Shown here: positions 1-64,000 of the stretch, piece by piece
Layout of the letters: each line of letters starts with the position of its first letter
Position numbering within the stretch: position 1 is the stretch's first letter
The notes under the pieces: generated by a model
The model's database searches: none
What the model was told of the DNA's origin: nothing
What the model saw: the letters and a program-made list of their open reading frames with translations, nothing else
IMG/VR virus record: IMGVR_UViG_3300046530_000052
Location: 62,001 to 126,000 of that record
Reading direction: 5' to 3' (one strand)
From: a virus
Length of the DNA: 64,000 nucleotides
Program-made: the position numbers and the translations under genes

Positions 1-2
1 TA

Positions 3-239
3 ACCAGCTTGTTCAACGATTACGAGGGAGAACTTAACTACCCCTTTGGGAAGGAACATCTTACTGAGGTCCCATACGGCACCATTGGTACCGAAGCTCA
101 AGCCCTTACTGAAATCCTTTTTGCGGATCTTGGTTCGGACAGTTTCGACGACGTGGTGATTAGTAACACGCCTGGGGTTGTAACGTGGTATAAGGAGAAT
201 CCCATCATGTTCCCCTTGGTACTCATCAAAGTAATTTGA
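3..239 (+). CDS. hypothetical protein, 5'-truncated by window edge
   Basis: The reading frame is open from the first bases of the window to TGA at 237-239, so the true start probably lies upstream; a TTG at 9 is only the first in-frame start-like codon. At least 76 residues are visible, ending in a hydrophobic stretch (MFPLVLIKVI). I recognise no domain. The next gene follows after 11 bp with its own ribosome site, so the two are probably co-transcribed. Function unknown. Confidence 0.5.
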   Translation, partial: TSLFNDYEGELNYPFGKEHLTEVPYGTIGTEAQALTEILFADLGSDSFDDVVISNTPGVVTWYKENPIMFPLVLIKVI

Positions 240-250
240 AGGGGGTAGTA

Positions 251-664
251 ATGATCAAACCATTAATGAACGACATCGTTGATTTCAAGTACGTGCAGTC
301 TGGGATCATTGGCGACGAAGAACGGGGCTGCGTGATCATCGGTCCCGAGCTGAACTTCCAGGCTGCGCGCTTGATTGCTCCAGAAATTGTGGTCAAGCAC
401 GCCAACATGTTCCCGTACTTCGGGGATAAGGTTAACCAGAACAACGACCCAGGCGCTTACAACTACTTCCTGATTCGTCGTCCTAATGACTCGGTTGAAG
501 TCATCGGCTACCCTTGGGTGAACGAAGATACGTTCAAGACTGTCTCTGGTCGAGTGCGGATCTACAACCTCAGCAACTTCAGCGAGAAGATGGCGGGTCC
601 TATCGCTAAGCTGTTTGCTGACTTGGGAATCTCCTACACTCAGAACGATGTCGACACCCAGTGA
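251..664 (+). CDS. hypothetical protein, 137 aa
   Basis: ATG at 251 is preceded by GAAGGGGG (about 239-245) at normal spacing, which decides this start over an in-frame TTG at 236. The product is soluble-looking, with no signal peptide or membrane segment, and rich in aromatic residues in its middle (NMFPYFGDK, YNYFLIRR). Codon use is that of a moderately expressed phage gene. A strong hairpin terminator follows the stop, so this gene closes the first transcription unit. No family recognised. Confidence 0.75.
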   Translation: MIKPLMNDIVDFKYVQSGIIGDEERGCVIIGPELNFQAARLIAPEIVVKHANMFPYFGDKVNQNNDPGAYNYFLIRRPNDSVEVIGYPWVNEDTFKTVSGRVRIYNLSNFSEKMAGPIAKLFADLGISYTQNDVDTQ

Positions 665-677
665 AAGTTTTCAAAAA

Positions 678-718
678 CCACACCTCCTATTAGTTAGGGG
701 GTGTGGGTAACTTTTTTA
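678..718 (+). terminator. intrinsic terminator
   Basis: CCACACCTCC (678-687) pairs with GGGGGTGTGG (697-706) with one G-T wobble, followed by a run of six T at 712-717. It ends the unit of the small genes and separates them from the DNA polymerase gene. Confidence 0.8.
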
Positions 719-771
719 TTTGCCTCTTTATTTTTTCTTTAATCACTTAACACGCACGAGAGCATTGGACC

Positions 772-2877
772 ATGGGTGTACCTGCTAAAGTAGACGGTGG
801 TGTAACCATCGCTGTATCACCCTTCATGGACAAGAATTACGAAACCAACCGAAATTTCCTGAAACCTTACCACTATCAAGCCGCTAACTTCCTGTCGATC
901 GTTTACAACTACGATTACGACCATTTGCTAGAACTGATGCGGGTAGTGTTCGTACCTGCTGAGAATGGCTTTAAAGAAGCTAAGTTCAAGATCTTCAAGA
1001 AGAACAAACACGGTGACCGGGTCGTAGAAGTTGTATACACCCGTGAGTTCTTCAATTACGTTAGACAAAAGAATTACCACTTATCTCCGTCGCTGGTAGC
1101 GTATACCCATACCGACGAAGAACAGTCCGTTAACTCGATCGCAACTGAAACCTTCATTGACTTCCGTCGTTTCTACAAAGGTAAGTTACACGAAGCCAAA
1201 GAAGTAGGTGATTCCGAAGCGGCCAAAGCGTTCCACGAGATCCAGAACGCCTTGAAGATCTTCAACAACGCCCAGTCGGGTGCAATGTCGTCTTCGGGTA
1301 CTCCGCTATTCAACCACTCTGGTCATACCACTCTGACCAGTATCTGCCGTTCCCTGACTTCGACTGCAAACTTGATTAACGAACGATTGATTACCGGTAA
1401 CCGGTTACTGTTGTCGTACAACAAGACCATTGAAGGCTTCTTGGCTCAGTTGCAGTTCTCTGACCATCACCTCATTGAGGAAGTGATTAAAGAACACGGT
1501 ATGAAGTACGCGACTGTTGACCAAGTCATGGACATGGTTCGTCGTTGCGCTAACTACTACTTCAGCAGCAAGTCTAAGCTGGCGAAAATTCATCGTTTCG
1601 TTGAGTTGTTGACTGGTCTGGAACGTACCATCCTGCTGTGCGTGATGGACATTCGTGGTCTGTACACGACTAACCCGAAAGTCATGACCCAGTTCTTTGC
1701 TGAGTGGTGTGCGGTTCCTGAGATTCCAGAAGGCGCTGAGCCTGACGACTTCCTCAAGCCAACCAACGGGGACTACAAGATCCTCTGCTTGACCAAGCTG
1801 GGCCGTGACCCAAGCAAGTTGGCAATGAACCACCTGAACCAGTACCACGTGAGTTTGGAAGCCAAGTGGTCCAAGTTCATCATGGCATTCTTCCGTTCTC
1901 GTATCCCACCGACTGGGATTTACGATGTAAAAGAGATCGTTCGTGAAAGCGTAATGACCTCCGACACTGACTCCGTGATCTACAGTGTTGACATGGTAAT
2001 TGAGAACTTCGCTAAGGACGAAGAAACCGAGATTCGTTTCAATGGCGTATTGACGTACTTCATCCGTTGCATTGCTGTAGACCAACACGCCAAGCTCAGC
2101 GTTAACATGAACGTGGCGAAGAAGTTCCAGCATCGTCTGCACATGAAGAATGAGTTCCTGTATACAGCCTACTTCACAACCAACATGTCTAAGCACTACT
2201 TCATGCTGGAGCTGATGTGTGAAGGGGTAATGTACGAAGCGGCTAAGCTGGAGAAGAAAGGGGTTCACTTGAAGGGCGTGAAGATCGCGGAACTGGTCCG
2301 TAACTTTACGGGTAAAGTGATGAGACAAGCACTTGATACGTTGTACAACAAAGAGAAGTTGTGCGCAGCGACCCTGCTTAAAGAAGTAGCTGACATTGAA
2401 CGAGCGTTGATCGACAATATCAGTAATGGCGGATGGTTGTGGTTGCGGAAGGATAACATCAAGCATGAATCGGTGTACGCCAATCCGGACTCGAGTATCT
2501 ACTACTACCACAAGATGTGGAAAAACCTACTGGAGCCTAAATACGGCGAAGCTCCACAACTGCCGTACAAAGCTTATAAAGTAAACCTGGCTCTCGATGG
2601 CAAGAAGAAGATGGCAACCTTCATTGACAGTATCGAGGATGAGAACTTTAAAGCGATGGCTCAGTCCTTCTTTAAAGATCGTGATGGTCTGACGTCTCTG
2701 TACGTCCCAACAGACATGATCGAAGGTATTGGGGGGATTCCTAAAGAGTTCTTGCCGTTTGTAGACATTCGGCAGGTTATCCAACAAAACTTGAAGTCGG
2801 TGTATGCAATCTTGGAATCGTTTGGGTTATTCATTCTGAACGCCAAGACCACTCGCTTGGTTTCTGACGAGCATTAA
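772..2877 (+). CDS. family B DNA polymerase, C-terminal (fingers/palm motif B and C) half
   Basis: This 701-residue protein carries the polymerase motifs of a family B DNA polymerase but no 3'-5' exonuclease. Residues about 131-170 have the basic fingers helix (FRRFYKGK) leading into motif B (LKIFNNAQSG, 161-170), and residues 397-401 (SDTDS) are motif C with two catalytic aspartates. Motif A and the exonuclease lie in a separate minus-strand gene at 35200-37020, so the enzyme appears to be assembled from two polypeptides split between motifs A and B. The spacer between motifs B and C, about 230 residues, is long for the family. The ATG at 772 follows a terminator, so the gene probably starts its own unit. 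Role: replication of phage DNA, presumably inside the phage nucleus. An alternative is a degenerate polymerase-like protein, but both aspartates of motif C are intact. Confidence 0.82.
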   Translation: MGVPAKVDGGVTIAVSPFMDKNYETNRNFLKPYHYQAANFLSIVYNYDYDHLLELMRVVFVPAENGFKEAKFKIFKKNKHGDRVVEVVYTREFFNYVRQKNYHLSPSLVAYTHTDEEQSVNSIATETFIDFRRFYKGKLHEAKEVGDSEAAKAFHEIQNALKIFNNAQSGAMSSSGTPLFNHSGHTTLTSICRSLTSTANLINERLITGNRLLLSYNKTIEGFLAQLQFSDHHLIEEVIKEHGMKYATVDQVMDMVRRCANYYFSSKSKLAKIHRFVELLTGLERTILLCVMDIRGLYTTNPKVMTQFFAEWCAVPEIPEGAEPDDFLKPTNGDYKILCLTKLGRDPSKLAMNHLNQYHVSLEAKWSKFIMAFFRSRIPPTGIYDVKEIVRESVMTSDTDSVIYSVDMVIENFAKDEETEIRFNGVLTYFIRCIAVDQHAKLSVNMNVAKKFQHRLHMKNEFLYTAYFTTNMSKHYFMLELMCEGVMYEAAKLEKKGVHLKGVKIAELVRNFTGKVMRQALDTLYNKEKLCAATLLKEVADIERALIDNISNGGWLWLRKDNIKHESVYANPDSSIYYYHKMWKNLLEPKYGEAPQLPYKAYKVNLALDGKKKMATFIDSIEDENFKAMAQSFFKDRDGLTSLYVPTDMIEGIGGIPKEFLPFVDIRQVIQQNLKSVYAILESFGLFILNAKTTRLVSDEH

Positions 2878-2880
2878 TTA

Positions 2881-3207
2881 ATGATAAACCGTAAGAAGTC
2901 TATCTGCAATAACGAGGAAACCGGAGTCCGTTTGTACTGGCACCGGGAGGCCATGGTTTACTTCGGGGCAACAGGTCGAGGGATAGAACATTTCATCCCC
3001 GGCCTTGAGAGTTATTACGAGGACCATATGACTGTGCTAGAGGATGTGGTTATTCAGACAGCCTTCGATTTCACTGAATACCAGATCTTCCCAACTTGCC
3101 CAAGTACAGTAGAGGGTATCCTTAAACTGCTTGAATCCACTAGCTTGGTTACTCCTACCCTCCGGGTTAGTCTCCCTTTCTTTAAAGCGGCCTACGGGAT
3201 GAAGTAA
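2881..3207 (+). CDS. hypothetical protein, 108 aa
   Basis: The gene starts 3 bp after the polymerase stop codon without a clear ribosome site, which suggests translational coupling to the polymerase gene. The product has mixed charge, with aromatic clusters (LYWHRE, FFKAAYG). No domain or membrane segment is recognised. A later ATG at 2953 is a possible alternative start. Function unknown. Confidence 0.6.
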   Translation: MINRKKSICNNEETGVRLYWHREAMVYFGATGRGIEHFIPGLESYYEDHMTVLEDVVIQTAFDFTEYQIFPTCPSTVEGILKLLESTSLVTPTLRVSLPFFKAAYGMK

Positions 3208-3247
3208 TAAATAGATTCAACAATCGAACATTAAGCAAAGGTGTGCC

Positions 3248-3865
3248 ATGGACGAAAGAAAGATTACACCGCACAGAACCTTGGGCATGATCCCTGGACT
3301 TAAGCCGCCTGAAGGGGCCGTTGAGCCGTCTGAGGTGTTCAGCAGACTCCCGACTACAAAAGAATTGCATACCAGTGTGAAGGGGTGGATTGAACAACGC
3401 TCCCAAGCATTCGATGGACTAAAGGAGACCATGGTTAGCACTGCCACTAGTGCTAACTCTCTCCAAAAATTCACCCTCACTGACCAAGAGTGTCAGGAGT
3501 TCGAAGAGGTGGGCAAACTATTGAATAGGTTCAATAAGCGCGAGCTTAAACTACTGAACACGGACCGGGATGTTGCTTATTACGCGGCCATCTATGTCCA
3601 TAAAGAAACTGGACTAAAGATCGGGATGAGTAATGATCAGCACGTCCTGCATCGTACCTGTGTTGAGGTACCCAAACCTAGTACTCTGAATGTATTGAAA
3701 CACGTTTGGGTGGAAGCGTGGTACAGCGGTGAAAGCTGCGAGTACTACGTTGATAATGCTGACGACCTCCGGCGACTCATGAGTATTTTGAATGAGACCG
3801 AAAGCACCGACGTCAGACTGGTTGCCTCCGAAGAATTTATCAGGACTGCCTGGCTTAAGTTATAG
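3248..3865 (+). CDS. hypothetical protein, 205 aa
   Basis: ATG at 3248 has AAGG about 8 bases upstream. The N-terminal 60 residues are Pro/Glu-rich and probably disordered. The rest looks globular, with an aromatic core (YYAAIYVHKETGLKIG and VWVEAWYSGE) reminiscent of a small beta-rich domain, but I cannot assign a family. It is the last gene of the polymerase cluster before an early-type promoter at 3877. Confidence 0.7.
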   Translation: MDERKITPHRTLGMIPGLKPPEGAVEPSEVFSRLPTTKELHTSVKGWIEQRSQAFDGLKETMVSTATSANSLQKFTLTDQECQEFEEVGKLLNRFNKRELKLLNTDRDVAYYAAIYVHKETGLKIGMSNDQHVLHRTCVEVPKPSTLNVLKHVWVEAWYSGESCEYYVDNADDLRRLMSILNETESTDVRLVASEEFIRTAWLKL

Positions 3866-3870
3866 GGAAC

Positions 3871-3890
3871 TTTAAGCCTATATCACTTGG
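3871..3890 (+). promoter_or_regulatory. early-type promoter element (CCTATATCAC)
   Basis: CCTATATCAC at 3877-3886, preceded by TTTAA, matches the recurring core CCTATATYAYC found at six other places in this window. It lies 45-54 bp upstream of the ATG at 3931 and directly after the stop of the preceding gene. The core resembles the TATATTAC early promoter motif of phiKZ-type phages, which is read by the virion RNA polymerase. Confidence 0.55.
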
Positions 3891-3930
3891 GTACTAAGAC
3901 TTATCATCTTGTTACTCTTGGAGATTGTTC

Positions 3931-4257
3931 ATGGCTAAAGTAGTTTATCTTCGTCCTAACGACATGCTCCTCGGCGTAAAGGGTCATTACGCGGAAGCTA
4001 ACGTTCACTTAGAGGAATGTCGGCGTCTGAATAAAGAGGTTGATCTTCTATCACAAGAACTCAGCCGTCTTCATGACGAGGAACATGCGGTGGTGATGCA
4101 AGGGGTCATAGCTTACCTAGACTCCGATGCAGAGCAGGTCTTTGCCCAACGACGCCAAGAGGTGTTCGAAAGGAAAGCCCAACTCATCGAGGAGAGCCAG
4201 CAAGCCCTGGACAAAGGGTCGGCTAAGCTCAAATGGATCAAAGAAACATTTGGCTGA
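3931..4257 (+). CDS. small coiled-coil protein, 108 aa
   Basis: ATG at 3931 has TTGGAG 8-10 bases upstream; an in-frame TTG at 3925 is less well placed. Residues about 25-100 are almost wholly charged helix (EECRRLNKEVDLLSQELSRL, then a second helix with QRRQEVFERKAQLIEES), predicting a helical hairpin or coiled-coil dimer. It stands alone between an early-type promoter and a perfect bidirectional terminator, so it is probably a monocistronic early gene. Early genes of this shape often encode host-takeover factors, but no target can be named from sequence. Confidence 0.75.
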   Translation: MAKVVYLRPNDMLLGVKGHYAEANVHLEECRRLNKEVDLLSQELSRLHDEEHAVVMQGVIAYLDSDAEQVFAQRRQEVFERKAQLIEESQQALDKGSAKLKWIKETFG

Positions 4258-4263
4258 ATAATA

Positions 4264-4310
4264 GCAGAGTGGGCTTGCGCCCACTCTGCCTTATCTATAC
4301 TCTTTATTTT
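4264..4310. terminator. bidirectional terminator between convergent genes
   Basis: Perfect 11-bp stem 4264-4274 / 4279-4289 with TTGC loop. A T-rich stretch (ttatctatactctttatttttt) follows on the plus strand. It lies between plus gene 3931 and minus gene 4304. Confidence 0.8.
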
Positions 4311-5413
4311 TTGCCCAAGTTTTCTTCGTTCAACTCGAATACCAGTTCCGCCAGCTCATAGAACCAACCTTTGAAGTAGGCTTCAGGAACCCGATCCAAG
4401 TTCTGGATACGCAAGTGGTGAGTGCGAGCAATCATGGTGTTGACGTCACCAGCCTTATACCCACCTTCATTGCAGTAGCTCAGGTAGATAGCCAACAGCT
4501 TCAGAATTGCCGGTTCCCAAATCCACATGGTCTGGGCGAAGATGGCATTGTTACCAGCCCTGACGTAGTTGAAGAAGGGTTGCGAGTAGATGCTGGGGAT
4601 GGCCTTCAGGAAGTGATCGAAGTTAACCAGACGACGATTCTTGTAGTAGCCTACCAAGTGACGGATCAGCTCGCCGTAGAACCGCTGGTCGTTAGCAAGG
4701 GTGAACCGTACCTTATCCGTCGTAATTAATTCTTCACAGGAGACACCATTTATAACGTGCTCATACAACACGTTGATGACACTCAGCTGGTTATGCATCA
4801 GCTGGGCATAGACGAAAGGATACTGAGCGATGTAGGCTCCAGGTCCTGTGTCGCGTTCCCGATTAAGTTTTTGGTAACCCCACCATCCTACTGCCAGCTC
4901 TACGAGATCCACACCCATGACTGCCAAGTCGCCAACAGACGACAAGAGGTAGTTAACCGGTTTGGTCACGTTGTGCTTGTAGCCGTTGGAGGTAATAGTG
5001 GAACACAGAGGGACCACAGGTCTCAACTGGTCCAAGTCCAAGGTCGCTTCATCGTAAACCTTGGTGTTGTCAATCAAGCACCAGTGCTCTCGAGTGTTGT
5101 TTCTGTAGAACCCGTCACTGATTGCTTGACCCACTCTGTTCGGAGAAGTAATCTTGAACTGAGTACATAATGAATATGCTCGTAGCCGAGTGTAATCAAC
5201 AACGTACTTCAAGCTCCAGTCTTTATCGATGCTGAGCTGTTGCAGAATCCCTACCAAGATGTGTTCGTTCTCAACGTTAAAAGGTTGATCAGCGGTCCAC
5301 TCAAGGAAGGCGTTTCTGTTGAAGTCTGTTTGTCGACGCATATTGTCGACTTCTGGGAATCGGAGTATTGGGTAGCGTGTTCTGGACGATGCAGGAAACG
5401 ATAAGGTTCTCAT
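4304..5413 (-). CDS. hypothetical protein, 369 aa
   Basis: A minus-strand gene placed back to back with the chimallin candidate. Its 369 residues contain several aromatic clusters (EHWCLID, VGWWGYQKL, MWIWEPAILKL) and a largely helical C-terminal half ending in EELNEENLGKK-type charged sequence. There is no signal peptide and no recognisable catalytic motif. An in-frame ATG at residue 25 is an alternative start because the ribosome site before 5413 is weak. The gene shares its upstream region with the chimallin transcription unit. Function unknown. Confidence 0.75.
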   Translation of the reverse strand: MRTLSFPASSRTRYPILRFPEVDNMRRQTDFNRNAFLEWTADQPFNVENEHILVGILQQLSIDKDWSLKYVVDYTRLRAYSLCTQFKITSPNRVGQAISDGFYRNNTREHWCLIDNTKVYDEATLDLDQLRPVVPLCSTITSNGYKHNVTKPVNYLLSSVGDLAVMGVDLVELAVGWWGYQKLNRERDTGPGAYIAQYPFVYAQLMHNQLSVINVLYEHVINGVSCEELITTDKVRFTLANDQRFYGELIRHLVGYYKNRRLVNFDHFLKAIPSIYSQPFFNYVRAGNNAIFAQTMWIWEPAILKLLAIYLSYCNEGGYKAGDVNTMIARTHHLRIQNLDRVPEAYFKGWFYELAELVFELNEENLGKK

Positions 5414-5459
5414 AACTAGTTATTTCCGTTTGTCGTTCTATTCTATACACACACTAATA

Positions 5460-5479
5460 TTCCGGGCGAGATCCCGGAA
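5460..5479. other. inverted repeat in the divergent intergenic region
   Basis: TTCCGGG (5460-5466) pairs with CCCGGAA (5473-5479), 6-base loop. There is no T-tract on either side, so it is not a standard terminator. It lies in the 269-bp gap between the divergent genes 4304(-) and 5683(+), about 100 bp upstream of the early-type promoter. It could be an operator, a processing site or the leader hairpin of the minus-strand transcript. Confidence 0.4.
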
Positions 5480-5571
5480 AGTCCAGAGTGCGTTTAGTAA
5501 ATTTGGGCTAATGATTTAAAGCTGCTATAGCATTCCCGTCGGTTGGAGTGGAAAGTTACAGTAGCTAAATA

Positions 5572-5590
5572 ATTTGAGGCCTATATTACT
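5572..5590 (+). promoter_or_regulatory. early promoter of the chimallin gene (TATATTAC)
   Basis: CCTATATTAC at 5580-5589 contains an exact TATATTAC, the early promoter motif described for phiKZ and EL, and follows an AT tract (aaataattt). The ATG of the chimallin candidate is 94 bp downstream, leaving a leader of roughly 80-90 nt. Immediate early expression fits a shell protein. Confidence 0.7.
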
Positions 5591-5595
5591 AGTAC

Positions 5596-5638
5596 GAATC
5601 GAAGATATAAATGTGTGTAGGCATACACTGTGCGATTC
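5596..5638 (+). other. hairpin in the 5' leader of the chimallin mRNA
   Basis: GAATCG (5596-5601) pairs with CGATTC (5633-5638). Inside it GTGTA (5615-5619) pairs with TACAC (5624-5628) around a GGCA loop. The structure falls between the early promoter and the ribosome site and may stabilise this very highly expressed message. Confidence 0.4.
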
Positions 5639-5682
5639 TGCTAACAGTCACCCTTTCTTAAGAAAAGATGGAGTTATACCTT

Positions 5683-7668
5683 ATGGCCGTTCAACAAAAC
5701 CGCAAAGGCGCGGGCAGCAATTCCTGGGATGGTAAAAATGGCAACGCCGCAGAGTTCTCCGCTCTGTCGGAACTCTTCCATACCCCTTCCATGTCGTCCG
5801 ACAACCGCCAGTTGCCGGAAGTTGATGAGGTGATCGAGATCCTCAAGAAGGGCTACACTGCGATGAGTGAATCCACCATCCAGCCTGCCCAACGCGCAAT
5901 CATCCCGACTGTCGACAAAGTGTCGCCTGTCATCAGCTCCACCCTGCCGGGTCTGGTAATGCACCGCCTGGTCGGCCAGAGCGTCTGGGTCATGCTGGTA
6001 CTGTTCTCCAACAAGGACAACGCCATCGCGACCGAAACCGTTCAAGTGCTTCAGCCTATGGGCATGCCGCACAAGACCTCGGTCCTGCTGACCCCGACCA
6101 ACTACTTCACCCACGAGCTGGTCGACAACCTGAAGAAGCACTTCAAGGGCGTCCTGGAAAACGAAGGCCTGAAAGGCGAAGTCGAGATCATCAACCTGAT
6201 GACCGAAGACTTGGAAATGCTGCAACACTCCCAGGCCGGTGAGCCGAAAGAGCGTCCACAGCGCATCGCCAACTACCTGAAAGGCGAGTGGGAAACCGCG
6301 GTGTTCTGCAAACTGTCCTCGGAGTATCCGAAGCACAAGCAGACTCTGCCTTCGCCGTTCAAAGATCCTGATGCACCGTACGGCAAAGACGGCTGGGCCG
6401 AAGCACGCGTTACCGCAATCGACGGCAAGGTCTCCCGCGCCGGCACGCTGATGCCGTCCAACATGGAACTGGTGATTTCGACCACCAACAACCCGAACAG
6501 CAGCAACAACAACCAGAACAACCCGAACTCGAAAGGGATCGTGCGCGCTCTGGCTACTGTTCAGTTGTCGGCCATCAGTTACCAAATGCACATGCAGAAC
6601 ATCGCGGCCATCTCGCAGGCCGGCGGTCAAGCCGATGCTATCCAGGCGTTCCTGGGCATCAACGGCGGCATGTACATGAACGGCTACCGTCCGCTGCACC
6701 CGGTCATCACTCTCGACCACGCCAACGCGGAAGAGATGATGAACTACAACAACGGCCTGTTCCCGCACTACTACGCGCTGTTCGCGCTGATGTGCACCAA
6801 CACCGACTACATCTTCACTGAACCACTGCGTCGCGCCAACGTCGGCTCCCGGGGCAACCTGAGCTCCTTCGAACCGCGCATCGAACAGCTGGTTGCTCAG
6901 GCGTTCACCGGTGTTCGTCCAGTAATGGACGACAAGACCATCCTGGACACCGAAGCAGTCAACAAGTGGATCCACCAGAACATCTCGCCGAACGCTCTGT
7001 TCCGCAGCAACGTGATCCTGGGCGGCCTGTCGTCCCCGGTGAACAAGCACCTGGAAGTTCTGTCGGATCCGGTCCTGGCCAACCGTCAGTCGGCGGTACA
7101 AACCATGATCGCGGTAATGGACGCAATCTCCAAAGGTCGTTTCTCGCAGATCGTTGCGGAAAACGTCAAGTCTGGCAAAGGCTGGAAGCCAGGCGATGTT
7201 GCGCTGCACCGCACGAAGATGATCGCGGTGAACGGTCTCGCGAAGAACCCACAAGGTCGCGAGCTGAACACCCTGGAAGTCGACGAAATGTACCTCGGTA
7301 CTCACAAAGGTAAGGCTGGGCTGCAACAGTCCATGAACTACCTGAGCGTGCTGTACGGCACCAACAACGAAGAAGTTCGTTCGCGTTGCCAGAAGCTGCG
7401 TATCGAAATGACCACCGGTCTGTTCGATGGTCACGTGCACATCAACAACTTCGGTTACTCCTGCGTCTGGGATCCGCATCTGATGGCTGTTATCGGTGCC
7501 GCTCTGTCGGAAATCGGTACGCTGAACGTTGCGAACACCTACAGCTCGATGCGTCCGAACAACATGGCGTTCATGCCAATGGCTGGTCTGCAAACCGTTA
7601 CGTCGGTCGGCAACAGCAACAACATGAACCTCCTGGGTGGTTTCGGTAACGGCGGGATCTGGGGCTAA
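5683..7668 (+). CDS. chmA: chimallin-like phage nucleus shell protein
   Basis: Probable main protein of the proteinaceous nucleus that encloses replicating phage DNA (homologue of phiKZ gp54 and 201phi2-1 gp105). The identification rests on gene order, size and expression signs: an exact early promoter motif upstream, 661 residues against about 610-630 in known chimallins, codon use far more biased to GC-ending codons than its neighbours, and a downstream beta'-N polymerase subunit, as in phiKZ (gp54-gp55). ATG at 5683 is chosen because GGAG lies 9 bases upstream; an in-frame ATG at 5668 has no good site. Visible features are an Asn/Ser-rich loop at about 268-283, a long mixed alpha/beta body, and a flexible C-terminal tail rich in Asn, Met and Gly that ends GGIWG. 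Chimallin C-terminal tails bind neighbouring protomers in known structures. No catalytic motif is seen. If this is not chimallin it must still be one of the most abundant early proteins. Confidence 0.75.
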   Translation: MAVQQNRKGAGSNSWDGKNGNAAEFSALSELFHTPSMSSDNRQLPEVDEVIEILKKGYTAMSESTIQPAQRAIIPTVDKVSPVISSTLPGLVMHRLVGQSVWVMLVLFSNKDNAIATETVQVLQPMGMPHKTSVLLTPTNYFTHELVDNLKKHFKGVLENEGLKGEVEIINLMTEDLEMLQHSQAGEPKERPQRIANYLKGEWETAVFCKLSSEYPKHKQTLPSPFKDPDAPYGKDGWAEARVTAIDGKVSRAGTLMPSNMELVISTTNNPNSSNNNQNNPNSKGIVRALATVQLSAISYQMHMQNIAAISQAGGQADAIQAFLGINGGMYMNGYRPLHPVITLDHANAEEMMNYNNGLFPHYYALFALMCTNTDYIFTEPLRRANVGSRGNLSSFEPRIEQLVAQAFTGVRPVMDDKTILDTEAVNKWIHQNISPNALFRSNVILGGLSSPVNKHLEVLSDPVLANRQSAVQTMIAVMDAISKGRFSQIVAENVKSGKGWKPGDVALHRTKMIAVNGLAKNPQGRELNTLEVDEMYLGTHKGKAGLQQSMNYLSVLYGTNNEEVRSRCQKLRIEMTTGLFDGHVHINNFGYSCVWDPHLMAVIGAALSEIGTLNVANTYSSMRPNNMAFMPMAGLQTVTSVGNSNNMNLLGGFGNGGIWG

Positions 7669-7692
7669 GCAGTACTGCTGTAATTGAGTAGT

Positions 7693-7737
7693 GGGTTAGG
7701 GGGCTTCGGTCCCCTAACCCCTATTCTTCTTTTTTAA
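7693..7737 (+). terminator. terminator with UUCG tetraloop
   Basis: 12-bp stem 7693-7704 / 7709-7720 (one G-U pair) closed by a C(UUCG)G tetraloop, followed by a T-rich tract (cttctttttt). It ends the chimallin transcript. Confidence 0.9.
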
Positions 7738-7755
7738 ATTTCAGGAGTTAGCTTT

Positions 7756-9411
7756 ATGTTTGTACCCAACTTAACTCCCAGTAATGAACTAGCGATCAAG
7801 ATGCTGACGCGGTTCAGTGAAGAGAACCTGGATCCCATGCCATGGTTCGCGCGGTTCGCCAGTAACTTGACCTCGTCGCTGGAAGATGATCCGCAATTCT
7901 CTAAACCGTTGTATCCGGATTTCCCTGACTATAACCACATGCACGATACCAGCCGGTTGAAGCATGTGTACCTGAACGAATTCGACTTCAACTTGGAAGA
8001 AGATCGTGAACGGTTGGCACGGATTACCCGGATGGAGTTCGAAGAGAACTCTTTTGAAACAGTCGCGAAGTGTCAGTACGGTTGTACGAAAGGTAACTAC
8101 CTGCTTAATAGTGGACGGGTCTGTAAGAAGTGTGGTACTCCGGTAGAGATCTTCCTGAACGAGGGTGAAGACACTCGCGTATGGTTGAAATGTCCGGAGG
8201 GAGTGGAGAAGTTTATCAACATCGGCTTCTTTACTACGTTCTTCAACAACATTTTGATTGCTAACCCCAGTCCTTCTATTTCGGTACCTCGGTTCTTTGT
8301 TGATCCGGTTTACCGCGCCGAGCAAAAGAAGAAACGTAACGGTTCCAACATTGCGTTGAACCAACTGCTGCAAGATCTAAAGATTACCCAGATTAACCTG
8401 AACACGTTTTACCAGAACTGCGATGCGATCATGGAATACATTCTGGTCGGCAAGGGGGCGCGTTACTCCAAGCTGAAGAAGGATGGTCCTGAAGCGCTGG
8501 CCATGTACTACAAGTTCAAAGATATTGCGTTCTGCGATTACATCAAGGTTCCAGCTCGTTACTGTGTGGTACTGGAGAAGACCGGGAAAGAAGTACTGAG
8601 CTACAAGCACCACCCGGAGACAGCTAAGCTCTACCACGCCATTGCAGATACCGCGAAAAGTAACTCATTGGTGAAGTTGGGTCAGAAAGACCTGTTGAAG
8701 AACATTGATATCACCGGTAAGAACTTGGTAGCGCTGAGCGACCAATATCGTGAGACCAATAACCCTAAAGGTATCTTCAACAAGCCAGGGATCAACCGTA
8801 AGCACGTTTGTGCGGGTCCAGTCCCTGTAACCGGCAGATCGGTTATTACGTCTCAAACAGGCATCATCAACGCTGATGAGATCATGGTGCCTTGGAAGCT
8901 CATGAATCAGATGTACGAAACACCGATCCTGAGTTTCCTGTATCGCAAAGGCTACAGCCCAGTTAAAGCAAAACTGCTTCACCGCAGAGCGTCGTATGAG
9001 ATTGTACCGGAGATCGATGAGTTCTTCCGTGATGCGGAAGAGGGTCGCAAGATGGTTATGCTTGCGGGTCGTAACCCTTCGATTGAATATTTGAGTCGTA
9101 AAGCGTTCTTCCCACGTGTTAACCGAGACCTGACAGATGAAAGCGTCAAGATCCCGATTACTGGTACACGGGAATTTAACGCTGACTTTGACGGGGATCA
9201 GATGTATTTGATCGGGCTCATTGATAACGAGTCCAAGGCGAAGGCATACGGAGCGTGGGGTCACCATCAGGTACTCGATCGAAACGTGCCTTTTAAAGTC
9301 AGTCGTTATGCTGGACAAACGGTTACAACACAGATGAACCTTAACACTATGTTGATGCAAACACCGTTGATGACCAGTCTGCCGGAGGGTCAGAACTTTG
9401 AACAGCGCTGA
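7756..9411 (+). CDS. non-virion RNA polymerase beta' subunit, N-terminal part
   Basis: Catalytic fragment of the multi-subunit phage RNA polymerase, equivalent to phiKZ gp55. The hallmark is NADFDGDQM at residues 475-483, whose three aspartates hold the catalytic magnesium in all multi-subunit RNA polymerases. An N-terminal zinc ribbon is visible as C106, C110, C123 and C126, as in bacterial beta'. Residues about 385-475 correspond to the lid/rudder-to-active-site region (GRNPSIEYLSRKAF before the motif resembles the RxPxxH region, degenerate). The protein ends at 551, so bridge helix and trigger loop must come from the separate beta'-C gene at 21479. ATG at 7756 has AGGAG upstream. It follows the chimallin terminator, so it starts a unit or is read by leakage. 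It overlaps the next gene by 14 bp. Confidence 0.92.
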   Translation: MFVPNLTPSNELAIKMLTRFSEENLDPMPWFARFASNLTSSLEDDPQFSKPLYPDFPDYNHMHDTSRLKHVYLNEFDFNLEEDRERLARITRMEFEENSFETVAKCQYGCTKGNYLLNSGRVCKKCGTPVEIFLNEGEDTRVWLKCPEGVEKFINIGFFTTFFNNILIANPSPSISVPRFFVDPVYRAEQKKKRNGSNIALNQLLQDLKITQINLNTFYQNCDAIMEYILVGKGARYSKLKKDGPEALAMYYKFKDIAFCDYIKVPARYCVVLEKTGKEVLSYKHHPETAKLYHAIADTAKSNSLVKLGQKDLLKNIDITGKNLVALSDQYRETNNPKGIFNKPGINRKHVCAGPVPVTGRSVITSQTGIINADEIMVPWKLMNQMYETPILSFLYRKGYSPVKAKLLHRRASYEIVPEIDEFFRDAEEGRKMVMLAGRNPSIEYLSRKAFFPRVNRDLTDESVKIPITGTREFNADFDGDQMYLIGLIDNESKAKAYGAWGHHQVLDRNVPFKVSRYAGQTVTTQMNLNTMLMQTPLMTSLPEGQNFEQR

Positions 9412-10036
9412 TGCTTTTAGCTTCTCCATCTCGGGTAGTCATACCGAGAGCTCGATTAACCGTTACGCGGACTATCTGAACCGCGCCAACAGCGCGTTGA
9501 ATCGGTTCGGTGGTTGGTTAGGTGATCAAGCAGCGAAGAACATGGAGTCGTTTGATAACTTCCTCAGCTCCCGTGCTTGGGAAATGGGTAAGCGGCTCCT
9601 GAACAAAGAAGATGGTGAGTTTGTTGGTCGTTATTCGATCGGTTACTTGGGTAGCATGAATGCCCAGCAACAGGCAGACGGCTACATGCGTGACGTGATC
9701 ATGGCTAACCCTATTATCCAGCAGTTGTACATGGATGGTGAGGTTGATGGTTACGGCGGTGAGTTCAGTCACTTCGCTCGTGGCATCGGTGAGGAAAACT
9801 TGATCTGGCGTCGGATGTTCGACGGCGTGGTTAACTTGACCAAGCAGGATGAAGTGAATCACTTGAGTCGCGTGTCGTACAACGACTCGGCAGTTGGTAA
9901 GTACAGCTACCGGGATAAAGTTTACGCTCACAAGACGCACGCGGCAAGTAATCACCACATCGCTACAACTCAGTTCGACATCACGTCGAGCAATGGTAAC
10001 AAGCGAACGTCGTTCTTGGATCTGGTTGACGAGTAA
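9398..10036 (+). CDS. conserved-position protein downstream of beta'-N, 212 aa, TTG start
   Basis: The start is an unusual TTG at 9398, inside the beta'-N gene; GGAGGG 8-9 bases before it decides the start, and no in-frame ATG occurs until residue 48. The 14-bp overlap suggests coupled translation and roughly equal amounts of the two proteins. The sequence is hydrophilic (GRYSIGYLGSMNAQQQ, VDGYGGEFSHFARG) and ends in an acidic LDLVDE tail. No motif recognised. Because it follows beta'-N so tightly it may be an accessory factor or assembly partner of the polymerase; this is inference from position only. Confidence 0.75.
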   Translation: MNSADAFSFSISGSHTESSINRYADYLNRANSALNRFGGWLGDQAAKNMESFDNFLSSRAWEMGKRLLNKEDGEFVGRYSIGYLGSMNAQQQADGYMRDVIMANPIIQQLYMDGEVDGYGGEFSHFARGIGEENLIWRRMFDGVVNLTKQDEVNHLSRVSYNDSAVGKYSYRDKVYAHKTHAASNHHIATTQFDITSSNGNKRTSFLDLVDE

Positions 10037-10051
10037 CTCCTAAAAATACAG

Positions 10052-10087
10052 GTGAGGGGTAACGCCCTCACTTGTTTACTCCCTTTT
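10052..10087 (+). terminator. intrinsic terminator
   Basis: GTGAGGG (10052-10058) pairs with CCCTCAC (10065-10071), six-base loop, followed by pyrimidine/T-rich sequence (ttgtttactcccttttctttttt). Confidence 0.75.
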
Positions 10088-10132
10088 CTTTTTTCTCTTC
10101 TTATAGAGGGTTATTTTTATTGGGAGTTATTT

Positions 10133-10543
10133 ATGGGCCGGTATTGCATTGCGACAATGGACACCCGTAGCGGCGGCTGGGAGACTGAATCACCAACTAA
10201 CGCTATCTCTCTCCATACCACTTATTTCTTTGCAGCTCGAGAGAATCAGGACAAGCTACTGGGCAACGTCCCTAACTTCTACGGACTCTGGCAGAAGTAC
10301 GGAGAGACGCCAGAACGGTTGATGGAGAATCTTAAGTCCATCTTTACCGACTACATGAAAGAACAGTTCGATGAAGTTCTTATTGGAGTCGTTAAACAAA
10401 ATATCACTGGGCAGGCAAATAACTACAGGCTAATATTGACCGGGAAGATTGTGGTCGATGGAGCTGTCTACGACTTGGCTGAAACCATCCTGGTTACCGG
10501 CGAGTTTTACAAAGTCCTAACTAACGAGAGACTGAAACAATGA
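10133..10543 (+). CDS. hypothetical protein, 136 aa
   Basis: ATG at 10133 has TGGGAG 9 bases upstream. The open frame extends further upstream, but that part runs through the terminator hairpin and is not coding. The product is small and apparently single-domain, with two beta-like segments near the C-terminus (NYRLILTGKIVVDG, ETILVTGEFYKVL). The stop overlaps the start of the next gene (ATGA), so the two are translationally coupled. Function unknown. Confidence 0.75.
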   Translation: MGRYCIATMDTRSGGWETESPTNAISLHTTYFFAARENQDKLLGNVPNFYGLWQKYGETPERLMENLKSIFTDYMKEQFDEVLIGVVKQNITGQANNYRLILTGKIVVDGAVYDLAETILVTGEFYKVLTNERLKQ

Positions 10544-11418
10544 ACCAGATGGAACGCGATCAAATCATCGAGAACGACTTGGGCTGGGCAAGAAGCATCA
10601 AAGTCAGCGAGATCGATGGCAAGCTCATGATGGGCAACAACGGGGCTCCTCTCCCGTTTAACGTCTCTCACGTTATGAAAGAAGAAGAGTTCGTCAAGAA
10701 GTGGATGCTGGCCTTTGCGGTGGGTAACCGTCTGGGTGTCAACTACTTCAACCAAGGCGAATGGTTCAGTTTCTCCTACGGTGGTACTCGGGCAGTCCTG
10801 ATCGTCGGCCTGAACCCTGCTACGGGCGTCTACGACCCCATCTTCATCGTTCCCCCACTCACCACAGTCAACTTGACCAAAGAAGACCGTGAGAAGCTCC
10901 GTCTGGCCGCTGGTGTGATGTACGCCAACAGCGAAGATGCTTCGAAGAAGAACGATATCAACGCCAACCTCTCTGTTGCCAACACTCTGGCTGACGAGCG
11001 CATCGGTCTGGAAGCACAGCCGATGGAAATGAGCGATCTGGTACGGGCTGACTTCTTCGCCAAGTACAACATCGTTCCTGAAGTTGAGCGTGGTGTTTAC
11101 TTCGTTCGTGACGTGGTCCGTGGTGCCGAAGTCAAAGACGACAACGGTCGTGTTATCCGTCCGGGTCTGGAAACCTCCCTCGCAGACCTCGATAAGACCC
11201 GCAGCATCCTGCACCGTGAACACTTCGGTAAGCAGGTAACCAAAGAAGAGTACAAGTTCCTCAACGAACTCAGTCTCGGTTGGTTCGACATCAGCAACAA
11301 AGTAGGCGTGGATTACATTACCGACGGCGGCGACAATTTGGACACTCCTGTGAATAAAGAAACACAGCAGGTCCAATCTACTACACCGGCAGTACCAGAT
11401 TCACCATTTGAGTGTTAA
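10540..11418 (+). CDS. hypothetical protein, 292 aa
   Basis: Translationally coupled to the gene before it. The codon use is GC-ending and biased, close to that of the chimallin candidate, so the product is probably abundant. The N-terminal half is mixed alpha/beta (WFSFSYGGTRAVLIVGL followed by an IFIVPP turn). The middle is a charged helix, and the last 30 residues are Thr/Pro/Gln-rich and probably disordered, ending in SPFEC. It lies between beta'-N and the gp68-like subunit, a region that in phiKZ holds early nucleus-associated proteins, but I cannot match it to a named one. Confidence 0.75.
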   Translation: MNQMERDQIIENDLGWARSIKVSEIDGKLMMGNNGAPLPFNVSHVMKEEEFVKKWMLAFAVGNRLGVNYFNQGEWFSFSYGGTRAVLIVGLNPATGVYDPIFIVPPLTTVNLTKEDREKLRLAAGVMYANSEDASKKNDINANLSVANTLADERIGLEAQPMEMSDLVRADFFAKYNIVPEVERGVYFVRDVVRGAEVKDDNGRVIRPGLETSLADLDKTRSILHREHFGKQVTKEEYKFLNELSLGWFDISNKVGVDYITDGGDNLDTPVNKETQQVQSTTPAVPDSPFEC

Positions 11419-11442
11419 GTTTTTAGGGTAAGGGGATTACCA

Positions 11443-12558
11443 ATGCGGGCTCTGGCATGTTCCGATCAACACACGCTGCACCCAACCACTCCAACGCATC
11501 ATGTGCTGGGGAACATGTCACAGTTCTTCTACAAAGATAACGATCTCAACAACATTGACATTGTGTTCTTTGGCGGGGACATGATGGATCGTCTGGTGGA
11601 CGCTCCTAATGCTGACTTGTTAAAGGTTAAGGAATGGTTTAAAGGGTTCGGCGATCGATGTACTGCAAGTAAGACAAAAGTTCTGTTGTTGGAGGGGACC
11701 TTTTTCCATGAATGGGGTCAACCAAAGCACTTAGTGACTGTGGTACCAACAGGCTTTGACTTGCGTTATGTCGACAAGATTGAAGTTGTACGTTACACAG
11801 ATCTCGATGATTTAACAGTTTTGTGCATTCCAGATAACCTTCAGGCTATGACTCCTGATGAGATTTGGGAAGCAGCTTTAAATGTTCTGAAGCAAAACAA
11901 TCTGGACAAAGTGGACATGGTGTTATTCCACCAAGCGTTCACTGACCAGCTACCGACCAAGATGAGACACGTCACTCACGATCAGGCGCGATGGGAATCC
12001 ATTTGCACCTACTTTATCTTGTCGGGTCATATTCACACCCCGTCAGTTGTTGGTAAACGTTACACGATGGGGTCGTTCGATCGGATCAGTCATGGTGAGG
12101 AACATCCAAAGGGTGGTTACCTCATTGATCTGGATAAGAAGAAAGAAACATTCAACATCCAGTTCTGGGAGAATAAGCGAGCGCTCCCTTATGTGACGTT
12201 GACGGTTAAGGAAGATATCTCAACAGAAGTATTGGTTAAGAAACTTCGCGAATTCATCCGCGATAAGAATTTACCCCCTTTCTCTCAAGTCAGGATTAAG
12301 GGCGGACCGGCAGACATTGTTACTCCGGTCATCAAGATCTTTGAGAAGGAGTTTACTCAGTACGGGTTCAAGGCCAAAAACATCAAGGCTGAAGAAGAGC
12401 TTGTAGAAGAGGAAATCTATTCAGACAGTACCTACAGTGGAGTATCCGTCACTAAAGACAATATCTCCACATTACTAGCCAAAGAAGCCACGAGCGAATT
12501 TGCTGATAAACAAATCGACATGGCTGAGGCGTTGGCAGTGTTGGAGGAATTCAAATGA
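11443..12558 (+). CDS. SbcD/Mre11-like metallophosphoesterase
   Basis: Calcineurin-like phosphoesterase of the SbcD/Mre11 nuclease type, which processes DNA ends and hairpins. The motifs appear in the expected order: SDQH near residues 7-10 (DxH), GGDMMDR at 44-50 (GDxxD-type), EGTFFHE at 84-90 in the place of GNHD, LFHQAF in the middle, and LSGHIHTP followed by MGSFDR (GHxH). The GNHD motif is altered: Asn is replaced, though a His remains nearby. The C-terminal 130 residues are a charged helical extension that could bind a partner ATPase. ATG at 11443 has AAGGGG upstream. The stop overlaps the next gene by 4 bp. No SbcC/Rad50 ATPase is seen in this window. Confidence 0.8.
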   Translation: MRALACSDQHTLHPTTPTHHVLGNMSQFFYKDNDLNNIDIVFFGGDMMDRLVDAPNADLLKVKEWFKGFGDRCTASKTKVLLLEGTFFHEWGQPKHLVTVVPTGFDLRYVDKIEVVRYTDLDDLTVLCIPDNLQAMTPDEIWEAALNVLKQNNLDKVDMVLFHQAFTDQLPTKMRHVTHDQARWESICTYFILSGHIHTPSVVGKRYTMGSFDRISHGEEHPKGGYLIDLDKKKETFNIQFWENKRALPYVTLTVKEDISTEVLVKKLREFIRDKNLPPFSQVRIKGGPADIVTPVIKIFEKEFTQYGFKAKNIKAEEELVEEEIYSDSTYSGVSVTKDNISTLLAKEATSEFADKQIDMAEALAVLEEFK

Positions 12559-13349
12559 GAAGTCTAGGTGCGTTGGGGATGAGCATCGGCACGTCCCTTG
12601 CCATCGAGCAACCGGAGGCAGCTGCACAGATTCGAGGTTCTGACGTTATACTCTTTAATTTGCTTACTTTGATCCGTAACGCTCACGATGCGTACGAGAG
12701 CAAAGAAGACAAGGCTGACCTTAAGCCTGAACAACTTATGGAAGACGTTGTAAACGACCTCAAGATGCTCAGCAGGTGGTTAGAGGAGGTTCGCAAGACT
12801 AAACCGCTCCAGTTGATCGTTTATTATCCGTCGTATTTCTCGATGAAGTTCAGATTCCCTTTGGCTGACTTAGCAAAGCGTGAAACGGACAACCAGAAGA
12901 AGTTCGACAAGCTATCGGATAAAACCGCTGACCTTATTTATGACAAGTACAAGAAACTGATTGAACGTACTGATATTGGAATGCCGTCATTTAAAGGTAA
13001 AGGGATTGTAATGACTCACCGTGTGGTTGACCTAGCTGTGCATGATCATGTACTCAGGTTAACTTTGATGGAATCCTACACGGGGAAGCTTAAACCCTAC
13101 ACGCAGTGGTACACGAAGCTCACCGGTGGGAAAGAGCTTTACTACCTGCCGTTTAACAAGCTCACCATTCAAATCTTCGGTGACAAGTCAACAGACTTTG
13201 CCTCTTCTTCCAAAGCCATTAAGGATCTGGTCAAGAAGCTGGCTCAGGATTCCAGCTGGACCCCTGCCACTACGGTAAGCAGGTGCCGTCTCAACATCAA
13301 CATGTTAAACGATGGTATTGATAAAGCAGCGTTACTGAAAATGCTTTAA
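12555..13349 (+). CDS. hypothetical protein coupled to the SbcD-like nuclease, 264 aa
   Basis: It starts within the stop of the nuclease gene (ATGA), so it is translated with it. The N-terminal half is helical (residues 30-80 include DVVNDLKMLSRWLEEVRK), followed by Lys-rich segments and a beta-containing part (KLTIQIFGDK). No ATPase motifs are visible, so it is not an SbcC. A role as partner or DNA-binding companion of the nuclease is a guess from coupling. Weaker codon bias than the next gene. Confidence 0.75.
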   Translation: MRSLGALGMSIGTSLAIEQPEAAAQIRGSDVILFNLLTLIRNAHDAYESKEDKADLKPEQLMEDVVNDLKMLSRWLEEVRKTKPLQLIVYYPSYFSMKFRFPLADLAKRETDNQKKFDKLSDKTADLIYDKYKKLIERTDIGMPSFKGKGIVMTHRVVDLAVHDHVLRLTLMESYTGKLKPYTQWYTKLTGGKELYYLPFNKLTIQIFGDKSTDFASSSKAIKDLVKKLAQDSSWTPATTVSRCRLNINMLNDGIDKAALLKML

Positions 13350-13397
13350 TAATACTGTCGACACCATATTCTTGTACCGAATTAAGGAATTTTTCGC

Positions 13398-14087
13398 ATG
13401 GCACAGCCAAACAACAACGCCCGCCGCAAGACCATCTTCGACGACTGGAAACAGCCTCAAGCCGCTACCATTGATCCGGTACAAGGCGGTAAGTATCCGG
13501 CGACCTGGATTATCCAGCAGAAGTCGAACGGCAAGATCGTCATGAAGATCAACGACGGTATCTACGATCCGAACTCCAAGTCGAACGTCCACAAAGAAGT
13601 GGAGATGAACTGGTCGGACCGTAACGCCCTGATGGAAGGCATCAAGGAGGCCTGCGCGGATCCATCGTTCGAAACCAGCCAGCTGGTCGTTCGTAAGAAA
13701 GACTTCATCAAGTCCGGTGGCCAGAGCAAGATCTCTGACAACCCGATCGTTAAGGCGATGTTCACCATCGACCGCGACAAGAACTCCGGCGTGATCAGCG
13801 TGACCTACCGTAAAGGTGAGTACAACGCCAAGATCGTCTTCCGCGGTGCCAACGACACCGTGCTGTACCGTAAAGACTCCACCGGTAACAAAGTTGAAGA
13901 CCATGGCACCCTGTCCCGTTGGGCGGCCAAGGCCTGGGTTAAGTGGCACCAGGATCCAGTGAACCAAATGGAACGTGAGATGTACGAGCCGCCTGCTCCT
14001 AAAGAAGGCGCATTCCCTGCCAAGAATGACAAGCCTCGTAACGATAGCGACTTCGATTCGTCCTATGACGACGACGCCGACTTCTAA
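13398..14087 (+). CDS. candidate single-stranded DNA-binding protein
   Basis: A 229-residue protein with strongly biased codons, so abundant. Residues 1-170 contain many basic and aromatic residues in a beta-rich pattern (YPATWIIQQKSNGKIVMKI; GVISVTYRKGEYNAKIVF), as expected for an OB-type fold. The last 35 residues are Pro/Asn/Asp-rich and end in an acidic tail with a terminal Phe (SSYDDDADF). An acidic tail with final Phe is typical of SSB proteins such as E. coli SSB and T7 gp2.5, where it recruits replication partners. Its place directly before the gp68-like gene also makes it the positional equivalent of phiKZ gp67, an early protein; I cannot tell whether the two are homologous. It stands alone between an AAGGAA ribosome site and a strong terminator. 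Confidence 0.55.
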   Translation: MAQPNNNARRKTIFDDWKQPQAATIDPVQGGKYPATWIIQQKSNGKIVMKINDGIYDPNSKSNVHKEVEMNWSDRNALMEGIKEACADPSFETSQLVVRKKDFIKSGGQSKISDNPIVKAMFTIDRDKNSGVISVTYRKGEYNAKIVFRGANDTVLYRKDSTGNKVEDHGTLSRWAAKAWVKWHQDPVNQMEREMYEPPAPKEGAFPAKNDKPRNDSDFDSSYDDDADF

Positions 14088-14103
14088 GGACTAGTGAGAT
14101 AAA

Positions 14104-14140
14104 GAGAGGGAGGGAAACCTCCCTCTCCCCTCTTTTCCCT
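14104..14140 (+). terminator. terminator with GAAA tetraloop
   Basis: Perfect 10-bp stem GAGAGGGAGG (14104-14113) / CCTCCCTCTC (14118-14127) with a GAAA loop and a pyrimidine/T-rich tail (ccctcttttccct). Confidence 0.85.
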
Positions 14141-14150
14141 ATAGGTGGAA

Positions 14151-14170
14151 TTTTTAAAACCTATATTACC
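14151..14170 (+). promoter_or_regulatory. early promoter (TATATTAC) before the gp68-like gene
   Basis: TTTTTAAAACCTATATTACC spans 14151-14170: an exact TATATTAC core with the TTTAAA tract seen upstream of other copies. The ATG of the polymerase subunit candidate is 30 bp downstream. Confidence 0.7.
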
Positions 14171-14199
14171 AGTGTGTTAGGTAGCCTCTGGAGTTGCTG

Positions 14200-15759
14200 A
14201 TGTTAACGATTGAAGTTATTCGAAAATCCATGAAGGGAATGAAGGCTATGGTTGTAGCCCTCAATGAACACTCCCTCAGGTTTAACGGCGACAACTCTAT
14301 TAAACTGGAGAAGTCCAACAAGGGTAATATTAAGTCACAGGAAGGTAAACTGTTTGATGCGTTTAACGATTATGTTGAACGTTACTTTGATTCTGAAGAA
14401 CGGCTAGCGTTATACAAGCTGTACGAGAAAGCTCACCGGATCTGCGAGAACCCGACTTACCGTGGGTACAAAGTAGAACTGCCTGAGATCAAACCGATCA
14501 TCAACCAGATCTTGGATTTCATCCAGCCAGCTCGGTTCATGGACTTCGTCGGTAACTCTCGGCATCTGGTGATTCCTCCAGAGTTGAATGTGGCAGCCAG
14601 CAAAGGGTACTACCCTGCTGAAACCACGATCACCGAAGAACATTACGTTCACTTGGTGAAGATGACTCTGCTGGTTCGCAACATCTATCCGATTATCTTC
14701 TCGCTGACGTATCGTTATGCTGGGTTCATGAACATGAGCTTTGCAGAATTCGTTTGCGGTGACTTGATCAAGGACAACCCTCACATCATCAATACCGAGG
14801 GCTGGCGTAAGCTGTTGCTGTATGTGGATTATTCATTCAAGAAGCGTGGGGAACCGTTAAAGGTCGACGGTGTGGGAAGCATGGAGTATTTCGTGGAGCA
14901 TGTGCTCTACAATACTGTCTTCACACGTTTGTGCTGTGCCATTATTCCGGAAACGGAAGAAGGCAAGAACTTGGCAACTGCGATCAACGCTGCTGTACGG
15001 CAGCATGAGTCCAGTGGCGCTAAGTGGCGTCGTAAGGACGACGGTTATGAAGGGGAAGAAGAGAAGCGTTCGCTGTATGAGCGTTATCAAGCGAAAGAGG
15101 ACGTTAAGTCTACCGACGAAGAAGTTGAAGCTGAATTCTTCTCGATGGGTTTGATGGACGAGTGCGACAATGAACGTCACACGGATCGCTTTGCCATCCC
15201 ATGCATGTCACTGGGCATCAAGCAGCCAGATCTTGTAGAGAAGATCTTCGACAACATCCCACCCAACTGGGAGTTCGAGCTTGCACCTCACAACCTTAAA
15301 TTACTGCAAATGGTATTTAAGGGTGACATTTCTATCATGATTTACTGGGCGGCTAACTATACCCAACTGATGGCAGCCATTGCGCTGGCTCAGGTTCGGT
15401 TAGCTGAATGGGGTTACGAGTACCTCCCGACTATTGTTGGGGCTATTCATGATCCAAACGGCATGCGGTCTATTGCCGATATTCTGAAGTTGACCTCGAC
15501 GGATAAAGATTATCTGGAGAGTATCTGTGACGTCCAAAGTAGAAACGATGAGGGTCGATCCTTCAACGAAGCTATTGAAGACGCTACCGACTTCTTGGAA
15601 GGTCTTGCAGCGGGTCAGTGGAAATCCAACTTGGAGTATGGTGTTCTTAACGAACTCGAGATTTACGATCGAGTCGAACGCGGTGCCTTGTTTGAGATCG
15701 AGATTGAACCCAAGATACGTGAAGAGTTTATGCGTTTGGTTAGGCAAATCAGCGAATAA
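14200..15759 (+). CDS. gp68-like fifth subunit of the non-virion RNA polymerase (by position)
   Basis: 519 residues from ATG 14200 (GGAG 6 bases upstream; an in-frame TTG at 14194 is too close to the site). The length is close to phiKZ gp68, the fifth subunit required for promoter recognition by the non-virion polymerase. The location also fits: between beta'-N (gp55-like) and the beta-C/beta'-C pair (gp71-73 and gp74-like). The sequence is mostly helical and has no classical sigma motif, as in gp68. An acidic hydrophilic segment is seen at about 285-325 (EGEEEKRSLYERYQ). It has its own early promoter. The assignment is from synteny and size, not from a motif. Confidence 0.6.
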   Translation: MLTIEVIRKSMKGMKAMVVALNEHSLRFNGDNSIKLEKSNKGNIKSQEGKLFDAFNDYVERYFDSEERLALYKLYEKAHRICENPTYRGYKVELPEIKPIINQILDFIQPARFMDFVGNSRHLVIPPELNVAASKGYYPAETTITEEHYVHLVKMTLLVRNIYPIIFSLTYRYAGFMNMSFAEFVCGDLIKDNPHIINTEGWRKLLLYVDYSFKKRGEPLKVDGVGSMEYFVEHVLYNTVFTRLCCAIIPETEEGKNLATAINAAVRQHESSGAKWRRKDDGYEGEEEKRSLYERYQAKEDVKSTDEEVEAEFFSMGLMDECDNERHTDRFAIPCMSLGIKQPDLVEKIFDNIPPNWEFELAPHNLKLLQMVFKGDISIMIYWAANYTQLMAAIALAQVRLAEWGYEYLPTIVGAIHDPNGMRSIADILKLTSTDKDYLESICDVQSRNDEGRSFNEAIEDATDFLEGLAAGQWKSNLEYGVLNELEIYDRVERGALFEIEIEPKIREEFMRLVRQISE

Positions 15760-15786
15760 ACGAATTAAGATAGATGGAGAACAGCG

Positions 15787-17232
15787 ATGGCTGAAATTAC
15801 TACTGTACTGCAACGCGCTTATTTTGGTATCGGCACGACTCAACACGACCACGTGCACCGGCATAGCACGTTGCATCTGGAGAACGTCGAGATCGACCGA
15901 CTCCGTCACGAACAAGAGAAGGGCGGGATTCTTCCCAAGACTCTCCACGACGTCGCAATGAACTCCGGTCAGCTCTGCTCGCAGCCTCAAGGCTATGTCT
16001 CGGTTGAAGAAGGTATGAACATGCGTCGTGGCATCTGCCTCCTCCAGTTCGAGATCTATTCGAACGCGGCAGAAGCGTCCAACATGTCCGTCGTCTGCTA
16101 CTTGGTCGGCGGTAACAGCTCAGCCGAGAATGGCCTGGATCCTACTACTCGGATTCAACCGGTTCGTTGCTGGAGCACGCTGACCTCGCAGACCAACGAT
16201 GCCCAAGGCTATCCAACTGTTCGCCAAGTCGTCGACACTACACACCAGTTCCTGCTGGGGGATCCGTACGGCGCTAAAGAAATGGCGGCAGTGCGTCCGT
16301 ATGACGTGGCCAGTGCTGCATTGGGCTTTGCTGTCAGTGATGGTGACGGCTCCGCTCAGAACTATTGCGGTGTAGCCAACTCCGACCTGACCAATCAGTT
16401 GCTGATGTCGAAGACTCAGAACCTGAACCCAACTCACTACGCGAAAGAGCTGTTGAAGTTGGCGGTACAGACTGGCGATGAAGTCAGTCAGAACGGTCAA
16501 GACATGGCGTGGGCTATTGGTGACTACATGACCACCAGCAGCCTGAACGAGATCTCTCCGCACGATAACCCATTCATGCAGACCATGATGAGTGTGCTGA
16601 GCGTTCACAGTCTGGCAAGCTTCCGTGGTTGGTCGATCGATGAAATGGTTGAAGTATGGCCAAACTTCCTCGACGTACTGAACCTGGACAACATGGACGT
16701 AACCAAGTTCGCTGCCGATGATACTACGTTGGTCACCAGCGACTACGGTCGTGTGAACCAGCACGAGATCATCGCATCCGAAGCGGCCATGATGTGTGTA
16801 CACCAACTGCTGGCGTGCGGTCTGATGTCGTATCAGTTCAGCGCGACCAACAACCCGACGGCTTTCGACGGGATCGGTGGTGACGAAGGTGGCGGTGTAT
16901 CGTTCTCTCCAGGCAAGGCAATGTCGGTTCTGGATAACGACACCAACATGGAAGGTCGTACCGAAACGTTCAACCGTCAGTTCACTGATGCGTTCTTCGC
17001 CAAGTACACTGGTCCGTACGCTCACCTGCGAACGCTCATCAACCTGAACATGGAGTGTCATATGTTCGGTGAGACCCGCGTGACCATCTCGTTCGGTAAC
17101 GAGTACCACAACGGTAAAACGTTCAGCAACGCAACCTATTACATTAACCATTCCAGTTCTTCCATCTCTGGTACCGAGAACGGTCTTTCAGAGTCCCGGA
17201 ACTACTTGAGCAACATCAAGGAATACTTCTAA
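15787..17232 (+). CDS. gp69-like protein, candidate nuclear import factor (PicA/Imp1 position)
   Basis: 481 residues directly downstream of the gp68-like gene, the position of phiKZ gp69, described as the chimallin-associated import factor PicA/Imp1. The protein has a His-rich N-terminus (THQHDHVHRHSTLHLEN-like spacing, residues 18-31), an alpha/beta body, a Gly-rich loop (GIGGDEGGGVSF) near 370, and a Ser/Asn-rich C-terminal third. No enzyme motif is seen. Codon use is highly biased, which indicates abundance. GGAG precedes the ATG at 15787. If import depends on a conserved factor, this is the best candidate in the window, but only by gene order. Confidence 0.5.
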   Translation: MAEITTVLQRAYFGIGTTQHDHVHRHSTLHLENVEIDRLRHEQEKGGILPKTLHDVAMNSGQLCSQPQGYVSVEEGMNMRRGICLLQFEIYSNAAEASNMSVVCYLVGGNSSAENGLDPTTRIQPVRCWSTLTSQTNDAQGYPTVRQVVDTTHQFLLGDPYGAKEMAAVRPYDVASAALGFAVSDGDGSAQNYCGVANSDLTNQLLMSKTQNLNPTHYAKELLKLAVQTGDEVSQNGQDMAWAIGDYMTTSSLNEISPHDNPFMQTMMSVLSVHSLASFRGWSIDEMVEVWPNFLDVLNLDNMDVTKFAADDTTLVTSDYGRVNQHEIIASEAAMMCVHQLLACGLMSYQFSATNNPTAFDGIGGDEGGGVSFSPGKAMSVLDNDTNMEGRTETFNRQFTDAFFAKYTGPYAHLRTLINLNMECHMFGETRVTISFGNEYHNGKTFSNATYYINHSSSSISGTENGLSESRNYLSNIKEYF

Positions 17233-17243
17233 GGTGACCCGCC

Positions 17244-18758
17244 ATGAATGAACTCAATAAGCTGTACAAGGACATGCTGTTGTCCTGGAACACCCAAGTC
17301 AAAACTGATGGGCGTATCCTGCTGGACTTGGACGGCGATGAGTATCCCATCACCATCGACGGGATGAACCTCTACCTGCCGACTACTGACGTCCTCGACG
17401 AAGTAGCAGTGGGCAAGGTCTTCTTCCACCCAGCGTGTGAAGATATCACCTCGAAGGAAACCGAAGTCTTCAAGGTGTTGCGTAAGGTTACTTCCTTGCG
17501 TCTCCTGAGCGCCTTCCGTTCGGTCCCTCCGGTGTTGCTACCGCTTGCAGGTCCTAAGCCTAAGAGTTCGTGGAACCAACGCGTGCTGGACCTCCTGGAG
17601 CCTCTCAAGAGCGCTAAAGGCGCCGTGGTTAAAGAACTGACGGATCTGTTCGGTCGTCTGCATGTGGAAGTTGAAGAGAACGGTCTGGATAACCGCTTCG
17701 TCCACTTCAAGACCACCAAGTCCAGCGGTAAGTTGTCGAAGGCTACCGGCGAGAAGGTTTACTACACCACCAAGCCGGAGTTCCCGTTCTACAACGAACT
17801 GGTTCGCCGTCTGGCTCGTACCGAAGGCAAGACCGACAACCAGCAGATCGAAATCAACAACCACAGCGTGTCTCGTGCTGCGGTGAAGTTGGCTATCCAT
17901 CTGTTCCAGCACATCGTTCCAGCAGTGCTGTCGCCAGACGATCACGTCCACGAAGCGAATACTCCGATTGCAGCACGTATGGTTTCGTACCTGGGCTGTT
18001 ACGCAGATATCGCCGAGCAGATCAACAAGGTCCAAGGTACCTTCCGGGCAGAGTTTGCCAAGGCCGGTATCTACCCGATCAACTTGAGCTGGACCGAAGA
18101 TCTGGAAAACCTGCCTGAGTGGTATAAGCAGGTTCCGAAGATGGACTACAACACCCACAACACCCACGAAGAAACCGTCCATCAAGCAGCAGGACGTCAA
18201 GACTTCGCCGGGCTGATGTCGGTAAGTAGCAACATCAACCAAACGCCGGTCCAACAAACCCCGGGTAGCCAAGTGCAACAAGCGGGTGCAGGTATTGACC
18301 CAATGACTGGCTTCGTGATCACTCCACCACCTCAAGTGCTGGCGTCTGACCGTCTGACCCGTTACGAGTGCAACTTCGGTACTGGTCGTGTGACCCACTA
18401 CGGTGTTGACACTCTGACCAACCTGCCGGTCATGTACATCTGTACTCGTCAGGGTTCGTTCTTGGAGCGTCAAACTCCAAACCCTAATGCCGGCATGATG
18501 AACATGTTGGGTGGTTTCAACATGGGCATGGGTGGCATGGGTGGTATGAACGGCATGGGTGGTATGGGTAACATGAACCTGATGGCCCAACCACAACTGC
18601 TTCCGAATGGCATGATCCAATTGCCAAACGGTCAGATCATTCACCCGGCTCAGCTTCAACAGCAACAGCAACCTGTGATGCCAACCGGTTCTCCAAGCGT
18701 AACCAACTTGGATAACAACAGCGGTAGCGGCTTCAGCAATAGCCCAGCCTGGGGTTAA
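17244..18758 (+). CDS. gp70-like nucleus-region protein with Met/Gly-rich tail ending in WG
   Basis: 504 residues, 11 bp after the gp69-like gene and with AAGGTGA before the ATG, so in the same operon. Residues 1-290 look globular with basic patches (KTTKSSGKLSKATGEK). Residues about 300-350 are His/Gln/Pro-rich linker. The tail is a low-complexity tract of repeated Met-Gly-Gly (about 422-445), then Gln-rich sequence, and ends NSPAWG. That tail closely resembles the end of the chimallin candidate (MNLLGGF ... GIWG). By order it matches phiKZ gp70; an RNA-binding nucleus-associated protein (ChmC) has been described from this core set, and basic plus low-complexity sequence would fit, but I cannot confirm the link. 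Abundant codon type. Confidence 0.5.
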   Translation: MNELNKLYKDMLLSWNTQVKTDGRILLDLDGDEYPITIDGMNLYLPTTDVLDEVAVGKVFFHPACEDITSKETEVFKVLRKVTSLRLLSAFRSVPPVLLPLAGPKPKSSWNQRVLDLLEPLKSAKGAVVKELTDLFGRLHVEVEENGLDNRFVHFKTTKSSGKLSKATGEKVYYTTKPEFPFYNELVRRLARTEGKTDNQQIEINNHSVSRAAVKLAIHLFQHIVPAVLSPDDHVHEANTPIAARMVSYLGCYADIAEQINKVQGTFRAEFAKAGIYPINLSWTEDLENLPEWYKQVPKMDYNTHNTHEETVHQAAGRQDFAGLMSVSSNINQTPVQQTPGSQVQQAGAGIDPMTGFVITPPPQVLASDRLTRYECNFGTGRVTHYGVDTLTNLPVMYICTRQGSFLERQTPNPNAGMMNMLGGFNMGMGGMGGMNGMGGMGNMNLMAQPQLLPNGMIQLPNGQIIHPAQLQQQQQPVMPTGSPSVTNLDNNSGSGFSNSPAWG

Positions 18759-18769
18759 CAGGTAGCATT

Positions 18770-18809
18770 AATAACCAGCAGGGTCACCCCCTGCTGGTTA
18801 TTATTTTTT
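18770..18809 (+). terminator. strong intrinsic terminator
   Basis: Perfect 14-bp stem AATAACCAGCAGGG (18770-18783) / CCCTGCTGGTTATT (18789-18802), 5-base loop, then ATTTTTTG. It ends the gp68-69-70-like operon. Confidence 0.92.
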
Positions 18810-18826
18810 GTCTTAAAAAACTATTT

Positions 18827-19156
18827 TTATGCTCTGGCTGTATTATTACGTGCAATGCGTGTGTTTAATGCGCTTTCATTGATCCGATAGATCACCGTCA
18901 GCTTGGTGATGTCCTGATGAGGATCAGTGATTCCGTTGATGTACGCAGTCGTCCACCAGAGGTAAGAAGGAATACCCATTACCCGTAGAAAACGATAGAA
19001 GTCATTTTTGTAAGCCTGTTGGATAGCGGGAACTACCTGCTGGAAGACAGTCGCCTCCTTACGGATGAGTTCTAATTCAGACCTAACTAACGTTTTGTAC
19101 CGCTCCGTATAGAAGACATCTTTACCATTGCTGAAATCGTTATTGGGAAGTGGCAT
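18827..19156 (-). CDS. small protein, possibly baseplate gp53-like
   Basis: A lone minus-strand gene inside the plus-strand transcription core, 109 residues, with GAAGG upstream of the ATG at 19156. The middle has FYRFLRVMGIP followed by LWWTTAYINGITDPHQD (about 57-82). This Trp-Trp...Asn-Gly-Ile-x-Asp-Pro pattern resembles the T4 gp53 baseplate wedge family and LysM-linked baseplate relatives. If so, it is a virion gene isolated from the virion block; if not, it is an unknown early protein. It has no clear terminator of its own. Confidence 0.4.
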   Translation of the reverse strand: MPLPNNDFSNGKDVFYTERYKTLVRSELELIRKEATVFQQVVPAIQQAYKNDFYRFLRVMGIPSYLWWTTAYINGITDPHQDITKLTVIYRINESALNTRIARNNTARA

Positions 19157-19190
19157 AAGTAACCTTCAGGTGGAGTCAATAAATTTAGAA

Positions 19191-19201
19191 CCTATATTAT
19201 C
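19191..19201 (+). promoter_or_regulatory. early-type promoter 1 of the beta-C gene
   Basis: CCTATATTATC, preceded by aaatttagaa, differs from the TATATTAC motif at the last base only. It is 41-51 bp upstream of the ATG at 19242. Confidence 0.55.
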
Positions 19202-19209
19202 TTCCTGAA

Positions 19210-19220
19210 CCTATATACCC
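19210..19220 (+). promoter_or_regulatory. early-type promoter 2 of the beta-C gene
   Basis: CCTATATACCC, a second and weaker copy 19 bp after the first, also with a preceding GAA. A tandem pair occurs only here in the window. Confidence 0.4.
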
Positions 19221-19241
19221 TGATGTCGAAGAGGTCACTTG

Positions 19242-21482
19242 ATGAATGAGTTCGAATTTAACTTAACAGGTATAACGGATGCAGTCCGTTATAAATACGG
19301 GTGTGGTGAAAACCAACTTCATCCAGCGCTGATTGGTGTTAGCAGTAACTTAATTGTTTTCCCTATGTGTTCCTCTGCCGGTCGTATGTACATGGCCGGT
19401 AACATGATTCCCAAATCTGTTCCTACTGAAGGTGCAGGTGTTCGTTGGCTCATGAGTGGTAACGAACGTAAATACGGTAAGACTTCTCGTAAAGTAGAAG
19501 CGCCGAGCAACATGATCGTGGAAGAAGTGTTCAGTATCCAAAGTTTGGACCTGAGCAAGAACACAGACGCATGGCAGCCGACTCATATCGTTTATAAGAA
19601 CGACGAGAAGAACGCCTACGACCTGATGGATCTTCCGGCTTACCACACTCAGAACACCAGTGTGGGTTGGGAGTACGTTTACGACAAAGATGTACTGCGT
19701 AAACTGAAACCCGGTGCATGGTTACCGAAGGGTACGGTCTTTGCACAAAGTCCTCGTATTGACGAAGACGGCATCTGGCGATTCTCGATGCCGACTAAAG
19801 TGGCCGCCTATTCGGACCACCGGACGGAAGAGGACGGTATCGTCATCACCGAGTCGTTTGCTGAACGTTGCGCGTGTATGTTCAAACATATCCGCGGGTT
19901 CAACTGGAACGAGGATGAATACATTCCGTTGATGCTGTACGGGACTGAAGAGAATCCTTCTCCATTCCCTCAACCGGGTGAACCTATCCGTGAAGACGGT
20001 CTCGTGATGGGCTTCCGTAAACGTATTAAAGAGAATGCCTTGGTGAGTCTGACCAAGAAAGCTCTGCGTGAACCGGACCCAACTTACGACCACCTGCTTT
20101 ATGCTCCGCGTGACTGTGAAGTTACAGCGGTCCATGTTGAATCGGATCGTAGCAAGAACAAAGCCAACAACCGCAACACGACGTACATCCCGCAACGTCA
20201 TAACCAAATGCTGGATCGTTATGAGCGTAAGCGTAATGAGATGTGGGTGGCCGTGCTGAACTGGTACGAAGGCAAAGTTCGTATGAGTCGTAATGGCAAG
20301 ATCGCTATGACTCACCGCCTGAACACTTTTATCCGTGATGCTTACGGTAACTACACTGACCGTACTGGCCGTCCTAATCCACTGTTCCGTTCCATTAAGC
20401 GGGAGAAGTACAAGGATTGGAACGTTACCATTGAACTTAAGCAACGCATGACTGGTCGTGTGAAGTGGAAGTTGTCTGGTTTGAACGGTGACAAAGGTGT
20501 TGTGATCAGCATCATCCCCGATGACCATGCGCCGATGTATGCGGACGGTACTCGGGCAGAAGTGATCCTCAACAACATTCCGGCTTTCCGCCGGCAGATC
20601 TACGCGTTGTTGTTGGAGTTGAGTATCAACTTCTTGACCATGCACATCCATCGTGAAGTGCAGCACCTCCGTAAAGAAGGTGATTACCGTGGTGCCCACC
20701 GGATCCTGATGGAGTACTTCGAGCAGGGCTTCCCTGAGTTCGCTGAGATGTTCAAACTGGCGACCGAAGAAGAGTCCGATCTGATCGAGTACATTGATAA
20801 CGTGAGCAAGAAGAACATCTCTATTCACATTATCAGTAACTCCAAGCTGTTCGGGGTTAACTTGATCAACAAGCTGCGGGAGCGTTATAAGTACCAGCCG
20901 CAGAAAGCAACCTGGGTCAACTCGTTGGGCGAGAAGCAAGAGACTGCTAACCCGATCATGATCAGTATCCAAGACTTGATCCTTCTGGACAAGTTCGGTA
21001 GTGACATGAGTGCTCAGTGCATGCCCAAGTCTAACTTGTTCGGCATGCCAGCGAAGATGAGCGACAGTGACCGTTACAGCTTGCCGATGAACGATAAGGG
21101 TAACAAGAACACTGCTGAGACTGAAGGTCGTTGGGTAACCAGCCAGTCAGGTGGTCAAGAGGTTGTGAAGTTGTTTTCTTTGGCATACTCACCAGAGAAC
21201 CGCATCAGCGCAGTTCGTCGTTGGGTGCGCGCTAACGATACTCACAACATTCCTCAGATCATTAAGCCTGAAGAGTACGTGAATAACCGTGCGTTGAACA
21301 TGTCCGTCAGCATGATGAAAGACTCTGGGTTGGCTCTGCGTAATGAGTTGCCTAGTGACATCGTCAGCAACGAACACTTGCAAGGTTACAACGAAACCCG
21401 TTTGGGTGGATTCTTGGCTGAACTTAACGAGAAAGAAGCGGCACTCAAAAGCCAACAACAGGGTGGGCAAGTATCCTCATGA
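19242..21482 (+). CDS. non-virion RNA polymerase beta subunit, C-terminal part
   Basis: 746 residues matching the C-terminal half of bacterial RpoB, equivalent to phiKZ gp71-73. The key block is at about 412-450: LNGDKGVV (bacterial GRHGNKGVV region) followed by PDDHAPMYADGT and EVILNN (DMPYLPDGTPVDIVLN region). Lysines in this block contact the nascent RNA and the active centre in known polymerases. Upstream, the EDGIVITESFAE segment at about 205-216 corresponds to the bacterial EDSI/V region. The N-terminal half of beta is not in this window. ATG at 19242 has AGAGG at good spacing; TTG 19239 is rejected. It overlaps beta'-C by 4 bp, so the two are made together, as in phiKZ. Confidence 0.9.
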   Translation: MNEFEFNLTGITDAVRYKYGCGENQLHPALIGVSSNLIVFPMCSSAGRMYMAGNMIPKSVPTEGAGVRWLMSGNERKYGKTSRKVEAPSNMIVEEVFSIQSLDLSKNTDAWQPTHIVYKNDEKNAYDLMDLPAYHTQNTSVGWEYVYDKDVLRKLKPGAWLPKGTVFAQSPRIDEDGIWRFSMPTKVAAYSDHRTEEDGIVITESFAERCACMFKHIRGFNWNEDEYIPLMLYGTEENPSPFPQPGEPIREDGLVMGFRKRIKENALVSLTKKALREPDPTYDHLLYAPRDCEVTAVHVESDRSKNKANNRNTTYIPQRHNQMLDRYERKRNEMWVAVLNWYEGKVRMSRNGKIAMTHRLNTFIRDAYGNYTDRTGRPNPLFRSIKREKYKDWNVTIELKQRMTGRVKWKLSGLNGDKGVVISIIPDDHAPMYADGTRAEVILNNIPAFRRQIYALLLELSINFLTMHIHREVQHLRKEGDYRGAHRILMEYFEQGFPEFAEMFKLATEEESDLIEYIDNVSKKNISIHIISNSKLFGVNLINKLRERYKYQPQKATWVNSLGEKQETANPIMISIQDLILLDKFGSDMSAQCMPKSNLFGMPAKMSDSDRYSLPMNDKGNKNTAETEGRWVTSQSGGQEVVKLFSLAYSPENRISAVRRWVRANDTHNIPQIIKPEEYVNNRALNMSVSMMKDSGLALRNELPSDIVSNEHLQGYNETRLGGFLAELNEKEAALKSQQQGGQVSS

Positions 21483-23494
21483 TGCAGTTTAGTCTTCGAG
21501 AGTTTGCGAACATTCCAGAAGAGATGATGTTGCGCTGGCGAGGTTATCGATGTCCGGTAACCGTAGTCGACGACGAAGGTGAGTCTGTTGAGTCTGACAC
21601 CTATGTGTTGATGTTGACGTGGTTGGGGTTGATTATCCATCGACACTACAACCACATCCCTTATTCGATTAAGGAGTTGATCCCCTCGAATAAGGTGGCT
21701 GGTAATACAGACAAGATGATCACCTACGACGACGACGTCCAGACCGTCCCCATTAACTACATGCTCGCCAAGCTGCTCCCAACTATTAAAAGCTTGGCAG
21801 AAATTGATGACATCAAGCGGATGATCCACATCTGGCAGAACAAGCTCCATAACTTATCCGTAGTGATGGGTGAAGGTTCTTCGCTGTCAGCCTCTGCTGA
21901 GTCCGTGGGTGATCTCATGGCCGATGATGGGGTAATGGAGATCCGTGATCAGATCCTCGAGAAGAAGATCTCGATCGATGAAGGTGAAGATAAGTTCAAC
22001 CACCACATCAAGTCGGCAGAAACCTTGGACCGTAACGTCATGGCCATGCTGGCTCGGACTGGCGGTGTAAGTGTGAACCAGGCGTATCAACTGTCCGTGA
22101 TGCGGGGTGGGGTGTTCAGCTTGAACAACACCATTCACCCCAATGCGGTCTCTGTACCGTACGCTCACGGCATTACTAACTTGGCGGATTCGCTGGGTGA
22201 GAAGAATGCGTCTGGTAAAGCTCTAACCAACAACGGTAAAGCGTTGAAGGACTCGGAGCTGTTTCACCGTAAGACCCACATCCTGACTGCTGTTGTGCGT
22301 GGCATGAGCTTCGGTTGGGATTGTGGTACTCGGATCGCTGTTCCTGTCAAGATTGCCAGCATGAACGTTGCCATGGGGCTGCGCGGCAAGTGGCAACAAA
22401 TGCCTGCCGGCAATCTCCAGCTTATTGACAACGATAATGTCTGGGACATCAAGGTTGGGGAAACGGTCTACATTCGTTCGGTTGCGTTCTGTAATAGTCG
22501 CGACGCTGGTGTTCCGTGTGGAACATGTTACGGGATGATGGCGACGTCAATCCCGTTTAACCAGATGATGGACAAGATTGCTAACGTGGGCATGTGGTCA
22601 GCAACCTCTATCTGTAACCCGATGGGTCAGGGGATGCTTTCTACTAAACACTTTATCCGAAATGCAATTACACGGCAGTTCGTCCCGCACAAGCGCGACA
22701 CGAATATCATTTCCAGTAATGGCGATGAGATCTTCTTGAATCCTGAGGTCATTGAACCTGGCTGTGACATGGTCTTGGGAGCAGATATTGTTAACGTCCT
22801 TTCGGATATCCGAAGCTTGGGTGACCTTAACGCCGTTAGTCTGGAGAAACTGCCGTATTTCGCTGAAGTGACTTTCCGTTATGCAGTTGAAGATATCATG
22901 ATGGGCGGTAAAACGATTCAGCAACACGCTGCCCATACATCGATCTCCTCTCGTAAAGCGCGGTTCTCGTTGGAATTCCTCCGTTATGTGTTGGACTACG
23001 GTTGGGAGACTCTCGGGAAGAAGCATGTCAAGATCGACCTGAGCCATTGGAATGTAATGGAGCCTGTGTTTAGTCTGCCATTCATCCGGGAAGACTTGGA
23101 TGCTCACCGTGCTCGTGTTGAGAGCTTCATCACCTTTAGCAAGCGTAACTCTACGTGGAAAAATCAGGTAGTCACTCCGAAGATCTTTGGTGAGGTGCTA
23201 ACTGAGTACTGGACACTCATTGCTCAGGAAATTAAAGGTATTAACGTCGTACACCCAGAGTTGATGCTGTACAGCTGTCTGACAGCGACTCCAGGGGGTA
23301 TTGACGCATCGATCCCAATGGGCGATGTGCCTAAGTACTTCTCCAGTTTCGAAGAGGCTGTAATCGGTCGAGGTATTGGCCACCTGATGATCTACGAGCG
23401 ACAGCAGAACGTACTGAACAAGATGAAAACTTTCCGGATGGTCAACCGTCAAGGTAGTCCGTTGGAGGCTTTCTTCGCACTGGGTGTTGGTTAA
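21479..23494 (+). CDS. non-virion RNA polymerase beta' subunit, C-terminal part
   Basis: 671 residues equivalent to the C-terminal part of bacterial beta' (phiKZ gp74). The bridge-helix/trigger-loop region is recognisable as NASGKALTNNGKALKDSELF (about 242-261). A second zinc site follows: C282, C338, C347 and C350, close to the C-x(n)-C-x6-C-x2-C of beta' (CGTCYG). Next is NVGMWSATSICNPMGQGMLS, which replaces the bacterial GEAVGxIAAQSIGEPGTQLT block. Together with beta'-N (7756) this rebuilds a complete beta'. It starts inside the stop of beta-C. Modest codon bias fits a catalytic rather than structural protein. Confidence 0.9.
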   Translation: MMQFSLREFANIPEEMMLRWRGYRCPVTVVDDEGESVESDTYVLMLTWLGLIIHRHYNHIPYSIKELIPSNKVAGNTDKMITYDDDVQTVPINYMLAKLLPTIKSLAEIDDIKRMIHIWQNKLHNLSVVMGEGSSLSASAESVGDLMADDGVMEIRDQILEKKISIDEGEDKFNHHIKSAETLDRNVMAMLARTGGVSVNQAYQLSVMRGGVFSLNNTIHPNAVSVPYAHGITNLADSLGEKNASGKALTNNGKALKDSELFHRKTHILTAVVRGMSFGWDCGTRIAVPVKIASMNVAMGLRGKWQQMPAGNLQLIDNDNVWDIKVGETVYIRSVAFCNSRDAGVPCGTCYGMMATSIPFNQMMDKIANVGMWSATSICNPMGQGMLSTKHFIRNAITRQFVPHKRDTNIISSNGDEIFLNPEVIEPGCDMVLGADIVNVLSDIRSLGDLNAVSLEKLPYFAEVTFRYAVEDIMMGGKTIQQHAAHTSISSRKARFSLEFLRYVLDYGWETLGKKHVKIDLSHWNVMEPVFSLPFIREDLDAHRARVESFITFSKRNSTWKNQVVTPKIFGEVLTEYWTLIAQEIKGINVVHPELMLYSCLTATPGGIDASIPMGDVPKYFSSFEEAVIGRGIGHLMIYERQQNVLNKMKTFRMVNRQGSPLEAFFALGVG

Positions 23495-23524
23495 CCCTTT
23501 AGTTTAGCGGCTGCTTAACCGGAC

Positions 23525-23545
23525 GGGGGTCCCGAAAGGGCCCCC
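23525..23545 (+). terminator. GC-rich hairpin after beta'-C, no U-tract
   Basis: GGGGGTCCC (23525-23533) pairs with GGGCCCCC (23538-23545) around a GAAA tetraloop, with one bulged T. The downstream sequence (tcctaccgac) is not T-rich, so it may stabilise or process the RNA rather than terminate. Confidence 0.5.
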
Positions 23546-23568
23546 TCCTACCGACTTAAGAGGTCGTT

Positions 23569-25095
23569 ATGCGTACAACAGTCACGATCAGTAAGGCGTA
23601 TCATTACTTAAGGATATTTGATTACCACCCGGATTTCGTTAATAACGTTATAAAACCGTTTTGCCGTATGCACATGTACCAGATGGGGATGAAGCCTAAC
23701 GCCCAAACCCGTCAGATGGAACGCGTGCTGGATCACGTATTTGCGAGATCTAACCACGACAAGACAGAGTATCGTTTCTCAGTTAACTTACTGCAACAGT
23801 TCTTGGACTTTGCAGTGTACCGCGGTTACGATCGTTCTCGGATTACAATCATCGACGAACCGATCATTGAACCTGTCAGGGTAGACTTTACCTTTCAGGA
23901 AGGATACGAAACACCACGACCGGGTCAGGTGGAATGGACTGACTACATGTTGAGCGAAGGTTACCTTAAGGTAAACAACGACAACACAGGTGGTGGTAAA
24001 GGTTACATGTCCATCTATGCGATGGCTAAGCGGGGGATGCGAACTGTTATCACCATGCAGCCGCGCTACATTCCGATCTGGAAAGGGGAGCTACACAAGT
24101 TCCTTAAACTGGATCCTGGTGATTTGCTTGTTTGGGAACACCCATTACCGAAGTTAGTAGAAGCTTTTAATAACGGTACGGTTAATCCTAAGATTGTTAT
24201 CTTGCCAATGTCCCGGATCGAACCCTTCTTAAGGAAGAAAGAGATTCCAGACCCTGTAGACCTTGATGATGTATTCAAGGCTATCAGGCCGGGGACGCGC
24301 ATTATTGAAGAAGGGCACGAGGCTATTCACCAAGTGTTCTCCTCTTTGATGTACGGCAACCTGTTGATGACGTATGTACTGTCAGCAACGTTGAAGTCCG
24401 ATGATGCGTTTGTTAACCGTGTCTATGAGTGGCTGTTCCCTGTCTCTGAGCGTCTGAGAGAAGCGAACGACCAGAACTACATCGATACCGTTGCTCTCTT
24501 GTACAAAATCAACCTGCGCAAGCACAAGGTCAAGTATGAGAGGTATGGGGCCTACGATGACAAGGTATTTGAAGAAAGTATCTTGGCGTCTAAGGAGATG
24601 ACGGACTTCTTCTTCGAGCTATGGGATAAAGCGTTCCAAGAGTGGTACATACCGTTCAGAGAGGAGGGAACGAAAGCCTTGTTCTTCTTCTCCCGGAAGC
24701 AGATGTGTAAAGAGATGCGCAAACGTTTCCTAAAGAAATATCCAGGATGGGATATGGAGACGTTCTTGGCTAGTGAAGAGAAGGACAAAGAGAAGTACAA
24801 GAAGCATGAAATACTCTTCACGACGCAGGGTAGCTGCGGTACCGGTAAAGATATTCCGGGACTGATCCGTGTATTCTGTAGCCATACCGTGTTTTCTACA
24901 CAAACCAACCGTCAGATGATCGGTCGTCTACGCGAAATCTTCAGGATGTTCGGCGGGCTCATTACCCCTATGTTCATCTTTGGTGTCTGCGTTGACATCG
25001 ATAAACATCTGTCGTGTATGGATAAACGTAAAACTGCTTTCGCGGCTAAGTCCAAGTCGTTCAAGCGGATGAACCTGGATTGCGCTCTGGAGTAA
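23569..25095 (+). CDS. SF2 DNA/RNA helicase (UvsW-like)
   Basis: 508-residue superfamily 2 helicase, position of phiKZ gp75. Walker A is TGGGKG (140-145). Motif II is EEGH (247-250) instead of the usual DExH/DEAD, with Glu for the first Asp. Motif III is LSATL (271-275). Motif VI is QMIGRLREI (about 449-457), with QxxGRxxR-type arginines. Motif Ia-like TMQPR lies at 162-166. The layout resembles T4 UvsW and other phage branch-migration helicases that rescue forks and remove R-loops. The N-terminal 110 residues are an extra domain with basic residues. ATG at 23569 has AGAGG upstream. The stop codon sits in the loop of the terminator. Confidence 0.85.
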   Translation: MRTTVTISKAYHYLRIFDYHPDFVNNVIKPFCRMHMYQMGMKPNAQTRQMERVLDHVFARSNHDKTEYRFSVNLLQQFLDFAVYRGYDRSRITIIDEPIIEPVRVDFTFQEGYETPRPGQVEWTDYMLSEGYLKVNNDNTGGGKGYMSIYAMAKRGMRTVITMQPRYIPIWKGELHKFLKLDPGDLLVWEHPLPKLVEAFNNGTVNPKIVILPMSRIEPFLRKKEIPDPVDLDDVFKAIRPGTRIIEEGHEAIHQVFSSLMYGNLLMTYVLSATLKSDDAFVNRVYEWLFPVSERLREANDQNYIDTVALLYKINLRKHKVKYERYGAYDDKVFEESILASKEMTDFFFELWDKAFQEWYIPFREEGTKALFFFSRKQMCKEMRKRFLKKYPGWDMETFLASEEKDKEKYKKHEILFTTQGSCGTGKDIPGLIRVFCSHTVFSTQTNRQMIGRLREIFRMFGGLITPMFIFGVCVDIDKHLSCMDKRKTAFAAKSKSFKRMNLDCALE

Positions 25096-25121
25096 GTTCA
25101 GAGCGCGTCCTTCCTTTTGTG
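25082..25121 (+). terminator. terminator overlapping the helicase stop codon
   Basis: GCGCTCTG (25082-25089) pairs with CAGAGCGC (25099-25106), then gtccttccttttgt. The first arm is the last codons of the helicase and the TAA stop (25093-25095) lies in the loop, so terminating ribosomes would cover the hairpin. Confidence 0.65.
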
Positions 25122-25131
25122 GGTGATCAAC

Positions 25132-25587
25132 ATGCTACCTCACTTAACCAGCCAAACACTGGTACTGTTAAAAACCGGCTGCAACGGGGTAAATTCAGTC
25201 CTCGGTGAAATCGGTGTTATTAAGTGCCTAGAGGATTACCTCAAGTACACCCGAACTGGTAATGCTGTTTGTGCCATTGCGGGCGAAGAGTTGGTGTGGA
25301 AAGATCCGGAGTTCGTTGAAGATTTTGTCGACAGTCATCTCTTTGATAAAGACGGTGTACCGCTGTTGTCGACATGCGGAGAGGAATTTCACGCTGCATT
25401 AAACGATCCAACCAATGCCAAGATCGGTTACGAGATGGAGATCTTTGATTCAGTCGAAGGACTCTTCATCAGCAATCAATCCGTGTTGGGGGATCTCGCC
25501 GCTAATTATTGCATCGAGAACTGGGAAGTTGTTCGTCAACTCCCGGGACTAATGGTTCTGTCTGTTAAGGGAGCTAAAGTCAAATAG
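25132..25587 (+). CDS. hypothetical protein, first of two tandem paralogues, 151 aa
   Basis: ATG at 25132 has GGGTGA about 8 bases upstream. Residues about 45-72 carry WKDPEFVEDFVDSHLFDKDG, repeated in diverged form in the next gene (WANPVWIEDRV ... LFDEDG), and the two align along most of their length; they are tandem duplicates. The protein is acidic, with no signal or membrane segment. No family recognised. Less biased codons than the following genes. Confidence 0.75.
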   Translation: MLPHLTSQTLVLLKTGCNGVNSVLGEIGVIKCLEDYLKYTRTGNAVCAIAGEELVWKDPEFVEDFVDSHLFDKDGVPLLSTCGEEFHAALNDPTNAKIGYEMEIFDSVEGLFISNQSVLGDLAANYCIENWEVVRQLPGLMVLSVKGAKVK

Positions 25588-25616
25588 ACAACAATAGGTA
25601 CGTCACTAACCAGCCG

Positions 25617-26426
25617 GTGTTTCTGGAATACAGAAGCAATATTGAATGGGACTCTGTTATCCAAGAGATTATGGAAGAGATCCTTGACAATGCATTTCGT
25701 TATGGCGATGGATTTGGAGGCTTTAGTCTATTCGGGGGTACTCCTAGTTGGGCTAACCCTGTTTGGATAGAAGACCGAGTTCGTGGCCTGTTGTTTGACG
25801 AAGACGGTTGGCCTCGCCGGAGTGTCGATGATGGTGAGTATTGGGAGTTCCTTAGGGCTCCTAAGACTGTGGTGAATAGGTACACCGCAATCATCACCGA
25901 TATCACGGAGAGACTTATTGTCGACAATGCGCTTCTGCTTAATTCCCTGTATTCACGCTATCTAGTAGAGAGCACAGAATACACCAGAACCGTTCGAAAC
26001 CACATCATAATCAAGCTCACTGGGTGGGACAAAATGGCTAAGCAATCTTTTGCACCAGTTCCGAAGAACGTGAAATCCGTTATCATCAGACTCCCGAGCT
26101 CGCCGACGGACAATGTTGACAAACAGTTCATGTTACGACTGCTGGTGGTCGAGCGCATTCGTGCGTACATCGACGTGCTGGATTTTAAAGCACTCCAGGA
26201 GGAACTCCTCCAAAAACGTATTACCATTCCGGTGTACTACGAAACGGACGAACAAAAGAAAGACTACTTCGAGTCGGAGGCGATGGAGATCAGAAGTCTC
26301 TACGACCGTATCGAGCTGGATCCTTTGTTCAAAGAAGACTTCATGTCCCTCAAACCCTACCAAGGCCACAAGTGGGACCTCAAGTCCACCACTGAACACG
26401 CCATCCTCCTGTCTATCGAGGTTTAA
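25617..26426 (+). CDS. second tandem paralogue fused in frame to a further domain, 269 aa
   Basis: Residues 1-136 are a paralogue of the preceding protein (shared W-x2-P-x2-(V/I)ED and LFD-x-DG pattern, same end ...(I/V)-x-(K)LTG). Residues 140-269 form a different part beginning MAKQSFAPVP, with a Lys/Glu-rich helical region and better-biased codons. The junction holds Trp137 (TGG at 26025), where the first paralogue is near its stop; TGG is one base from TGA or TAG. The GTG at 25617 is the first in-frame start-like codon but has a poor ribosome site, so the true start is uncertain. The C-terminal part may also be made alone from ATG 26034. Function unknown. Confidence 0.6.
   Translation: MFLEYRSNIEWDSVIQEIMEEILDNAFRYGDGFGGFSLFGGTPSWANPVWIEDRVRGLLFDEDGWPRRSVDDGEYWEFLRAPKTVVNRYTAIITDITERLIVDNALLLNSLYSRYLVESTEYTRTVRNHIIIKLTGWDKMAKQSFAPVPKNVKSVIIRLPSSPTDNVDKQFMLRLLVVERIRAYIDVLDFKALQEELLQKRITIPVYYETDEQKKDYFESEAMEIRSLYDRIELDPLFKEDFMSLKPYQGHKWDLKSTTEHAILLSIEV
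26022..26036 (+). promoter_or_regulatory. internal ribosome site and possible start of a 130-aa protein (26034-26426)
   Basis: GGGTGGG at 26022-26028 followed by ATG at 26034 gives a usable ribosome site inside the fused frame. Initiation here would give MAKQSFAPVP... as a free protein, with its own codon style, ending at 26426. The start of gene 26428 follows directly. Confidence 0.45.
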
Positions 26427-26427
26427 T

Positions 26428-26991
26428 GTGGAATTCCTTATTGTCAAGCTGGACCCGGATACTCGTGATGAACTGTATTCGGACATCAACCCCAATCTCG
26501 TTGACTTCGTTCTGCTGGAAGCCATCACCCTCGCCGGTAAAGAGATGATCAACAACCCTGATGCCATGATCGAAGCCTCAGGTGATGAAGTCTATCACCT
26601 GAACGATCCTGACATCGACATGGAAGACAGTATCCGCGCAATCCTCGACGTGATGGTGGAAACCGACAAACTCGCCGGCGTCGACACCACTGCTGAAGGT
26701 TACGACATCGAAGAGAAGTACCCGTTCATTTCGGACAAACTGGTACTGGCGCTGTCGTCGATCACCTTTGCTAACAAAGTTGGCGAAGTGATCATGTTCC
26801 ACAACGTTATCTCTAATCCGAAGTTTGCCCAAGGCGTACACGTCAAAGGCACTCACCTGGGTAACGTCGCTACACTGTCGTTGACACCACTGGCTGAAGC
26901 TGCTCAAGCGGCGGTTGCGGTATCGAAAGCGGTAGAGATGGTCAAAGAGCAACTCATCAATGACCTGAACTCCCACATCAAGAAAGGCTGA
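26428..26991 (+). CDS. abundant hypothetical protein, 187 aa, GTG start
   Basis: The start is GTG at 26428, two bases after the previous stop, with GAGG 6 bases before it; the frame is open far upstream but that region belongs to the previous gene. The first half is acidic (NDPDIDMEDSIRAILDVM), and the end is an Ala-rich helix (LAEAAQAAVAVSKAVEMV) with a Lys-Lys-Gly tail. Codons are strongly biased, similar to the chimallin candidate, so the product should be abundant. It lies between the helicase and the vRNAP fragment, a stretch that in phiKZ holds nucleus-associated genes. No motif recognised. Confidence 0.75.
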   Translation: MEFLIVKLDPDTRDELYSDINPNLVDFVLLEAITLAGKEMINNPDAMIEASGDEVYHLNDPDIDMEDSIRAILDVMVETDKLAGVDTTAEGYDIEEKYPFISDKLVLALSSITFANKVGEVIMFHNVISNPKFAQGVHVKGTHLGNVATLSLTPLAEAAQAAVAVSKAVEMVKEQLINDLNSHIKKG

Positions 26992-27007
26992 CACCCCCCA
27001 CTTAATA

Positions 27008-27058
27008 CCCTCCTAGCCCCGTCAAGGGCTAGGAGGGGTTAGGACCTTTCTTTTTTTT
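27008..27058. terminator. strong terminator between convergent genes
   Basis: Perfect 12-bp stem CCCTCCTAGCCC (27008-27019) / GGGCTAGGAGGG (27026-27037), followed after a short gap by ctttcttttttttc. The minus-strand gene ends at 27059. Confidence 0.88.
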
Positions 27059-28363
27059 CTATTTCAATGCGATATCAAGGTCAAGGATCGACGTCTTGCT
27101 ACCAGCGGTGTGAGCGGCCTTCATACGTTGCAACATCATTCGGGTAGGGATCAACACGATCTCGGAGCTAAGACGTTCTCCGTAAGCTCCTAGGCCTATC
27201 CCGCAGCAGATCTGGCAATACTCACCATCAACCAAGATACAACGGTTGGTAACACGGACTTGAGTAGGCTTACCTACCAGACTGTCCACGTTCTCCTTGG
27301 TAATCAGGGTAGTTGCTTTGTTGATAGACGCATAAACACCAATCCAGTACTTCTTGTTGGACTTGGCGATCAACACTGTCTCAGTAGAAGGACTACCGCA
27401 ATCAGGAGTGGTCATGGAAACCACTGCACGACCGATCAGGCGCAGAGTTTCCTTAACCTGACTACCACCTTCACCTGTTGCCATGGAACGGCTGTACGAG
27501 CCTGCTACGGCGGTGTTGATGTACGCAGCCAGATGAGTAACGTCCCAGCCTTCATCCAGAGACTGAGTAAGCGCAACCCATCCATCCCCAGTGTCATTCG
27601 GCTCAATACCGAATGCAATGAACATCCGCTTCCGGCTGTTATCGATGAACTTCTTGTTAATGAAGAATTTCTTACTGGGTCCTTCCAGCATCTTCTTCAT
27701 GTCCAGTGCTACAACCTGGTCCACGATGGTGGTGAAGACAACCGGGTCATTCAGTTCGTGAGCATGCTCTTTGAAGAGACGATCACGAAGCGCAATAACT
27801 TCAGGGTCTACTGTCAGGGCATCCAGACCGCCCGGCTTGATGTAGTGGGTACCCAAGCCTTCAAGGAAGTTACAGTTGTGGGTGAACATGAGACATTCAT
27901 CCACAGAGGCTTTGCCCTGAGGAACTGTTTCACCCTGTTTAGGGTTGTCAACCATGATCTCCCGGAAGAGGTCTTCAAAGAACCCTTTGGTAAACTCACG
28001 GTTAACGTATTCAACAGTACCCTTGAACGGCTCCCAGATCAGGATGATGTTGAAGATGAACAACCCGAAGGTGGTCTTAACCGGTTTACCTTTCAGGATA
28101 GGGTGGAAGTCACCCGGCAGTTCTAGCAACTCATCCATGTAGAAGAGAGGTTCATTGACGTTACCCCCTTCAACCCGAACAGGCATGCCATCGATAAGGG
28201 TCCAGTGATAACCTTTCTCGATATAGACCGCATGAGGTTCCAGTTTGAACAGTTCAGACGAATCAGGGTCTTCGAACTGAATAGTGATCAGGGACTGGAT
28301 ACTGCCCTTGCTGTCGTAACCGTCATTGGTAATAAAGTGCTTGAGGTATTCGAGCTTATTCAC
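27059..28363 (-). CDS. virion RNA polymerase beta' fragment (gp80-like)
   Basis: 434 residues with the same order of marks as the C-terminal beta' subunit at 21479, but diverged: SYSRSMATGEGGSQVKETL (about 289-307, bridge/trigger region), then DCG (C322), then C375, C383 and C386 (zinc site C-x52-C-x7-C-x2-C), then LIPTRMMLQRMKAAHTAGS as the counterpart of the GEAVGxIAAQSIGEPGT block. It ends there, so jaw sequences are missing. As a second beta' fragment on the other strand it best fits the virion polymerase subunit phiKZ gp80, injected with the DNA to read early promoters. It starts at GTG (28363) with GGGG upstream and overlaps the preceding gene by 8 bp. Confidence 0.75.
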   Translation of the reverse strand: MNKLEYLKHFITNDGYDSKGSIQSLITIQFEDPDSSELFKLEPHAVYIEKGYHWTLIDGMPVRVEGGNVNEPLFYMDELLELPGDFHPILKGKPVKTTFGLFIFNIILIWEPFKGTVEYVNREFTKGFFEDLFREIMVDNPKQGETVPQGKASVDECLMFTHNCNFLEGLGTHYIKPGGLDALTVDPEVIALRDRLFKEHAHELNDPVVFTTIVDQVVALDMKKMLEGPSKKFFINKKFIDNSRKRMFIAFGIEPNDTGDGWVALTQSLDEGWDVTHLAAYINTAVAGSYSRSMATGEGGSQVKETLRLIGRAVVSMTTPDCGSPSTETVLIAKSNKKYWIGVYASINKATTLITKENVDSLVGKPTQVRVTNRCILVDGEYCQICCGIGLGAYGERLSSEIVLIPTRMMLQRMKAAHTAGSKTSILDLDIALK

Positions 28364-29258
28364 TGATGATTACCCCTTCAATCATTTCTTCTATTCTGGT
28401 GATCGAGGTAATGTCTTCAATCACACTGTACAGATACTGAGAGACCTTCTCTTTCAGCCAATGGTCGTTGATCTCGGAGATAAGGTAGAAACACAACACT
28501 TCCTTGGCGTACGCAAGGTTAGCTTCCACGGTATTAACCGCTAGGAGCTCCTCTAGGTAGTCTTTAAAGAAGTTTAGGTACGTTGGCATAGTGCCACCAG
28601 CCTGACCGTTGTTAATCAAGTGGTCGTACGCCTTAGTGCCTTCCAGAAACGCTTTGTTAGCTATCACCCGGTTAACAATGTTATCTGGAGTGTTGGCCAT
28701 CTCCTCGGGACTGAAGAGAGTATCCTTAATAGCTTTCAACGTTACTTCGGAAATGTCTTCGATCATGCACTCGTATTCCGACAGATCCTCATCTTCACCC
28801 CATAACTTCTGCATAGCCTGAAGGAGACGATTGACCGGCGGAATGTCCATGCATTCTAAAAGGGACTTCAGCCCGATGAGATCTTGATAGTCTTGGAGAC
28901 TCAAGAAGAAGTCCAGCAGTTTGCTCAACTCCTTGAGCTTGTCCTCACCAACCACGTCTTGATTGAGGGTAACTCCCATTTCAGTCAGCAGATTAATTGT
29001 ATTGACTGTCAACATTACAAAGACAGCCTGCTTCTTGACCGGCATGTCCAGGTCAGTGTTAGCAAGCACGTCAGCAATCTGGCTAGGGAGAACCGAGTTC
29101 TCATCCGACAGCATAATTAAATTAAACGCGTTATCCAATATTTTAGCCTGTAGAGGCGGGATAGCGCTGCGGAACGTAAACCACATCCCACCGACCATAG
29201 TGTCGGCGAGGTTACCTTCCTCGTTCAAGTCTACTGATTCTTCGACATCGATAAGCAT
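28356..29258 (-). CDS. hypothetical virion-associated protein, 300 aa
   Basis: First gene of a two-gene minus-strand unit with the vRNAP fragment (8-bp overlap). ATG at 29258 has AGAGGG upstream. It is acidic and almost entirely helical, with many Leu/Met (FVMLTVNTINLLTEMGV; LSKLLDFFLSLQDYQDLIGL). No catalytic motif. Coupling to the vRNAP subunit suggests a packaging partner or structural head protein (position of phiKZ gp81). Inference only. Confidence 0.7.
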   Translation of the reverse strand: MLIDVEESVDLNEEGNLADTMVGGMWFTFRSAIPPLQAKILDNAFNLIMLSDENSVLPSQIADVLANTDLDMPVKKQAVFVMLTVNTINLLTEMGVTLNQDVVGEDKLKELSKLLDFFLSLQDYQDLIGLKSLLECMDIPPVNRLLQAMQKLWGEDEDLSEYECMIEDISEVTLKAIKDTLFSPEEMANTPDNIVNRVIANKAFLEGTKAYDHLINNGQAGGTMPTYLNFFKDYLEELLAVNTVEANLAYAKEVLCFYLISEINDHWLKEKVSQYLYSVIEDITSITRIEEMIEGVIISE

Positions 29259-29297
29259 CGATTAACCCTCTGTTTAATTCAAGGAAGCTATAGCATC

Positions 29298-30149
29298 ATG
29301 GCAACTAAAAAACAAAGCATGAAAGCCAAAAAAGACACTCGCAAGAAGACGAAAGCGAAGGTTCGGGTTAAATCATCGCAGAGCAGTGTCTTCGGTCAAC
29401 GTAGCGCCGGTGGCTTCCACGACAAACGCGTCAGCATCTACGACCTGATCAACGACGTCAAAAGCGGCGCCACTCACATCAAGTCCAAACTGGCCAAAGG
29501 CGAGATTCCTGAAGTAGGGATCGACCGTCTGGACTTCCTGAAAGGTATTCAGGAAACCATGGGCCAAGTGATCAAGATGCACGGCGGTATCGCGGTGTAC
29601 ATGCTGCTGGCTGAGAACGAAAGCCGCTTCCAGATCACTCCTGAGAACGCCGAGCGTATCGAGGGCTACGAGCGTTCCGTTGTTCGCTTTGTAGAAAACG
29701 TTGATGCCGTGGTTCTGCTGGACCAAGCCAAGAAACTGCCAGAAGATTACATCGAACTGGTTATCGACATGGCCGACGTACTGCGTGACCTGATGGTTAT
29801 CCAGCACATTCCTACTTACGAGATGCTCAAGCGTAAGGAACAGGAAATCAACCGCTACATCACCGAACACCTGCCAACCGGTATGGACGTCTTCGAATAC
29901 ACCCGTGGTCTCCACGAAGAGCGTATCAAGCAGGTCGGTCCTCTGTACGTGACCACTGAAGGCGTCAGCGCCAAAGAGATCGCCGACATGGTCCTGATGA
30001 CTCAGGATCTCATGAACGAGAATGGTGAAGACGTTGTTGTCTCCGTTGACACCAGCAACATCAAGCCGGACGAGCATCCTGACGTCGAGCCGGTTAAAGA
30101 TATCCCGCAAGACCCTATTACCGAACAACGTATCAAGGACGCTCAATAA
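29298..30149 (+). CDS. virion structural protein candidate, 283 aa
   Basis: The first 30 residues are very basic (KKQSMKAKKDTRKKTKAKVR), which suggests nucleic-acid contact or a cleavable head peptide. The remainder is helical and acidic towards the C-terminus. Codons are highly biased. ATG at 29298 has AAGGA upstream; the stop overlaps the next start by 1 bp. The 39-bp space to the divergent gene 28356 has no recognisable promoter. It opens the late virion block. Confidence 0.7.
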   Translation: MATKKQSMKAKKDTRKKTKAKVRVKSSQSSVFGQRSAGGFHDKRVSIYDLINDVKSGATHIKSKLAKGEIPEVGIDRLDFLKGIQETMGQVIKMHGGIAVYMLLAENESRFQITPENAERIEGYERSVVRFVENVDAVVLLDQAKKLPEDYIELVIDMADVLRDLMVIQHIPTYEMLKRKEQEINRYITEHLPTGMDVFEYTRGLHEERIKQVGPLYVTTEGVSAKEIADMVLMTQDLMNENGEDVVVSVDTSNIKPDEHPDVEPVKDIPQDPITEQRIKDAQ

Positions 30150-31864
30150 TGGCTGACGAAAACAAACCGACCGAACCCACGGAACAGTCCGCTCTGGCCA
30201 GCGCTGTAGCAAGCGCCATTCCTCCGGCACCCAAGGTCTTCAGTTACGGCGATACCCACACCCCCGAGAACACCCCACTGAAGGTTCCGGTAAACTCTCT
30301 GCCTGAATCGGTAGGTAAGCTGGAAGACAGCGACGTCACTCGTGGTCAGGGCTTCACCACGGTGTACATCGGTAACAGTAAGGAAGACTACACTGCTGTT
30401 CAGGAACTGGTTTCCATCTGGTTCTCGATCAGCAGCATCCGTAACGCTTCCAAAGGCAACCGTATCAACCAGAGCATGCTCAACGCTGCCATGGCTGAAT
30501 GGAAACAGTACTGTGATGACAACTTCCCGGGCGTTACTTACGACGAGATGGAAGCGCGTGCGGCGGATATGTACCGCTACCTCCAGAACACGTCGGACCC
30601 GATCATGGTCAAGACCCGCATGATGCTGGAAGATGTTTCCAACGTCTACAAGGCCTCTGACACGATCGTGGTGGGTGACATCACCGGCATGATCCCGAGT
30701 GCTACGGCTAAGCCCAACAGTCTGTCTGAAGAGATGGAGCGTGGCGCTTCCCGCGGTAACTCCAGTCCGTACCTGTACTCGGTAGGTCTGCGTAACAGCT
30801 TCTGTAAGTTCCAGTTCTCCCGTGGTCACAAGACCGATGCGGCGATCATGATCAACGAGATCAACGCGACCATTCGTGGTTACGTTCGTACCGTCGGCGG
30901 TAACTCTCTGGTGTTGTCGACCATTGCCGGTTACCGTGCTGTCTGGAACTGGCTGGTTCCTTATATCACCAGCTCCAGTGTTGACGGCGTTGCTGACTTC
31001 AACGATCTGGCTCGGGTTATCCGTTTCCGTGACATGGAAGTTATCCTGGCTGCGCTGCTGGCGTCCTTCGAAGACGATGAAGCCAACATGGACCTGCGTT
31101 GCTTCAACATGGGCTGTGACTGGAGCTCGTACGAGAAGATCAACCCTGCGCTGCTGGTTCGCGCTCGTCCGGTAGCTCATACCGAACAAGAGCTGGCTGT
31201 TCTGGGTAACATCTTCAACGGTACTGCTCGCTACAACATCCGTCAGGTTCTGGACTTGATCGACAATGCCACCTACGGCATCGAAGATAACTACCTGTAC
31301 AACGAGAAGCAGACCATTCGTCTGACCATGGGTTCGACTTCGTTGGCTGAGGCCTTCGCTGCGCTGGACTACATGGTTACTCAGGTGGATCCGCAGATCG
31401 CCAGTGCACGTAGCACCCTGACCGACCAGGCTGCTCTGGAAGCTCAGATCGGTATCATCCTGAGCGGTGTTGGTGGTTGCGAGTTCCTGCATTGGGTTAA
31501 AGAGTTCGCTCTGCTGCCTGAACCGGGTACCGAAGGCGAGCCGAAGATCTTCAAGCGTCGTGACTCTGACCAGCTCGAGTTCAACAAAGGCCTGCGTGGC
31601 GTGTTGAAGGTAGACCCTTACCTCGACAACCAAGTTACCCGGTTCGCGTACACCGTTGGTCCGTACATGACCAAGACCTTTATCGGTCTGCGTAACTGCA
31701 AGTGCCCGAAATGTGGCAAGGGTGCTGAAGAAGTGAACGGTCAAGCTCGCAACTTGGGCTACACCCCGATCGATGTGTTCATGACTTTTTTTACCCATAC
31801 CCAGTTCATGTTGGTGCGTCAAGCGGAAGCGAAACAGCGAGTCGAGCTCGCAGCCCGCTCTTAA
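30149..31864 (+). CDS. virion structural protein with C-terminal zinc-binding CxxC pair, 571 aa
   Basis: Coupled to the preceding gene. The N-terminal 60 residues are Ala/Pro/Glu-rich. The core contains CFNMGCDW at about 311-318 and, near the C-terminus, NCKCPKCGK (about 516-524), a likely zinc site. T4-type baseplate hub/chaperone proteins (gp26 family) combine a Cys-containing core with a partner read just downstream, so a tail assembly role is possible, but unproven. Near the 3' end there is a seven-T run in slippery phase (31786-31792). Codons biased. Confidence 0.7.
   Translation: MADENKPTEPTEQSALASAVASAIPPAPKVFSYGDTHTPENTPLKVPVNSLPESVGKLEDSDVTRGQGFTTVYIGNSKEDYTAVQELVSIWFSISSIRNASKGNRINQSMLNAAMAEWKQYCDDNFPGVTYDEMEARAADMYRYLQNTSDPIMVKTRMMLEDVSNVYKASDTIVVGDITGMIPSATAKPNSLSEEMERGASRGNSSPYLYSVGLRNSFCKFQFSRGHKTDAAIMINEINATIRGYVRTVGGNSLVLSTIAGYRAVWNWLVPYITSSSVDGVADFNDLARVIRFRDMEVILAALLASFEDDEANMDLRCFNMGCDWSSYEKINPALLVRARPVAHTEQELAVLGNIFNGTARYNIRQVLDLIDNATYGIEDNYLYNEKQTIRLTMGSTSLAEAFAALDYMVTQVDPQIASARSTLTDQAALEAQIGIILSGVGGCEFLHWVKEFALLPEPGTEGEPKIFKRRDSDQLEFNKGLRGVLKVDPYLDNQVTRFAYTVGPYMTKTFIGLRNCKCPKCGKGAEEVNGQARNLGYTPIDVFMTFFTHTQFMLVRQAEAKQRVELAARS
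31786..31792 (+). other. possible -1 slippery heptamer T TTT TTT
   Basis: Seven T parsed as ACT TTT TTT in the frame of the 571-aa gene fits the X XXY YYZ rule. A -1 shift would enter a frame that stays open through the upstream stop to 32361 and would fuse the two products. No clear stimulating hairpin is seen directly downstream. Confidence 0.3.
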
Positions 31865-31884
31865 TCACGGGGGAGGCTTTCCAT

Positions 31885-32361
31885 AACGATCAGTACAGGC
31901 AAGCGTTCGCTAACTTAGCGGACATCGATCAGTCTATCTTCACGACTGAACAGCTTGCCTTGAACAAAGATCTGTTATACGACATGAATATGGGTTATAT
32001 CGACGTCAAGCGAATTCGACCCGGTCATGGTGCTCTCTATTACGAGGCCGAGAATGAGTACAATCATCCTTGGTCAATGGAATACGTGATGGAACAGTAT
32101 CATTTCCATAAGCTGCACGAGTTCATGACGTTGACGGAATACCTGAACACACCTGCCTTTATGGTTAAGCGAATCCTTAAAGGCAGTGCTAAAGGCAAAG
32201 CTGATCGCGCTAAATGGGATGAGGAGAAAAGGAAGGAAGCTGAGCGGCTCAAGAAGGGTCAGTTCAAGGACACTTCCAATCCCAACATGCCTATTGAAGA
32301 TGAGCAACTTGCTGAAGCATGGAAACTTGCCAATACAGAAATGGGAGGCAAGAACCAATAA
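31885..32361 (+). CDS. small protein with apparently broken start codon, about 158 aa
   Basis: Coding-quality sequence begins right after the preceding stop: HNDQYRQAFANLADIDQS and onward, charged and helical, ending with a Lys-rich helix (AKGKADRAKWDEEKRKEAER) and MGGKNQ. A very strong ribosome site GGGGGAGG lies at 31869-31876, but where ATG is expected (31883) the sequence reads ATAACGATCAG. Adding one G (ATGAACGATCAG) restores ATG in frame with exactly this protein. So the start codon has been lost by a one-base deletion, or the assembly has an error there. The remaining in-frame start is TTG 31960, without a good site; -1 frameshifting from the preceding gene is another route. Probably a tail or baseplate assembly protein by position. 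Confidence 0.6.
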   Translation, partial: NDQYRQAFANLADIDQSIFTTEQLALNKDLLYDMNMGYIDVKRIRPGHGALYYEAENEYNHPWSMEYVMEQYHFHKLHEFMTLTEYLNTPAFMVKRILKGSAKGKADRAKWDEEKRKEAERLKKGQFKDTSNPNMPIEDEQLAEAWKLANTEMGGKNQ

Positions 32362-32371
32362 GCTTATATCT

Positions 32372-32404
32372 CAGGCCTCCCTTTGGGGAGGTCTGGGTAT
32401 TTTA
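32372..32404 (+). terminator. intrinsic terminator
   Basis: CAGGCCTCCC (32372-32381) pairs with GGGAGGTCTG (32386-32395), one wobble, followed by ggtattttatgg. Confidence 0.7.
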
Positions 32405-32456
32405 TGGTGTACACCCATGTAGCACTTTATTTTCTATTCAGGAAGGGGCCCCTTTC

Positions 32457-33068
32457 ATGAGCAAACGCGAAGATTACGTTGCACCGGTAGTTGAGAAACT
32501 ATCCGGCGAGCAACTGCCTGCTGTGGAGGTTGTTGAAACCGCCCCAGTAGTTAAAGCGGAGACTGCACGTCTTCCGGGTATTGTTATCCCCACACAGATC
32601 GGTGTTGGTAAGCTGCTGAACGCCAAGGCGACCGCAGTGACCGACATCCTGATCAGCCGTGTTGAAAAGCACCTCGGTCACACCATCGGCGAAGTTGGCT
32701 TTGTCGATAAAGAAGATCGGGCTAACGAGCAGGGCGGTTTCATCAATACCGTTCTGGGTAGCTTGGAGCTGGACTTCGACAAGTATGTGGTCTTCACTGA
32801 CTACCTGCTGACCCAGCTGCGTGAAAACGCTGCCTCGATCAACACGGGTAAACTGCTTCGTCATATGGCCGGCTTGCCCGAGTCGTACGACAAAGACAAG
32901 GTTCGCAAGTACACCACGTACATGTCGTTCCTGACCCGCATTGCGTTGAACTGGAACATCCGCTACAAACTGAACACCCTGATCGACGTTAACTTGTTCG
33001 TCTCGGGTTTCAGCGAGAAAGGCTCGGAAAACATCACCACTTATTTCAACCAGCTTCAGAACGTTTAA
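32457..33068 (+). CDS. virion structural protein candidate, 203 aa
   Basis: ATG at 32457 has GGAAGGGG upstream; the frame is open before it but runs through the terminator. The N-terminal 45 residues are Val/Glu/Pro-rich and probably flexible. The rest contains an alternating pattern (VGKLLNAKATAVTDILISRVEKHLG) and an aromatic C-terminus. Biased codons and position at the head of the inner-body genes suggest a virion protein. No family recognised. Confidence 0.7.
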   Translation: MSKREDYVAPVVEKLSGEQLPAVEVVETAPVVKAETARLPGIVIPTQIGVGKLLNAKATAVTDILISRVEKHLGHTIGEVGFVDKEDRANEQGGFINTVLGSLELDFDKYVVFTDYLLTQLRENAASINTGKLLRHMAGLPESYDKDKVRKYTTYMSFLTRIALNWNIRYKLNTLIDVNLFVSGFSEKGSENITTYFNQLQNV

Positions 33069-33078
33069 GGATTCCATC

Positions 33079-34089
33079 ATGAGTCAGGAAAACGCAATGC
33101 AAGACGATATCGTTATCGACGAGAACGAAGAGTTCGTCGCACCTGAATCCAGCCACATCGAGCTGGTCTTCCAAGCCCTCGGTGACACTGTCAATGCCGT
33201 TGCTGGTACCGAAGGTCTGACCACCGCTCAACTGTACTTCCACGGCGTTCTGAACGCGTCTGGCCAGCTGAGCTACACCGACTCGGTCTCCGGTGCTGAA
33301 GGCTTCTTCGCCAACGTGAAAGAAGGTGCTTCCAAAGCCATCGCTTACATCAAGAAGATGGTCAAGGAAATCTGGGGCTTCTTCTTCAAGAAGCAAGGTC
33401 CGGAAGAAGCCAAGGCTGTTAAGGAAGCTGTTGCTGGTACCGCTGCCGACCTCGCCAACGTCGAGAAAGTCAAATCCGGCCTGAAGAGCGCCGCTGGTTC
33501 CGACTCGAAAGAGCTGGTTGAACACATCAGTAAGGCGAGCACCATCGCTGAACTGAACACCGTGTCGAAAGACGTGGCGAAGAAGAACACCAAGGCTCAG
33601 CAAGGTCTGGTCGTCAAGATCAACCAACTGGTTGAATCGCTGGAAGCCGAAGTCAAGCTGGCTGAAGAAGTCGAAACCGAAGCCAAGAAGTCCGGCGAAG
33701 CAGGTTACACCGCTTGGGCATCGGGCGTGAAAGGCGGCGTGTCGGGTACTCAGTCCCTGATCACCACCCTGAAAGGTATTCGCGATCTGGCTGACCTGAA
33801 GGCTGCTGAAGACACCCTCGGTGCACTGAAGTCTCACGTCGAGATCATCAGCCGCGCTCTGGAAGCCTCCGGCGGTACCGAATCCCGCGTTCAGGGCATG
33901 ATCGACACCCTGTCCACTCTGGATGGCAACAACTCCGCCAGCGACGAACAGAAGAAGCAAGGCGACGACAACCTGAAAGCTCTACAGCTTTTCGTTAAGT
34001 CGGCTGCTCGCTACTCCGCTCTCCTGAAGCGTACCCTTTCCCATATGAAATCTGTCAACACTGCCACCGGCAAAGTGTTCGGCGTTTAA
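33079..34089 (+). CDS. inner-body/ejected-type virion protein 1, 336 aa
   Basis: Member of a paralogous family in this window. The N-terminal propeptide ends in Gly-x-Glu sites: AGTE at 42-45 and SGAE at 71-74. After the second comes GFFANVKEG and an amphipathic helix with a terminal aromatic cluster (KKMVKEIWGFFFKK, about 92-105), then long Ala/Lys/Glu-rich helices. In phiKZ-type phages the prohead protease cuts after small-x-Glu in the inner-body proteins, which are packed with the DNA and partly ejected. 10 bp upstream of its closest relative at 34100, so a tandem duplicate. Very biased codons, so many copies per virion. Confidence 0.8.
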   Translation: MSQENAMQDDIVIDENEEFVAPESSHIELVFQALGDTVNAVAGTEGLTTAQLYFHGVLNASGQLSYTDSVSGAEGFFANVKEGASKAIAYIKKMVKEIWGFFFKKQGPEEAKAVKEAVAGTAADLANVEKVKSGLKSAAGSDSKELVEHISKASTIAELNTVSKDVAKKNTKAQQGLVVKINQLVESLEAEVKLAEEVETEAKKSGEAGYTAWASGVKGGVSGTQSLITTLKGIRDLADLKAAEDTLGALKSHVEIISRALEASGGTESRVQGMIDTLSTLDGNNSASDEQKKQGDDNLKALQLFVKSAARYSALLKRTLSHMKSVNTATGKVFGV

Positions 34090-34099
34090 GGAGTCCTCG

Positions 34100-35143
34100 A
34101 TGGACGAAGTAATGAGCGAAGACGAACTGAGCATGGAAGTGGCTATCCCTGCTCCGGAACACATCGAAACCATCCTCGACGGCGTCAGCGACTCCCTCGA
34201 CCAGGTGGCGGGTACCGAAAGCTTGACCAACGCACAGGTTTACCTGGGTTCGGTTCTGGCTGCCAACGGTTACATCCGCAAGAACCAGGTTGGTCAGGAA
34301 GGCTTCTTGGCGAAAGCCGGTGAAGGTTTCAAAGCCGCTGTTGCCTACGTCAAGAAGATGTTCACCAACCTCTGGGACTTCTTCTTCAAGCGTGACGCAC
34401 CGAAGCTGGTAGCTGAGGCCAAGGAAGAGGTCAAGGCTGCTGAAGACGCCCTCAAGGTCATCGAGTCCGGCGGTAGCAACGAGAAAGAAACCACTGAAGC
34501 GCTGACCAACATGCGCAAAGTGATTCTGGCTCTGAGCCACGAACCTGACACCAACAAGTCTGCTCTGGATCAGATCCTGAAAGAAGCGGACGAAGCGATG
34601 AAGGGCGATCAAGCCAAGAAGAAAGCTGCCGTTCTCATGATCGGTCGTGAACTTCCGAAGCTGAACAAGCGCTCGACTACCGCCATGAAGAAACGTGTCG
34701 ACGACATGGTTCGTGTCCTGGTTGCGACCGAGAAGGCTGTCGACGCTGTTATCGACAAAGGCGAAGGTGTCAACGCTGCTTCGATCGAAAGGGTCTACGG
34801 CGCCAAGCTGAAGTCTGAGAAAGGTGAAATCGCTGGTGTCCTTGCCAAGTTCCAAAAGGCCAGTAGCGAAACCACTCCGGCTAACCTGAAGGACTGCTAC
34901 ACGTACACCTCGCAATCCATTGAAGCGGCAAGCCGTGCGCACACATCGCTGAAAGAGGGCGAGACCTCCATCAAGGCTGAAATCGCCAAGCTGGAAGCCG
35001 GTGAGGAGTCTACTCTCAAGAGTAGTGTTCAAGACCTCAAACGTCTGCTGAGTTCGGTTACCTCTTTGGCCCAAGTGACCAAAGAACTGCTGGGCTCCAG
35101 CCGTCAGTTGCTGAAAACCGGTAACAAGGCTTTCGGCTACTAA
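34100..35143 (+). CDS. inner-body/ejected-type virion protein 2, 347 aa
   Basis: Tandem paralogue of the preceding gene: HIETILDGVSDSLDQVAGTE (to E40) matches HIELVFQALGDTVNAVAGTE of the neighbour, the second site is VGQE (E67), and the helix is KKMFTNLWDFFFKR. The rest is helical with Lys/Glu repeats and ends GNKAFGY. GGAG precedes the ATG. The two proteins differ mainly in the C-terminal helices. Expected to be processed at E67 and packed in the head. Confidence 0.8.
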   Translation: MDEVMSEDELSMEVAIPAPEHIETILDGVSDSLDQVAGTESLTNAQVYLGSVLAANGYIRKNQVGQEGFLAKAGEGFKAAVAYVKKMFTNLWDFFFKRDAPKLVAEAKEEVKAAEDALKVIESGGSNEKETTEALTNMRKVILALSHEPDTNKSALDQILKEADEAMKGDQAKKKAAVLMIGRELPKLNKRSTTAMKKRVDDMVRVLVATEKAVDAVIDKGEGVNAASIERVYGAKLKSEKGEIAGVLAKFQKASSETTPANLKDCYTYTSQSIEAASRAHTSLKEGETSIKAEIAKLEAGEESTLKSSVQDLKRLLSSVTSLAQVTKELLGSSRQLLKTGNKAFGY

Positions 35144-35155
35144 GTTGCAACCTGT

Positions 35156-35190
35156 ACCCCTACCCCGAGCCTTTCGGCCGGGGTAGGGGT
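35156..35190. terminator. long GC-rich hairpin between convergent genes
   Basis: ACCCCTACCCC (35156-35166) pairs with GGGGTAGGGGT (35180-35190) with a further short GCC/GGC stem inside. No T-tract on either strand. Confidence 0.6.
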
Positions 35191-35199
35191 TATGGCTGC

Positions 35200-37020
35200 T
35201 TATGCTGCTTCGTTGAAGAACTCTTGGTTGGTGAACTTCTTGCGAGGTTTCTTACCGGCTTTGATATCTACCAGCAATTCTTCCTTGCCTTGTTCTTTCA
35301 TGATGCGTTCAAACACTTCTTGAATCTTGTCAGCTTCTGGGAACCCGAACAACGAGTTACACAGACCAATAGCGTTAGCCTCAGCACTACTTGCAAAGTT
35401 AACACCGATCTCACGGAACTTGTTAGCATCCGCCCCTTGAATAACCACAGTCTCAACTTGAGTCGTACGGTTACTCACGTTACCTGCCAAACCACCGTGA
35501 GGATAAGCGCCCTCAACGTCGATGTCATCGTTCATCCGACGACCCTGACTGATAACGTCCAGAAGCCCCTCAAAGATCGCATAACCAACGCTAGCGTTCT
35601 TCTCAGTGTCGAGGAGGGCAATCCAGTTCTTAAGCGTAGGAAGCTGTTCTGTGAAGCTTGTGTCACGTTTGCTCGGAGTACTGCCCCACACAAAGCCATT
35701 ATCCCGAGCTACGAAGCTAATCGTGTCAGAAATAACCTTAGGCTGAGATGAGTAGTTAAAGAACTCAGAGTACTTGAGCAACATCCCCAACGACAGTGTC
35801 AAGTCATTTGTCTTATCGTTGATGTATTCAATAACCCAGTTGTCGCAGATGCAATAACTGGAGTACAGATACGGATACTTCTTCTGCATGTAACGGTGCC
35901 ACTGAGGAGAGCCCGGCAACAAGTGAGCGCCTTCTTCGGTGTACAGCTTACCACTCACCCCTACAGCTTTGGCACAACCTTCCAGTGACGTATCAGGCTG
36001 CTTGCCATCCACAGGCTGACGTTTGATACAGAAGAAGGACATGTAGTCGACCCACTTCCACTTCGCCATGCAGCGAACCGTTGGCCACTTCTCTTGAGGG
36101 TCCAGCGGGCTACTGCTACCGTCTTCCTTAATCTTGTGAGTCCGACCCAAGTCCAGTTTGTAGAAACGGAACTCCTGAGGAATAGATGGATCGCAGTAAG
36201 CATCATCGAGGTTATAACCCTCGTTAGCCAACGCACGTTCCATTGCCTTCATGTCGTATTCAGCGTTCCAGCTAGTGATCCAGTCAGGACCCCACTCGTG
36301 GAACTTGTCCAGCATCGCTTTAGCTACTTGACCCGGAGTGTCAAAGAGCTCATAAACGATTTCAGCAACCTTACGTTCGATCTTGTGTTTCGCTAAATAC
36401 TTGTCTTCGGATTCTCGTAACCGTGCAATGATTTCTTCATCACTAGGCTGTCGTCCATCCGCTTCCTTGTAGAACCCACGAACCCCTGCGAAGTACACCC
36501 GATGCTTCATGGTCAAAGCGGCCATGATCATAGGGCGGGTTGCGTCATCCTCCCACTCCATGTCCGCTTCAACGTCGAACGATGCTACAGAGTAAGGTTC
36601 CTTCTCTTGGTATTCCCCGTACTTCTTAAAGAACGCATATTTAACGTGAACAGGTGGGGTCTGGTCCAAACCAAATACAAACTGGTTGTTCGACACATCA
36701 CGAATGTTTGCTTTGTAATCCAAAGCCCCGTAGATCTGTTTCTTAACCATCGATGCGATCTGGCAACGAGGAAGTCTGTACTCCCGAACCGCACTCTGTT
36801 CGATGTAATCTTTATGTTGCTCGAACTTCCGGCGCTCTGGTTTTACGATCCACACCGGCTGCTTGTAATTCTTGATTGCAATGAAAGAATCGCTACGAGT
36901 CTGATCTTCGTGAATGTTGGTAATCTTGACACAGGTCAGGTCGTCTCTAGACGCCTTACTTACTGAGTAAGTGGCGTTTTTACAAACCTTGGCGATGATT
37001 GGTGAAGTGTTCTCGGTCAT
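35200..37020 (-). CDS. family B DNA polymerase, N-terminal half (3'-5' exonuclease and motif A)
   Basis: 606 residues with all three exonuclease motifs: Exo I SFDVEAD (D149, E151), Exo II SWNAEYD (N252, D256) and Exo III YCICD (Y389, D393). Polymerase motif A is DVEGAYP at 501-507 (usual DxxSLYP). The protein stops about 100 residues later without motif B or C, which are in the plus-strand gene at 772-2877. The two genes therefore complement each other exactly, with the break between motifs A and B. AGGAA precedes the ATG at 37020. It sits as a single minus-strand gene inside virion genes, so it must be expressed separately from its other half. Function: proofreading half of the replicative polymerase. 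Confidence 0.87.
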   Translation of the reverse strand: MTENTSPIIAKVCKNATYSVSKASRDDLTCVKITNIHEDQTRSDSFIAIKNYKQPVWIVKPERRKFEQHKDYIEQSAVREYRLPRCQIASMVKKQIYGALDYKANIRDVSNNQFVFGLDQTPPVHVKYAFFKKYGEYQEKEPYSVASFDVEADMEWEDDATRPMIMAALTMKHRVYFAGVRGFYKEADGRQPSDEEIIARLRESEDKYLAKHKIERKVAEIVYELFDTPGQVAKAMLDKFHEWGPDWITSWNAEYDMKAMERALANEGYNLDDAYCDPSIPQEFRFYKLDLGRTHKIKEDGSSSPLDPQEKWPTVRCMAKWKWVDYMSFFCIKRQPVDGKQPDTSLEGCAKAVGVSGKLYTEEGAHLLPGSPQWHRYMQKKYPYLYSSYCICDNWVIEYINDKTNDLTLSLGMLLKYSEFFNYSSQPKVISDTISFVARDNGFVWGSTPSKRDTSFTEQLPTLKNWIALLDTEKNASVGYAIFEGLLDVISQGRRMNDDIDVEGAYPHGGLAGNVSNRTTQVETVVIQGADANKFREIGVNFASSAEANAIGLCNSLFGFPEADKIQEVFERIMKEQGKEELLVDIKAGKKPRKKFTNQEFFNEAA

Positions 37021-37100
37021 TTCCTAGTTCCGCATTTTATGCCTACTTGGACGCTATAATGATAGCCATCTGAGTCACTTTTTACTCTGGAGCATCTTTC

Positions 37101-38474
37101 ATGATCGACATGGATTTTCTTGTTCGCAAAGAACAAGTGGCTGGTCTGGAGTTTATGAACTTCCAGAACGATTCGTTTTACGTAACATTGGTAAGCATCC
37201 TTAAAGAGCACCTCAGCTACGCAACCAAGGTCCCGGTGCTCCAGAAGACTGTACAGGAACCCCTGCTTAAAGTTCTGAAAGACTATACTGGTTTCGAGAA
37301 CATCAACGTCAAGTTCATGGAGGATAACAACCTCTACATGGACACCGGTTACTTCTCCCCTGGTCACGTTATCAACATCAAAGGTGTTGAGTACTGGCTG
37401 GACAGCACCGATACCACTATCTACCGCTGGTTCACCCAGAACAAGGACAAGATCTTTAAAGGGTCTGTGGACTACAAGACGGGGAAGGTAGCAGGTTCGT
37501 TCTGCACCATTCCTCTGGAGCTGGGGATCAACGTTAACGTCAGTGAATACTTCGGGGTTAAAGAAACCGAGAAGTGGAAAGTAACCACTGAAGATTTGTT
37601 GGCTGGTGGTATTGTACATGAAATGGGTCATGCGTTCAGCGGGTGCATGATGATGGCAACAGCGTTCAGTGACAACATCGTTGCTCAAGCCTCCATTGCT
37701 GCGTACCGTAACTGCAAGCGTGACGAGGACCGTGTGGTAGTGCTGAAAGATTCGGCTACACTGCTGGGTCTCAAGACACCTAAAGCTGATGAGCTGATCG
37801 AGTTCGCTAAACAGGCTAACGACGAATCCTTCTTGATGTACTACACCAAGATGACCGCTCAGCGTAACAACCAGCGTGCCCTCTCGGTAGGTGTAGCTGA
37901 GATGACCTCAGAGGTCGCTGCTGACATGTACGCCATCCGTATGGGTTGCAGCAAGGGTATCGTGGCGGCTGTCGGTGTTCTCACTTCCCGTGGTGTTATC
38001 GCGTCGTTCATGAGCAACTTACTCATGAGTACCATGGCAGGGATCTGGTTAGCTTATGCTGCTGCATTGCCACCACTTCTGTTGGGCGGGGTTGTAAGCG
38101 CACCTGTTCTGATTGGTGCAATGGCCATTGGCTTCACGCTCAGTTTCACGTTGAACTACTTTGCTCCTTCTTATTCTGGTGTGTACAACTCGGATGCTCG
38201 TCGTCTGGAAGACGCTGTCCGTCAGTTGATCGCCAAGCTGAAGGAATGCAAGGGCATGCCAGCTCCTGAAAAGAGCAAGCTGTCCGCTGAGATTGGTCAA
38301 CTGCTGAAGGTTCTTGAACAGAACCGTACTTGGTTCGACAACACTGTTATTTACCGTGCTATGGGCTGGGTGTTCTCAGGGAGTGACTTTAAGCTCCGTG
38401 AAATCGAACACTACACTCAAGCGCTCAACAACAATGAAATGACTGTTCTGGCTGAACGTCTGAAAGGAGTTTGA
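37101..38474 (+). CDS. membrane-associated zinc metalloprotease, 457 aa
   Basis: Zincin with HEMGH at 173-177 (HExxH) and a downstream EVAAD at 271-275, an E-x3-D element like the third-ligand motif of M48-type peptidases. A hydrophobic region at about 305-350 (AYAAALPPLLLGGVV and GAMAIGFTLSFTL) predicts two or more membrane segments, and a helical tail follows. Such a membrane protease in a virion block could act on the host envelope or on virion proteins during infection. GGAG precedes the ATG at 37101. The next gene follows after 3 bp. It is not the prohead serine protease, which has a different fold. Confidence 0.72.
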   Translation: MIDMDFLVRKEQVAGLEFMNFQNDSFYVTLVSILKEHLSYATKVPVLQKTVQEPLLKVLKDYTGFENINVKFMEDNNLYMDTGYFSPGHVINIKGVEYWLDSTDTTIYRWFTQNKDKIFKGSVDYKTGKVAGSFCTIPLELGINVNVSEYFGVKETEKWKVTTEDLLAGGIVHEMGHAFSGCMMMATAFSDNIVAQASIAAYRNCKRDEDRVVVLKDSATLLGLKTPKADELIEFAKQANDESFLMYYTKMTAQRNNQRALSVGVAEMTSEVAADMYAIRMGCSKGIVAAVGVLTSRGVIASFMSNLLMSTMAGIWLAYAAALPPLLLGGVVSAPVLIGAMAIGFTLSFTLNYFAPSYSGVYNSDARRLEDAVRQLIAKLKECKGMPAPEKSKLSAEIGQLLKVLEQNRTWFDNTVIYRAMGWVFSGSDFKLREIEHYTQALNNNEMTVLAERLKGV

Positions 38475-38477
38475 CCC

Positions 38478-38921
38478 ATGTCTCATCTTAAACGAGTTAT
38501 CGCTTTCCGTGGTTATCTGGTCGACCACGGCATCACCTGCAACAAGAATCAGACCAAGGCGACCGAAGAAGCGTTCATCCGTGCACTGATCCAGTACAAC
38601 TGCAAGATGAACAACACCTTCCATTTCGGTAACAACGCCGAAGAAACCATCTGGGAACAGATGGATACCTGGAACTCGGTGTTCCCAATCAACGCCCGCT
38701 TCATCCTCGAGTCGGCCAAGAACCGTCTGGCGGAGATGCACAAGGAACTGTGCCGTACCGGTACCTTGGCGTCGAGTAACTTGTACGAAGTCGTGTTCGA
38801 CGTTGAAACCCACAACGCTGAAGGCAACGTGGTTCCTTCCAAGTTCGTAGCGACCGACAACGATCTGTTCACCGATCTGGTTGGCTATCTCTACAAAGAA
38901 CTGGTAGGTCACCATGAATAA
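38478..38921 (+). CDS. hypothetical virion protein, 147 aa
   Basis: AGGAG precedes the ATG. A basic N-terminus (HLKRVIAFRGYLVDHG) is followed by a helical body (ARFILESAKNRLAEMHKEL) and an acidic C-terminus. It overlaps the next gene by 8 bp. Biased codons. No family recognised; position between the protease and an inner-body protein suggests a virion component. Confidence 0.7.
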   Translation: MSHLKRVIAFRGYLVDHGITCNKNQTKATEEAFIRALIQYNCKMNNTFHFGNNAEETIWEQMDTWNSVFPINARFILESAKNRLAEMHKELCRTGTLASSNLYEVVFDVETHNAEGNVVPSKFVATDNDLFTDLVGYLYKELVGHHE

Positions 38922-40434
38922 CAGTCCTCTGAACGCGTACCTGCAAAAGAGCGACCCGGTCGATCAGTGGAAACCAGGTGAAGGTGGACAGCTGGTCGAT
39001 CTGGATGAGTTCTACGCCGAAACGGATCAAGATAAAGCAGACTTCATGGTTCAGGGTACCGAGTCGTTCTCCCTGAACCGTCTGGACCGTAAGCTGGCCA
39101 GCATCTTGGGTATCGAGTCGTATACCCAGATGGACTCTCACGCTTCTGAGCGTAATGCACTCTTGGGTGCTGAGGGTTTCTTCTCGGTGTTGTATGAAGG
39201 CTTCCAAAGCTTCATCGAAAACATCATCAAGTACATCCGTATGGCCATCGACTGGGTGGCCAACACTGTTAAGGGGATCTTCGGTTTCCGTAAGAGTGAG
39301 CGGATCGAAAAGGCGATCGACAGTAAGCTGGGTAACCTGAAGACTGAGTTCGAGCAAACCTTGAACGGTCTGGGCTTCCCGGGTGGTAACTACACTCTGG
39401 AGAAGTTCATAGGTACTCTGCCTAACGGTATTGACCGAGTGGGTCAGTTGACGGTCATGAAGACCAAGTTCGAATCCGACAAGGAAGCGATCGAAGGTCT
39501 GGGTGCGTCGATACCGCTGTTCCAGCAGACCATTGCTGAGCTGACCAAAAGCTCGAACAAAGCGGTCAAGTCTTTCAATGACTTCAAACGCATGATTCAA
39601 GAAGAGTACCAAAAGACTCGTGTACGTCGGGTCAAAGGTGAGGGTGTTGACTTCGCTCAGTCTCCTGAAGTAGCCCGTATCCTGAAAGGCTGCGCTGAAA
39701 CCACTCTGGCTGTCTCCAGCGCCACTGTGGTCCCACTTGTGGCTGAACTGCTGGGCTCGCTGTACAAGGTGACCTTCAGCAACGATGAGCTGACCAACGG
39801 CTTTGCTGACGTTCGTAAGCGCTTGGACCAAATGGTTCAATTGGAATCGGTGAAACTCAGCCAAGGTAACGCGACTCAGCTGATGACCACTATCCAAGGT
39901 CTGAACGCTCACTACGCCAATGTTGCGGATAACTCCATCGACATGTCAGGTATCAACCTGAGGCAGTTGGGTACCGCCATTGACAAGAGCGATGCTGACA
40001 AGATCAAGGCCATGGGTGATTACTACAATGCACCTATGATCGTGGCTGAATACCAAGCGGTAGCGCTGGCTGTACGTAACTACACCCAGTTCTGTCAGTT
40101 GGTGACTCGTCAGCTGTCGATGGTCGGCCGTCAGATCGACAACCTGGTCCGTTGGCATGCCCGGGGTTACCTGTGGTTCTACCACGCTCTGCTGGATGAC
40201 CTTCAGAAGCTGCGTGAACTGAACCTCGAAGCCAAGCAGCAAGGTCACAACCCGATGATGGGTCCTGACGGTACACCGGCTGTCAAGTTCGAGTTCATTG
40301 ACGAGGCGGACGCCAAGACCTTCATGGAGAAGTTCGGGGGTACCTCCCAGGAGATTATCGATAAGGATATCGGGAACCTCAAAACTATTTACAACAACCT
40401 TGTTAAAGAAACTGGGATGGGAAGAACGATATGA
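38914..40434 (+). CDS. inner-body/ejected-type virion protein 3, 506 aa
   Basis: Family member with three Gly-x-Glu sites: QGTE (E50), LGIE (E68) and LGAE (E87). After the last comes GFFSVLYEGF and an amphipathic segment (IIKYIRMAIDWVANTVKG). The C-terminal 400 residues are long helices and a Met/Gln-rich part. The propeptide of about 87 residues is longer than in the 33079/34100 pair. Overlaps both neighbours, so it is part of a coupled block. Confidence 0.72.
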   Translation: MNNSPLNAYLQKSDPVDQWKPGEGGQLVDLDEFYAETDQDKADFMVQGTESFSLNRLDRKLASILGIESYTQMDSHASERNALLGAEGFFSVLYEGFQSFIENIIKYIRMAIDWVANTVKGIFGFRKSERIEKAIDSKLGNLKTEFEQTLNGLGFPGGNYTLEKFIGTLPNGIDRVGQLTVMKTKFESDKEAIEGLGASIPLFQQTIAELTKSSNKAVKSFNDFKRMIQEEYQKTRVRRVKGEGVDFAQSPEVARILKGCAETTLAVSSATVVPLVAELLGSLYKVTFSNDELTNGFADVRKRLDQMVQLESVKLSQGNATQLMTTIQGLNAHYANVADNSIDMSGINLRQLGTAIDKSDADKIKAMGDYYNAPMIVAEYQAVALAVRNYTQFCQLVTRQLSMVGRQIDNLVRWHARGYLWFYHALLDDLQKLRELNLEAKQQGHNPMMGPDGTPAVKFEFIDEADAKTFMEKFGGTSQEIIDKDIGNLKTIYNNLVKETGMGRTI

Positions 40435-41138
40435 GTCCTGAACTGCGTGAATTTAAAGCCAATGCAATGGCTGAACTGGTAAGCCTCAAGGAGATCGGTG
40501 TAGCGGTCACCAAGAAGCTGGAAGGTCCTGTTGAGATCACCGAGGCTTACAGCATCGTTGATAAGCTGTGGTTGCCTGCTGAAGCCAACCGCCTCAAGAC
40601 CGAGCTGTCAGGTGAGTTCCCTGATCGTAACGGCAGTGTCATCCTGAACTCGCCTTTGACCGGTGAAACGTCTCTGTTGCTGGAAGTGCCTAAGACTCTC
40701 GAGTTCATGGCCAAAGCCTTCCCGGAGATCATCCTCAAGGTCAACGAGATCTACGCTCAGATCAACAACCTGGGTATCAACAACCAGGAAGCGATCGACA
40801 AGTACAACAGTTTCCGTAAGGAGCCGGCTAAGTTCGCTGACTTCGTGCAGGACCTGTGGTATCCGGACAGCGACTCGTTGCAGAACGGTACCGTCAAGAC
40901 ATGGAAGGACATCGGTCGTGACAGCTATCGCGTCGAGAACGGCGACTACCTGCTGATGGTAGATTACGGTGAAGTTATCCGTAAGTCTCAGGACCATTTG
41001 AAAGAATGTCTCCTGGACACCCTCGTCTCTCAGGACATGCGTCTGGGTGATGTGGACTACCGTGCAGAGCAACTGATCGGGATGATTGAAATGATCGGTC
41101 TGTTCTCTGATTACCTCAGCGAAGTAGATCTGGGCTAA
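40431..41138 (+). CDS. hypothetical virion protein, 235 aa
   Basis: Starts within the preceding stop (ATGA). Acidic, mostly helical, with LWYPDSDSL and LLMVDYGEVI segments. No Gly-x-Glu site or membrane segment. It ends the operon at a 15-bp perfect hairpin. Function unknown; virion role by position. Confidence 0.7.
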   Translation: MSPELREFKANAMAELVSLKEIGVAVTKKLEGPVEITEAYSIVDKLWLPAEANRLKTELSGEFPDRNGSVILNSPLTGETSLLLEVPKTLEFMAKAFPEIILKVNEIYAQINNLGINNQEAIDKYNSFRKEPAKFADFVQDLWYPDSDSLQNGTVKTWKDIGRDSYRVENGDYLLMVDYGEVIRKSQDHLKECLLDTLVSQDMRLGDVDYRAEQLIGMIEMIGLFSDYLSEVDLG

Positions 41139-41150
41139 CACCTTAAACAG

Positions 41151-41185
41151 CTACCCTACCCAGCCCGTAAGGCTGGGTAGGGTAG
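41151..41185. terminator. 15-bp perfect hairpin between convergent genes
   Basis: CTACCCTACCCAGCC (41151-41165) / GGCTGGGTAGGGTAG (41171-41185), loop CGTAA. No T-tract on either strand. Similar in sequence to the hairpin at 63163-63195. Confidence 0.7.
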
Positions 41186-41198
41186 TATGTGTGTTACA

Positions 41199-44129
41199 TC
41201 AAACGATCGAACGCATCCGGATGTCGTGTGGTTGGAAGATGGTATCAACCGACTCCTTAACCCCCAGCAGTCCATCACTGGTCAACTCCAGACGTTTACG
41301 GATACTGAAGCCTGTGAGGTTATCCAGGTTACTGATAACGTCCACAGTACTGTCACCCGCCATAGCGCTCAACTTAACCGCCACCACTTCCTCACTGATG
41401 TTTACCGAGCTGACTTGAGCTTGGAGCGCTTCAGTGGAGATAGTAGTCTTGTTGTACAGCCCCAAGTTCAACTGCTTAGGATCACTGGCGGCCAATGTAG
41501 CTTTAAGTGCAGCGTTACGCATCCCCGACTCAGTCAAGTAGTAAGTGACCACAAAGGACAGATCCTGACGGAGTACCCCTTCATAGTTACTGTTGATCAC
41601 CACTTGCTGATAACCCAGCTTACTTCTCGGCTGGAAGAACAGGTTGGTCTGGTTGATCGTCTCAGACGACAGACGCTCCATGTCACCGATGATGGTGTTA
41701 GTGAAGTAACGTTTGGTATCCGCTGCAAACTGGATATCGTATTCGTCCTTACTGAAGAAGTAGTTCCCATCGAAGGCTACGAAGTCCCAATGGTATTTCT
41801 TCTTCCGAGGCTCCAGCTCTACCGGCAAGCCGTTCTCGTACACCACGTCAATACCCGCCCGGTACTTCAGTGTAGGGGTAATGCCATCAGCCCCATACAT
41901 GATATCGCCTTTGCGGTACTCAACGATTGGATCACCCGCGTCATCGAACTGCAACTGACCATTAACCCGAACGTACTTGGTTTCCTCGTAAGTAGCAGGA
42001 ACATCCACCGAGTAACGCTTGTACTGAGCTTCACCGACCAATGGACGGATGCGGCTGTACATGTTCTTCAGGTGTTTGCCGAAGGTTACGTTGTACGTGG
42101 TCTCGAGGATACCCACCATCTCTTCAGGGAAGATGGAACCATCGATCTTCGGATCCAGCAGCGAGCGAGTGAGGTCTTGGTCACCCTCAACGCAGAAGAT
42201 GAATGTCATGTCTGTTGCCAGAGCACTACGCACCTTGTCCTGCTGAGAACCGAACTGGTTAAAGTTGTTGAAGTACAACAGATCATTCAAATCCACATCG
42301 AAACGACTGTCGAGGTAGAACTCCCAGTTACGCTCCCCGCTGCTGTTAACCGAAATCAACTTACCTGCCAAGTTAGCGGTCTGACTGGTTTCAGGAGGAG
42401 AGATAGATAACTGGATGCCCAACTGCTCGTTGATCAACTGCTTGTATGCATTGTCCGACTTGGTAGTCAGGTAAATGGTGTAGCCGTCTTCTCGGTGAGC
42501 AATAGACAAGCTACCAACACCAACGCCCAGACCCAATGCAGGGTTATCCCGTACGTAGGTTTGGTAGTTGATCAGTGGAGTGTCCAAGTTGTAGGTACGC
42601 AGAGACACCTGATCGTCCGTAACGTCCAAGACGTAATAGAACGGGGTGTAGACCAGCGTCTTGTTAGCCAGCAGGTCAACCTTACGCTCGGAGGAGAGGT
42701 TCAGGTAACCTTCCTTGGTGTAGTTATTAACCAGCACCGAAGTCGGCTGAGAGATGTCGAACAGGACGTTGTGAGGGACAGTAACACGATCCCCGTTGTC
42801 CTTAGCCACACCACTACCCAACAGGTCTTCAATCGACGCCAAGTAACTACCAACGTAGCAACTCATTGGAGCCAAGAAGTCTTTGTTCGACTGATACGGT
42901 AACTCACCGCTCAATGCAAACTGACGACCGGTCACGTAGTCGATTACCAGTACCGAACTGTAGCCGTTGTTCAGGGCCACACCTTCCACGTTCTTCTCGG
43001 TGATAGGCAGTGTACGGATCTGCCGACCGTCGATAACCCGCTGCTTCATTTCAACGAACGACGTTGGACTACGACCACCCTTGACGTTATCCACCGCTTG
43101 CCATACCACGTTACTGGCATTACGGAAAGGAGCAGAGTACTCGTTCAGATTACCGAGACCATAACGATAATCCTGATAGTTCGGAACGATGCTCGATGGA
43201 GACACGTCCTTCAGGTCTTTAACCAGAGCGCCCTTGGTGGTGTAGGTGTAGATACGAACCGTACCAACACCCAGACCGTTGGAGATGTAAACGTCAGGGA
43301 TCTCAAAGCTCACCCGCTTGTTAACAGTGTCCAGCTCACAAGCCAGAGTAACCGTCAACGGATCAAAGACCGCTTGGTCAAACGCCACCACGATCTCTGT
43401 CATCCCGGTACTGTTTACCAAGAAGGCACGGATACCGTACAAGTGGTCGGTGTAGTTGTAAGTACCCGAGCAACCCGACGCGCTGTTGGCAGTGATGTTC
43501 TCAATGCCTTTGCAGCTCATCTGAAGTACAGGAACGTACATCATCAAATACTGCACGTCGTTTTGGAGTTTGAACATCGGCTCGATAAGGTTGCTACTGA
43601 TCGGACTCAGCGGGTTGTTGGTATCCGAATCGAAGATGATGTTCCAACCACTTCGCTCGTTGTACAGGATACGGATCCCGTTCATGATGGAGAAGTCATA
43701 CCCGTTGATAGGGATGATCGTGTCCTTCGGAACCAGCAGCTCTTTATACGTAACCGACAGTTGACCCTGCTGCTCAGTACGGTCACGGGCCAGACCCATA
43801 AACGTTTCCACCGACAGAGCCAGCATGAGGGTGCTGGTAGCGGCGTCAGCGAACAGGCCGTAGGTTTCCTGGCTACTCATGTTGCGACTGAGCTGAGAGA
43901 TGTTGCGGGCGTGCTTAGCGTGCAGTTCACTGGTCGCATCAGCGATACGGTTAAAGAACCCGCTCGCTGTACCGAGGATCAGGGTGTACGCCAGAACTGC
44001 CGGGTGAGCTTTACTGTTGATTTGCTTGAGACCATTGAAGTAGCCGTCTTCAATCCCGTTAACCACTAGGTTAATACCCCGCATGGGGTTAGCGGCCAGC
44101 AGTTCGAGTTCTTCTTGACTCAGATTCAT
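41199..44129 (-). CDS. large virion structural protein, 976 aa (tail/baseplate candidate)
   Basis: The longest gene in the window. A helical N-terminal 140 residues (MNLSQEELELLAANPMRG; ETFMGLARDRTEQQ) is followed by a long beta-rich region with repeated Asn/Thr/Val strands (VFDPLTVTLACELD, VRIYTYTTKGALV), typical of tail or baseplate proteins. No lysozyme or sugar-binding motif seen. It overlaps the gene upstream by 4 bp and forms a two-gene minus-strand unit. Which tail part it belongs to cannot be decided by eye. Confidence 0.65.
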   Translation of the reverse strand: MNLSQEELELLAANPMRGINLVVNGIEDGYFNGLKQINSKAHPAVLAYTLILGTASGFFNRIADATSELHAKHARNISQLSRNMSSQETYGLFADAATSTLMLALSVETFMGLARDRTEQQGQLSVTYKELLVPKDTIIPINGYDFSIMNGIRILYNERSGWNIIFDSDTNNPLSPISSNLIEPMFKLQNDVQYLMMYVPVLQMSCKGIENITANSASGCSGTYNYTDHLYGIRAFLVNSTGMTEIVVAFDQAVFDPLTVTLACELDTVNKRVSFEIPDVYISNGLGVGTVRIYTYTTKGALVKDLKDVSPSSIVPNYQDYRYGLGNLNEYSAPFRNASNVVWQAVDNVKGGRSPTSFVEMKQRVIDGRQIRTLPITEKNVEGVALNNGYSSVLVIDYVTGRQFALSGELPYQSNKDFLAPMSCYVGSYLASIEDLLGSGVAKDNGDRVTVPHNVLFDISQPTSVLVNNYTKEGYLNLSSERKVDLLANKTLVYTPFYYVLDVTDDQVSLRTYNLDTPLINYQTYVRDNPALGLGVGVGSLSIAHREDGYTIYLTTKSDNAYKQLINEQLGIQLSISPPETSQTANLAGKLISVNSSGERNWEFYLDSRFDVDLNDLLYFNNFNQFGSQQDKVRSALATDMTFIFCVEGDQDLTRSLLDPKIDGSIFPEEMVGILETTYNVTFGKHLKNMYSRIRPLVGEAQYKRYSVDVPATYEETKYVRVNGQLQFDDAGDPIVEYRKGDIMYGADGITPTLKYRAGIDVVYENGLPVELEPRKKKYHWDFVAFDGNYFFSKDEYDIQFAADTKRYFTNTIIGDMERLSSETINQTNLFFQPRSKLGYQQVVINSNYEGVLRQDLSFVVTYYLTESGMRNAALKATLAASDPKQLNLGLYNKTTISTEALQAQVSSVNISEEVVAVKLSAMAGDSTVDVISNLDNLTGFSIRKRLELTSDGLLGVKESVDTIFQPHDIRMRSIV

Positions 44130-45199
44130 AGAGCACCCCAGTATTCCATTTCCATGTTCTGTAAGTTAATCCAAGGGTACATGCCGTATTGGCCAGCCAT
44201 GTATTCCCGGAACGAATATTTCTTGTAGTACCGACCTCTAACCGACGGGTGCATGTTGGGGTTACGGTACAAGGTGTTGTCGTTAAAGGCTTTAGCAATC
44301 GAGATGTTGTTAAAGCGGAAACCCTGACAAGTATAAGTCACTTCGAACTCATCTTGCCCCTGGCCACGCAGAGTGTTCTGTGTCCGGTCAATGGTACTGT
44401 AAGCACCAGACGGGAACGTGGTAGGCCAGCCCCCGCCACAGCAGAAGATCCACTCGATGTTGCGCATGTTCTTGTTCATAATCAAGTGGTAAATACGTGT
44501 GGTGTAATCTTTGTAGTTACCGGCCAACGGTTTCCAGTACGGTTCCATGCCTTCGTCACCGAGGGTCACTGCTTCAATGTAGTGAACCCAAGTGTTGAAC
44601 AGAGCAGGGATAATGCCCGGCTTGACGTTGTGGAAACTCTGGTGAATCTCGAAGTCGTAGTTGACTTTCAGGATTCCGTCGACATACGCATAAACCTCTC
44701 CCCTGAACCCAGCAGTACTTTTACCAGTACCCAAACTCAAGTCAGGGAACCCCGAACTTACTTTCAAATAGTTCGTTAAAACTGGGATCCAAGGGCACAG
44801 CGGATCGTAGACTTGGTTAAGTCCACTGTTAGCAGCACCCCACTTAGGGTCGAGTATTCCTTTGATATAAGCAGCAGGACTATTCGGTCTAGGACTGACC
44901 AAGTTGGCCAGTTGACTGTGTAGCTGAACATTCGAGTCCGACAGGTTTAAAGACGGTCGAGTGCAGAACATTAATCCTATGGTGTCGTCGGGGATAGCAG
45001 CCATTGCATGGCCAGGTCCTAAGACTCTAATGCCCCGCAAACTGTTTATTAGAGCGGAGTCGAACCCAGGTCCACCGTTTTCGGAATAGACTGTATTGAG
45101 CCACTCGCGGTAGTTACTGTTGTTCAGTTGCTCCCCAGGAGAATTTACCCCGGGTGTCTTGTTGAAGAAATCCTGGGAGTCATTCGTTTCATCAGCCAT
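44126..45199 (-). CDS. virion structural protein, 357 aa (tail tube/baseplate candidate)
   Basis: ATG at 45199 gives MADETNDSQD; a TTG 12 bases earlier (45211) is less likely. The C-terminal half has FEVTYTCQGFRFNNISIAKA followed by an aromatic end (YGMYPWINLQNMEMEYW), which recalls the beta-strand-plus-helix edge of tail tube-like proteins, but the similarity is weak. First gene of the minus-strand pair with the 976-aa protein and divergent from 45231 with only 31 bp between starts. Confidence 0.6.
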   Translation of the reverse strand: MADETNDSQDFFNKTPGVNSPGEQLNNSNYREWLNTVYSENGGPGFDSALINSLRGIRVLGPGHAMAAIPDDTIGLMFCTRPSLNLSDSNVQLHSQLANLVSPRPNSPAAYIKGILDPKWGAANSGLNQVYDPLCPWIPVLTNYLKVSSGFPDLSLGTGKSTAGFRGEVYAYVDGILKVNYDFEIHQSFHNVKPGIIPALFNTWVHYIEAVTLGDEGMEPYWKPLAGNYKDYTTRIYHLIMNKNMRNIEWIFCCGGGWPTTFPSGAYSTIDRTQNTLRGQGQDEFEVTYTCQGFRFNNISIAKAFNDNTLYRNPNMHPSVRGRYYKKYSFREYMAGQYGMYPWINLQNMEMEYWGAL

Positions 45200-45230
45200 T
45201 TCAATACCCAATGATTAAAGGTGAAAATAC

Positions 45231-46349
45231 ATGAACACGCAAAACCACATGGTTGGAGATATCCTGAACGTCGGTTCTTTCTTTCTGGATATCATGAAAA
45301 AGCTGTATCCGGATAATAAGGACATCGCTGGAGCCACCAACGTTGCTGACGTGATGCGACAGACATACGATGTGGTCTCGACTACCTCGATTGGCCAGAA
45401 CGCCCGGCGTACTCTGCTCTCCCCAATGGTCGTGATCCAAGGCGACCTGCTGCATCAGGATTACATGCCGGATCTGATCACAGTGATCAACATCCGTGAC
45501 ATCGTTGCTACCCTGTCGCACTTCGCTATCCGTAACGCTGAACAGATCGGTGTGAACATCTCCACCTACCTGGGCCGTGTTAACCCAAACCGTGCGGGTC
45601 TCCAGTCGCTGATCGCCGGCATCGAGTCCTTTGCTGCGGGTAACATTGACCCGAACCGTCCAAAGCCGGGTGAAGGTTCTTTCACTGTTAACGGCAAGAC
45701 CATCCAGGAACTGCAAGAATACGTTCCACTGTCGATCGGTCGTGTTGTGAACGCTACTGTCTTCGGTAAAGACGGTACGTCGGTTGACCTGCCACTAACC
45801 TTCCGCCAGATCATTGTTCCGGCTTCGACTGAGTCTCTGGAAAACACTTTCGGTGTTGCCAAGATCGAAGACGGGTTCAAGATGCGCTGGATCATGAAGA
45901 ACAACGGCGAGATCACCAACCCGGAATGGTTCGACGGTGAAGACATCATCCGTGAACGTTTCAAAGCGCTACGTAACGATGACACCAAGTACTACACCGA
46001 GTCTCAGGCTCGTGACGTACGTAACAAAGTTGAAGCCGTGCGTACTGGCGTTATCAGTCTGAACACCATGGCAAACACTTTCATCATCACTGAAGATGAA
46101 AAGCAACAAATCGAGATGCAGATTGGCAAGAACTTCTCTAACCCGAAGTCGCGTCAAGACATCTTCAAGGTTGTTAAAGCCAACACCATCGTCGTAGTTG
46201 ATGAAGGCCGCGGCTCGTTCACCTTTTACACCAACGGTCAGATGATGCCTGAAATCTACACGCGTCGTGACTTGGCAATCAAATCCAAGAAAGAGCCGGC
46301 TGTTAGCAGCCTGGAAGGTCTGGTCAAACTGCTCAACGGGGGCATCTGA
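45231..46349 (+). CDS. virion structural protein candidate, 372 aa
   Basis: AAGGTGA precedes the ATG at 45231. Alpha/beta with an Arg/Asn-rich centre and a segment FGVAKIEDGFKMRWIMKNN. Biased codons. It overlaps the next gene by 1 bp and opens a coupled run of four genes (45231-49041). No family recognised. Confidence 0.7.
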   Translation: MNTQNHMVGDILNVGSFFLDIMKKLYPDNKDIAGATNVADVMRQTYDVVSTTSIGQNARRTLLSPMVVIQGDLLHQDYMPDLITVINIRDIVATLSHFAIRNAEQIGVNISTYLGRVNPNRAGLQSLIAGIESFAAGNIDPNRPKPGEGSFTVNGKTIQELQEYVPLSIGRVVNATVFGKDGTSVDLPLTFRQIIVPASTESLENTFGVAKIEDGFKMRWIMKNNGEITNPEWFDGEDIIRERFKALRNDDTKYYTESQARDVRNKVEAVRTGVISLNTMANTFIITEDEKQQIEMQIGKNFSNPKSRQDIFKVVKANTIVVVDEGRGSFTFYTNGQMMPEIYTRRDLAIKSKKEPAVSSLEGLVKLLNGGI

Positions 46350-47239
46350 TGAAAATCACGGATTACGTCAGCAACGTACAAACGTTCAAGAAAAGCGAAC
46401 TGAGCCAACTGGTTACGGTTCTTCAGGTTACCGCTTCTGATCTCCTGGGTAACCTGGAGCGGATGCGCGCTAACAAGATCAACCTCGATACTCAGATCGG
46501 TCAATGGGCGATCACCAAGAGCATCGTGACCGGTCTGAACAACAACGGCTACCGCGGTATCAGTTTCGACAAGGCTGTTGAAGCGGCTCTGAATACTGTT
46601 GTCGATCTGTCTGCTGCGCTGGACAAGTTGATCAGCAAAGACAAGGACAACGTCTGGGACGGTAAGTTGATCAACCTGCGTCAGGCCAACATCCTGATGT
46701 CGATCGAGCAAATCGATCAGTGGCTGAAATACACCACCTTGGTCTACAACGTTCTGATCAGCCTGAACAACAAGGCCAACCAGCACGTCGACAGCACTGC
46801 CAGTAAGCTCGACCTGCGTTTCCTGACCCAGACTCTCGAGTACTACAAAGGAACCCTCCTGTGGCTCCTGAAGGGCTCCAAGGCTATCACCGCCGATCTG
46901 AACAACATCGCTGAAGTAGAAATCAGTGAAGCGTCGATGGGCGTAATGGAAGGCAGCGGTATGAAAACCCTGCTGGCCAGTCAATCGCTGGGTATCCACA
47001 ACTTCAACCCGAAATACTGGTGGAAGTTGAATCGCATGAAGAACCACGTTGAGGAGATCGAACAGATCCGCCTGAACAACGAGCACTTCGCGATGAAGAT
47101 CAGCCAAGCGGTCAACCTGAAGAACGGCACCAACGATGCTGCTCTGGAAGATCGGATCGAAGACTACCAGGACCGTATCCTGAAAGGGACTGCGCGCATC
47201 GCTGAGATCGACAACATGTACCGGAGCGCCAATGGCTAA
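46349..47239 (+). CDS. virion structural protein candidate, 296 aa
   Basis: Almost wholly helical (LVTVLQVTASDLLGNLERM, then several amphipathic helices), with an aromatic patch NPKYWWKLNRMKN at about 225-237 and a Glu/Arg-rich end. Coupled to both neighbours by overlaps of 1 and 8 bp. No Gly-x-Glu site of the inner-body type. Function unknown. Confidence 0.7.
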   Translation: MKITDYVSNVQTFKKSELSQLVTVLQVTASDLLGNLERMRANKINLDTQIGQWAITKSIVTGLNNNGYRGISFDKAVEAALNTVVDLSAALDKLISKDKDNVWDGKLINLRQANILMSIEQIDQWLKYTTLVYNVLISLNNKANQHVDSTASKLDLRFLTQTLEYYKGTLLWLLKGSKAITADLNNIAEVEISEASMGVMEGSGMKTLLASQSLGIHNFNPKYWWKLNRMKNHVEEIEQIRLNNEHFAMKISQAVNLKNGTNDAALEDRIEDYQDRILKGTARIAEIDNMYRSANG

Positions 47240-47747
47240 TTATCGTTCATTCGGCAATGGTTTCGTTAACGACGCACTCTCCGATACTGAACTGGATAAC
47301 ATCTTCAAGAACTTCGCTCTGATGCGTCAGGACGGTATCTTGGATTTCAATCTGGTCATCAACGGTGATCTGTCGATCGAAACCATGCGTGAAGCAAAGC
47401 GACTGATGGGTGGTAGTTTCAGACAATTTATGGAAGCCAACTACAACGGCGGCTCGGGTCCTTTGGCAACGTTGGTTAAAGATGTTGTCCATTTCATCAA
47501 CGGCAAGATGTCTCCTACGCCGTTGATTACCGTGATCAACTTCGAAGAGAACAAAGCCAAGGCGGTGGTTAAGACCCGTTTGGCTCAGTACAGTCCTTCG
47601 AAGCGTACGTCGGGTAACCTGGCCCTGCTGGAAGACGGCTATGTGGTTCACGACTCGGACTTCTTCCACCTGATGGCGGGTATTGGTCCGGCTCACGTTA
47701 TTCGATTCCTTCAACTTATCGGCGGTGGTAGCTACTATGGACAATGA
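47232..47747 (+). CDS. virion structural protein candidate, 171 aa
   Basis: Starts 8 bp before the end of the previous gene and runs 11 bp into the next. Contains helical and beta parts (LITVINFEENKAKAVVKT) and ends in a Gly-rich GGGSYYGQ. No family recognised. Its tight coupling implies fixed stoichiometry with its neighbours. Confidence 0.7.
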   Translation: MANYRSFGNGFVNDALSDTELDNIFKNFALMRQDGILDFNLVINGDLSIETMREAKRLMGGSFRQFMEANYNGGSGPLATLVKDVVHFINGKMSPTPLITVINFEENKAKAVVKTRLAQYSPSKRTSGNLALLEDGYVVHDSDFFHLMAGIGPAHVIRFLQLIGGGSYYGQ

Positions 47748-49041
47748 TCAAGATACACTGTCGGCTCAGATGGCGGCAGTTAACACAGCAAAGTCCGTCG
47801 AGTTGTTCGGCGCGCTCCGTAACACCATTACACTGAACGAAGTCCAGACCACCCTCGACAATTCCGCAGATCGTGTTCTGGAAGCCCAAAAGCTCCTGGA
47901 AGCAGTAGAACCCTTCGAAGTCAGTCCTGCGCTGGTAGAACTGGTCGATGAGCGTCTTGCTCGTGCCGGTGTTGATATCCCTCTGGAAACCGGCTTTGCC
48001 GAAGTACAGGGTGCTGAGGCACTGGGCCACACTCTGCTGCCAAAGAACTTCCTGTTCACTCGTCTGACTGGCTGCGAGAACTTCCTGACTCAGTTCTTCA
48101 AGGACTCCCGGGAAGTGGCGATCCAGATCGGTGCTTCGTTCCGCGACACTTGGGTTATCTTCACTCAGTCCGAAGAAGACCTGAACAAGGCGCTGGATCT
48201 GCTGGAAACTCAGATCAACAGTCAGCCTGACTTCATCAGCACCAACTCCTTCATTCTGGAGTTCCGTCTGTTCAACCTGTTCAAGGTGAATGGCAAGGTG
48301 AATGGTGACTGGACGGGTAACCTGAGCAAGCTGAGTTCCACCATCTCGGCGTTGAGCTCTGGTTACTACCTGAACAACAAGCAAACCCTGAATGCTCTGA
48401 TGAGTTACTTCGGTGGGTTCACTTCGTTGACTCAGGAAGGCGCAATGGAGCGTTTGCAGATCCTGCCGATCAGCATCCCGGACATCCCGTTCAAAGAGTG
48501 CAGCTACCCGAACCGTGCTCACGAAAGCCTGCTGGTTACCAGTAAACAGTCGGTAGAGCTGATGGGCGGTGCGTACTTCTTCGACACTCGTCTGAAGAAC
48601 CGTCCGAAGCGTTGCGAGACCATCGACTTGATCAGTGAGTTCATCGACCTCCACATCAAGAACGACCGTACTGGTTTCGAGAACAACGCCCCTCAGACCC
48701 ACGACCAGGTCGGTACTGAAATCAAAGCGTTGTCCAGCCGTGAAATCAAAGCGATCGTCAAGTCGCTGCGTGCTCTGTTGAAGGACTGGTCGTCTATGTT
48801 CGAGAAGAGCGAGAAGTTCAAGGTCGGTGATGCTGACTTCAACGACATCATCAAAGGCATCGTTGATGCTGAGATCGATGAGACCACTCGGATGTACATC
48901 GCCAAGTGGTTCGGTGCGTTGATCCGTCATAACCAGATGGAGCTGTTGACCATCCGTGTTGGTGTGGCTAACTATCTGACTCTGATCGTTAACGGTCTGA
49001 TCCAGATCTGCAACAATTCCATCAAGGTTAACGCCGAGTAA
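47737..49041 (+). CDS. virion protein with inner-body-type processing site, 434 aa
   Basis: ATG at 47737 has GGTGG upstream and overlaps the previous gene by 11 bp; earlier in-frame start-like codons lie within that gene. The N-terminal 94 residues are acidic helix ending in a VQGAE site (E94), after which comes an aromatic helix (CENFLTQFFKDSREVAIQIG). This is the propeptide-site-helix layout of the inner-body family, though overall similarity is lower. The body is mixed, with ALLKDWSSMF near the C-terminus. Confidence 0.65.
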   Translation: MDNDQDTLSAQMAAVNTAKSVELFGALRNTITLNEVQTTLDNSADRVLEAQKLLEAVEPFEVSPALVELVDERLARAGVDIPLETGFAEVQGAEALGHTLLPKNFLFTRLTGCENFLTQFFKDSREVAIQIGASFRDTWVIFTQSEEDLNKALDLLETQINSQPDFISTNSFILEFRLFNLFKVNGKVNGDWTGNLSKLSSTISALSSGYYLNNKQTLNALMSYFGGFTSLTQEGAMERLQILPISIPDIPFKECSYPNRAHESLLVTSKQSVELMGGAYFFDTRLKNRPKRCETIDLISEFIDLHIKNDRTGFENNAPQTHDQVGTEIKALSSREIKAIVKSLRALLKDWSSMFEKSEKFKVGDADFNDIIKGIVDAEIDETTRMYIAKWFGALIRHNQMELLTIRVGVANYLTLIVNGLIQICNNSIKVNAE

Positions 49042-49054
49042 AGGGGGAACAGTC

Positions 49055-50062
49055 ATGAGTTCAGGTAACAAGACTCAATTGGCTGTTTGCCTTGAACAGC
49101 ATCTGGAACTGTCGCGGTCTAACGATGAGCTGGGCCGTATCGGTCGTAGTCTCATTGCGGTGGCCGGTACCGAAGACTTCCAGAACGTTAAGGACAATGC
49201 AGTCAGCGCGTTGAACGCTGTAGGACGTGGGCTGTTCGCTGCGGGTAAATGGGTAGGCGGTGGGACACTCGACATCGCCTTGAAAGGGTTCACTGTTGCG
49301 GGTAACCAACTGAGTAAGTCTTTCTCGGAAAACGGTACACTCATTAAGAACGTGCTGAAGGACGTTGCTAAGACGTCGGATAAAGACCTCAAGGTTCCTG
49401 CGGCTAAAGCGTCCCTGATCACAGTCTCGGGTGATGCCAGCCATATCCTTCAAGACATGGAGGTGTTGGCCAAGGCGCTAGAGCTGTGGGTGGCGCACAA
49501 CAAAGACGTAATGAACTTTCTGGATAAGGAACTCATTACTCTGAAGAAGCTGAAGTCTGCCAACAAGGCTGAACAGATCCATGCGATCATCGATGAGTTC
49601 GAAGGGTTGAAGTACCCTGAGTTCAAGTTGGGGAACAACATGGGTAAAGCTGTTAAGTCGGACGTGCTTCCGGGTGGCCGTGTCTTTATCTTCTCTGATG
49701 AGGGCACCCCGAAGTACTCTATGGGTGGCGATGCTCCTTCTGGTGAGGCCAAAACCTTGATGATGTCGAAGAGTGAAATCTCCGATGTCATGAACAAATT
49801 GGATAAGGTTAACGAACTCCATTTGAAGGTTAAGGAATCCTATGACGGTTACACGGCTTTCATCAAGTCGTGGGCTGATATGGTCAAGGGTGTCGATGGC
49901 AACCTGAGCCAGTTGGACAAGGTCAGCAAAACGATCCTTGGTGAATGCGAGAAACTCATGAGCGGCAATCAAGGCGCACTCGCATTTTATAGCGGATTCA
50001 CTCCACGTGTTGTCGGCTATGTCGACAAGTACATTCATGGTGTGCTTGGGGTCTTCGCTTAA
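49055..50062 (+). CDS. inner-body/ejected-type virion protein, 335 aa
   Basis: Short propeptide with a single AGTE site (E40), then DFQNVKDNAVSALNAVG and a Gly-rich segment (GKWVGGGTLD) instead of the aromatic helix seen in the relatives. The rest is Lys-rich helix and ends in a hydrophobic IHGVLGVFA. The ATG follows GGGGGAA. Belongs to the family by its site and position; the missing aromatic helix makes it a divergent member. Confidence 0.68.
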   Translation: MSSGNKTQLAVCLEQHLELSRSNDELGRIGRSLIAVAGTEDFQNVKDNAVSALNAVGRGLFAAGKWVGGGTLDIALKGFTVAGNQLSKSFSENGTLIKNVLKDVAKTSDKDLKVPAAKASLITVSGDASHILQDMEVLAKALELWVAHNKDVMNFLDKELITLKKLKSANKAEQIHAIIDEFEGLKYPEFKLGNNMGKAVKSDVLPGGRVFIFSDEGTPKYSMGGDAPSGEAKTLMMSKSEISDVMNKLDKVNELHLKVKESYDGYTAFIKSWADMVKGVDGNLSQLDKVSKTILGECEKLMSGNQGALAFYSGFTPRVVGYVDKYIHGVLGVFA

Positions 50063-50097
50063 TTGTTTATAAACAACCCTCTCTTTCGTTAACGAAA
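50063..50097. repeat. two 14-bp perfect palindromes in the gap before gene 50110
   Basis: TTGTTTATAAACAA (50063-50076) and TTTCGTTAACGAAA (50084-50097), 7 bp apart, fill most of the 47-bp space between stop 50062 and ATG 50110. They could be protein-binding sites, a late promoter region or short RNA hairpins. Confidence 0.6.
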
Positions 50098-50109
50098 AGG
50101 ATACACGAA

Positions 50110-51444
50110 ATGTCGAAATCCCATCTTGACTACCTGATGATGGTATCTGGTACTGAAAGCCTGAACGGTGGCGACACTGGCGGCGAGAACATCGATACCG
50201 GCGCTGGCAACCTGGGCGGCGGTAACACCGACACCAGCAACATCGAAGCCGTCATCGAAGAAGCACGCGCCGATACCGCCGAAGCTCAGGTTGTTGTTGA
50301 GCAAGCGGCACAAGCAGCTGAAGCTGCTGCTGAAGTCCTGGAACAACACGAAGAAGTTCTGCAAGAACTGACCGAAGAAGTGGCCGGCGTTGAATCGATG
50401 CGCACTGGCGCTACCACCTTCAACGGCATCGCGTTCGCCGATCGCTACAACCGCTGCGTTAAGCTGAACGCCCAACTGGGTGGCCGCAACTTCAACCTGT
50501 GCGGCGCTGAATCCCTGAACGACCTGGCCACTGCCAAGCTGTTCGCTGTTGCTGGTGTCGAAGGCTTCATGGACACCATCAAGGCCGGCGCAAGCAAGGC
50601 GATCGAGTTCATCAAGGGCATCTTCAACTCCATGATCAACTTCTTCGTTGGTCTGAAGTCCACCGCCGACGGCCTGGAGCGTCAAGCCAAAACCCTCGCG
50701 ACCACCATCGCCGAGAAAGCGCCGAAGTCGACCATTAAACTGGGCGCCTGGAACATCGGTTGCGACTACGCCAACGCTGGCCTGAAAGGCATCGACGGCA
50801 TCCTGCACGCCGGTGTGTTCGACCTGATCTCCAGCTCCCTGCCAGCCTTCATGGACCTGAGCAAGAAACTGGACGGCATCGACGTAGGTCAGTTCCGCAC
50901 TGCCTACAAGAAAGTGACCGACGACATCAAGGAACTGGCCAAGGCTGCTGGTAAGCCAAACGTCAGCCAGACTGCCGACAAGACTTCGGTCCTGATGGTT
51001 CACGCTGGCTTCCGCGTCTTCGCTGCTTTCAGCGAGAAGTTCGAAACCGAAGCTGAAGCTGTTTCCGCTGCTCGTTCGATCAAACTGACCTTCGGCAAAA
51101 CCGACGACGCCGGCAAGTTCACCAAGGGCGAAACCGAGCTCAAGGCAAGCAAGGGTCAGCTGCAAAGCACTCTGAAAGGCGTGCACGATTACGTGGCCGA
51201 GCTGCGCGACAGCAAAGTTGCTGCCAAGTTCTCGAAAGCTGAACGTGACCGCGTCATCGGCACCCTGAACGTCCAGATCAAAGGCGACCACAGCGAAAGC
51301 GACGGCAAGCGTGATCAGGCGAAGAAAGCAATCGAGCTGTGCAAAGCGATCTACGTGTCGGCCTCTGGTCTGACTTCGTCCGTCGACCGCCTGTACATCT
51401 ACCTGGCCAACCAGATCCTGGGCGCTGTTAAAGCTCACTTCTGA
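50110..51444 (+). CDS. major inner-body-type virion protein, 444 aa
   Basis: The most codon-biased gene of the virion block. The propeptide holds several Gly-x-Glu sites: SGTE (E16), AGVE (E95), CGAE (E134) and AGVE (E151). Between the first two lies a Gly/Thr/Asp-rich linker and an Ala/Glu/Gln coiled coil (residues 46-90). After E151 comes GFMDTIKAGASKAIEF and the helix IKGIFNSMINFFVG, clearly related to KEGASKAIAYIKKM of gene 33079. The C-terminal 280 residues are Lys/Ala helices. If cut at all sites it would release several short peptides, a known feature of phiKZ-type heads. AAAAGG precedes the ATG. Confidence 0.8.
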   Translation: MSKSHLDYLMMVSGTESLNGGDTGGENIDTGAGNLGGGNTDTSNIEAVIEEARADTAEAQVVVEQAAQAAEAAAEVLEQHEEVLQELTEEVAGVESMRTGATTFNGIAFADRYNRCVKLNAQLGGRNFNLCGAESLNDLATAKLFAVAGVEGFMDTIKAGASKAIEFIKGIFNSMINFFVGLKSTADGLERQAKTLATTIAEKAPKSTIKLGAWNIGCDYANAGLKGIDGILHAGVFDLISSSLPAFMDLSKKLDGIDVGQFRTAYKKVTDDIKELAKAAGKPNVSQTADKTSVLMVHAGFRVFAAFSEKFETEAEAVSAARSIKLTFGKTDDAGKFTKGETELKASKGQLQSTLKGVHDYVAELRDSKVAAKFSKAERDRVIGTLNVQIKGDHSESDGKRDQAKKAIELCKAIYVSASGLTSSVDRLYIYLANQILGAVKAHF

Positions 51445-51464
51445 TTGCCATCGGTGCGTTGAAC

Positions 51465-51512
51465 CTAACCCGCCTGCCCTAACCGGCAGGCGGGTTAGTC
51501 TTCTTTCTATTT
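51465..51512 (+). terminator. strong intrinsic terminator
   Basis: Perfect 14-bp stem CTAACCCGCCTGCC (51465-51478) / GGCAGGCGGGTTAG (51485-51498), six-base loop, then tcttctttctattt. Confidence 0.9.
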
Positions 51513-51560
51513 GCATTTTGATGCTATGTGCTAATTATCCACTCGATAGGTAACTCACAC

Positions 51561-52592
51561 ATGAACGGACAAAGTGTGGCTCCTTTACGGTATATCGTTA
51601 CCCCGACTCTGAAAGATATTTCTGATCAGGACCGGGAAGAATTCGAAGCCGCTGAAGCACAGCCGGTAATGGCAGAACTCTCTGCCGAGAACGATCAGGT
51701 AAGCGGTACTGAAAAGTACTACAACTACATCCTCCACTCGCAAGCTCTGGTTTCCGCTGAGCTGGGTAGTGTCACCGGTGCTGAGGGTCTGCTGGGTTCT
51801 CTGAAGCGCGGTGCTGGTCGGATCATCCAGATTGTTAAGGACTTCTTTAAATGGATCTGGAGTTTCTTCTCCGCCAAAGAAAAGAAGATCGACCACAAGT
51901 TGCAGTACGTTGATTCCCGTCTTCGTGATAAGGGGGTCAAGGCAGGTGAGGTTTATTACCCACAAGCCACTTACTACATTTACCCGAAAACAGGTCCCGG
52001 TAAACCAGCAGGTGACCTAGGTTGGGTGAGTGAGACCAACAAGCGTATTGCCAAAGGCATCACCAATGCCAACAGCTACGCTACTTTGTTGACCGAACAT
52101 TTGAACTTGCTGGAGAAGATGGCTAAAGACCGTAAGCCAGTCAGCGAGATGGTTGCTGCTACCACTGCCTATTCGGGCAAGGTGCGTGCACTGTTCGGTA
52201 CACCCACCAACAAAGATAAGGCGACGTTCATCACTCAGGATGACTTCCGCTTTGGTGCTACCAAGATTGCTTACCACCCAACCAGTAATCGTCGGACTGA
52301 TTTCCATATCAGTACCTTTACGACGACAGTTACGACTGTGGAAGAAATCCGTAAGGATACCGCTGCTAACTTGGCGCTAGTGAAGAAGATGACAGTTGAC
52401 CTGCATAAGCTCGAGAAGGAAATGGTTGATACCTTGACCTTCCTTAAGAACAGCAAGGATCTCGGTAATGGGGTCCACAAGGTCTTCGCGTCTATCATTA
52501 ATAACAGCCTCGATGATATTCGTACTTTCGAGAACGTACTGTATCGAGCGCTTAACACGATCGGCGACCTGTGCAAGGCGGCCGTTAACTAA
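51561..52592 (+). CDS. inner-body/ejected-type virion protein, 343 aa
   Basis: ATG at 51561 has AGGTAA upstream; an in-frame start at 51528 lies too close to the terminator and lacks a site. Sites SGTE (E51) and TGAE (E75), then GLLGSLKRGAGRIIQIVKDF and an aromatic cluster KWIWSFFSAKEKK. This is the same layout as gene 33079. The C-terminal region is mixed helix with Thr/Lys. Weaker codon bias than 50110, so probably fewer copies. Confidence 0.75.
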   Translation: MNGQSVAPLRYIVTPTLKDISDQDREEFEAAEAQPVMAELSAENDQVSGTEKYYNYILHSQALVSAELGSVTGAEGLLGSLKRGAGRIIQIVKDFFKWIWSFFSAKEKKIDHKLQYVDSRLRDKGVKAGEVYYPQATYYIYPKTGPGKPAGDLGWVSETNKRIAKGITNANSYATLLTEHLNLLEKMAKDRKPVSEMVAATTAYSGKVRALFGTPTNKDKATFITQDDFRFGATKIAYHPTSNRRTDFHISTFTTTVTTVEEIRKDTAANLALVKKMTVDLHKLEKEMVDTLTFLKNSKDLGNGVHKVFASIINNSLDDIRTFENVLYRALNTIGDLCKAAVN

Positions 52593-52603
52593 GGAGAAGG
52601 TCT

Positions 52604-53101
52604 ATGCGGCTTAATCTGGTAAACCTTCCCTCGCTTATAGGGGCAGGGCTTTCTACTATCGCATGTGAGAGCTTTAACCCCAAGTTTGGTAACAAGGTAG
52701 CTATTAACGAAGATCTCTTCAAATACGTGCTTCCAGGCCCTCCTAAAGAGGTGTTTGTGTTTGAACGGGTTTCTTTGAACGAACTGTTCGAGGGTAATCC
52801 TCAGTCCATCGTTGGGATTGTTCGTCGTGACTGGTCGGAGCCTACCCCTTTTGAGATCATTAATTTCCTGGGTACTCCGCTTACCACTCAGGAAGGTCCG
52901 GTAGAAGCACTGGATCCAGAAGACGAAAGCGCTGACCTCGTAACCAAGCAGTTCAACCTGTGGGTTCAGTACATCGGTCTGGGTGGGTTGTACCGCGCTG
53001 ACGTTGACCTGACCACCACTGAAGGCTGGTTGCACGTGGACGCTCGCCGCTCCGCTGTCTTCAAAGGTAGCGTCTCTATTAAAGTCCAGGAGGTAGAATG
53101 A
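52604..53101 (+). CDS. small virion protein, 165 aa
   Basis: GGAGAAGG precedes the ATG. The C-terminus has WLHVDARRSAVFKGSVSIKV, a beta pattern (x-F-x-G-x-V) repeated in the protein at 54504 (SSSYMWQGAVTLTV), which suggests the two are distant relatives flanking an inner-body gene. No enzyme motif. It overlaps the next gene by 4 bp. Confidence 0.68.
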   Translation: MRLNLVNLPSLIGAGLSTIACESFNPKFGNKVAINEDLFKYVLPGPPKEVFVFERVSLNELFEGNPQSIVGIVRRDWSEPTPFEIINFLGTPLTTQEGPVEALDPEDESADLVTKQFNLWVQYIGLGGLYRADVDLTTTEGWLHVDARRSAVFKGSVSIKVQEVE

Positions 53102-54507
53102 ATCCTTATCAGAAGTTAGGTCTTCTCGGGATGCTGGCTAACAGCCTCGGGAAAACAACATTCAGCGAGGAAGATAACCCCCGGTTCTTGCAATACTTGA
53201 GGTTGCATGGGATCGGAGCGATTACTCGCGAGAATTTGTCGACCCAGTTGAACCACATCGTTGGTGTTGTCTGCCGTCATTTCGATTACTACGATTCATC
53301 GGAGATGGGTGTCAATAAGTCCCTCAACGATTTCTTGTGCGAATTGGCAGAGCGTATCGAGAACGGCGATTACACCCCCCCTCGTGATGTGTCGATGATC
53401 ATCATCTCTCTGGGGAATAAGCCCGGTACTGCCAATAATCAGGATGGTGTTGAAAACCTGATTGCGATGGCGAAACGCATTTTGGACCCGTACGAGGCGC
53501 TGGACGGCGATGAGCTTCCTGAACAGATCGATGAAATCTATCAGGCAGACTCTCGTCGACTGGAATACCTCGACCGCATCCTGTCTCTGGTAGACGTCTT
53601 CACCACTGCTCGCTTCGGCATGCTGGCTGGTATCGAGGAATACGCCCCGCTGGACTACAACACTGTACACCCGCTGGAAACCTTTGACATCGGTGGCTTT
53701 GAATGCGCCTCTAACGAAGGTTGCAAGTGCGGCTGTGCTGCGGATCACTCGCTGACAATGCTGCAAGGTATTGAAGACTACTTGGCTGAGAAAACCACTA
53801 CCCCGGACTATTACTACTTCGAAGGTGTGACTCGGGCTAACGGTCTGGAGATGGATAACATCTCTGGGAGTGAAGGTCCTGTCTTCGACGCAGTTAAGAA
53901 CCTGGGTAAGGTGGCTTACAAAGCTGCGATGGAAACGTGGGAAAACGTCAAGGCCTTGTTTGACGAAAGCGAAGAAGATGCTGACGATAATGTCACCAAC
54001 GACGCTGACGATAACAAGAAGGCTATTCAGTCAATGGGTAGTGCTGATGGCGCGAAGATCAACGACAATGCCAAGACTGGTATTATCGCGATGGCAAAGA
54101 AGATCGACGTGTCCGGTGCTATGGAGAAAATTGTTGCACGTTTGGAGGGTCCTTCCAGTGCGGGTGGTGTTATTGATGGCTTGCTTGGTCTGCTGGGTTC
54201 CAACAGTGCTCTGACCAAAGATATCGACAGTGAAAAGAAAGCAGCTGAGGACGCTCTGGCGGACCTGAAGAAGGCTTCTGAAAGCGTGAGTGGTGACGAC
54301 AGCAATAAAGACGCTGCCGCTGCTGCTAAGGCTGCTGTACAGGACAAGATCTCCAAGGCCAAAGACGCTGTTGCTTCGGTCAAGAAGAAAGCTCAGGACC
54401 ACAACAAGGTGACTAAGGGGATCCGTAAAGCTATTCGCGGCATTACTCCTCACATCTTTATCAGCGTCGGTCCTAAGAAAGACAAAGAGAAGGATGATGA
54501 CAAATGA
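53098..54507 (+). CDS. inner-body-type virion protein with Cys cluster, 469 aa
   Basis: A long N-terminal part (about 259 residues) precedes a SGSE site (256-259); candidate earlier sites are AGIE (E180) and QGIE (E225). Between them lies a Cys cluster: C203, C209, C211 and C213, then Asp-His (216-217), which could bind metal. After E259 comes GPVFDAVKNLGKVAYKAAMETW, the helix of the family in weaker form. The C-terminal 150 residues are Asp/Lys/Ala-rich and end in a charged KKDKEKDDDK tail. Overlaps its neighbours on both sides. Confidence 0.7.
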   Translation: MNPYQKLGLLGMLANSLGKTTFSEEDNPRFLQYLRLHGIGAITRENLSTQLNHIVGVVCRHFDYYDSSEMGVNKSLNDFLCELAERIENGDYTPPRDVSMIIISLGNKPGTANNQDGVENLIAMAKRILDPYEALDGDELPEQIDEIYQADSRRLEYLDRILSLVDVFTTARFGMLAGIEEYAPLDYNTVHPLETFDIGGFECASNEGCKCGCAADHSLTMLQGIEDYLAEKTTTPDYYYFEGVTRANGLEMDNISGSEGPVFDAVKNLGKVAYKAAMETWENVKALFDESEEDADDNVTNDADDNKKAIQSMGSADGAKINDNAKTGIIAMAKKIDVSGAMEKIVARLEGPSSAGGVIDGLLGLLGSNSALTKDIDSEKKAAEDALADLKKASESVSGDDSNKDAAAAAKAAVQDKISKAKDAVASVKKKAQDHNKVTKGIRKAIRGITPHIFISVGPKKDKEKDDDK

Positions 54508-55208
54508 ACACACTACATCCGGCGTTGGTTAAGAACTTCCTTAACCAGATCCCAGACGCTACCAGCATTCTGGGAATCGAACAAGGTGAACCCGGTACGT
54601 TTGTAATCCTCGCGGAGATCAACGGTAAGGAAGAACGGCTGGACGTTCCTAAGAGCGAGCTGAGTGCTCGTTTGAAGAGCACCCATCTGAACATCCGCGC
54701 TAAGTCCGGTTCTACCTTCACAGAGGTCTTGCAACGCCTCAGTGACGACTACGGGTTGTATTGGGTTAAGGGGGTTGACTTTGTTGCTAACGACACCCCC
54801 GCCAAAGGAACCATCCTGATCGACGTCCCGTCGAGTAGCTACATGTGGCAAGGCGCTGTGACCCTGACTGTCTTCTCTACTGAAGATCGTTGCAAGGATC
54901 CGATCCGTATCCCACTGAACCCTGCTCGTACCGCACTGCTGCTGGCTCAGAAGATCTTCCACGTCGAAGCTGGTGTAGTGACGGCCAAAGGGAATCTTAC
55001 ACAGAAAGTGGCGGAACAGATCATTGCTTACTTGCAAGAGCAGCGCGATGAAACCTACGCCTTGAAAGACTTGTCCGGGACCAAGGTTCTCCGTACGTTC
55101 GCTGATACGTTCAGTAGCGTCGCGGTTCTGGAAGTCAAAGGCAAGGGCAACGTCTTTATTCGATTCGATTCCGAAAAGGATAACGTTGTTCCACCGACCA
55201 ACCGTTAG
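54504..55208 (+). CDS. small virion protein, 234 aa
   Basis: Starts in the preceding stop (ATGA). The first 75 residues are mixed; the middle has IDVPSSSYMWQGAVTLTVFS, matching the end of the protein at 52604. A helix (ALLLAQKIFHVEAGVVTAK) and a beta end (VLEVKGKGNVFIRFD) follow. Probably a virion or tail-associated protein; no family recognised. Confidence 0.68.
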   Translation: MNTLHPALVKNFLNQIPDATSILGIEQGEPGTFVILAEINGKEERLDVPKSELSARLKSTHLNIRAKSGSTFTEVLQRLSDDYGLYWVKGVDFVANDTPAKGTILIDVPSSSYMWQGAVTLTVFSTEDRCKDPIRIPLNPARTALLLAQKIFHVEAGVVTAKGNLTQKVAEQIIAYLQEQRDETYALKDLSGTKVLRTFADTFSSVAVLEVKGKGNVFIRFDSEKDNVVPPTNR

Positions 55209-55214
55209 CCATAC

Positions 55215-55245
55215 CCAACGGTGGAGGTATCCCCTCCACCGTTGG
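55215..55245 (+). terminator. hairpin directly upstream of gene 55260, no U-tract
   Basis: Perfect 13-bp stem CCAACGGTGGAGG (55215-55227) / CCTCCACCGTTGG (55233-55245), followed by tttaaggag, where GGAG is the ribosome site of the next gene. It could terminate weakly or set a processed 5' end for the next message. Confidence 0.6.
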
Positions 55246-55259
55246 TTTAAGGAGTTGAG

Positions 55260-56762
55260 ATGTCCACTCTGAACACGACTGTTCTGGCTGAAGAGAACTA
55301 TGACAGTTTTCTACGCCCAGCTATTTACGATTCCATTATTGCTGTTTTGGATTTCTATGGGTTACGTTCTGCAACAAACATTTATTACAACGGTGGTAAT
55401 GACGTTGTTAAGTTGATTGGTAACGCCCAGTCCGATGGACCGCAGGCTGATCACTTCACCGACGGTACTTTCCGTAACAAGATCTTTATCGAGGCAGAAG
55501 TCGAGGACAGTGAGTTCTGGGATCTGCGTCGTGACATGGTTGAACGTCCTGTATTCCTGAACAAGGAACTCCCGTTGATCATTTGTCCTTCGTTTGAGGG
55601 GAAACAGATCCGGGTAAAGGTAGTGTCTCGTTTTAACACCGAGTCTCAGGCTAAAGCTTTCGTAAGCAAGATCAACCGTCAGCGTAAGAACCAAGTGGTG
55701 GACTTCAATTTCACCCCTACAGTCTCCATGCTGTTCAACAAAGGCTTGGTGCGGTTTGTAGACATCCTCCACACCATGCTGAAACAGAACGAGCCTGCCC
55801 TGCCAGAGTTCCAAGAGTGGTTCGGTAAGTACGCTCAGTTCAACTTCCACGAGGTTACCAACATCGCCGGTAATCTTCCGCAGATCGTGGTTCCGCTTAA
55901 GCCTAACAACATTGGGATCTCCTTTACTGACCCCTTTGTTGCCAAAGCACGGAAAGGTAGTGTCTACGCTCAGTTCGAAGTTGAGTTCAGTTACACCTTC
56001 TACTTCAACTCGTTTTTGGGTTGGGAAGTTGAGTACCCGCTGAACGTTTATCAGGAACAGATTCCGGAAGAGTACATCCCTCGTCCTCAACCGGGGTTCA
56101 CTGAGAACAAAGGGGTGGCGTCAGGTCCTGAAGTTACATCGGGTCGAGAGATCAACCCGCCCATTGACTTCATTCAGAGCCCTTACTTCCTGAAGCTGCC
56201 TGCTCACGATCCTTGGACTACTCCTTATGAGTGGTGGATCCAGCCAGTGGTACAAGCTCAGCTGAAGCTGGTGGATGCAGATGAACAGGTGATCGGAAAT
56301 ATCTTTGAGCTACCTGAATTCAAGTGGCGTCCTAAAGCAGTGGAGTATATCAAGCGTCGTCATGCTTATGCTTTCCTGCACCACGAGACTCCGTTCCTGT
56401 TCAGACTGTTTGCAGGCACTCGGATTGTTCCCCCTAAGGACGTCCGTATGGATCCTGACGGGACTGTGGTTCTATTGACCAAGCCTAACCTCAAGCAGAC
56501 CTACCATTTGGTAGCATGCATTGACTACGCCATCCGTGACTACAGTAAACAGCTCTGGGAAGACGTGGGTTGGGATGACGATGGTTACTGGGGAATCATC
56601 CGTACGGTTTTCGGTTGGGTGGACTTTAACAAGTTCCCTAGGCCGTGGGTGCATAACGTTCAAACTATTCTTGACAACATTGATTTGGGTCACGGTCGTG
56701 TCACTCATCAGTTTAACGTCTATCAAGGGCTCTTCGGCATTGTGGCCCATAACGCAGGATAA
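55260..56762 (+). CDS. virion structural protein, 500 aa (tail/baseplate candidate)
   Basis: GGAG 5-8 bases before the ATG. Rich in aromatic residues and beta strands (FEVEFSYTFYFNSFLGWEVEYPLNVY), with a Pro-rich loop (IPRPQPGF) and a WTTPYEWWIQP segment near residue 325. First of four genes (55260-60146) with similar composition, probably forming a tail or baseplate module. No catalytic motif or carbohydrate repeat seen. Confidence 0.68.
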   Translation: MSTLNTTVLAEENYDSFLRPAIYDSIIAVLDFYGLRSATNIYYNGGNDVVKLIGNAQSDGPQADHFTDGTFRNKIFIEAEVEDSEFWDLRRDMVERPVFLNKELPLIICPSFEGKQIRVKVVSRFNTESQAKAFVSKINRQRKNQVVDFNFTPTVSMLFNKGLVRFVDILHTMLKQNEPALPEFQEWFGKYAQFNFHEVTNIAGNLPQIVVPLKPNNIGISFTDPFVAKARKGSVYAQFEVEFSYTFYFNSFLGWEVEYPLNVYQEQIPEEYIPRPQPGFTENKGVASGPEVTSGREINPPIDFIQSPYFLKLPAHDPWTTPYEWWIQPVVQAQLKLVDADEQVIGNIFELPEFKWRPKAVEYIKRRHAYAFLHHETPFLFRLFAGTRIVPPKDVRMDPDGTVVLLTKPNLKQTYHLVACIDYAIRDYSKQLWEDVGWDDDGYWGIIRTVFGWVDFNKFPRPWVHNVQTILDNIDLGHGRVTHQFNVYQGLFGIVAHNAG

Positions 56763-56767
56763 CGATT

Positions 56768-58072
56768 ATGAGTTGGTCTATTAAGCCGTTAGGCGATGCA
56801 GTTCAGCCGGAACCAGAAGCACCCAGAATTACCAGTGAGAACTACCGTCACTCCATTGTTGAAAGTACCTACCAGCCTGAACGAGTTATCCTGTCTCAAG
56901 ACACCGGTACTCCTCGAATCTGTCTGTACTACCATCAGTGGCTGGGTCGTGATGAAGAACCTAAACCTTTCACTCTGGAAGGCGTCGGTACTTACCAGTC
57001 CTACGAACGTATTGAAAAACTCCCACTATTGCTGGATGACGGTAATGGCTCGTTCAGTTTCAACCCTCAAACAGCTGAGGCTGAAAAGAAGTACGTAGCC
57101 CGAGTAGTCTTTGACCGAGTCCCGACTATCCACGACGTTTTCGTTATGGACATCGCTGATGGTAACGCCGGGTTGTTTGCGATCACTGATCAACCAGAGT
57201 TCCGTGAAGTCACTGCCAACAAGAAGTATGAGTTCCAGTTTACTTTCCTGGGGATCATGACTGAGCAGCACGACGTTATTCTGGAATCCCGTGTTGTGCG
57301 TCGTCAGGTCTACTATCGTGACTCCGCCTTGAACGGCGGTCGTACTCTGATCAGCGGTACCCTGGAGCAGACCGCTAAGGAACTGTTCGGTTGGAAGACG
57401 ACTATTGCCCAGTACATCATGTCCGAGTTCTACTGGAACCCTGAGAACACCATCGTGTTCGACCGACCGGGCACACCCCCAGGTAAAACGGAAAAGATCT
57501 ACGATCCGTACCTGGTGAACTTCCTGACCGCAGTGATCACTCCAGATATGCGTGGTCGTTATCCGTTCATCAACCAGTTCTCCCTGCAATACGGTGGATT
57601 GGAAGATGCTCGTTATGGACCGATCAACATCTGGACCTTCCTGTTGCGTCATGACATGAACGTTCTACCGTTGTGTAACCGCAAGGCCAAGGTGATCGAC
57701 GTTAACCGGGTAGAAGCCACCCGCTTATACGGCAACCTGCGTTCCAGCCGTATTCGTCACTTCATCACCACGAACCCTGAAGACTTCAAGAAGTACTCTG
57801 CCTACATCAACGTGGACGGTTACCCTATCCTGAAGCCTAGTCCGGAATATGACATCTCGTACATGTTCTCCGAAGGGTTCTACACTGGCCATCCAACAGG
57901 TGAGTTCGAGGAAATCGTGTACTCATCTTACCGTGACCAAATGATCGACCACGAGCGACTGCTGAAGTACGTCAAAGACTATTTCAAGTTGACTCCAATG
58001 GAACGGTTGTATCACGGTGCTATCTTGATTCGTTTGATTGACCTCTCTCGGAAAATCCAAGGACCCCTCTAA
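56768..58072 (+). CDS. virion structural protein, 434 aa (tail/baseplate candidate)
   Basis: AGGAT precedes the ATG; it overlaps the next gene by 1 bp. Beta-rich N-terminal half (KYEFQFTFLGIMTEQHDVIL), an Arg-rich centre, and a helical C-terminus with LLKYVKDYFKLTPMERLYHG. Shares the Tyr/Arg/Pro-rich style of its neighbours. No family recognised. Confidence 0.68.
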   Translation: MSWSIKPLGDAVQPEPEAPRITSENYRHSIVESTYQPERVILSQDTGTPRICLYYHQWLGRDEEPKPFTLEGVGTYQSYERIEKLPLLLDDGNGSFSFNPQTAEAEKKYVARVVFDRVPTIHDVFVMDIADGNAGLFAITDQPEFREVTANKKYEFQFTFLGIMTEQHDVILESRVVRRQVYYRDSALNGGRTLISGTLEQTAKELFGWKTTIAQYIMSEFYWNPENTIVFDRPGTPPGKTEKIYDPYLVNFLTAVITPDMRGRYPFINQFSLQYGGLEDARYGPINIWTFLLRHDMNVLPLCNRKAKVIDVNRVEATRLYGNLRSSRIRHFITTNPEDFKKYSAYINVDGYPILKPSPEYDISYMFSEGFYTGHPTGEFEEIVYSSYRDQMIDHERLLKYVKDYFKLTPMERLYHGAILIRLIDLSRKIQGPL

Positions 58073-58800
58073 TGTTAACCCTCAGTCGGTATAACCAAAT
58101 ACGGGAAGAGATCTTCAGGCTATACAACATCTTGAATAACCGGCTCTATCCCGTGCGGGTTACACCGGTCATGATGATGACAGTAGAAGAACTCCGTAAC
58201 CGTGAAACGTTTACTCGGGATGAAACGATTGCTGACCCCACTCGGTACGAGGACTATCAAGAGATCCGGATGGAGTGTCACCGGATGATCGAGATCCTCC
58301 CCAACCTTGTTAAGGAACGGGATCTGGGTTTCGCTAATCCGAATGACCACATCGTGGAGATCTTTGAATCAGCTCAGAACTATCTGCGCTTGTGGGTGGA
58401 GCTGGTAACCAACGCTACTGAGTTCCGTCCTCCTCCTTTGGATGAGCTGCGGGCTATCGAAAGCTTGGCTTACTGTCTCTACCCCGAGTACAAGAAGATC
58501 AAGCAGTACTTGCTGGTCAGGGATTCCTACAAGACCAAGGAAGAGCAAGCCCAACACGTGGAAGATGGCTTCATGAGTCTGGCGGCTCTGTTCGGGATGA
58601 CCTCTCACGACATGGCTAAGAAGGACAGTCTTGCGTTCATCAGTCACTTGGAAGACTTGGGGATTGATACGGGGCGTTCTACGGTCTCTCAGGAGGACTA
58701 TGACGTGCTGCAAAGCATCACTCCTGTAAACACTATCAATGACGGACTATTCTCCCCGGAAGTGTCTTCAGAACTCCCTAACTGGACGTTTAACAGGTAA
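58072..58800 (+). CDS. virion structural protein, 242 aa
   Basis: Start overlaps the preceding stop (TAATG). All-helical, Arg/Glu-rich N-terminal two thirds (YNQIREEIFRLYNILNNRLYP), then an acidic loop-rich C-terminus. Only 5 bp before the next gene. No family recognised; co-expressed with the tail/baseplate candidates. Confidence 0.68.
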   Translation: MLTLSRYNQIREEIFRLYNILNNRLYPVRVTPVMMMTVEELRNRETFTRDETIADPTRYEDYQEIRMECHRMIEILPNLVKERDLGFANPNDHIVEIFESAQNYLRLWVELVTNATEFRPPPLDELRAIESLAYCLYPEYKKIKQYLLVRDSYKTKEEQAQHVEDGFMSLAALFGMTSHDMAKKDSLAFISHLEDLGIDTGRSTVSQEDYDVLQSITPVNTINDGLFSPEVSSELPNWTFNR

Positions 58801-58805
58801 CCCCT

Positions 58806-60146
58806 ATGGAAATGCCTCGTGCGTTAGCGAACGTCATTGAGTTCGCCAGAACGGTCAACACGTACCAGCAACCCACCATGTCTACGCTGACCGCGATGAT
58901 CATTACACCGGACAACGAACAGATTGAACTGATCATGCCTAAGGGGATGTCTCGTTTCAGTATGTATGCGTTGAACCGCTCGGATGACCTTCGGATCAAA
59001 GGTCAGCTGCAACCTGGTGTCTACATGAACAAGGTGTTAAAGAACAAGGACAACCTGTTTCTCGAAGTTACTGAACGTCAAGGACTGACTCAGGTGACTC
59101 AGAAGTACCGGGCTACTCCTAAGGGTGATGCTAACCCCCAGATGGAAGGTAACAGTGTCAAGCTGGCCAACATGGAAGCTAAGGACTTCTTGAACATTGT
59201 TGAGGTTGAGTTCCAGTTGATGGAACCTGGCTATGCCATCCTGAAGAACAAGATCGTTACTGACAAACACTTGATGGGTACGGTACGGGATGTTCTTTAC
59301 TACCAGCTCATCAAGTTCGGTAAAGAACTGCCGTTGATTGGACCGGATGCGTGGAGAGGTGTTGACATCGAGGAACCTGTGGATAACATCCGCATCTTCC
59401 CAGTGGTTGATATCTCCCCACCTATTCCTTTGAAGGACTTGGGTCAGTGGTTGCAAAACGACGACCAGTTCGGGTTCTACTCCAAAGGCTTCGGGATGTA
59501 TTACCGCAAAGGAATGTGGTACATCTTCCCGTTGTTCAAGATGGGTCGTTACGAAACAGCTCGGAAAGTGCTGAACATCTATCGGGTTCCTCAGGACGTG
59601 CTCCCCACACTGGAGGTGACTCACTTCACTGAAGGCAAGGTAACCACTATCCTGTCTACAGGGACGGCTAAGCATATTGACGGCTCAGACATCGTTAAGC
59701 AGAACAAAGGTACGGGTAAACGTATCGTTAGCTCTGACGCGGTTATGGGTGAGACTGGTGGGTATTACAACAACGGTGTTCACCTGTCCACTCGGGCAGA
59801 CACCTTGAGTGAGTACCAGACGTCCAAGCGGGGGAGTGGTGAGGAAGTAGCGCCATTCGCCAGTGAACCGACTAACAACTTGGCTAAGCACTTGTCCGAT
59901 AACGCTTTCAACGAGGGTAACTTGGAGACCATCCAGTGGATGAACTCTGACCACTCTGTGTTGGAACCCGGGATGGCTGTTCGGTTCTTCTTCCTGACAG
60001 GCGACGTGTTGTCGTACAAAGAAGGAACCTTGCTGGGTGCTCGTACTGAGCATGTTCGTGATCAACAAACCCCTAACGATCTCAAGTTCAGACAGAGTAG
60101 TGCATTGTCTTTGTTCCTGAATGACCAGGTCGTTGAAGTGACTTAA
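58806..60146 (+). CDS. virion structural protein, 446 aa (tail/baseplate candidate)
   Basis: Last gene of the virion block. The N-terminal 140 residues are beta-rich with Lys-Gly turns (LIMPKGMSRFSMYAL). The centre has a long FGFYSKGFGMYYRKGMWYIFP segment broken by turns, unusually aromatic. The last 130 residues are Ser/Thr/Asn-rich, with a final FLNDQVVEVT strand. The composition resembles hub or tube-associated proteins, but this cannot be settled by eye. Weak GGTAA ribosome site. Confidence 0.66.
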   Translation: MEMPRALANVIEFARTVNTYQQPTMSTLTAMIITPDNEQIELIMPKGMSRFSMYALNRSDDLRIKGQLQPGVYMNKVLKNKDNLFLEVTERQGLTQVTQKYRATPKGDANPQMEGNSVKLANMEAKDFLNIVEVEFQLMEPGYAILKNKIVTDKHLMGTVRDVLYYQLIKFGKELPLIGPDAWRGVDIEEPVDNIRIFPVVDISPPIPLKDLGQWLQNDDQFGFYSKGFGMYYRKGMWYIFPLFKMGRYETARKVLNIYRVPQDVLPTLEVTHFTEGKVTTILSTGTAKHIDGSDIVKQNKGTGKRIVSSDAVMGETGGYYNNGVHLSTRADTLSEYQTSKRGSGEEVAPFASEPTNNLAKHLSDNAFNEGNLETIQWMNSDHSVLEPGMAVRFFFLTGDVLSYKEGTLLGARTEHVRDQQTPNDLKFRQSSALSLFLNDQVVEVT

Positions 60147-60226
60147 GTAATTTTTAAGGAGGGTGTTGTTTATATACGGATGGTAAGGAATCTCTGGGGA
60201 AAGGGGATTATTTTGTATTAATAATA
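60147..60226 (+). other. gap with an orphan perfect Shine-Dalgarno and mini-ORF
   Basis: The 245-bp space 60147-60391 has no normal gene. AAGGAGG at 60156-60162 is the best ribosome site in the window, yet only a TTG mini-frame (60166-60186) or a 13-codon frame from ATG 60180 to TAA 60221 (MVRNLWGKGIILY) follows, just before the terminator. Confidence 0.35.
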
Positions 60227-60260
60227 GGGTACTAGCCTAACGGCTAGTACCCCTTCCTTC
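60227..60260 (+). terminator. terminator at the end of the virion block
   Basis: Perfect 11-bp stem GGGTACTAGCC (60227-60237) / GGCTAGTACCC (60242-60252), TAAC loop, then cttccttctatg. Confidence 0.8.
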
Positions 60261-60284
60261 TATGCTCTTATCCCGCTAGGGATT

Positions 60285-60301
60285 TATAGACCTACATCAT
60301 C
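60285..60301 (+). promoter_or_regulatory. early-type promoter element (CCTACATCATC)
   Basis: CCTACATCATC at 60291-60301, preceded by TTTATAGA and followed by GGGAT. It differs from the core by one base (TACAT for TATAT). Gene 60392 starts 91 bp downstream. Confidence 0.5.
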
Positions 60302-60391
60302 GGGATGACTAAAGAGTTAATCTTTATTATTAAACTCAACAGTCTTTATTATTGTAAATTAACCACACCAACCGAAAAGGGAAGAATGGAA

Positions 60392-62428
60392 ATGAGTGAA
60401 GGTAAAAACATTGTTTTGGTAGCCACTGGTTACAGTCGCCGTGAGCTTTCTGAAATTAAGGATAAAATCGGCAGATGTGTAATCCTCAGCTCGATTGGGG
60501 ATGGTCCTATCATTGGGACGATGGAAAAACTCCTACAAGAAGGTTATCAAGTAGTTTCTACGGAAACTATCGAGCCTAGTGGGGATAAGAATAAATTAGT
60601 AGTAGCTGAAGATCTGGATCGCATGATCCTTCGAGAACAACTGAAAGCACTCGGCATCGAGATTGAAGTAGTTGTTGATTCAGATTCAGTCAGCTCTATG
60701 GTCAATGGCTTGCTCGCCCTTCCTTCTACTCATGAGGAGATGAAGAAGATCCTTGGTCATACTCCTTACGAGGGTAATTACGAAAGGGACTGTCACCAGC
60801 TTCTTGGTCAAATCAAAGAGGCTTTCCGTCTGTTCATGATGCGGCATCCAAAGAACGAAGCCCTTCGTGACCTTACTATCGGTCGTCTGGGCAAGGAACT
60901 GACTGAACGTGCTCCTAGCTCCGATGTCAAAGACTCTGCAAAAGAAGCTTCTGTCACAGTCACCGTCGGCGAGGGTGTCAAGAGTGAGGACCTTCTGTTC
61001 GAAATCTTGAAAGAAGTAAAGGGCTTTCGTGAATCGGTTCAGTCGCCTTCTGCTGACGATCGTCGTAACCACGCAATCAGAGAGTTCCTGTCGACTTCCC
61101 AGTTGTCGGTAGAAGCAATCGTCAACGGACTGCGCGCCATTGAGGCCGGGACCACAGAGCAAGCTGGTTCCGATCACTATACCAGAGCTCTCGCAAAGGA
61201 ACGGATCACCAAGGCTATCAACGGTGGACTGAAACACGTCGGTAATGGGAAGAACTTTATCGAGGCTCTAGCCGATGCTTTGCTGGGGGACGAAAAGCAG
61301 GAAACTCGTACGCCTACTACCAAGGAAGAGTTTGTCAGTCTGTTAACCGAAGCGGTAGGTGATGTCGGGGCTGCTCGAGTACTTCCTCCGATCTCCTTGG
61401 ATCGCATGACCGCCAACACTCGTGAGCAGGTTGTCAAACTGTTGAACCCGACCTTTTCTGCGGTGTTCCATGGTCACTATAACGCACATATCCAGACTTT
61501 CAGCACGGAGCAGATCTTTAAGGCCCTCGTTGAAGCATTGGACGGAGATGATAGTGTTGTCAACTTCTACGGGCTGAATACACTCGGGGTTAGCGATAAA
61601 GCAACATTGCGTCATGAACTTTCCCGGGCGCTCGGTATCCATCGGGCTAAAGTGGTCGGTAGTAACAAGCAAAGTTTCTTGGAGGGTCTGATTAACGCTC
61701 TGCAAGAGGATAAGGTAATCGATAGTCACATCGTAGTGAACGGTCTCGGTAACCTGACCGAAGCAGACGGTGTTGAGCTGGTGAATATCCTCAAGCAAGG
61801 TCTTGGTGACTCGGTGTTCGTTGGTCATCAAACCAGAACCGAGAATATCCTCAGGAAGTTACTTGAGGCGGTTTCCGGTGACGAGATCAATCAGGTAACA
61901 CTCCATGATCTGAAATACATTGACAGTCGTGCCAAGCGCAATCTGTGCGCCGCTCTTAAAGTTGGACTAACCAAGTTCGAAGAACTCGAGCAACGGGATA
62001 AGAACTTCGCTATTAACGGAGCTGAGACTGAAAAGAAACCTAACGTGAACCTTACTCTGGGTAAACTCGTTCACGAATGGAAACAGGCTGCCGCTGAAAA
62101 GGGTATTGAAATCAATGAAATGGAGTTGCTCAATCATCTCCTCCAACAAGTCATTGCCCAACATTCCCCTATGTACCGACTGGAAGGTGGTAAGTGGGTT
62201 GAGCGTGTCGTTCCCTTGGCTCGTCCTCTTGACTGGTCTGTAGTTACCCAAAACATACCTGAGCAGGTAACCACTGCTATTGTTTTCGGTAATCACACGT
62301 TCGATTGTACTAAACGTGAAGACGGTAGTGTTAAGGTTACTACTAACCATGGGGATAATAAATCGAGCAACCTTATCATCACCAAAGATGGTTCGGTTAA
62401 GTTCGAAGATCCTGGCTATCTGGGATAG
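60392..62428 (+). CDS. large hypothetical early protein, 678 aa
   Basis: ATG at 60392 is chosen because AAGGGA lies about 10 bases upstream; ATG 60386 is too close to that site. The N-terminal 110 residues look like a compact alpha/beta domain with alternating strands (IVLVATGYSRRELSEI; CVILSSIGDG; LGIEIEVVVDSD), and a long helical body follows. The last 120 residues have a helix (EWKQAAAEKGIEINEMELL) and a beta end. No Walker or nuclease motif recognised. It has its own early-type promoter and terminator and moderate codon bias, so it is probably a free-standing early gene. Function unknown. Confidence 0.75.
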   Translation: MSEGKNIVLVATGYSRRELSEIKDKIGRCVILSSIGDGPIIGTMEKLLQEGYQVVSTETIEPSGDKNKLVVAEDLDRMILREQLKALGIEIEVVVDSDSVSSMVNGLLALPSTHEEMKKILGHTPYEGNYERDCHQLLGQIKEAFRLFMMRHPKNEALRDLTIGRLGKELTERAPSSDVKDSAKEASVTVTVGEGVKSEDLLFEILKEVKGFRESVQSPSADDRRNHAIREFLSTSQLSVEAIVNGLRAIEAGTTEQAGSDHYTRALAKERITKAINGGLKHVGNGKNFIEALADALLGDEKQETRTPTTKEEFVSLLTEAVGDVGAARVLPPISLDRMTANTREQVVKLLNPTFSAVFHGHYNAHIQTFSTEQIFKALVEALDGDDSVVNFYGLNTLGVSDKATLRHELSRALGIHRAKVVGSNKQSFLEGLINALQEDKVIDSHIVVNGLGNLTEADGVELVNILKQGLGDSVFVGHQTRTENILRKLLEAVSGDEINQVTLHDLKYIDSRAKRNLCAALKVGLTKFEELEQRDKNFAINGAETEKKPNVNLTLGKLVHEWKQAAAEKGIEINEMELLNHLLQQVIAQHSPMYRLEGGKWVERVVPLARPLDWSVVTQNIPEQVTTAIVFGNHTFDCTKREDGSVKVTTNHGDNKSSNLIITKDGSVKFEDPGYLG

Positions 62429-62484
62429 TAGTGAATTAAGTAATTAATTACTACACGCACTATAGTAGTACCCCACCACGTAAA

Positions 62485-62514
62485 CCTCTCCTCAGCCTTA
62501 AGGCTGAGGAGAGG
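62485..62514 (+). terminator. 13-bp hairpin, no U-tract
   Basis: CCTCTCCTCAGCC (62485-62497) / GGCTGAGGAGAGG (62502-62514), loop TTAA, continuing as a perfect palindrome. Downstream sequence is taaccactat. Confidence 0.65.
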
Positions 62515-62549
62515 TAACCACTATCTATGCAATTTAAGTTATGCCTTCT

Positions 62550-62566
62550 TTTAAACCTATATCATC
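62550..62566 (+). promoter_or_regulatory. early-type promoter element (CCTATATCATC)
   Basis: TTTTAAACCTATATCATC ends at 62566 and is followed by AGGG: TTTAAA tract plus core, 41 bp before the ATG at 62607. Closest in form to the copy at 60291. Confidence 0.6.
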
Positions 62567-62606
62567 AGGGTAGTCAATCATTCGATTAATGTACCGGAGT
62601 ACCGTT

Positions 62607-63152
62607 ATGGAACTTGTTAATTGCACCCTTGAACAACTTACCGACTTGGTTGGTAATACCGGTATTACCCGTCTCCACCGTATGGGGATTGAGTATCCGG
62701 GTGAAGTATTGAACATCATCTTCGCTGAGACAGGTGATTTCCCGATCATCGATCAATACCCAGCTCAAGCTTTTGTATCTCGCATCAATATGGATACAAG
62801 AGAAATTAGCTACGATAAGAAAGATCCGTTGGCAATCGTTTTCTACCCAGCGATCATGAAAGAACAGCACACAGGGTTTCCAGTAGGCGAGACATTCCTT
62901 AACATCGGTACGCTCTTGCATGAGCTGACACACGTTAAGCAAGTGTTCTCTGGTCGTCTGGAATCCTTGGGTTGGCTTAAGATGAACTGGGAGGGCGTAT
63001 ATCACGAGATCGAGATGAACGGCTACCTTGCCTACCCTTGGGAGAAAGAAGCCTGTATGGAGCAGCTGGAGTGGATTACCCGGGGTAATACCATCATGGC
63101 CGAACTGCACTATAACGGTCTGGTGGAAGCTTCCAAGCAAATCAAACCATAA
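62607..63152 (+). CDS. zinc metallopeptidase-like protein, 181 aa
   Basis: Small zincin: HELTH at 105-109 (HExxH) and further on YPWEKEA (143-149), whose Glu is a plausible third zinc ligand, as in short phage and plasmid peptidases with a Y-x-x-P-x-E-x-E-A signature. ATG at 62607 has GGAG upstream. No signal peptide, so it acts in the cytoplasm. It is a single-gene unit between an early-type promoter and a terminator, which fits an early protease directed at host or phage proteins. The target is unknown. Confidence 0.7.
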   Translation: MELVNCTLEQLTDLVGNTGITRLHRMGIEYPGEVLNIIFAETGDFPIIDQYPAQAFVSRINMDTREISYDKKDPLAIVFYPAIMKEQHTGFPVGETFLNIGTLLHELTHVKQVFSGRLESLGWLKMNWEGVYHEIEMNGYLAYPWEKEACMEQLEWITRGNTIMAELHYNGLVEASKQIKP

Positions 63153-63162
63153 GCATACATAG

Positions 63163-63212
63163 GTACCCTACCAGCCTCTGAGGCTGGTAGGGTACTAATC
63201 TATGTTTTTTTT
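63163..63212. terminator. strong bidirectional terminator
   Basis: Perfect 15-bp stem GTACCCTACCAGCCT (63163-63177) / AGGCTGGTAGGGTAC (63181-63195), CTG loop, then taatctatg and a run of ten T. It separates convergent genes 62607(+) and 63219(-). Confidence 0.9.
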
Positions 63213-63218
63213 TTCGTC

Positions 63219-64000
63219 TTACATCATGTCGTCAGCGTTTTCCAAACCTTTGTTGGTGATCTTCTGTTGCAGGCTTCGTCTGAACATTGGTTTACCCATG
63301 ATGTCATGGAGCAATCCGAACTTAGGGTCCAACCGGTAGAAGAAGAAACGATCGGGCGGAGGAGCGCCTTCACCTCGCATCTTCCCTAGCATGCAGCACC
63401 AGTAACTCGCTTGCTGACCACGAGCCACATGGATGCCCAGCACACAGTCTACTTCGTTAGTGATCTTGGTCGACGTCTCTGTCATCGACTGACCAGCAGT
63501 TTCCCGAATGAAGTAAACCTCACTCTCATCGTCCATCTCTTTCAGCGATCGTTTCGCATCAGGGTTGAGCTGGTGAGGAGTGATGAAACAAATACCACGG
63601 TTGATCATGAACGAACGAACACGACGGTACAGTAGTTGCAACTTGTCAGACTTACTGTCGCCCGGGATCTTGTCGTAGTTCATCAGAGCGAGGTAGTCGT
63701 AACCGTAGAGGATGATCTCGTGACCACGTAGCTCCAGAGTACGAACCCGATCCATCAAACGGTTCATGTCTTCTTTGTTGGACTCGATCTGGTTAATGAC
63801 CAAGAACCAACCGTTCTCTTTAAAAGACTTAGCAATTTCATCAGCAATCGAAATGGCATCGTCATTCAAGAAGTTAGCGTCGTTATCCAACGACGCAGCA
63901 CAACTCAACTTGTACATCCGCTCGAGTACCAAGCCCATCGTGTCTTCCGATGAGTCGAAGCAGATAGTCGGGATCTTGGAAGGATCGCGCAAGAAAGGAG
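63219..64000 (-). CDS. DnaB-type replicative helicase, 5'-truncated by window edge
   Basis: The frame is open through position 64000, so the N-terminus with Walker A is outside. Visible are about 260 residues of a RecA-like motor: an H1a-like FDSSEDT with the catalytic-type Glu, hydrophobic strand and Asp of motif H2 (EIILYGYDYLALM), and the H3 sensor strand FITPHQLNPDAK, as in DnaB ITPHQLN/SQLNR-type motifs. Near the C-terminus comes KMRGEGAPPPDRFFF, corresponding to the K-x-R-x-G-x3 arginine-finger region of motif H4. Role: unwinding of the replication fork. Confidence 0.75.
   Translation of the reverse strand, partial: PFLRDPSKIPTICFDSSEDTMGLVLERMYKLSCAASLDNDANFLNDDAISIADEIAKSFKENGWFLVINQIESNKEDMNRLMDRVRTLELRGHEIILYGYDYLALMNYDKIPGDSKSDKLQLLYRRVRSFMINRGICFITPHQLNPDAKRSLKEMDDESEVYFIRETAGQSMTETSTKITNEVDCVLGIHVARGQQASYWCCMLGKMRGEGAPPPDRFFFYRLDPKFGLLHDIMGKPMFRRSLQQKITNKGLENADDMM

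What the first reader, a model, noticed from the sequence alone, without database searches (positions are those of the whole stretch)
772..37020. Replicative family B DNA polymerase split into two genes about 32 kb apart and on opposite strands
The minus gene 35200-37020 has Exo I, II, III and motif A (D501) and then ends. The plus gene 772-2877 begins without these and has motif B (161-170) and motif C (SDTDS, 397-401). The two halves complement exactly with the break between motifs A and B, inside the catalytic palm, so the two chains must join to form one active site. Divergent polymerases are known in phiKZ-type phages; this particular geometry, opposite strands and a 230-residue B-to-C spacer are worth detailed study.
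Basis: partly seen in the sequence, partly recalled or inferred. Interest (0 to 1): 0.72.

Follow-up and report, generated by a model that had tools for sequence, protein, structure and literature searches.

The report
Known split polymerase of nucleus-forming phages
A giant bacteriophage appears to build its DNA-copying enzyme from two separately encoded proteins that must come together to make one active site; this is real, but it is a standard, already described feature of the phiKZ-like phages.

Summary
The minus gene (606 aa) carries Exo I, II, III and motif A; the plus gene (701 aa) carries motifs B and C, and relatives conserve these residues. The predicted N model matches RB69 polymerase residues 1-386 (Z 27.6); its motif A segment aligns by profile with T4 gp43 up to residue 430. 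The C model aligns loosely with RB69 451-890. The break lies between motifs A and B, so the catalytic aspartates sit on two chains. Both models lose confidence around their palm motifs. No intact PolB, PolA or PolIII-alpha was found in the record or a longer relative.

It is not new. The genes are orthologues of phage EL gp21 and gp51, PHROGs names both DNA polymerase, and papers describe a split family B DNA polymerase in these phages, first in OBP. Opposite strands about 30-50 kb apart is the usual layout (46 of 50 records compared), and the long B-to-C insert is published. One published account treats the exonuclease as standalone; here that protein holds motif A. Physical pairing of the two chains is inferred, not shown.

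The parts
772..2877 (+). C-terminal half of the split PolB (701 aa): motif B, long helical insert, motif C, rest of palm, thumb
   Evidence: PF20286 divDNApol E 4.1e-239, PF00136 E 5.2e-7, phrog_2927 E 3.8e-225; fold aligns loosely with RB69 451-890, Z 8.7, rmsd 9.0; orthologue of EL gp21, 64%
1249..1281 (+). motif B, ALKIFNNAQSG (K162, N166)
   Evidence: 36 of 36 rows
1282..1959 (+). long mostly helical insert between motifs B and C
   Evidence: 231-254 residues between N166 and D398 in 36 of 36 rows against 56 in T4 gp43; block means of pLDDT 76-96 over residues 211-380, mostly helix, but below 50 at 171-196
1960..1974 (+). motif C, SDTDS (D398, D400)
   Evidence: 36 of 36 rows
35200..37020 (-). 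N-terminal half of the split PolB (606 aa): N-terminal domain, 3'-5' exonuclease, palm segment with motif A
   Evidence: phrog_3011 E 1e-180; model residues 9-451 match RB69 1-386, Z 27.6, rmsd 3.7, 360 aligned; orthologue of EL gp51, 64%
36568..36576 (-). Exo I, DVE (D149, E151)
   Evidence: 43 of 43 rows
36253..36267 (-). Exo II, NAEYD (N252, D256)
   Evidence: 43 of 43 rows
35842..35856 (-). Exo III, YCICD (Y389, D393)
   Evidence: 43 of 43 rows
35500..35520 (-). motif A, DVEGAYP (D501)
   Evidence: D in 39 of 43 rows, gap in the other 4; aligned with fdltslyps of T4 gp43
236..664 (+). small SH3-fold protein gene just upstream of the C half, as in the published neighbourhood
   Evidence: PF20287 SH3DP, 'SH3 fold domain associated with phage DNA polymerases', E 3.5e-25; neighbourhood described in PMC7824862 (passages)

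Best explanation
The two genes encode the two chains of the replicative family B DNA polymerase of a phage-EL-like member of the nucleus-forming (phiKZ-like) phages. The minus-strand protein supplies the N-terminal domain, the proofreading exonuclease and the first palm segment with the catalytic aspartate of motif A. The plus-strand protein supplies the fingers with motif B, a long helical insert, motif C with its two aspartates, and the thumb. They are expected to bind each other so that the palm sheet and the two-metal active site are completed in trans. Shown: the motifs, their conservation, the RB69-like N fold, the weaker RB69-like C alignment, the complementary coverage, and the lack of another replicative polymerase in the records searched. 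Inferred: the physical complex and its activity.
For: Families: P0001 PF20286 and phrog_2927, P0002 phrog_3011, both PHROGs annotated DNA polymerase. Spread: tblastn finds the C half in 290 and the N half in 272 phage records; in PBS1 and MarsHill the N half is found with phrog_3011. In PBS1 the Pfam PolB model PF00136 is itself cut: positions 46-91 in the N gene and 103-211 in the C gene; in MarsHill 59-88 (18.3 bits, under the cut-off) and 92-202. The N profile aligns with T4 gp43 106-430 including motif A, Prob 97.4. Folds: N 9-451 to RB69 1-386, Z 27.6, rmsd 3.7; C 97-687 to RB69 451-890, Z 8.7, rmsd 9.0, and C 496-687 to T4 725-886, Z 9.0, rmsd 3.4; the 50 listed rows, of 774 chains aligned, are all PolB. 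pLDDT is below 50 at N 488-530 (motif A) and C 381-407 (motif C), 167-196 and 456-504. One PF00136 match, the C half, in the own record and in the 234.5 kb relative; no PolA or PolIII-alpha in 3 records. No unsplit form: 0 of 75 C-half loci with an upstream stop and 0 of 62 N-half loci ending at a stop hold an ORF over 794 codons. Published as split (PMC5694885; PMC7598289).
Against: No complex was predicted or measured. The C model is only moderate (mean pLDDT 73.2), Foldseek gave no hit at E 0.001 or below, and the tool warns that best Z of 7-8 is common without a true match. C against T4 gp43 by profile was not significant (Prob 1.5). The motif A segment itself was not confidently modelled, so its place rests on sequence alignment. 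The window's own N half has no Pfam match up to E 1. Low confidence around the motifs could also come from small alignments (43 and 36 rows). PMC7824862 treats the exonuclease as a standalone protein that might associate.
Confidence: 0.93

Rival explanations
1. Two independent enzymes: a polymerase (plus gene) complete in itself and a standalone proofreading exonuclease (minus gene) that only visits it.
For: PMC7824862 describes the group 1 polymerase as lacking a fused exonuclease, with such a protein encoded elsewhere that might associate (passages).
Against: The exonuclease protein carries a conserved motif A (D501 in 39 of 43 rows, gap in 4) that aligns with the T4 motif A. The plus protein's long alignments with RB69 mostly begin near residue 450, after motif A (one row, 3rma_D, begins at 384), and its motif C region is not ordered alone.
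Confidence: 0.05
2. One polymerase chain is made by protein or RNA trans-splicing of the two gene products, as in split-intein polymerases.
For: A putative split intein is reported in the PolB genes of jumbo phage MIJ3 (PMC6892783, passages).
Against: No intein family among Pfam hits of either protein up to E 1 or NCBIfam hits up to 0.1. In 38 of the 39 rows that reach motif A the protein runs 69-108 residues further, to its own stop, and that stretch begins as T4-like palm. RNA trans-splicing was not tested.
Confidence: 0.01
3. The pair is a relic and another polymerase copies the genome.
For: The two proteins are very divergent from ordinary PolB: no PDB sequence match for either single protein that makes sense.
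Against: The catalytic residues are conserved; one place covers at least 80% of the query in 265 of 272 N records and 272 of 290 C records; no other PolB, PolA or PolIII-alpha was found. The own record is a fragment.
Confidence: 0.01

Closest known systems
Split family B DNA polymerase of phiKZ-like phages (SPN3US gp18/gp44, phage OBP, phage EL gp21/gp51)
   Same: Same two protein families and same convergent layout in EL and SPN3US; EL proteins 64% identical over nearly the full length.
   Different: Nothing of note; two phiKZ-clade phages, PBS1 and MarsHill have the two genes on the same strand.
T4/RB69 gp43 DNA polymerase
   Same: Exo I-III and motifs A, B, C in the same order over the two chains; N fold matches RB69 1-386.
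   Different: T4 gp43 is one chain with 56 residues between motifs B and C; here two chains and 231 residues.
Split PolB of Methanothermobacter thermautotrophicus
   Same: PolB encoded by two polypeptides (PMC7776575, passage).
   Different: Archaeal; where its break lies relative to motifs A-C was not checked here. Probably an independent fission (inference).
Split minimal DNA polymerase III alpha of group 2.2 jumbo phages
   Same: Polymerase core split into two proteins from distant genes (PMC7824862, passage).
   Different: A different polymerase family, with a pol-beta fold by that paper.

Membership tests
Family B DNA polymerase | Exo I, II, III motifs with DxE, Nx3D, Yx3D (motif forms recalled) | tested here: met
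   P0002 D149/E151, N252/D256, Y389/D393; 43 of 43 rows
Family B DNA polymerase | motif A (D..SLYP-like) | tested here: met
   D501-VEGAYP on P0002; aligned with T4 motif A
Family B DNA polymerase | motif B (Kx3N..) and motif C (DTD) | tested here: met
   P0001 K162/N166 and D398/D400; 36 of 36 rows
Family B DNA polymerase | PolB fold, N-terminal and exonuclease domains | tested here: met
   Foldseek 1ih7 E 3.5e-14; Z 27.6, rmsd 3.7 over 360 residues
Family B DNA polymerase | PolB fold, palm, fingers and thumb | tested here: inconclusive
   C model Z up to 9.0 with T4/RB69, 50 of 50 listed rows PolB, but long alignments have rmsd 8-9 and Foldseek gave nothing at E 0.001 or below
phiKZ-like split PolB | C half matches the divergent PolB family | tested here: met
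   PF20286 795.9 bits, cut-off 25.7
phiKZ-like split PolB | N half present as a separate gene | tested here: met
   phrog_3011 E 1e-180; separate gene 32 kb away
phiKZ-like split PolB | genome of a nucleus-forming phage (shell protein, multisubunit RNAP) | tested here: met
   window 5668-7668 nuclear shell protein E 1.8e-101; 3 of 10 scanned window proteins are RNA polymerase beta subunits
phiKZ-like split PolB | the two chains form one active enzyme | not testable with these tools
   needs co-expression and primer extension
Split-intein polymerase | intein halves at the N-gene end and C-gene start | tested here: not met
   no intein family in Pfam hits to E 1 or NCBIfam hits to 0.1

The most novel reading that the evidence does not exclude
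The exonuclease chain is not an accessory: it supplies a catalytic aspartate, so the enzyme is an obligate heterodimer that could be assembled only inside the phage nucleus after both chains are imported, making the split a control point against premature DNA synthesis.
Probability: 0.12. Interest if true: 0.55.

Novelty: already known. Interest (0 to 1): 0.25.

Why it matters
It confirms, with residue positions, that the polymerase active site of these phages is divided between two proteins. That bears on annotation and testing: expressing the Pfam 'divergent DNA polymerase' alone should give an inactive protein, and the protein described in one paper as a standalone exonuclease should be essential for synthesis and should enter the phage nucleus with it.

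Tried and rejected
PDB by sequence with single proteins: one irrelevant hit each. With profiles the N half found RB69 polymerase (E 7.4e-10); the C half gave five hits, 1s5j 'DNA polymerase I' at E 0.0016 over the motif B region, but also chemotaxis proteins (0.0072, 0.0085) next to polymerase zeta (0.0085, 0.0088). Profile comparison of the C half with T4 gp43 was not significant. PF03104 (PolB exonuclease) rang in 1 of 5 records, PBS1 only, and not in the relatives of this phage, so it does not recognise this N half. Looked for an unsplit relative in the viral contigs fetched: none (3 of 78 C loci and 2 of 64 N loci run off the contig); the phage records were not inspected one by one. I considered that Staphylococcus and Bacillus phages lack the N half: they make up 17 C records but are not named in the counts for N. 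In the two tested, PBS1 and MarsHill, it is present but diverged. Cornelissen 2012 was sought by a DOI that I recalled, and the Kazlauskas papers of 2011 and 2016 by DOI or PMC number; none is held, so whether they place the break relative to motifs A and B is unknown to me. Ten paper searches were answered; of papers I saw listings, abstracts and passages, never a whole text.

Rows dropped: L058 (359 aa) from the N set before alignment; sequences 90% or more alike removed, 64 to 43 (N) and 79 to 36 (C), each with the window's protein. The C scan kept the best 80 of 215 relatives as 78 loci. In one search GenBank/RefSeq duplicates were entered once.

Full report
Observation. In alignments of 43 N-half and 36 C-half sequences, each including the window's own and under 90% alike, the Exo residues are identical in 43 of 43, D501 in 39 of 43 with a gap in 4, and K162, N166, D398, D400 in 36 of 36. 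The minus protein continues 105 residues past motif A, so the break is not at motif A but between it and motif B.

What it is. The C half matches Pfam PF20286, 'Divergent Family B DNA polymerase' (E 4.1e-239), and also the general PolB family over motif B. The N half has no Pfam family but matches phrog_3011, annotated DNA polymerase. Both are orthologues of phage EL genes gp21 and gp51, 64% identical. The window is bases 62001-126000 of a 126,005-base virus record; a 234.5 kb IMG/VR record matches both proteins at 100%. Of ten window proteins scanned, one is the nuclear shell protein and three are RNA polymerase beta subunits, in an order that, compared by eye, is like that of EL. So this is an EL-like, nucleus-forming phage.

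Where the break is. In phage PBS1 the Pfam PolB model is cut between two genes, positions 46-91 in the N gene and 103-211 in the C gene; in MarsHill 59-88 (below the cut-off) and 92-202. The N profile aligns with T4 gp43 residues 106-430, ending just after motif A. The predicted N model matches RB69 1-386 with Z 27.6; the stretch with motif A was not confidently modelled. The C model aligns with RB69 451-890 loosely (Z 8.7, rmsd 9.0 over 334 residues), its C-terminal part with T4 725-886 better (Z 9.0, rmsd 3.4 over 146); the 50 listed chains of 774 aligned are all PolB. Against this, Foldseek alone had no hit at E 0.001 or below, and Z of 7-8 is common without true kinship by the tool's own note. 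Taken together the halves are complementary, with the break near RB69 430-450 and the catalytic aspartates on different chains. In both models pLDDT is below 50 around the palm motifs: N 488-530 with motif A, C 381-407 with motif C. A palm missing its partner would show this, but small alignments could contribute.

Is there another polymerase? One PF00136 match, the C half itself, in the own record and in the 234.5 kb relative. No PF03104 match in that relative. No PolA or PolIII-alpha in three records. The own record is a fragment.

Is the split universal? Among the viral-contig loci fetched, 75 of 78 C-half loci have a stop upstream and 62 of 64 N-half loci end at a stop; the longest stop-to-stop ORFs are 794 and 775 codons, so none is a fused form.

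Geometry. I compared 50 phage genomes for which both positions were on hand: 47 accessions listed in both the C and N tables, PhiPA3 from two records of the same genome, and PBS1 and MarsHill. Many are close relatives, and they are a part of the 290 and 272 records found. In 46 of 50 the genes are on opposite strands, the N match 29.5-52.7 kb (median 35.0) downstream of the C match; in 4 of 50 they share a strand (two phiKZ-clade phages, PBS1, MarsHill). Counted by eye, all 15 IMG/VR contigs that hold both also have opposite strands; some of these are the same phages as among the 50. The geometry is ordinary.

Insert. The B-to-C spacer is 231-254 residues in 36 of 36 rows. [quoted passage not shown]

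Literature. [quoted passage not shown] PMC7824862 (passages) gives YP_009153312.1 as its example, which is the C-half gene of SPN3US, and says such polymerases lack a fused exonuclease, which is encoded elsewhere. My data add that this separate exonuclease protein carries motif A. Whether earlier papers that I could not read state this is unknown to me.

Mechanism. Most likely an obligate two-chain PolB: the N chain proofreads and gives one metal-binding aspartate; the C chain gives fingers, the other aspartates and thumb. Binding and activity are inferred.

Noticed in passing
L175:3091-3396 (PhiPA3, HQ630627, minus strand) and L077:3904-4325: A group I intron (Rfam RF00028, 71.7 and 51.4 bits) interrupts the N-half gene. 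In PhiPA3 it sits at motif A: the annotated gene gp085 ends at VADLD, and IVSTYPN resumes about 50 bases after the Rfam match, so the deposited protein seems truncated. In L077 it lies upstream of motif A, which is intact at 4491.
   Followed up: partly
L064:2501-3934 and L092:2501-3877: Two more N-half ORFs stop before motif A without an Rfam intron hit at the gathering threshold; cause unknown.
   Followed up: no
L176:24709-27816 (phage EL gp39) versus window 21479-23494: EL RNA polymerase gene gp39 is 365 aa longer than the window's ORF at the same place and holds a LAGLIDADG, intein-like stretch around 376-549; the window's protein has no Pfam hit.
   Followed up: partly
EL gp037 (41045-42187) against window 18758-19239: EL carries an annotated transposase gene at a place where the window shows no ORF of that size.
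   Followed up: no
L015:5062-7182 (Staphylococcus phage MarsHill): The C-half gene is annotated as two exons, and the nearby RNA polymerase beta-prime gene as three with a homing endonuclease inside.
   Followed up: no
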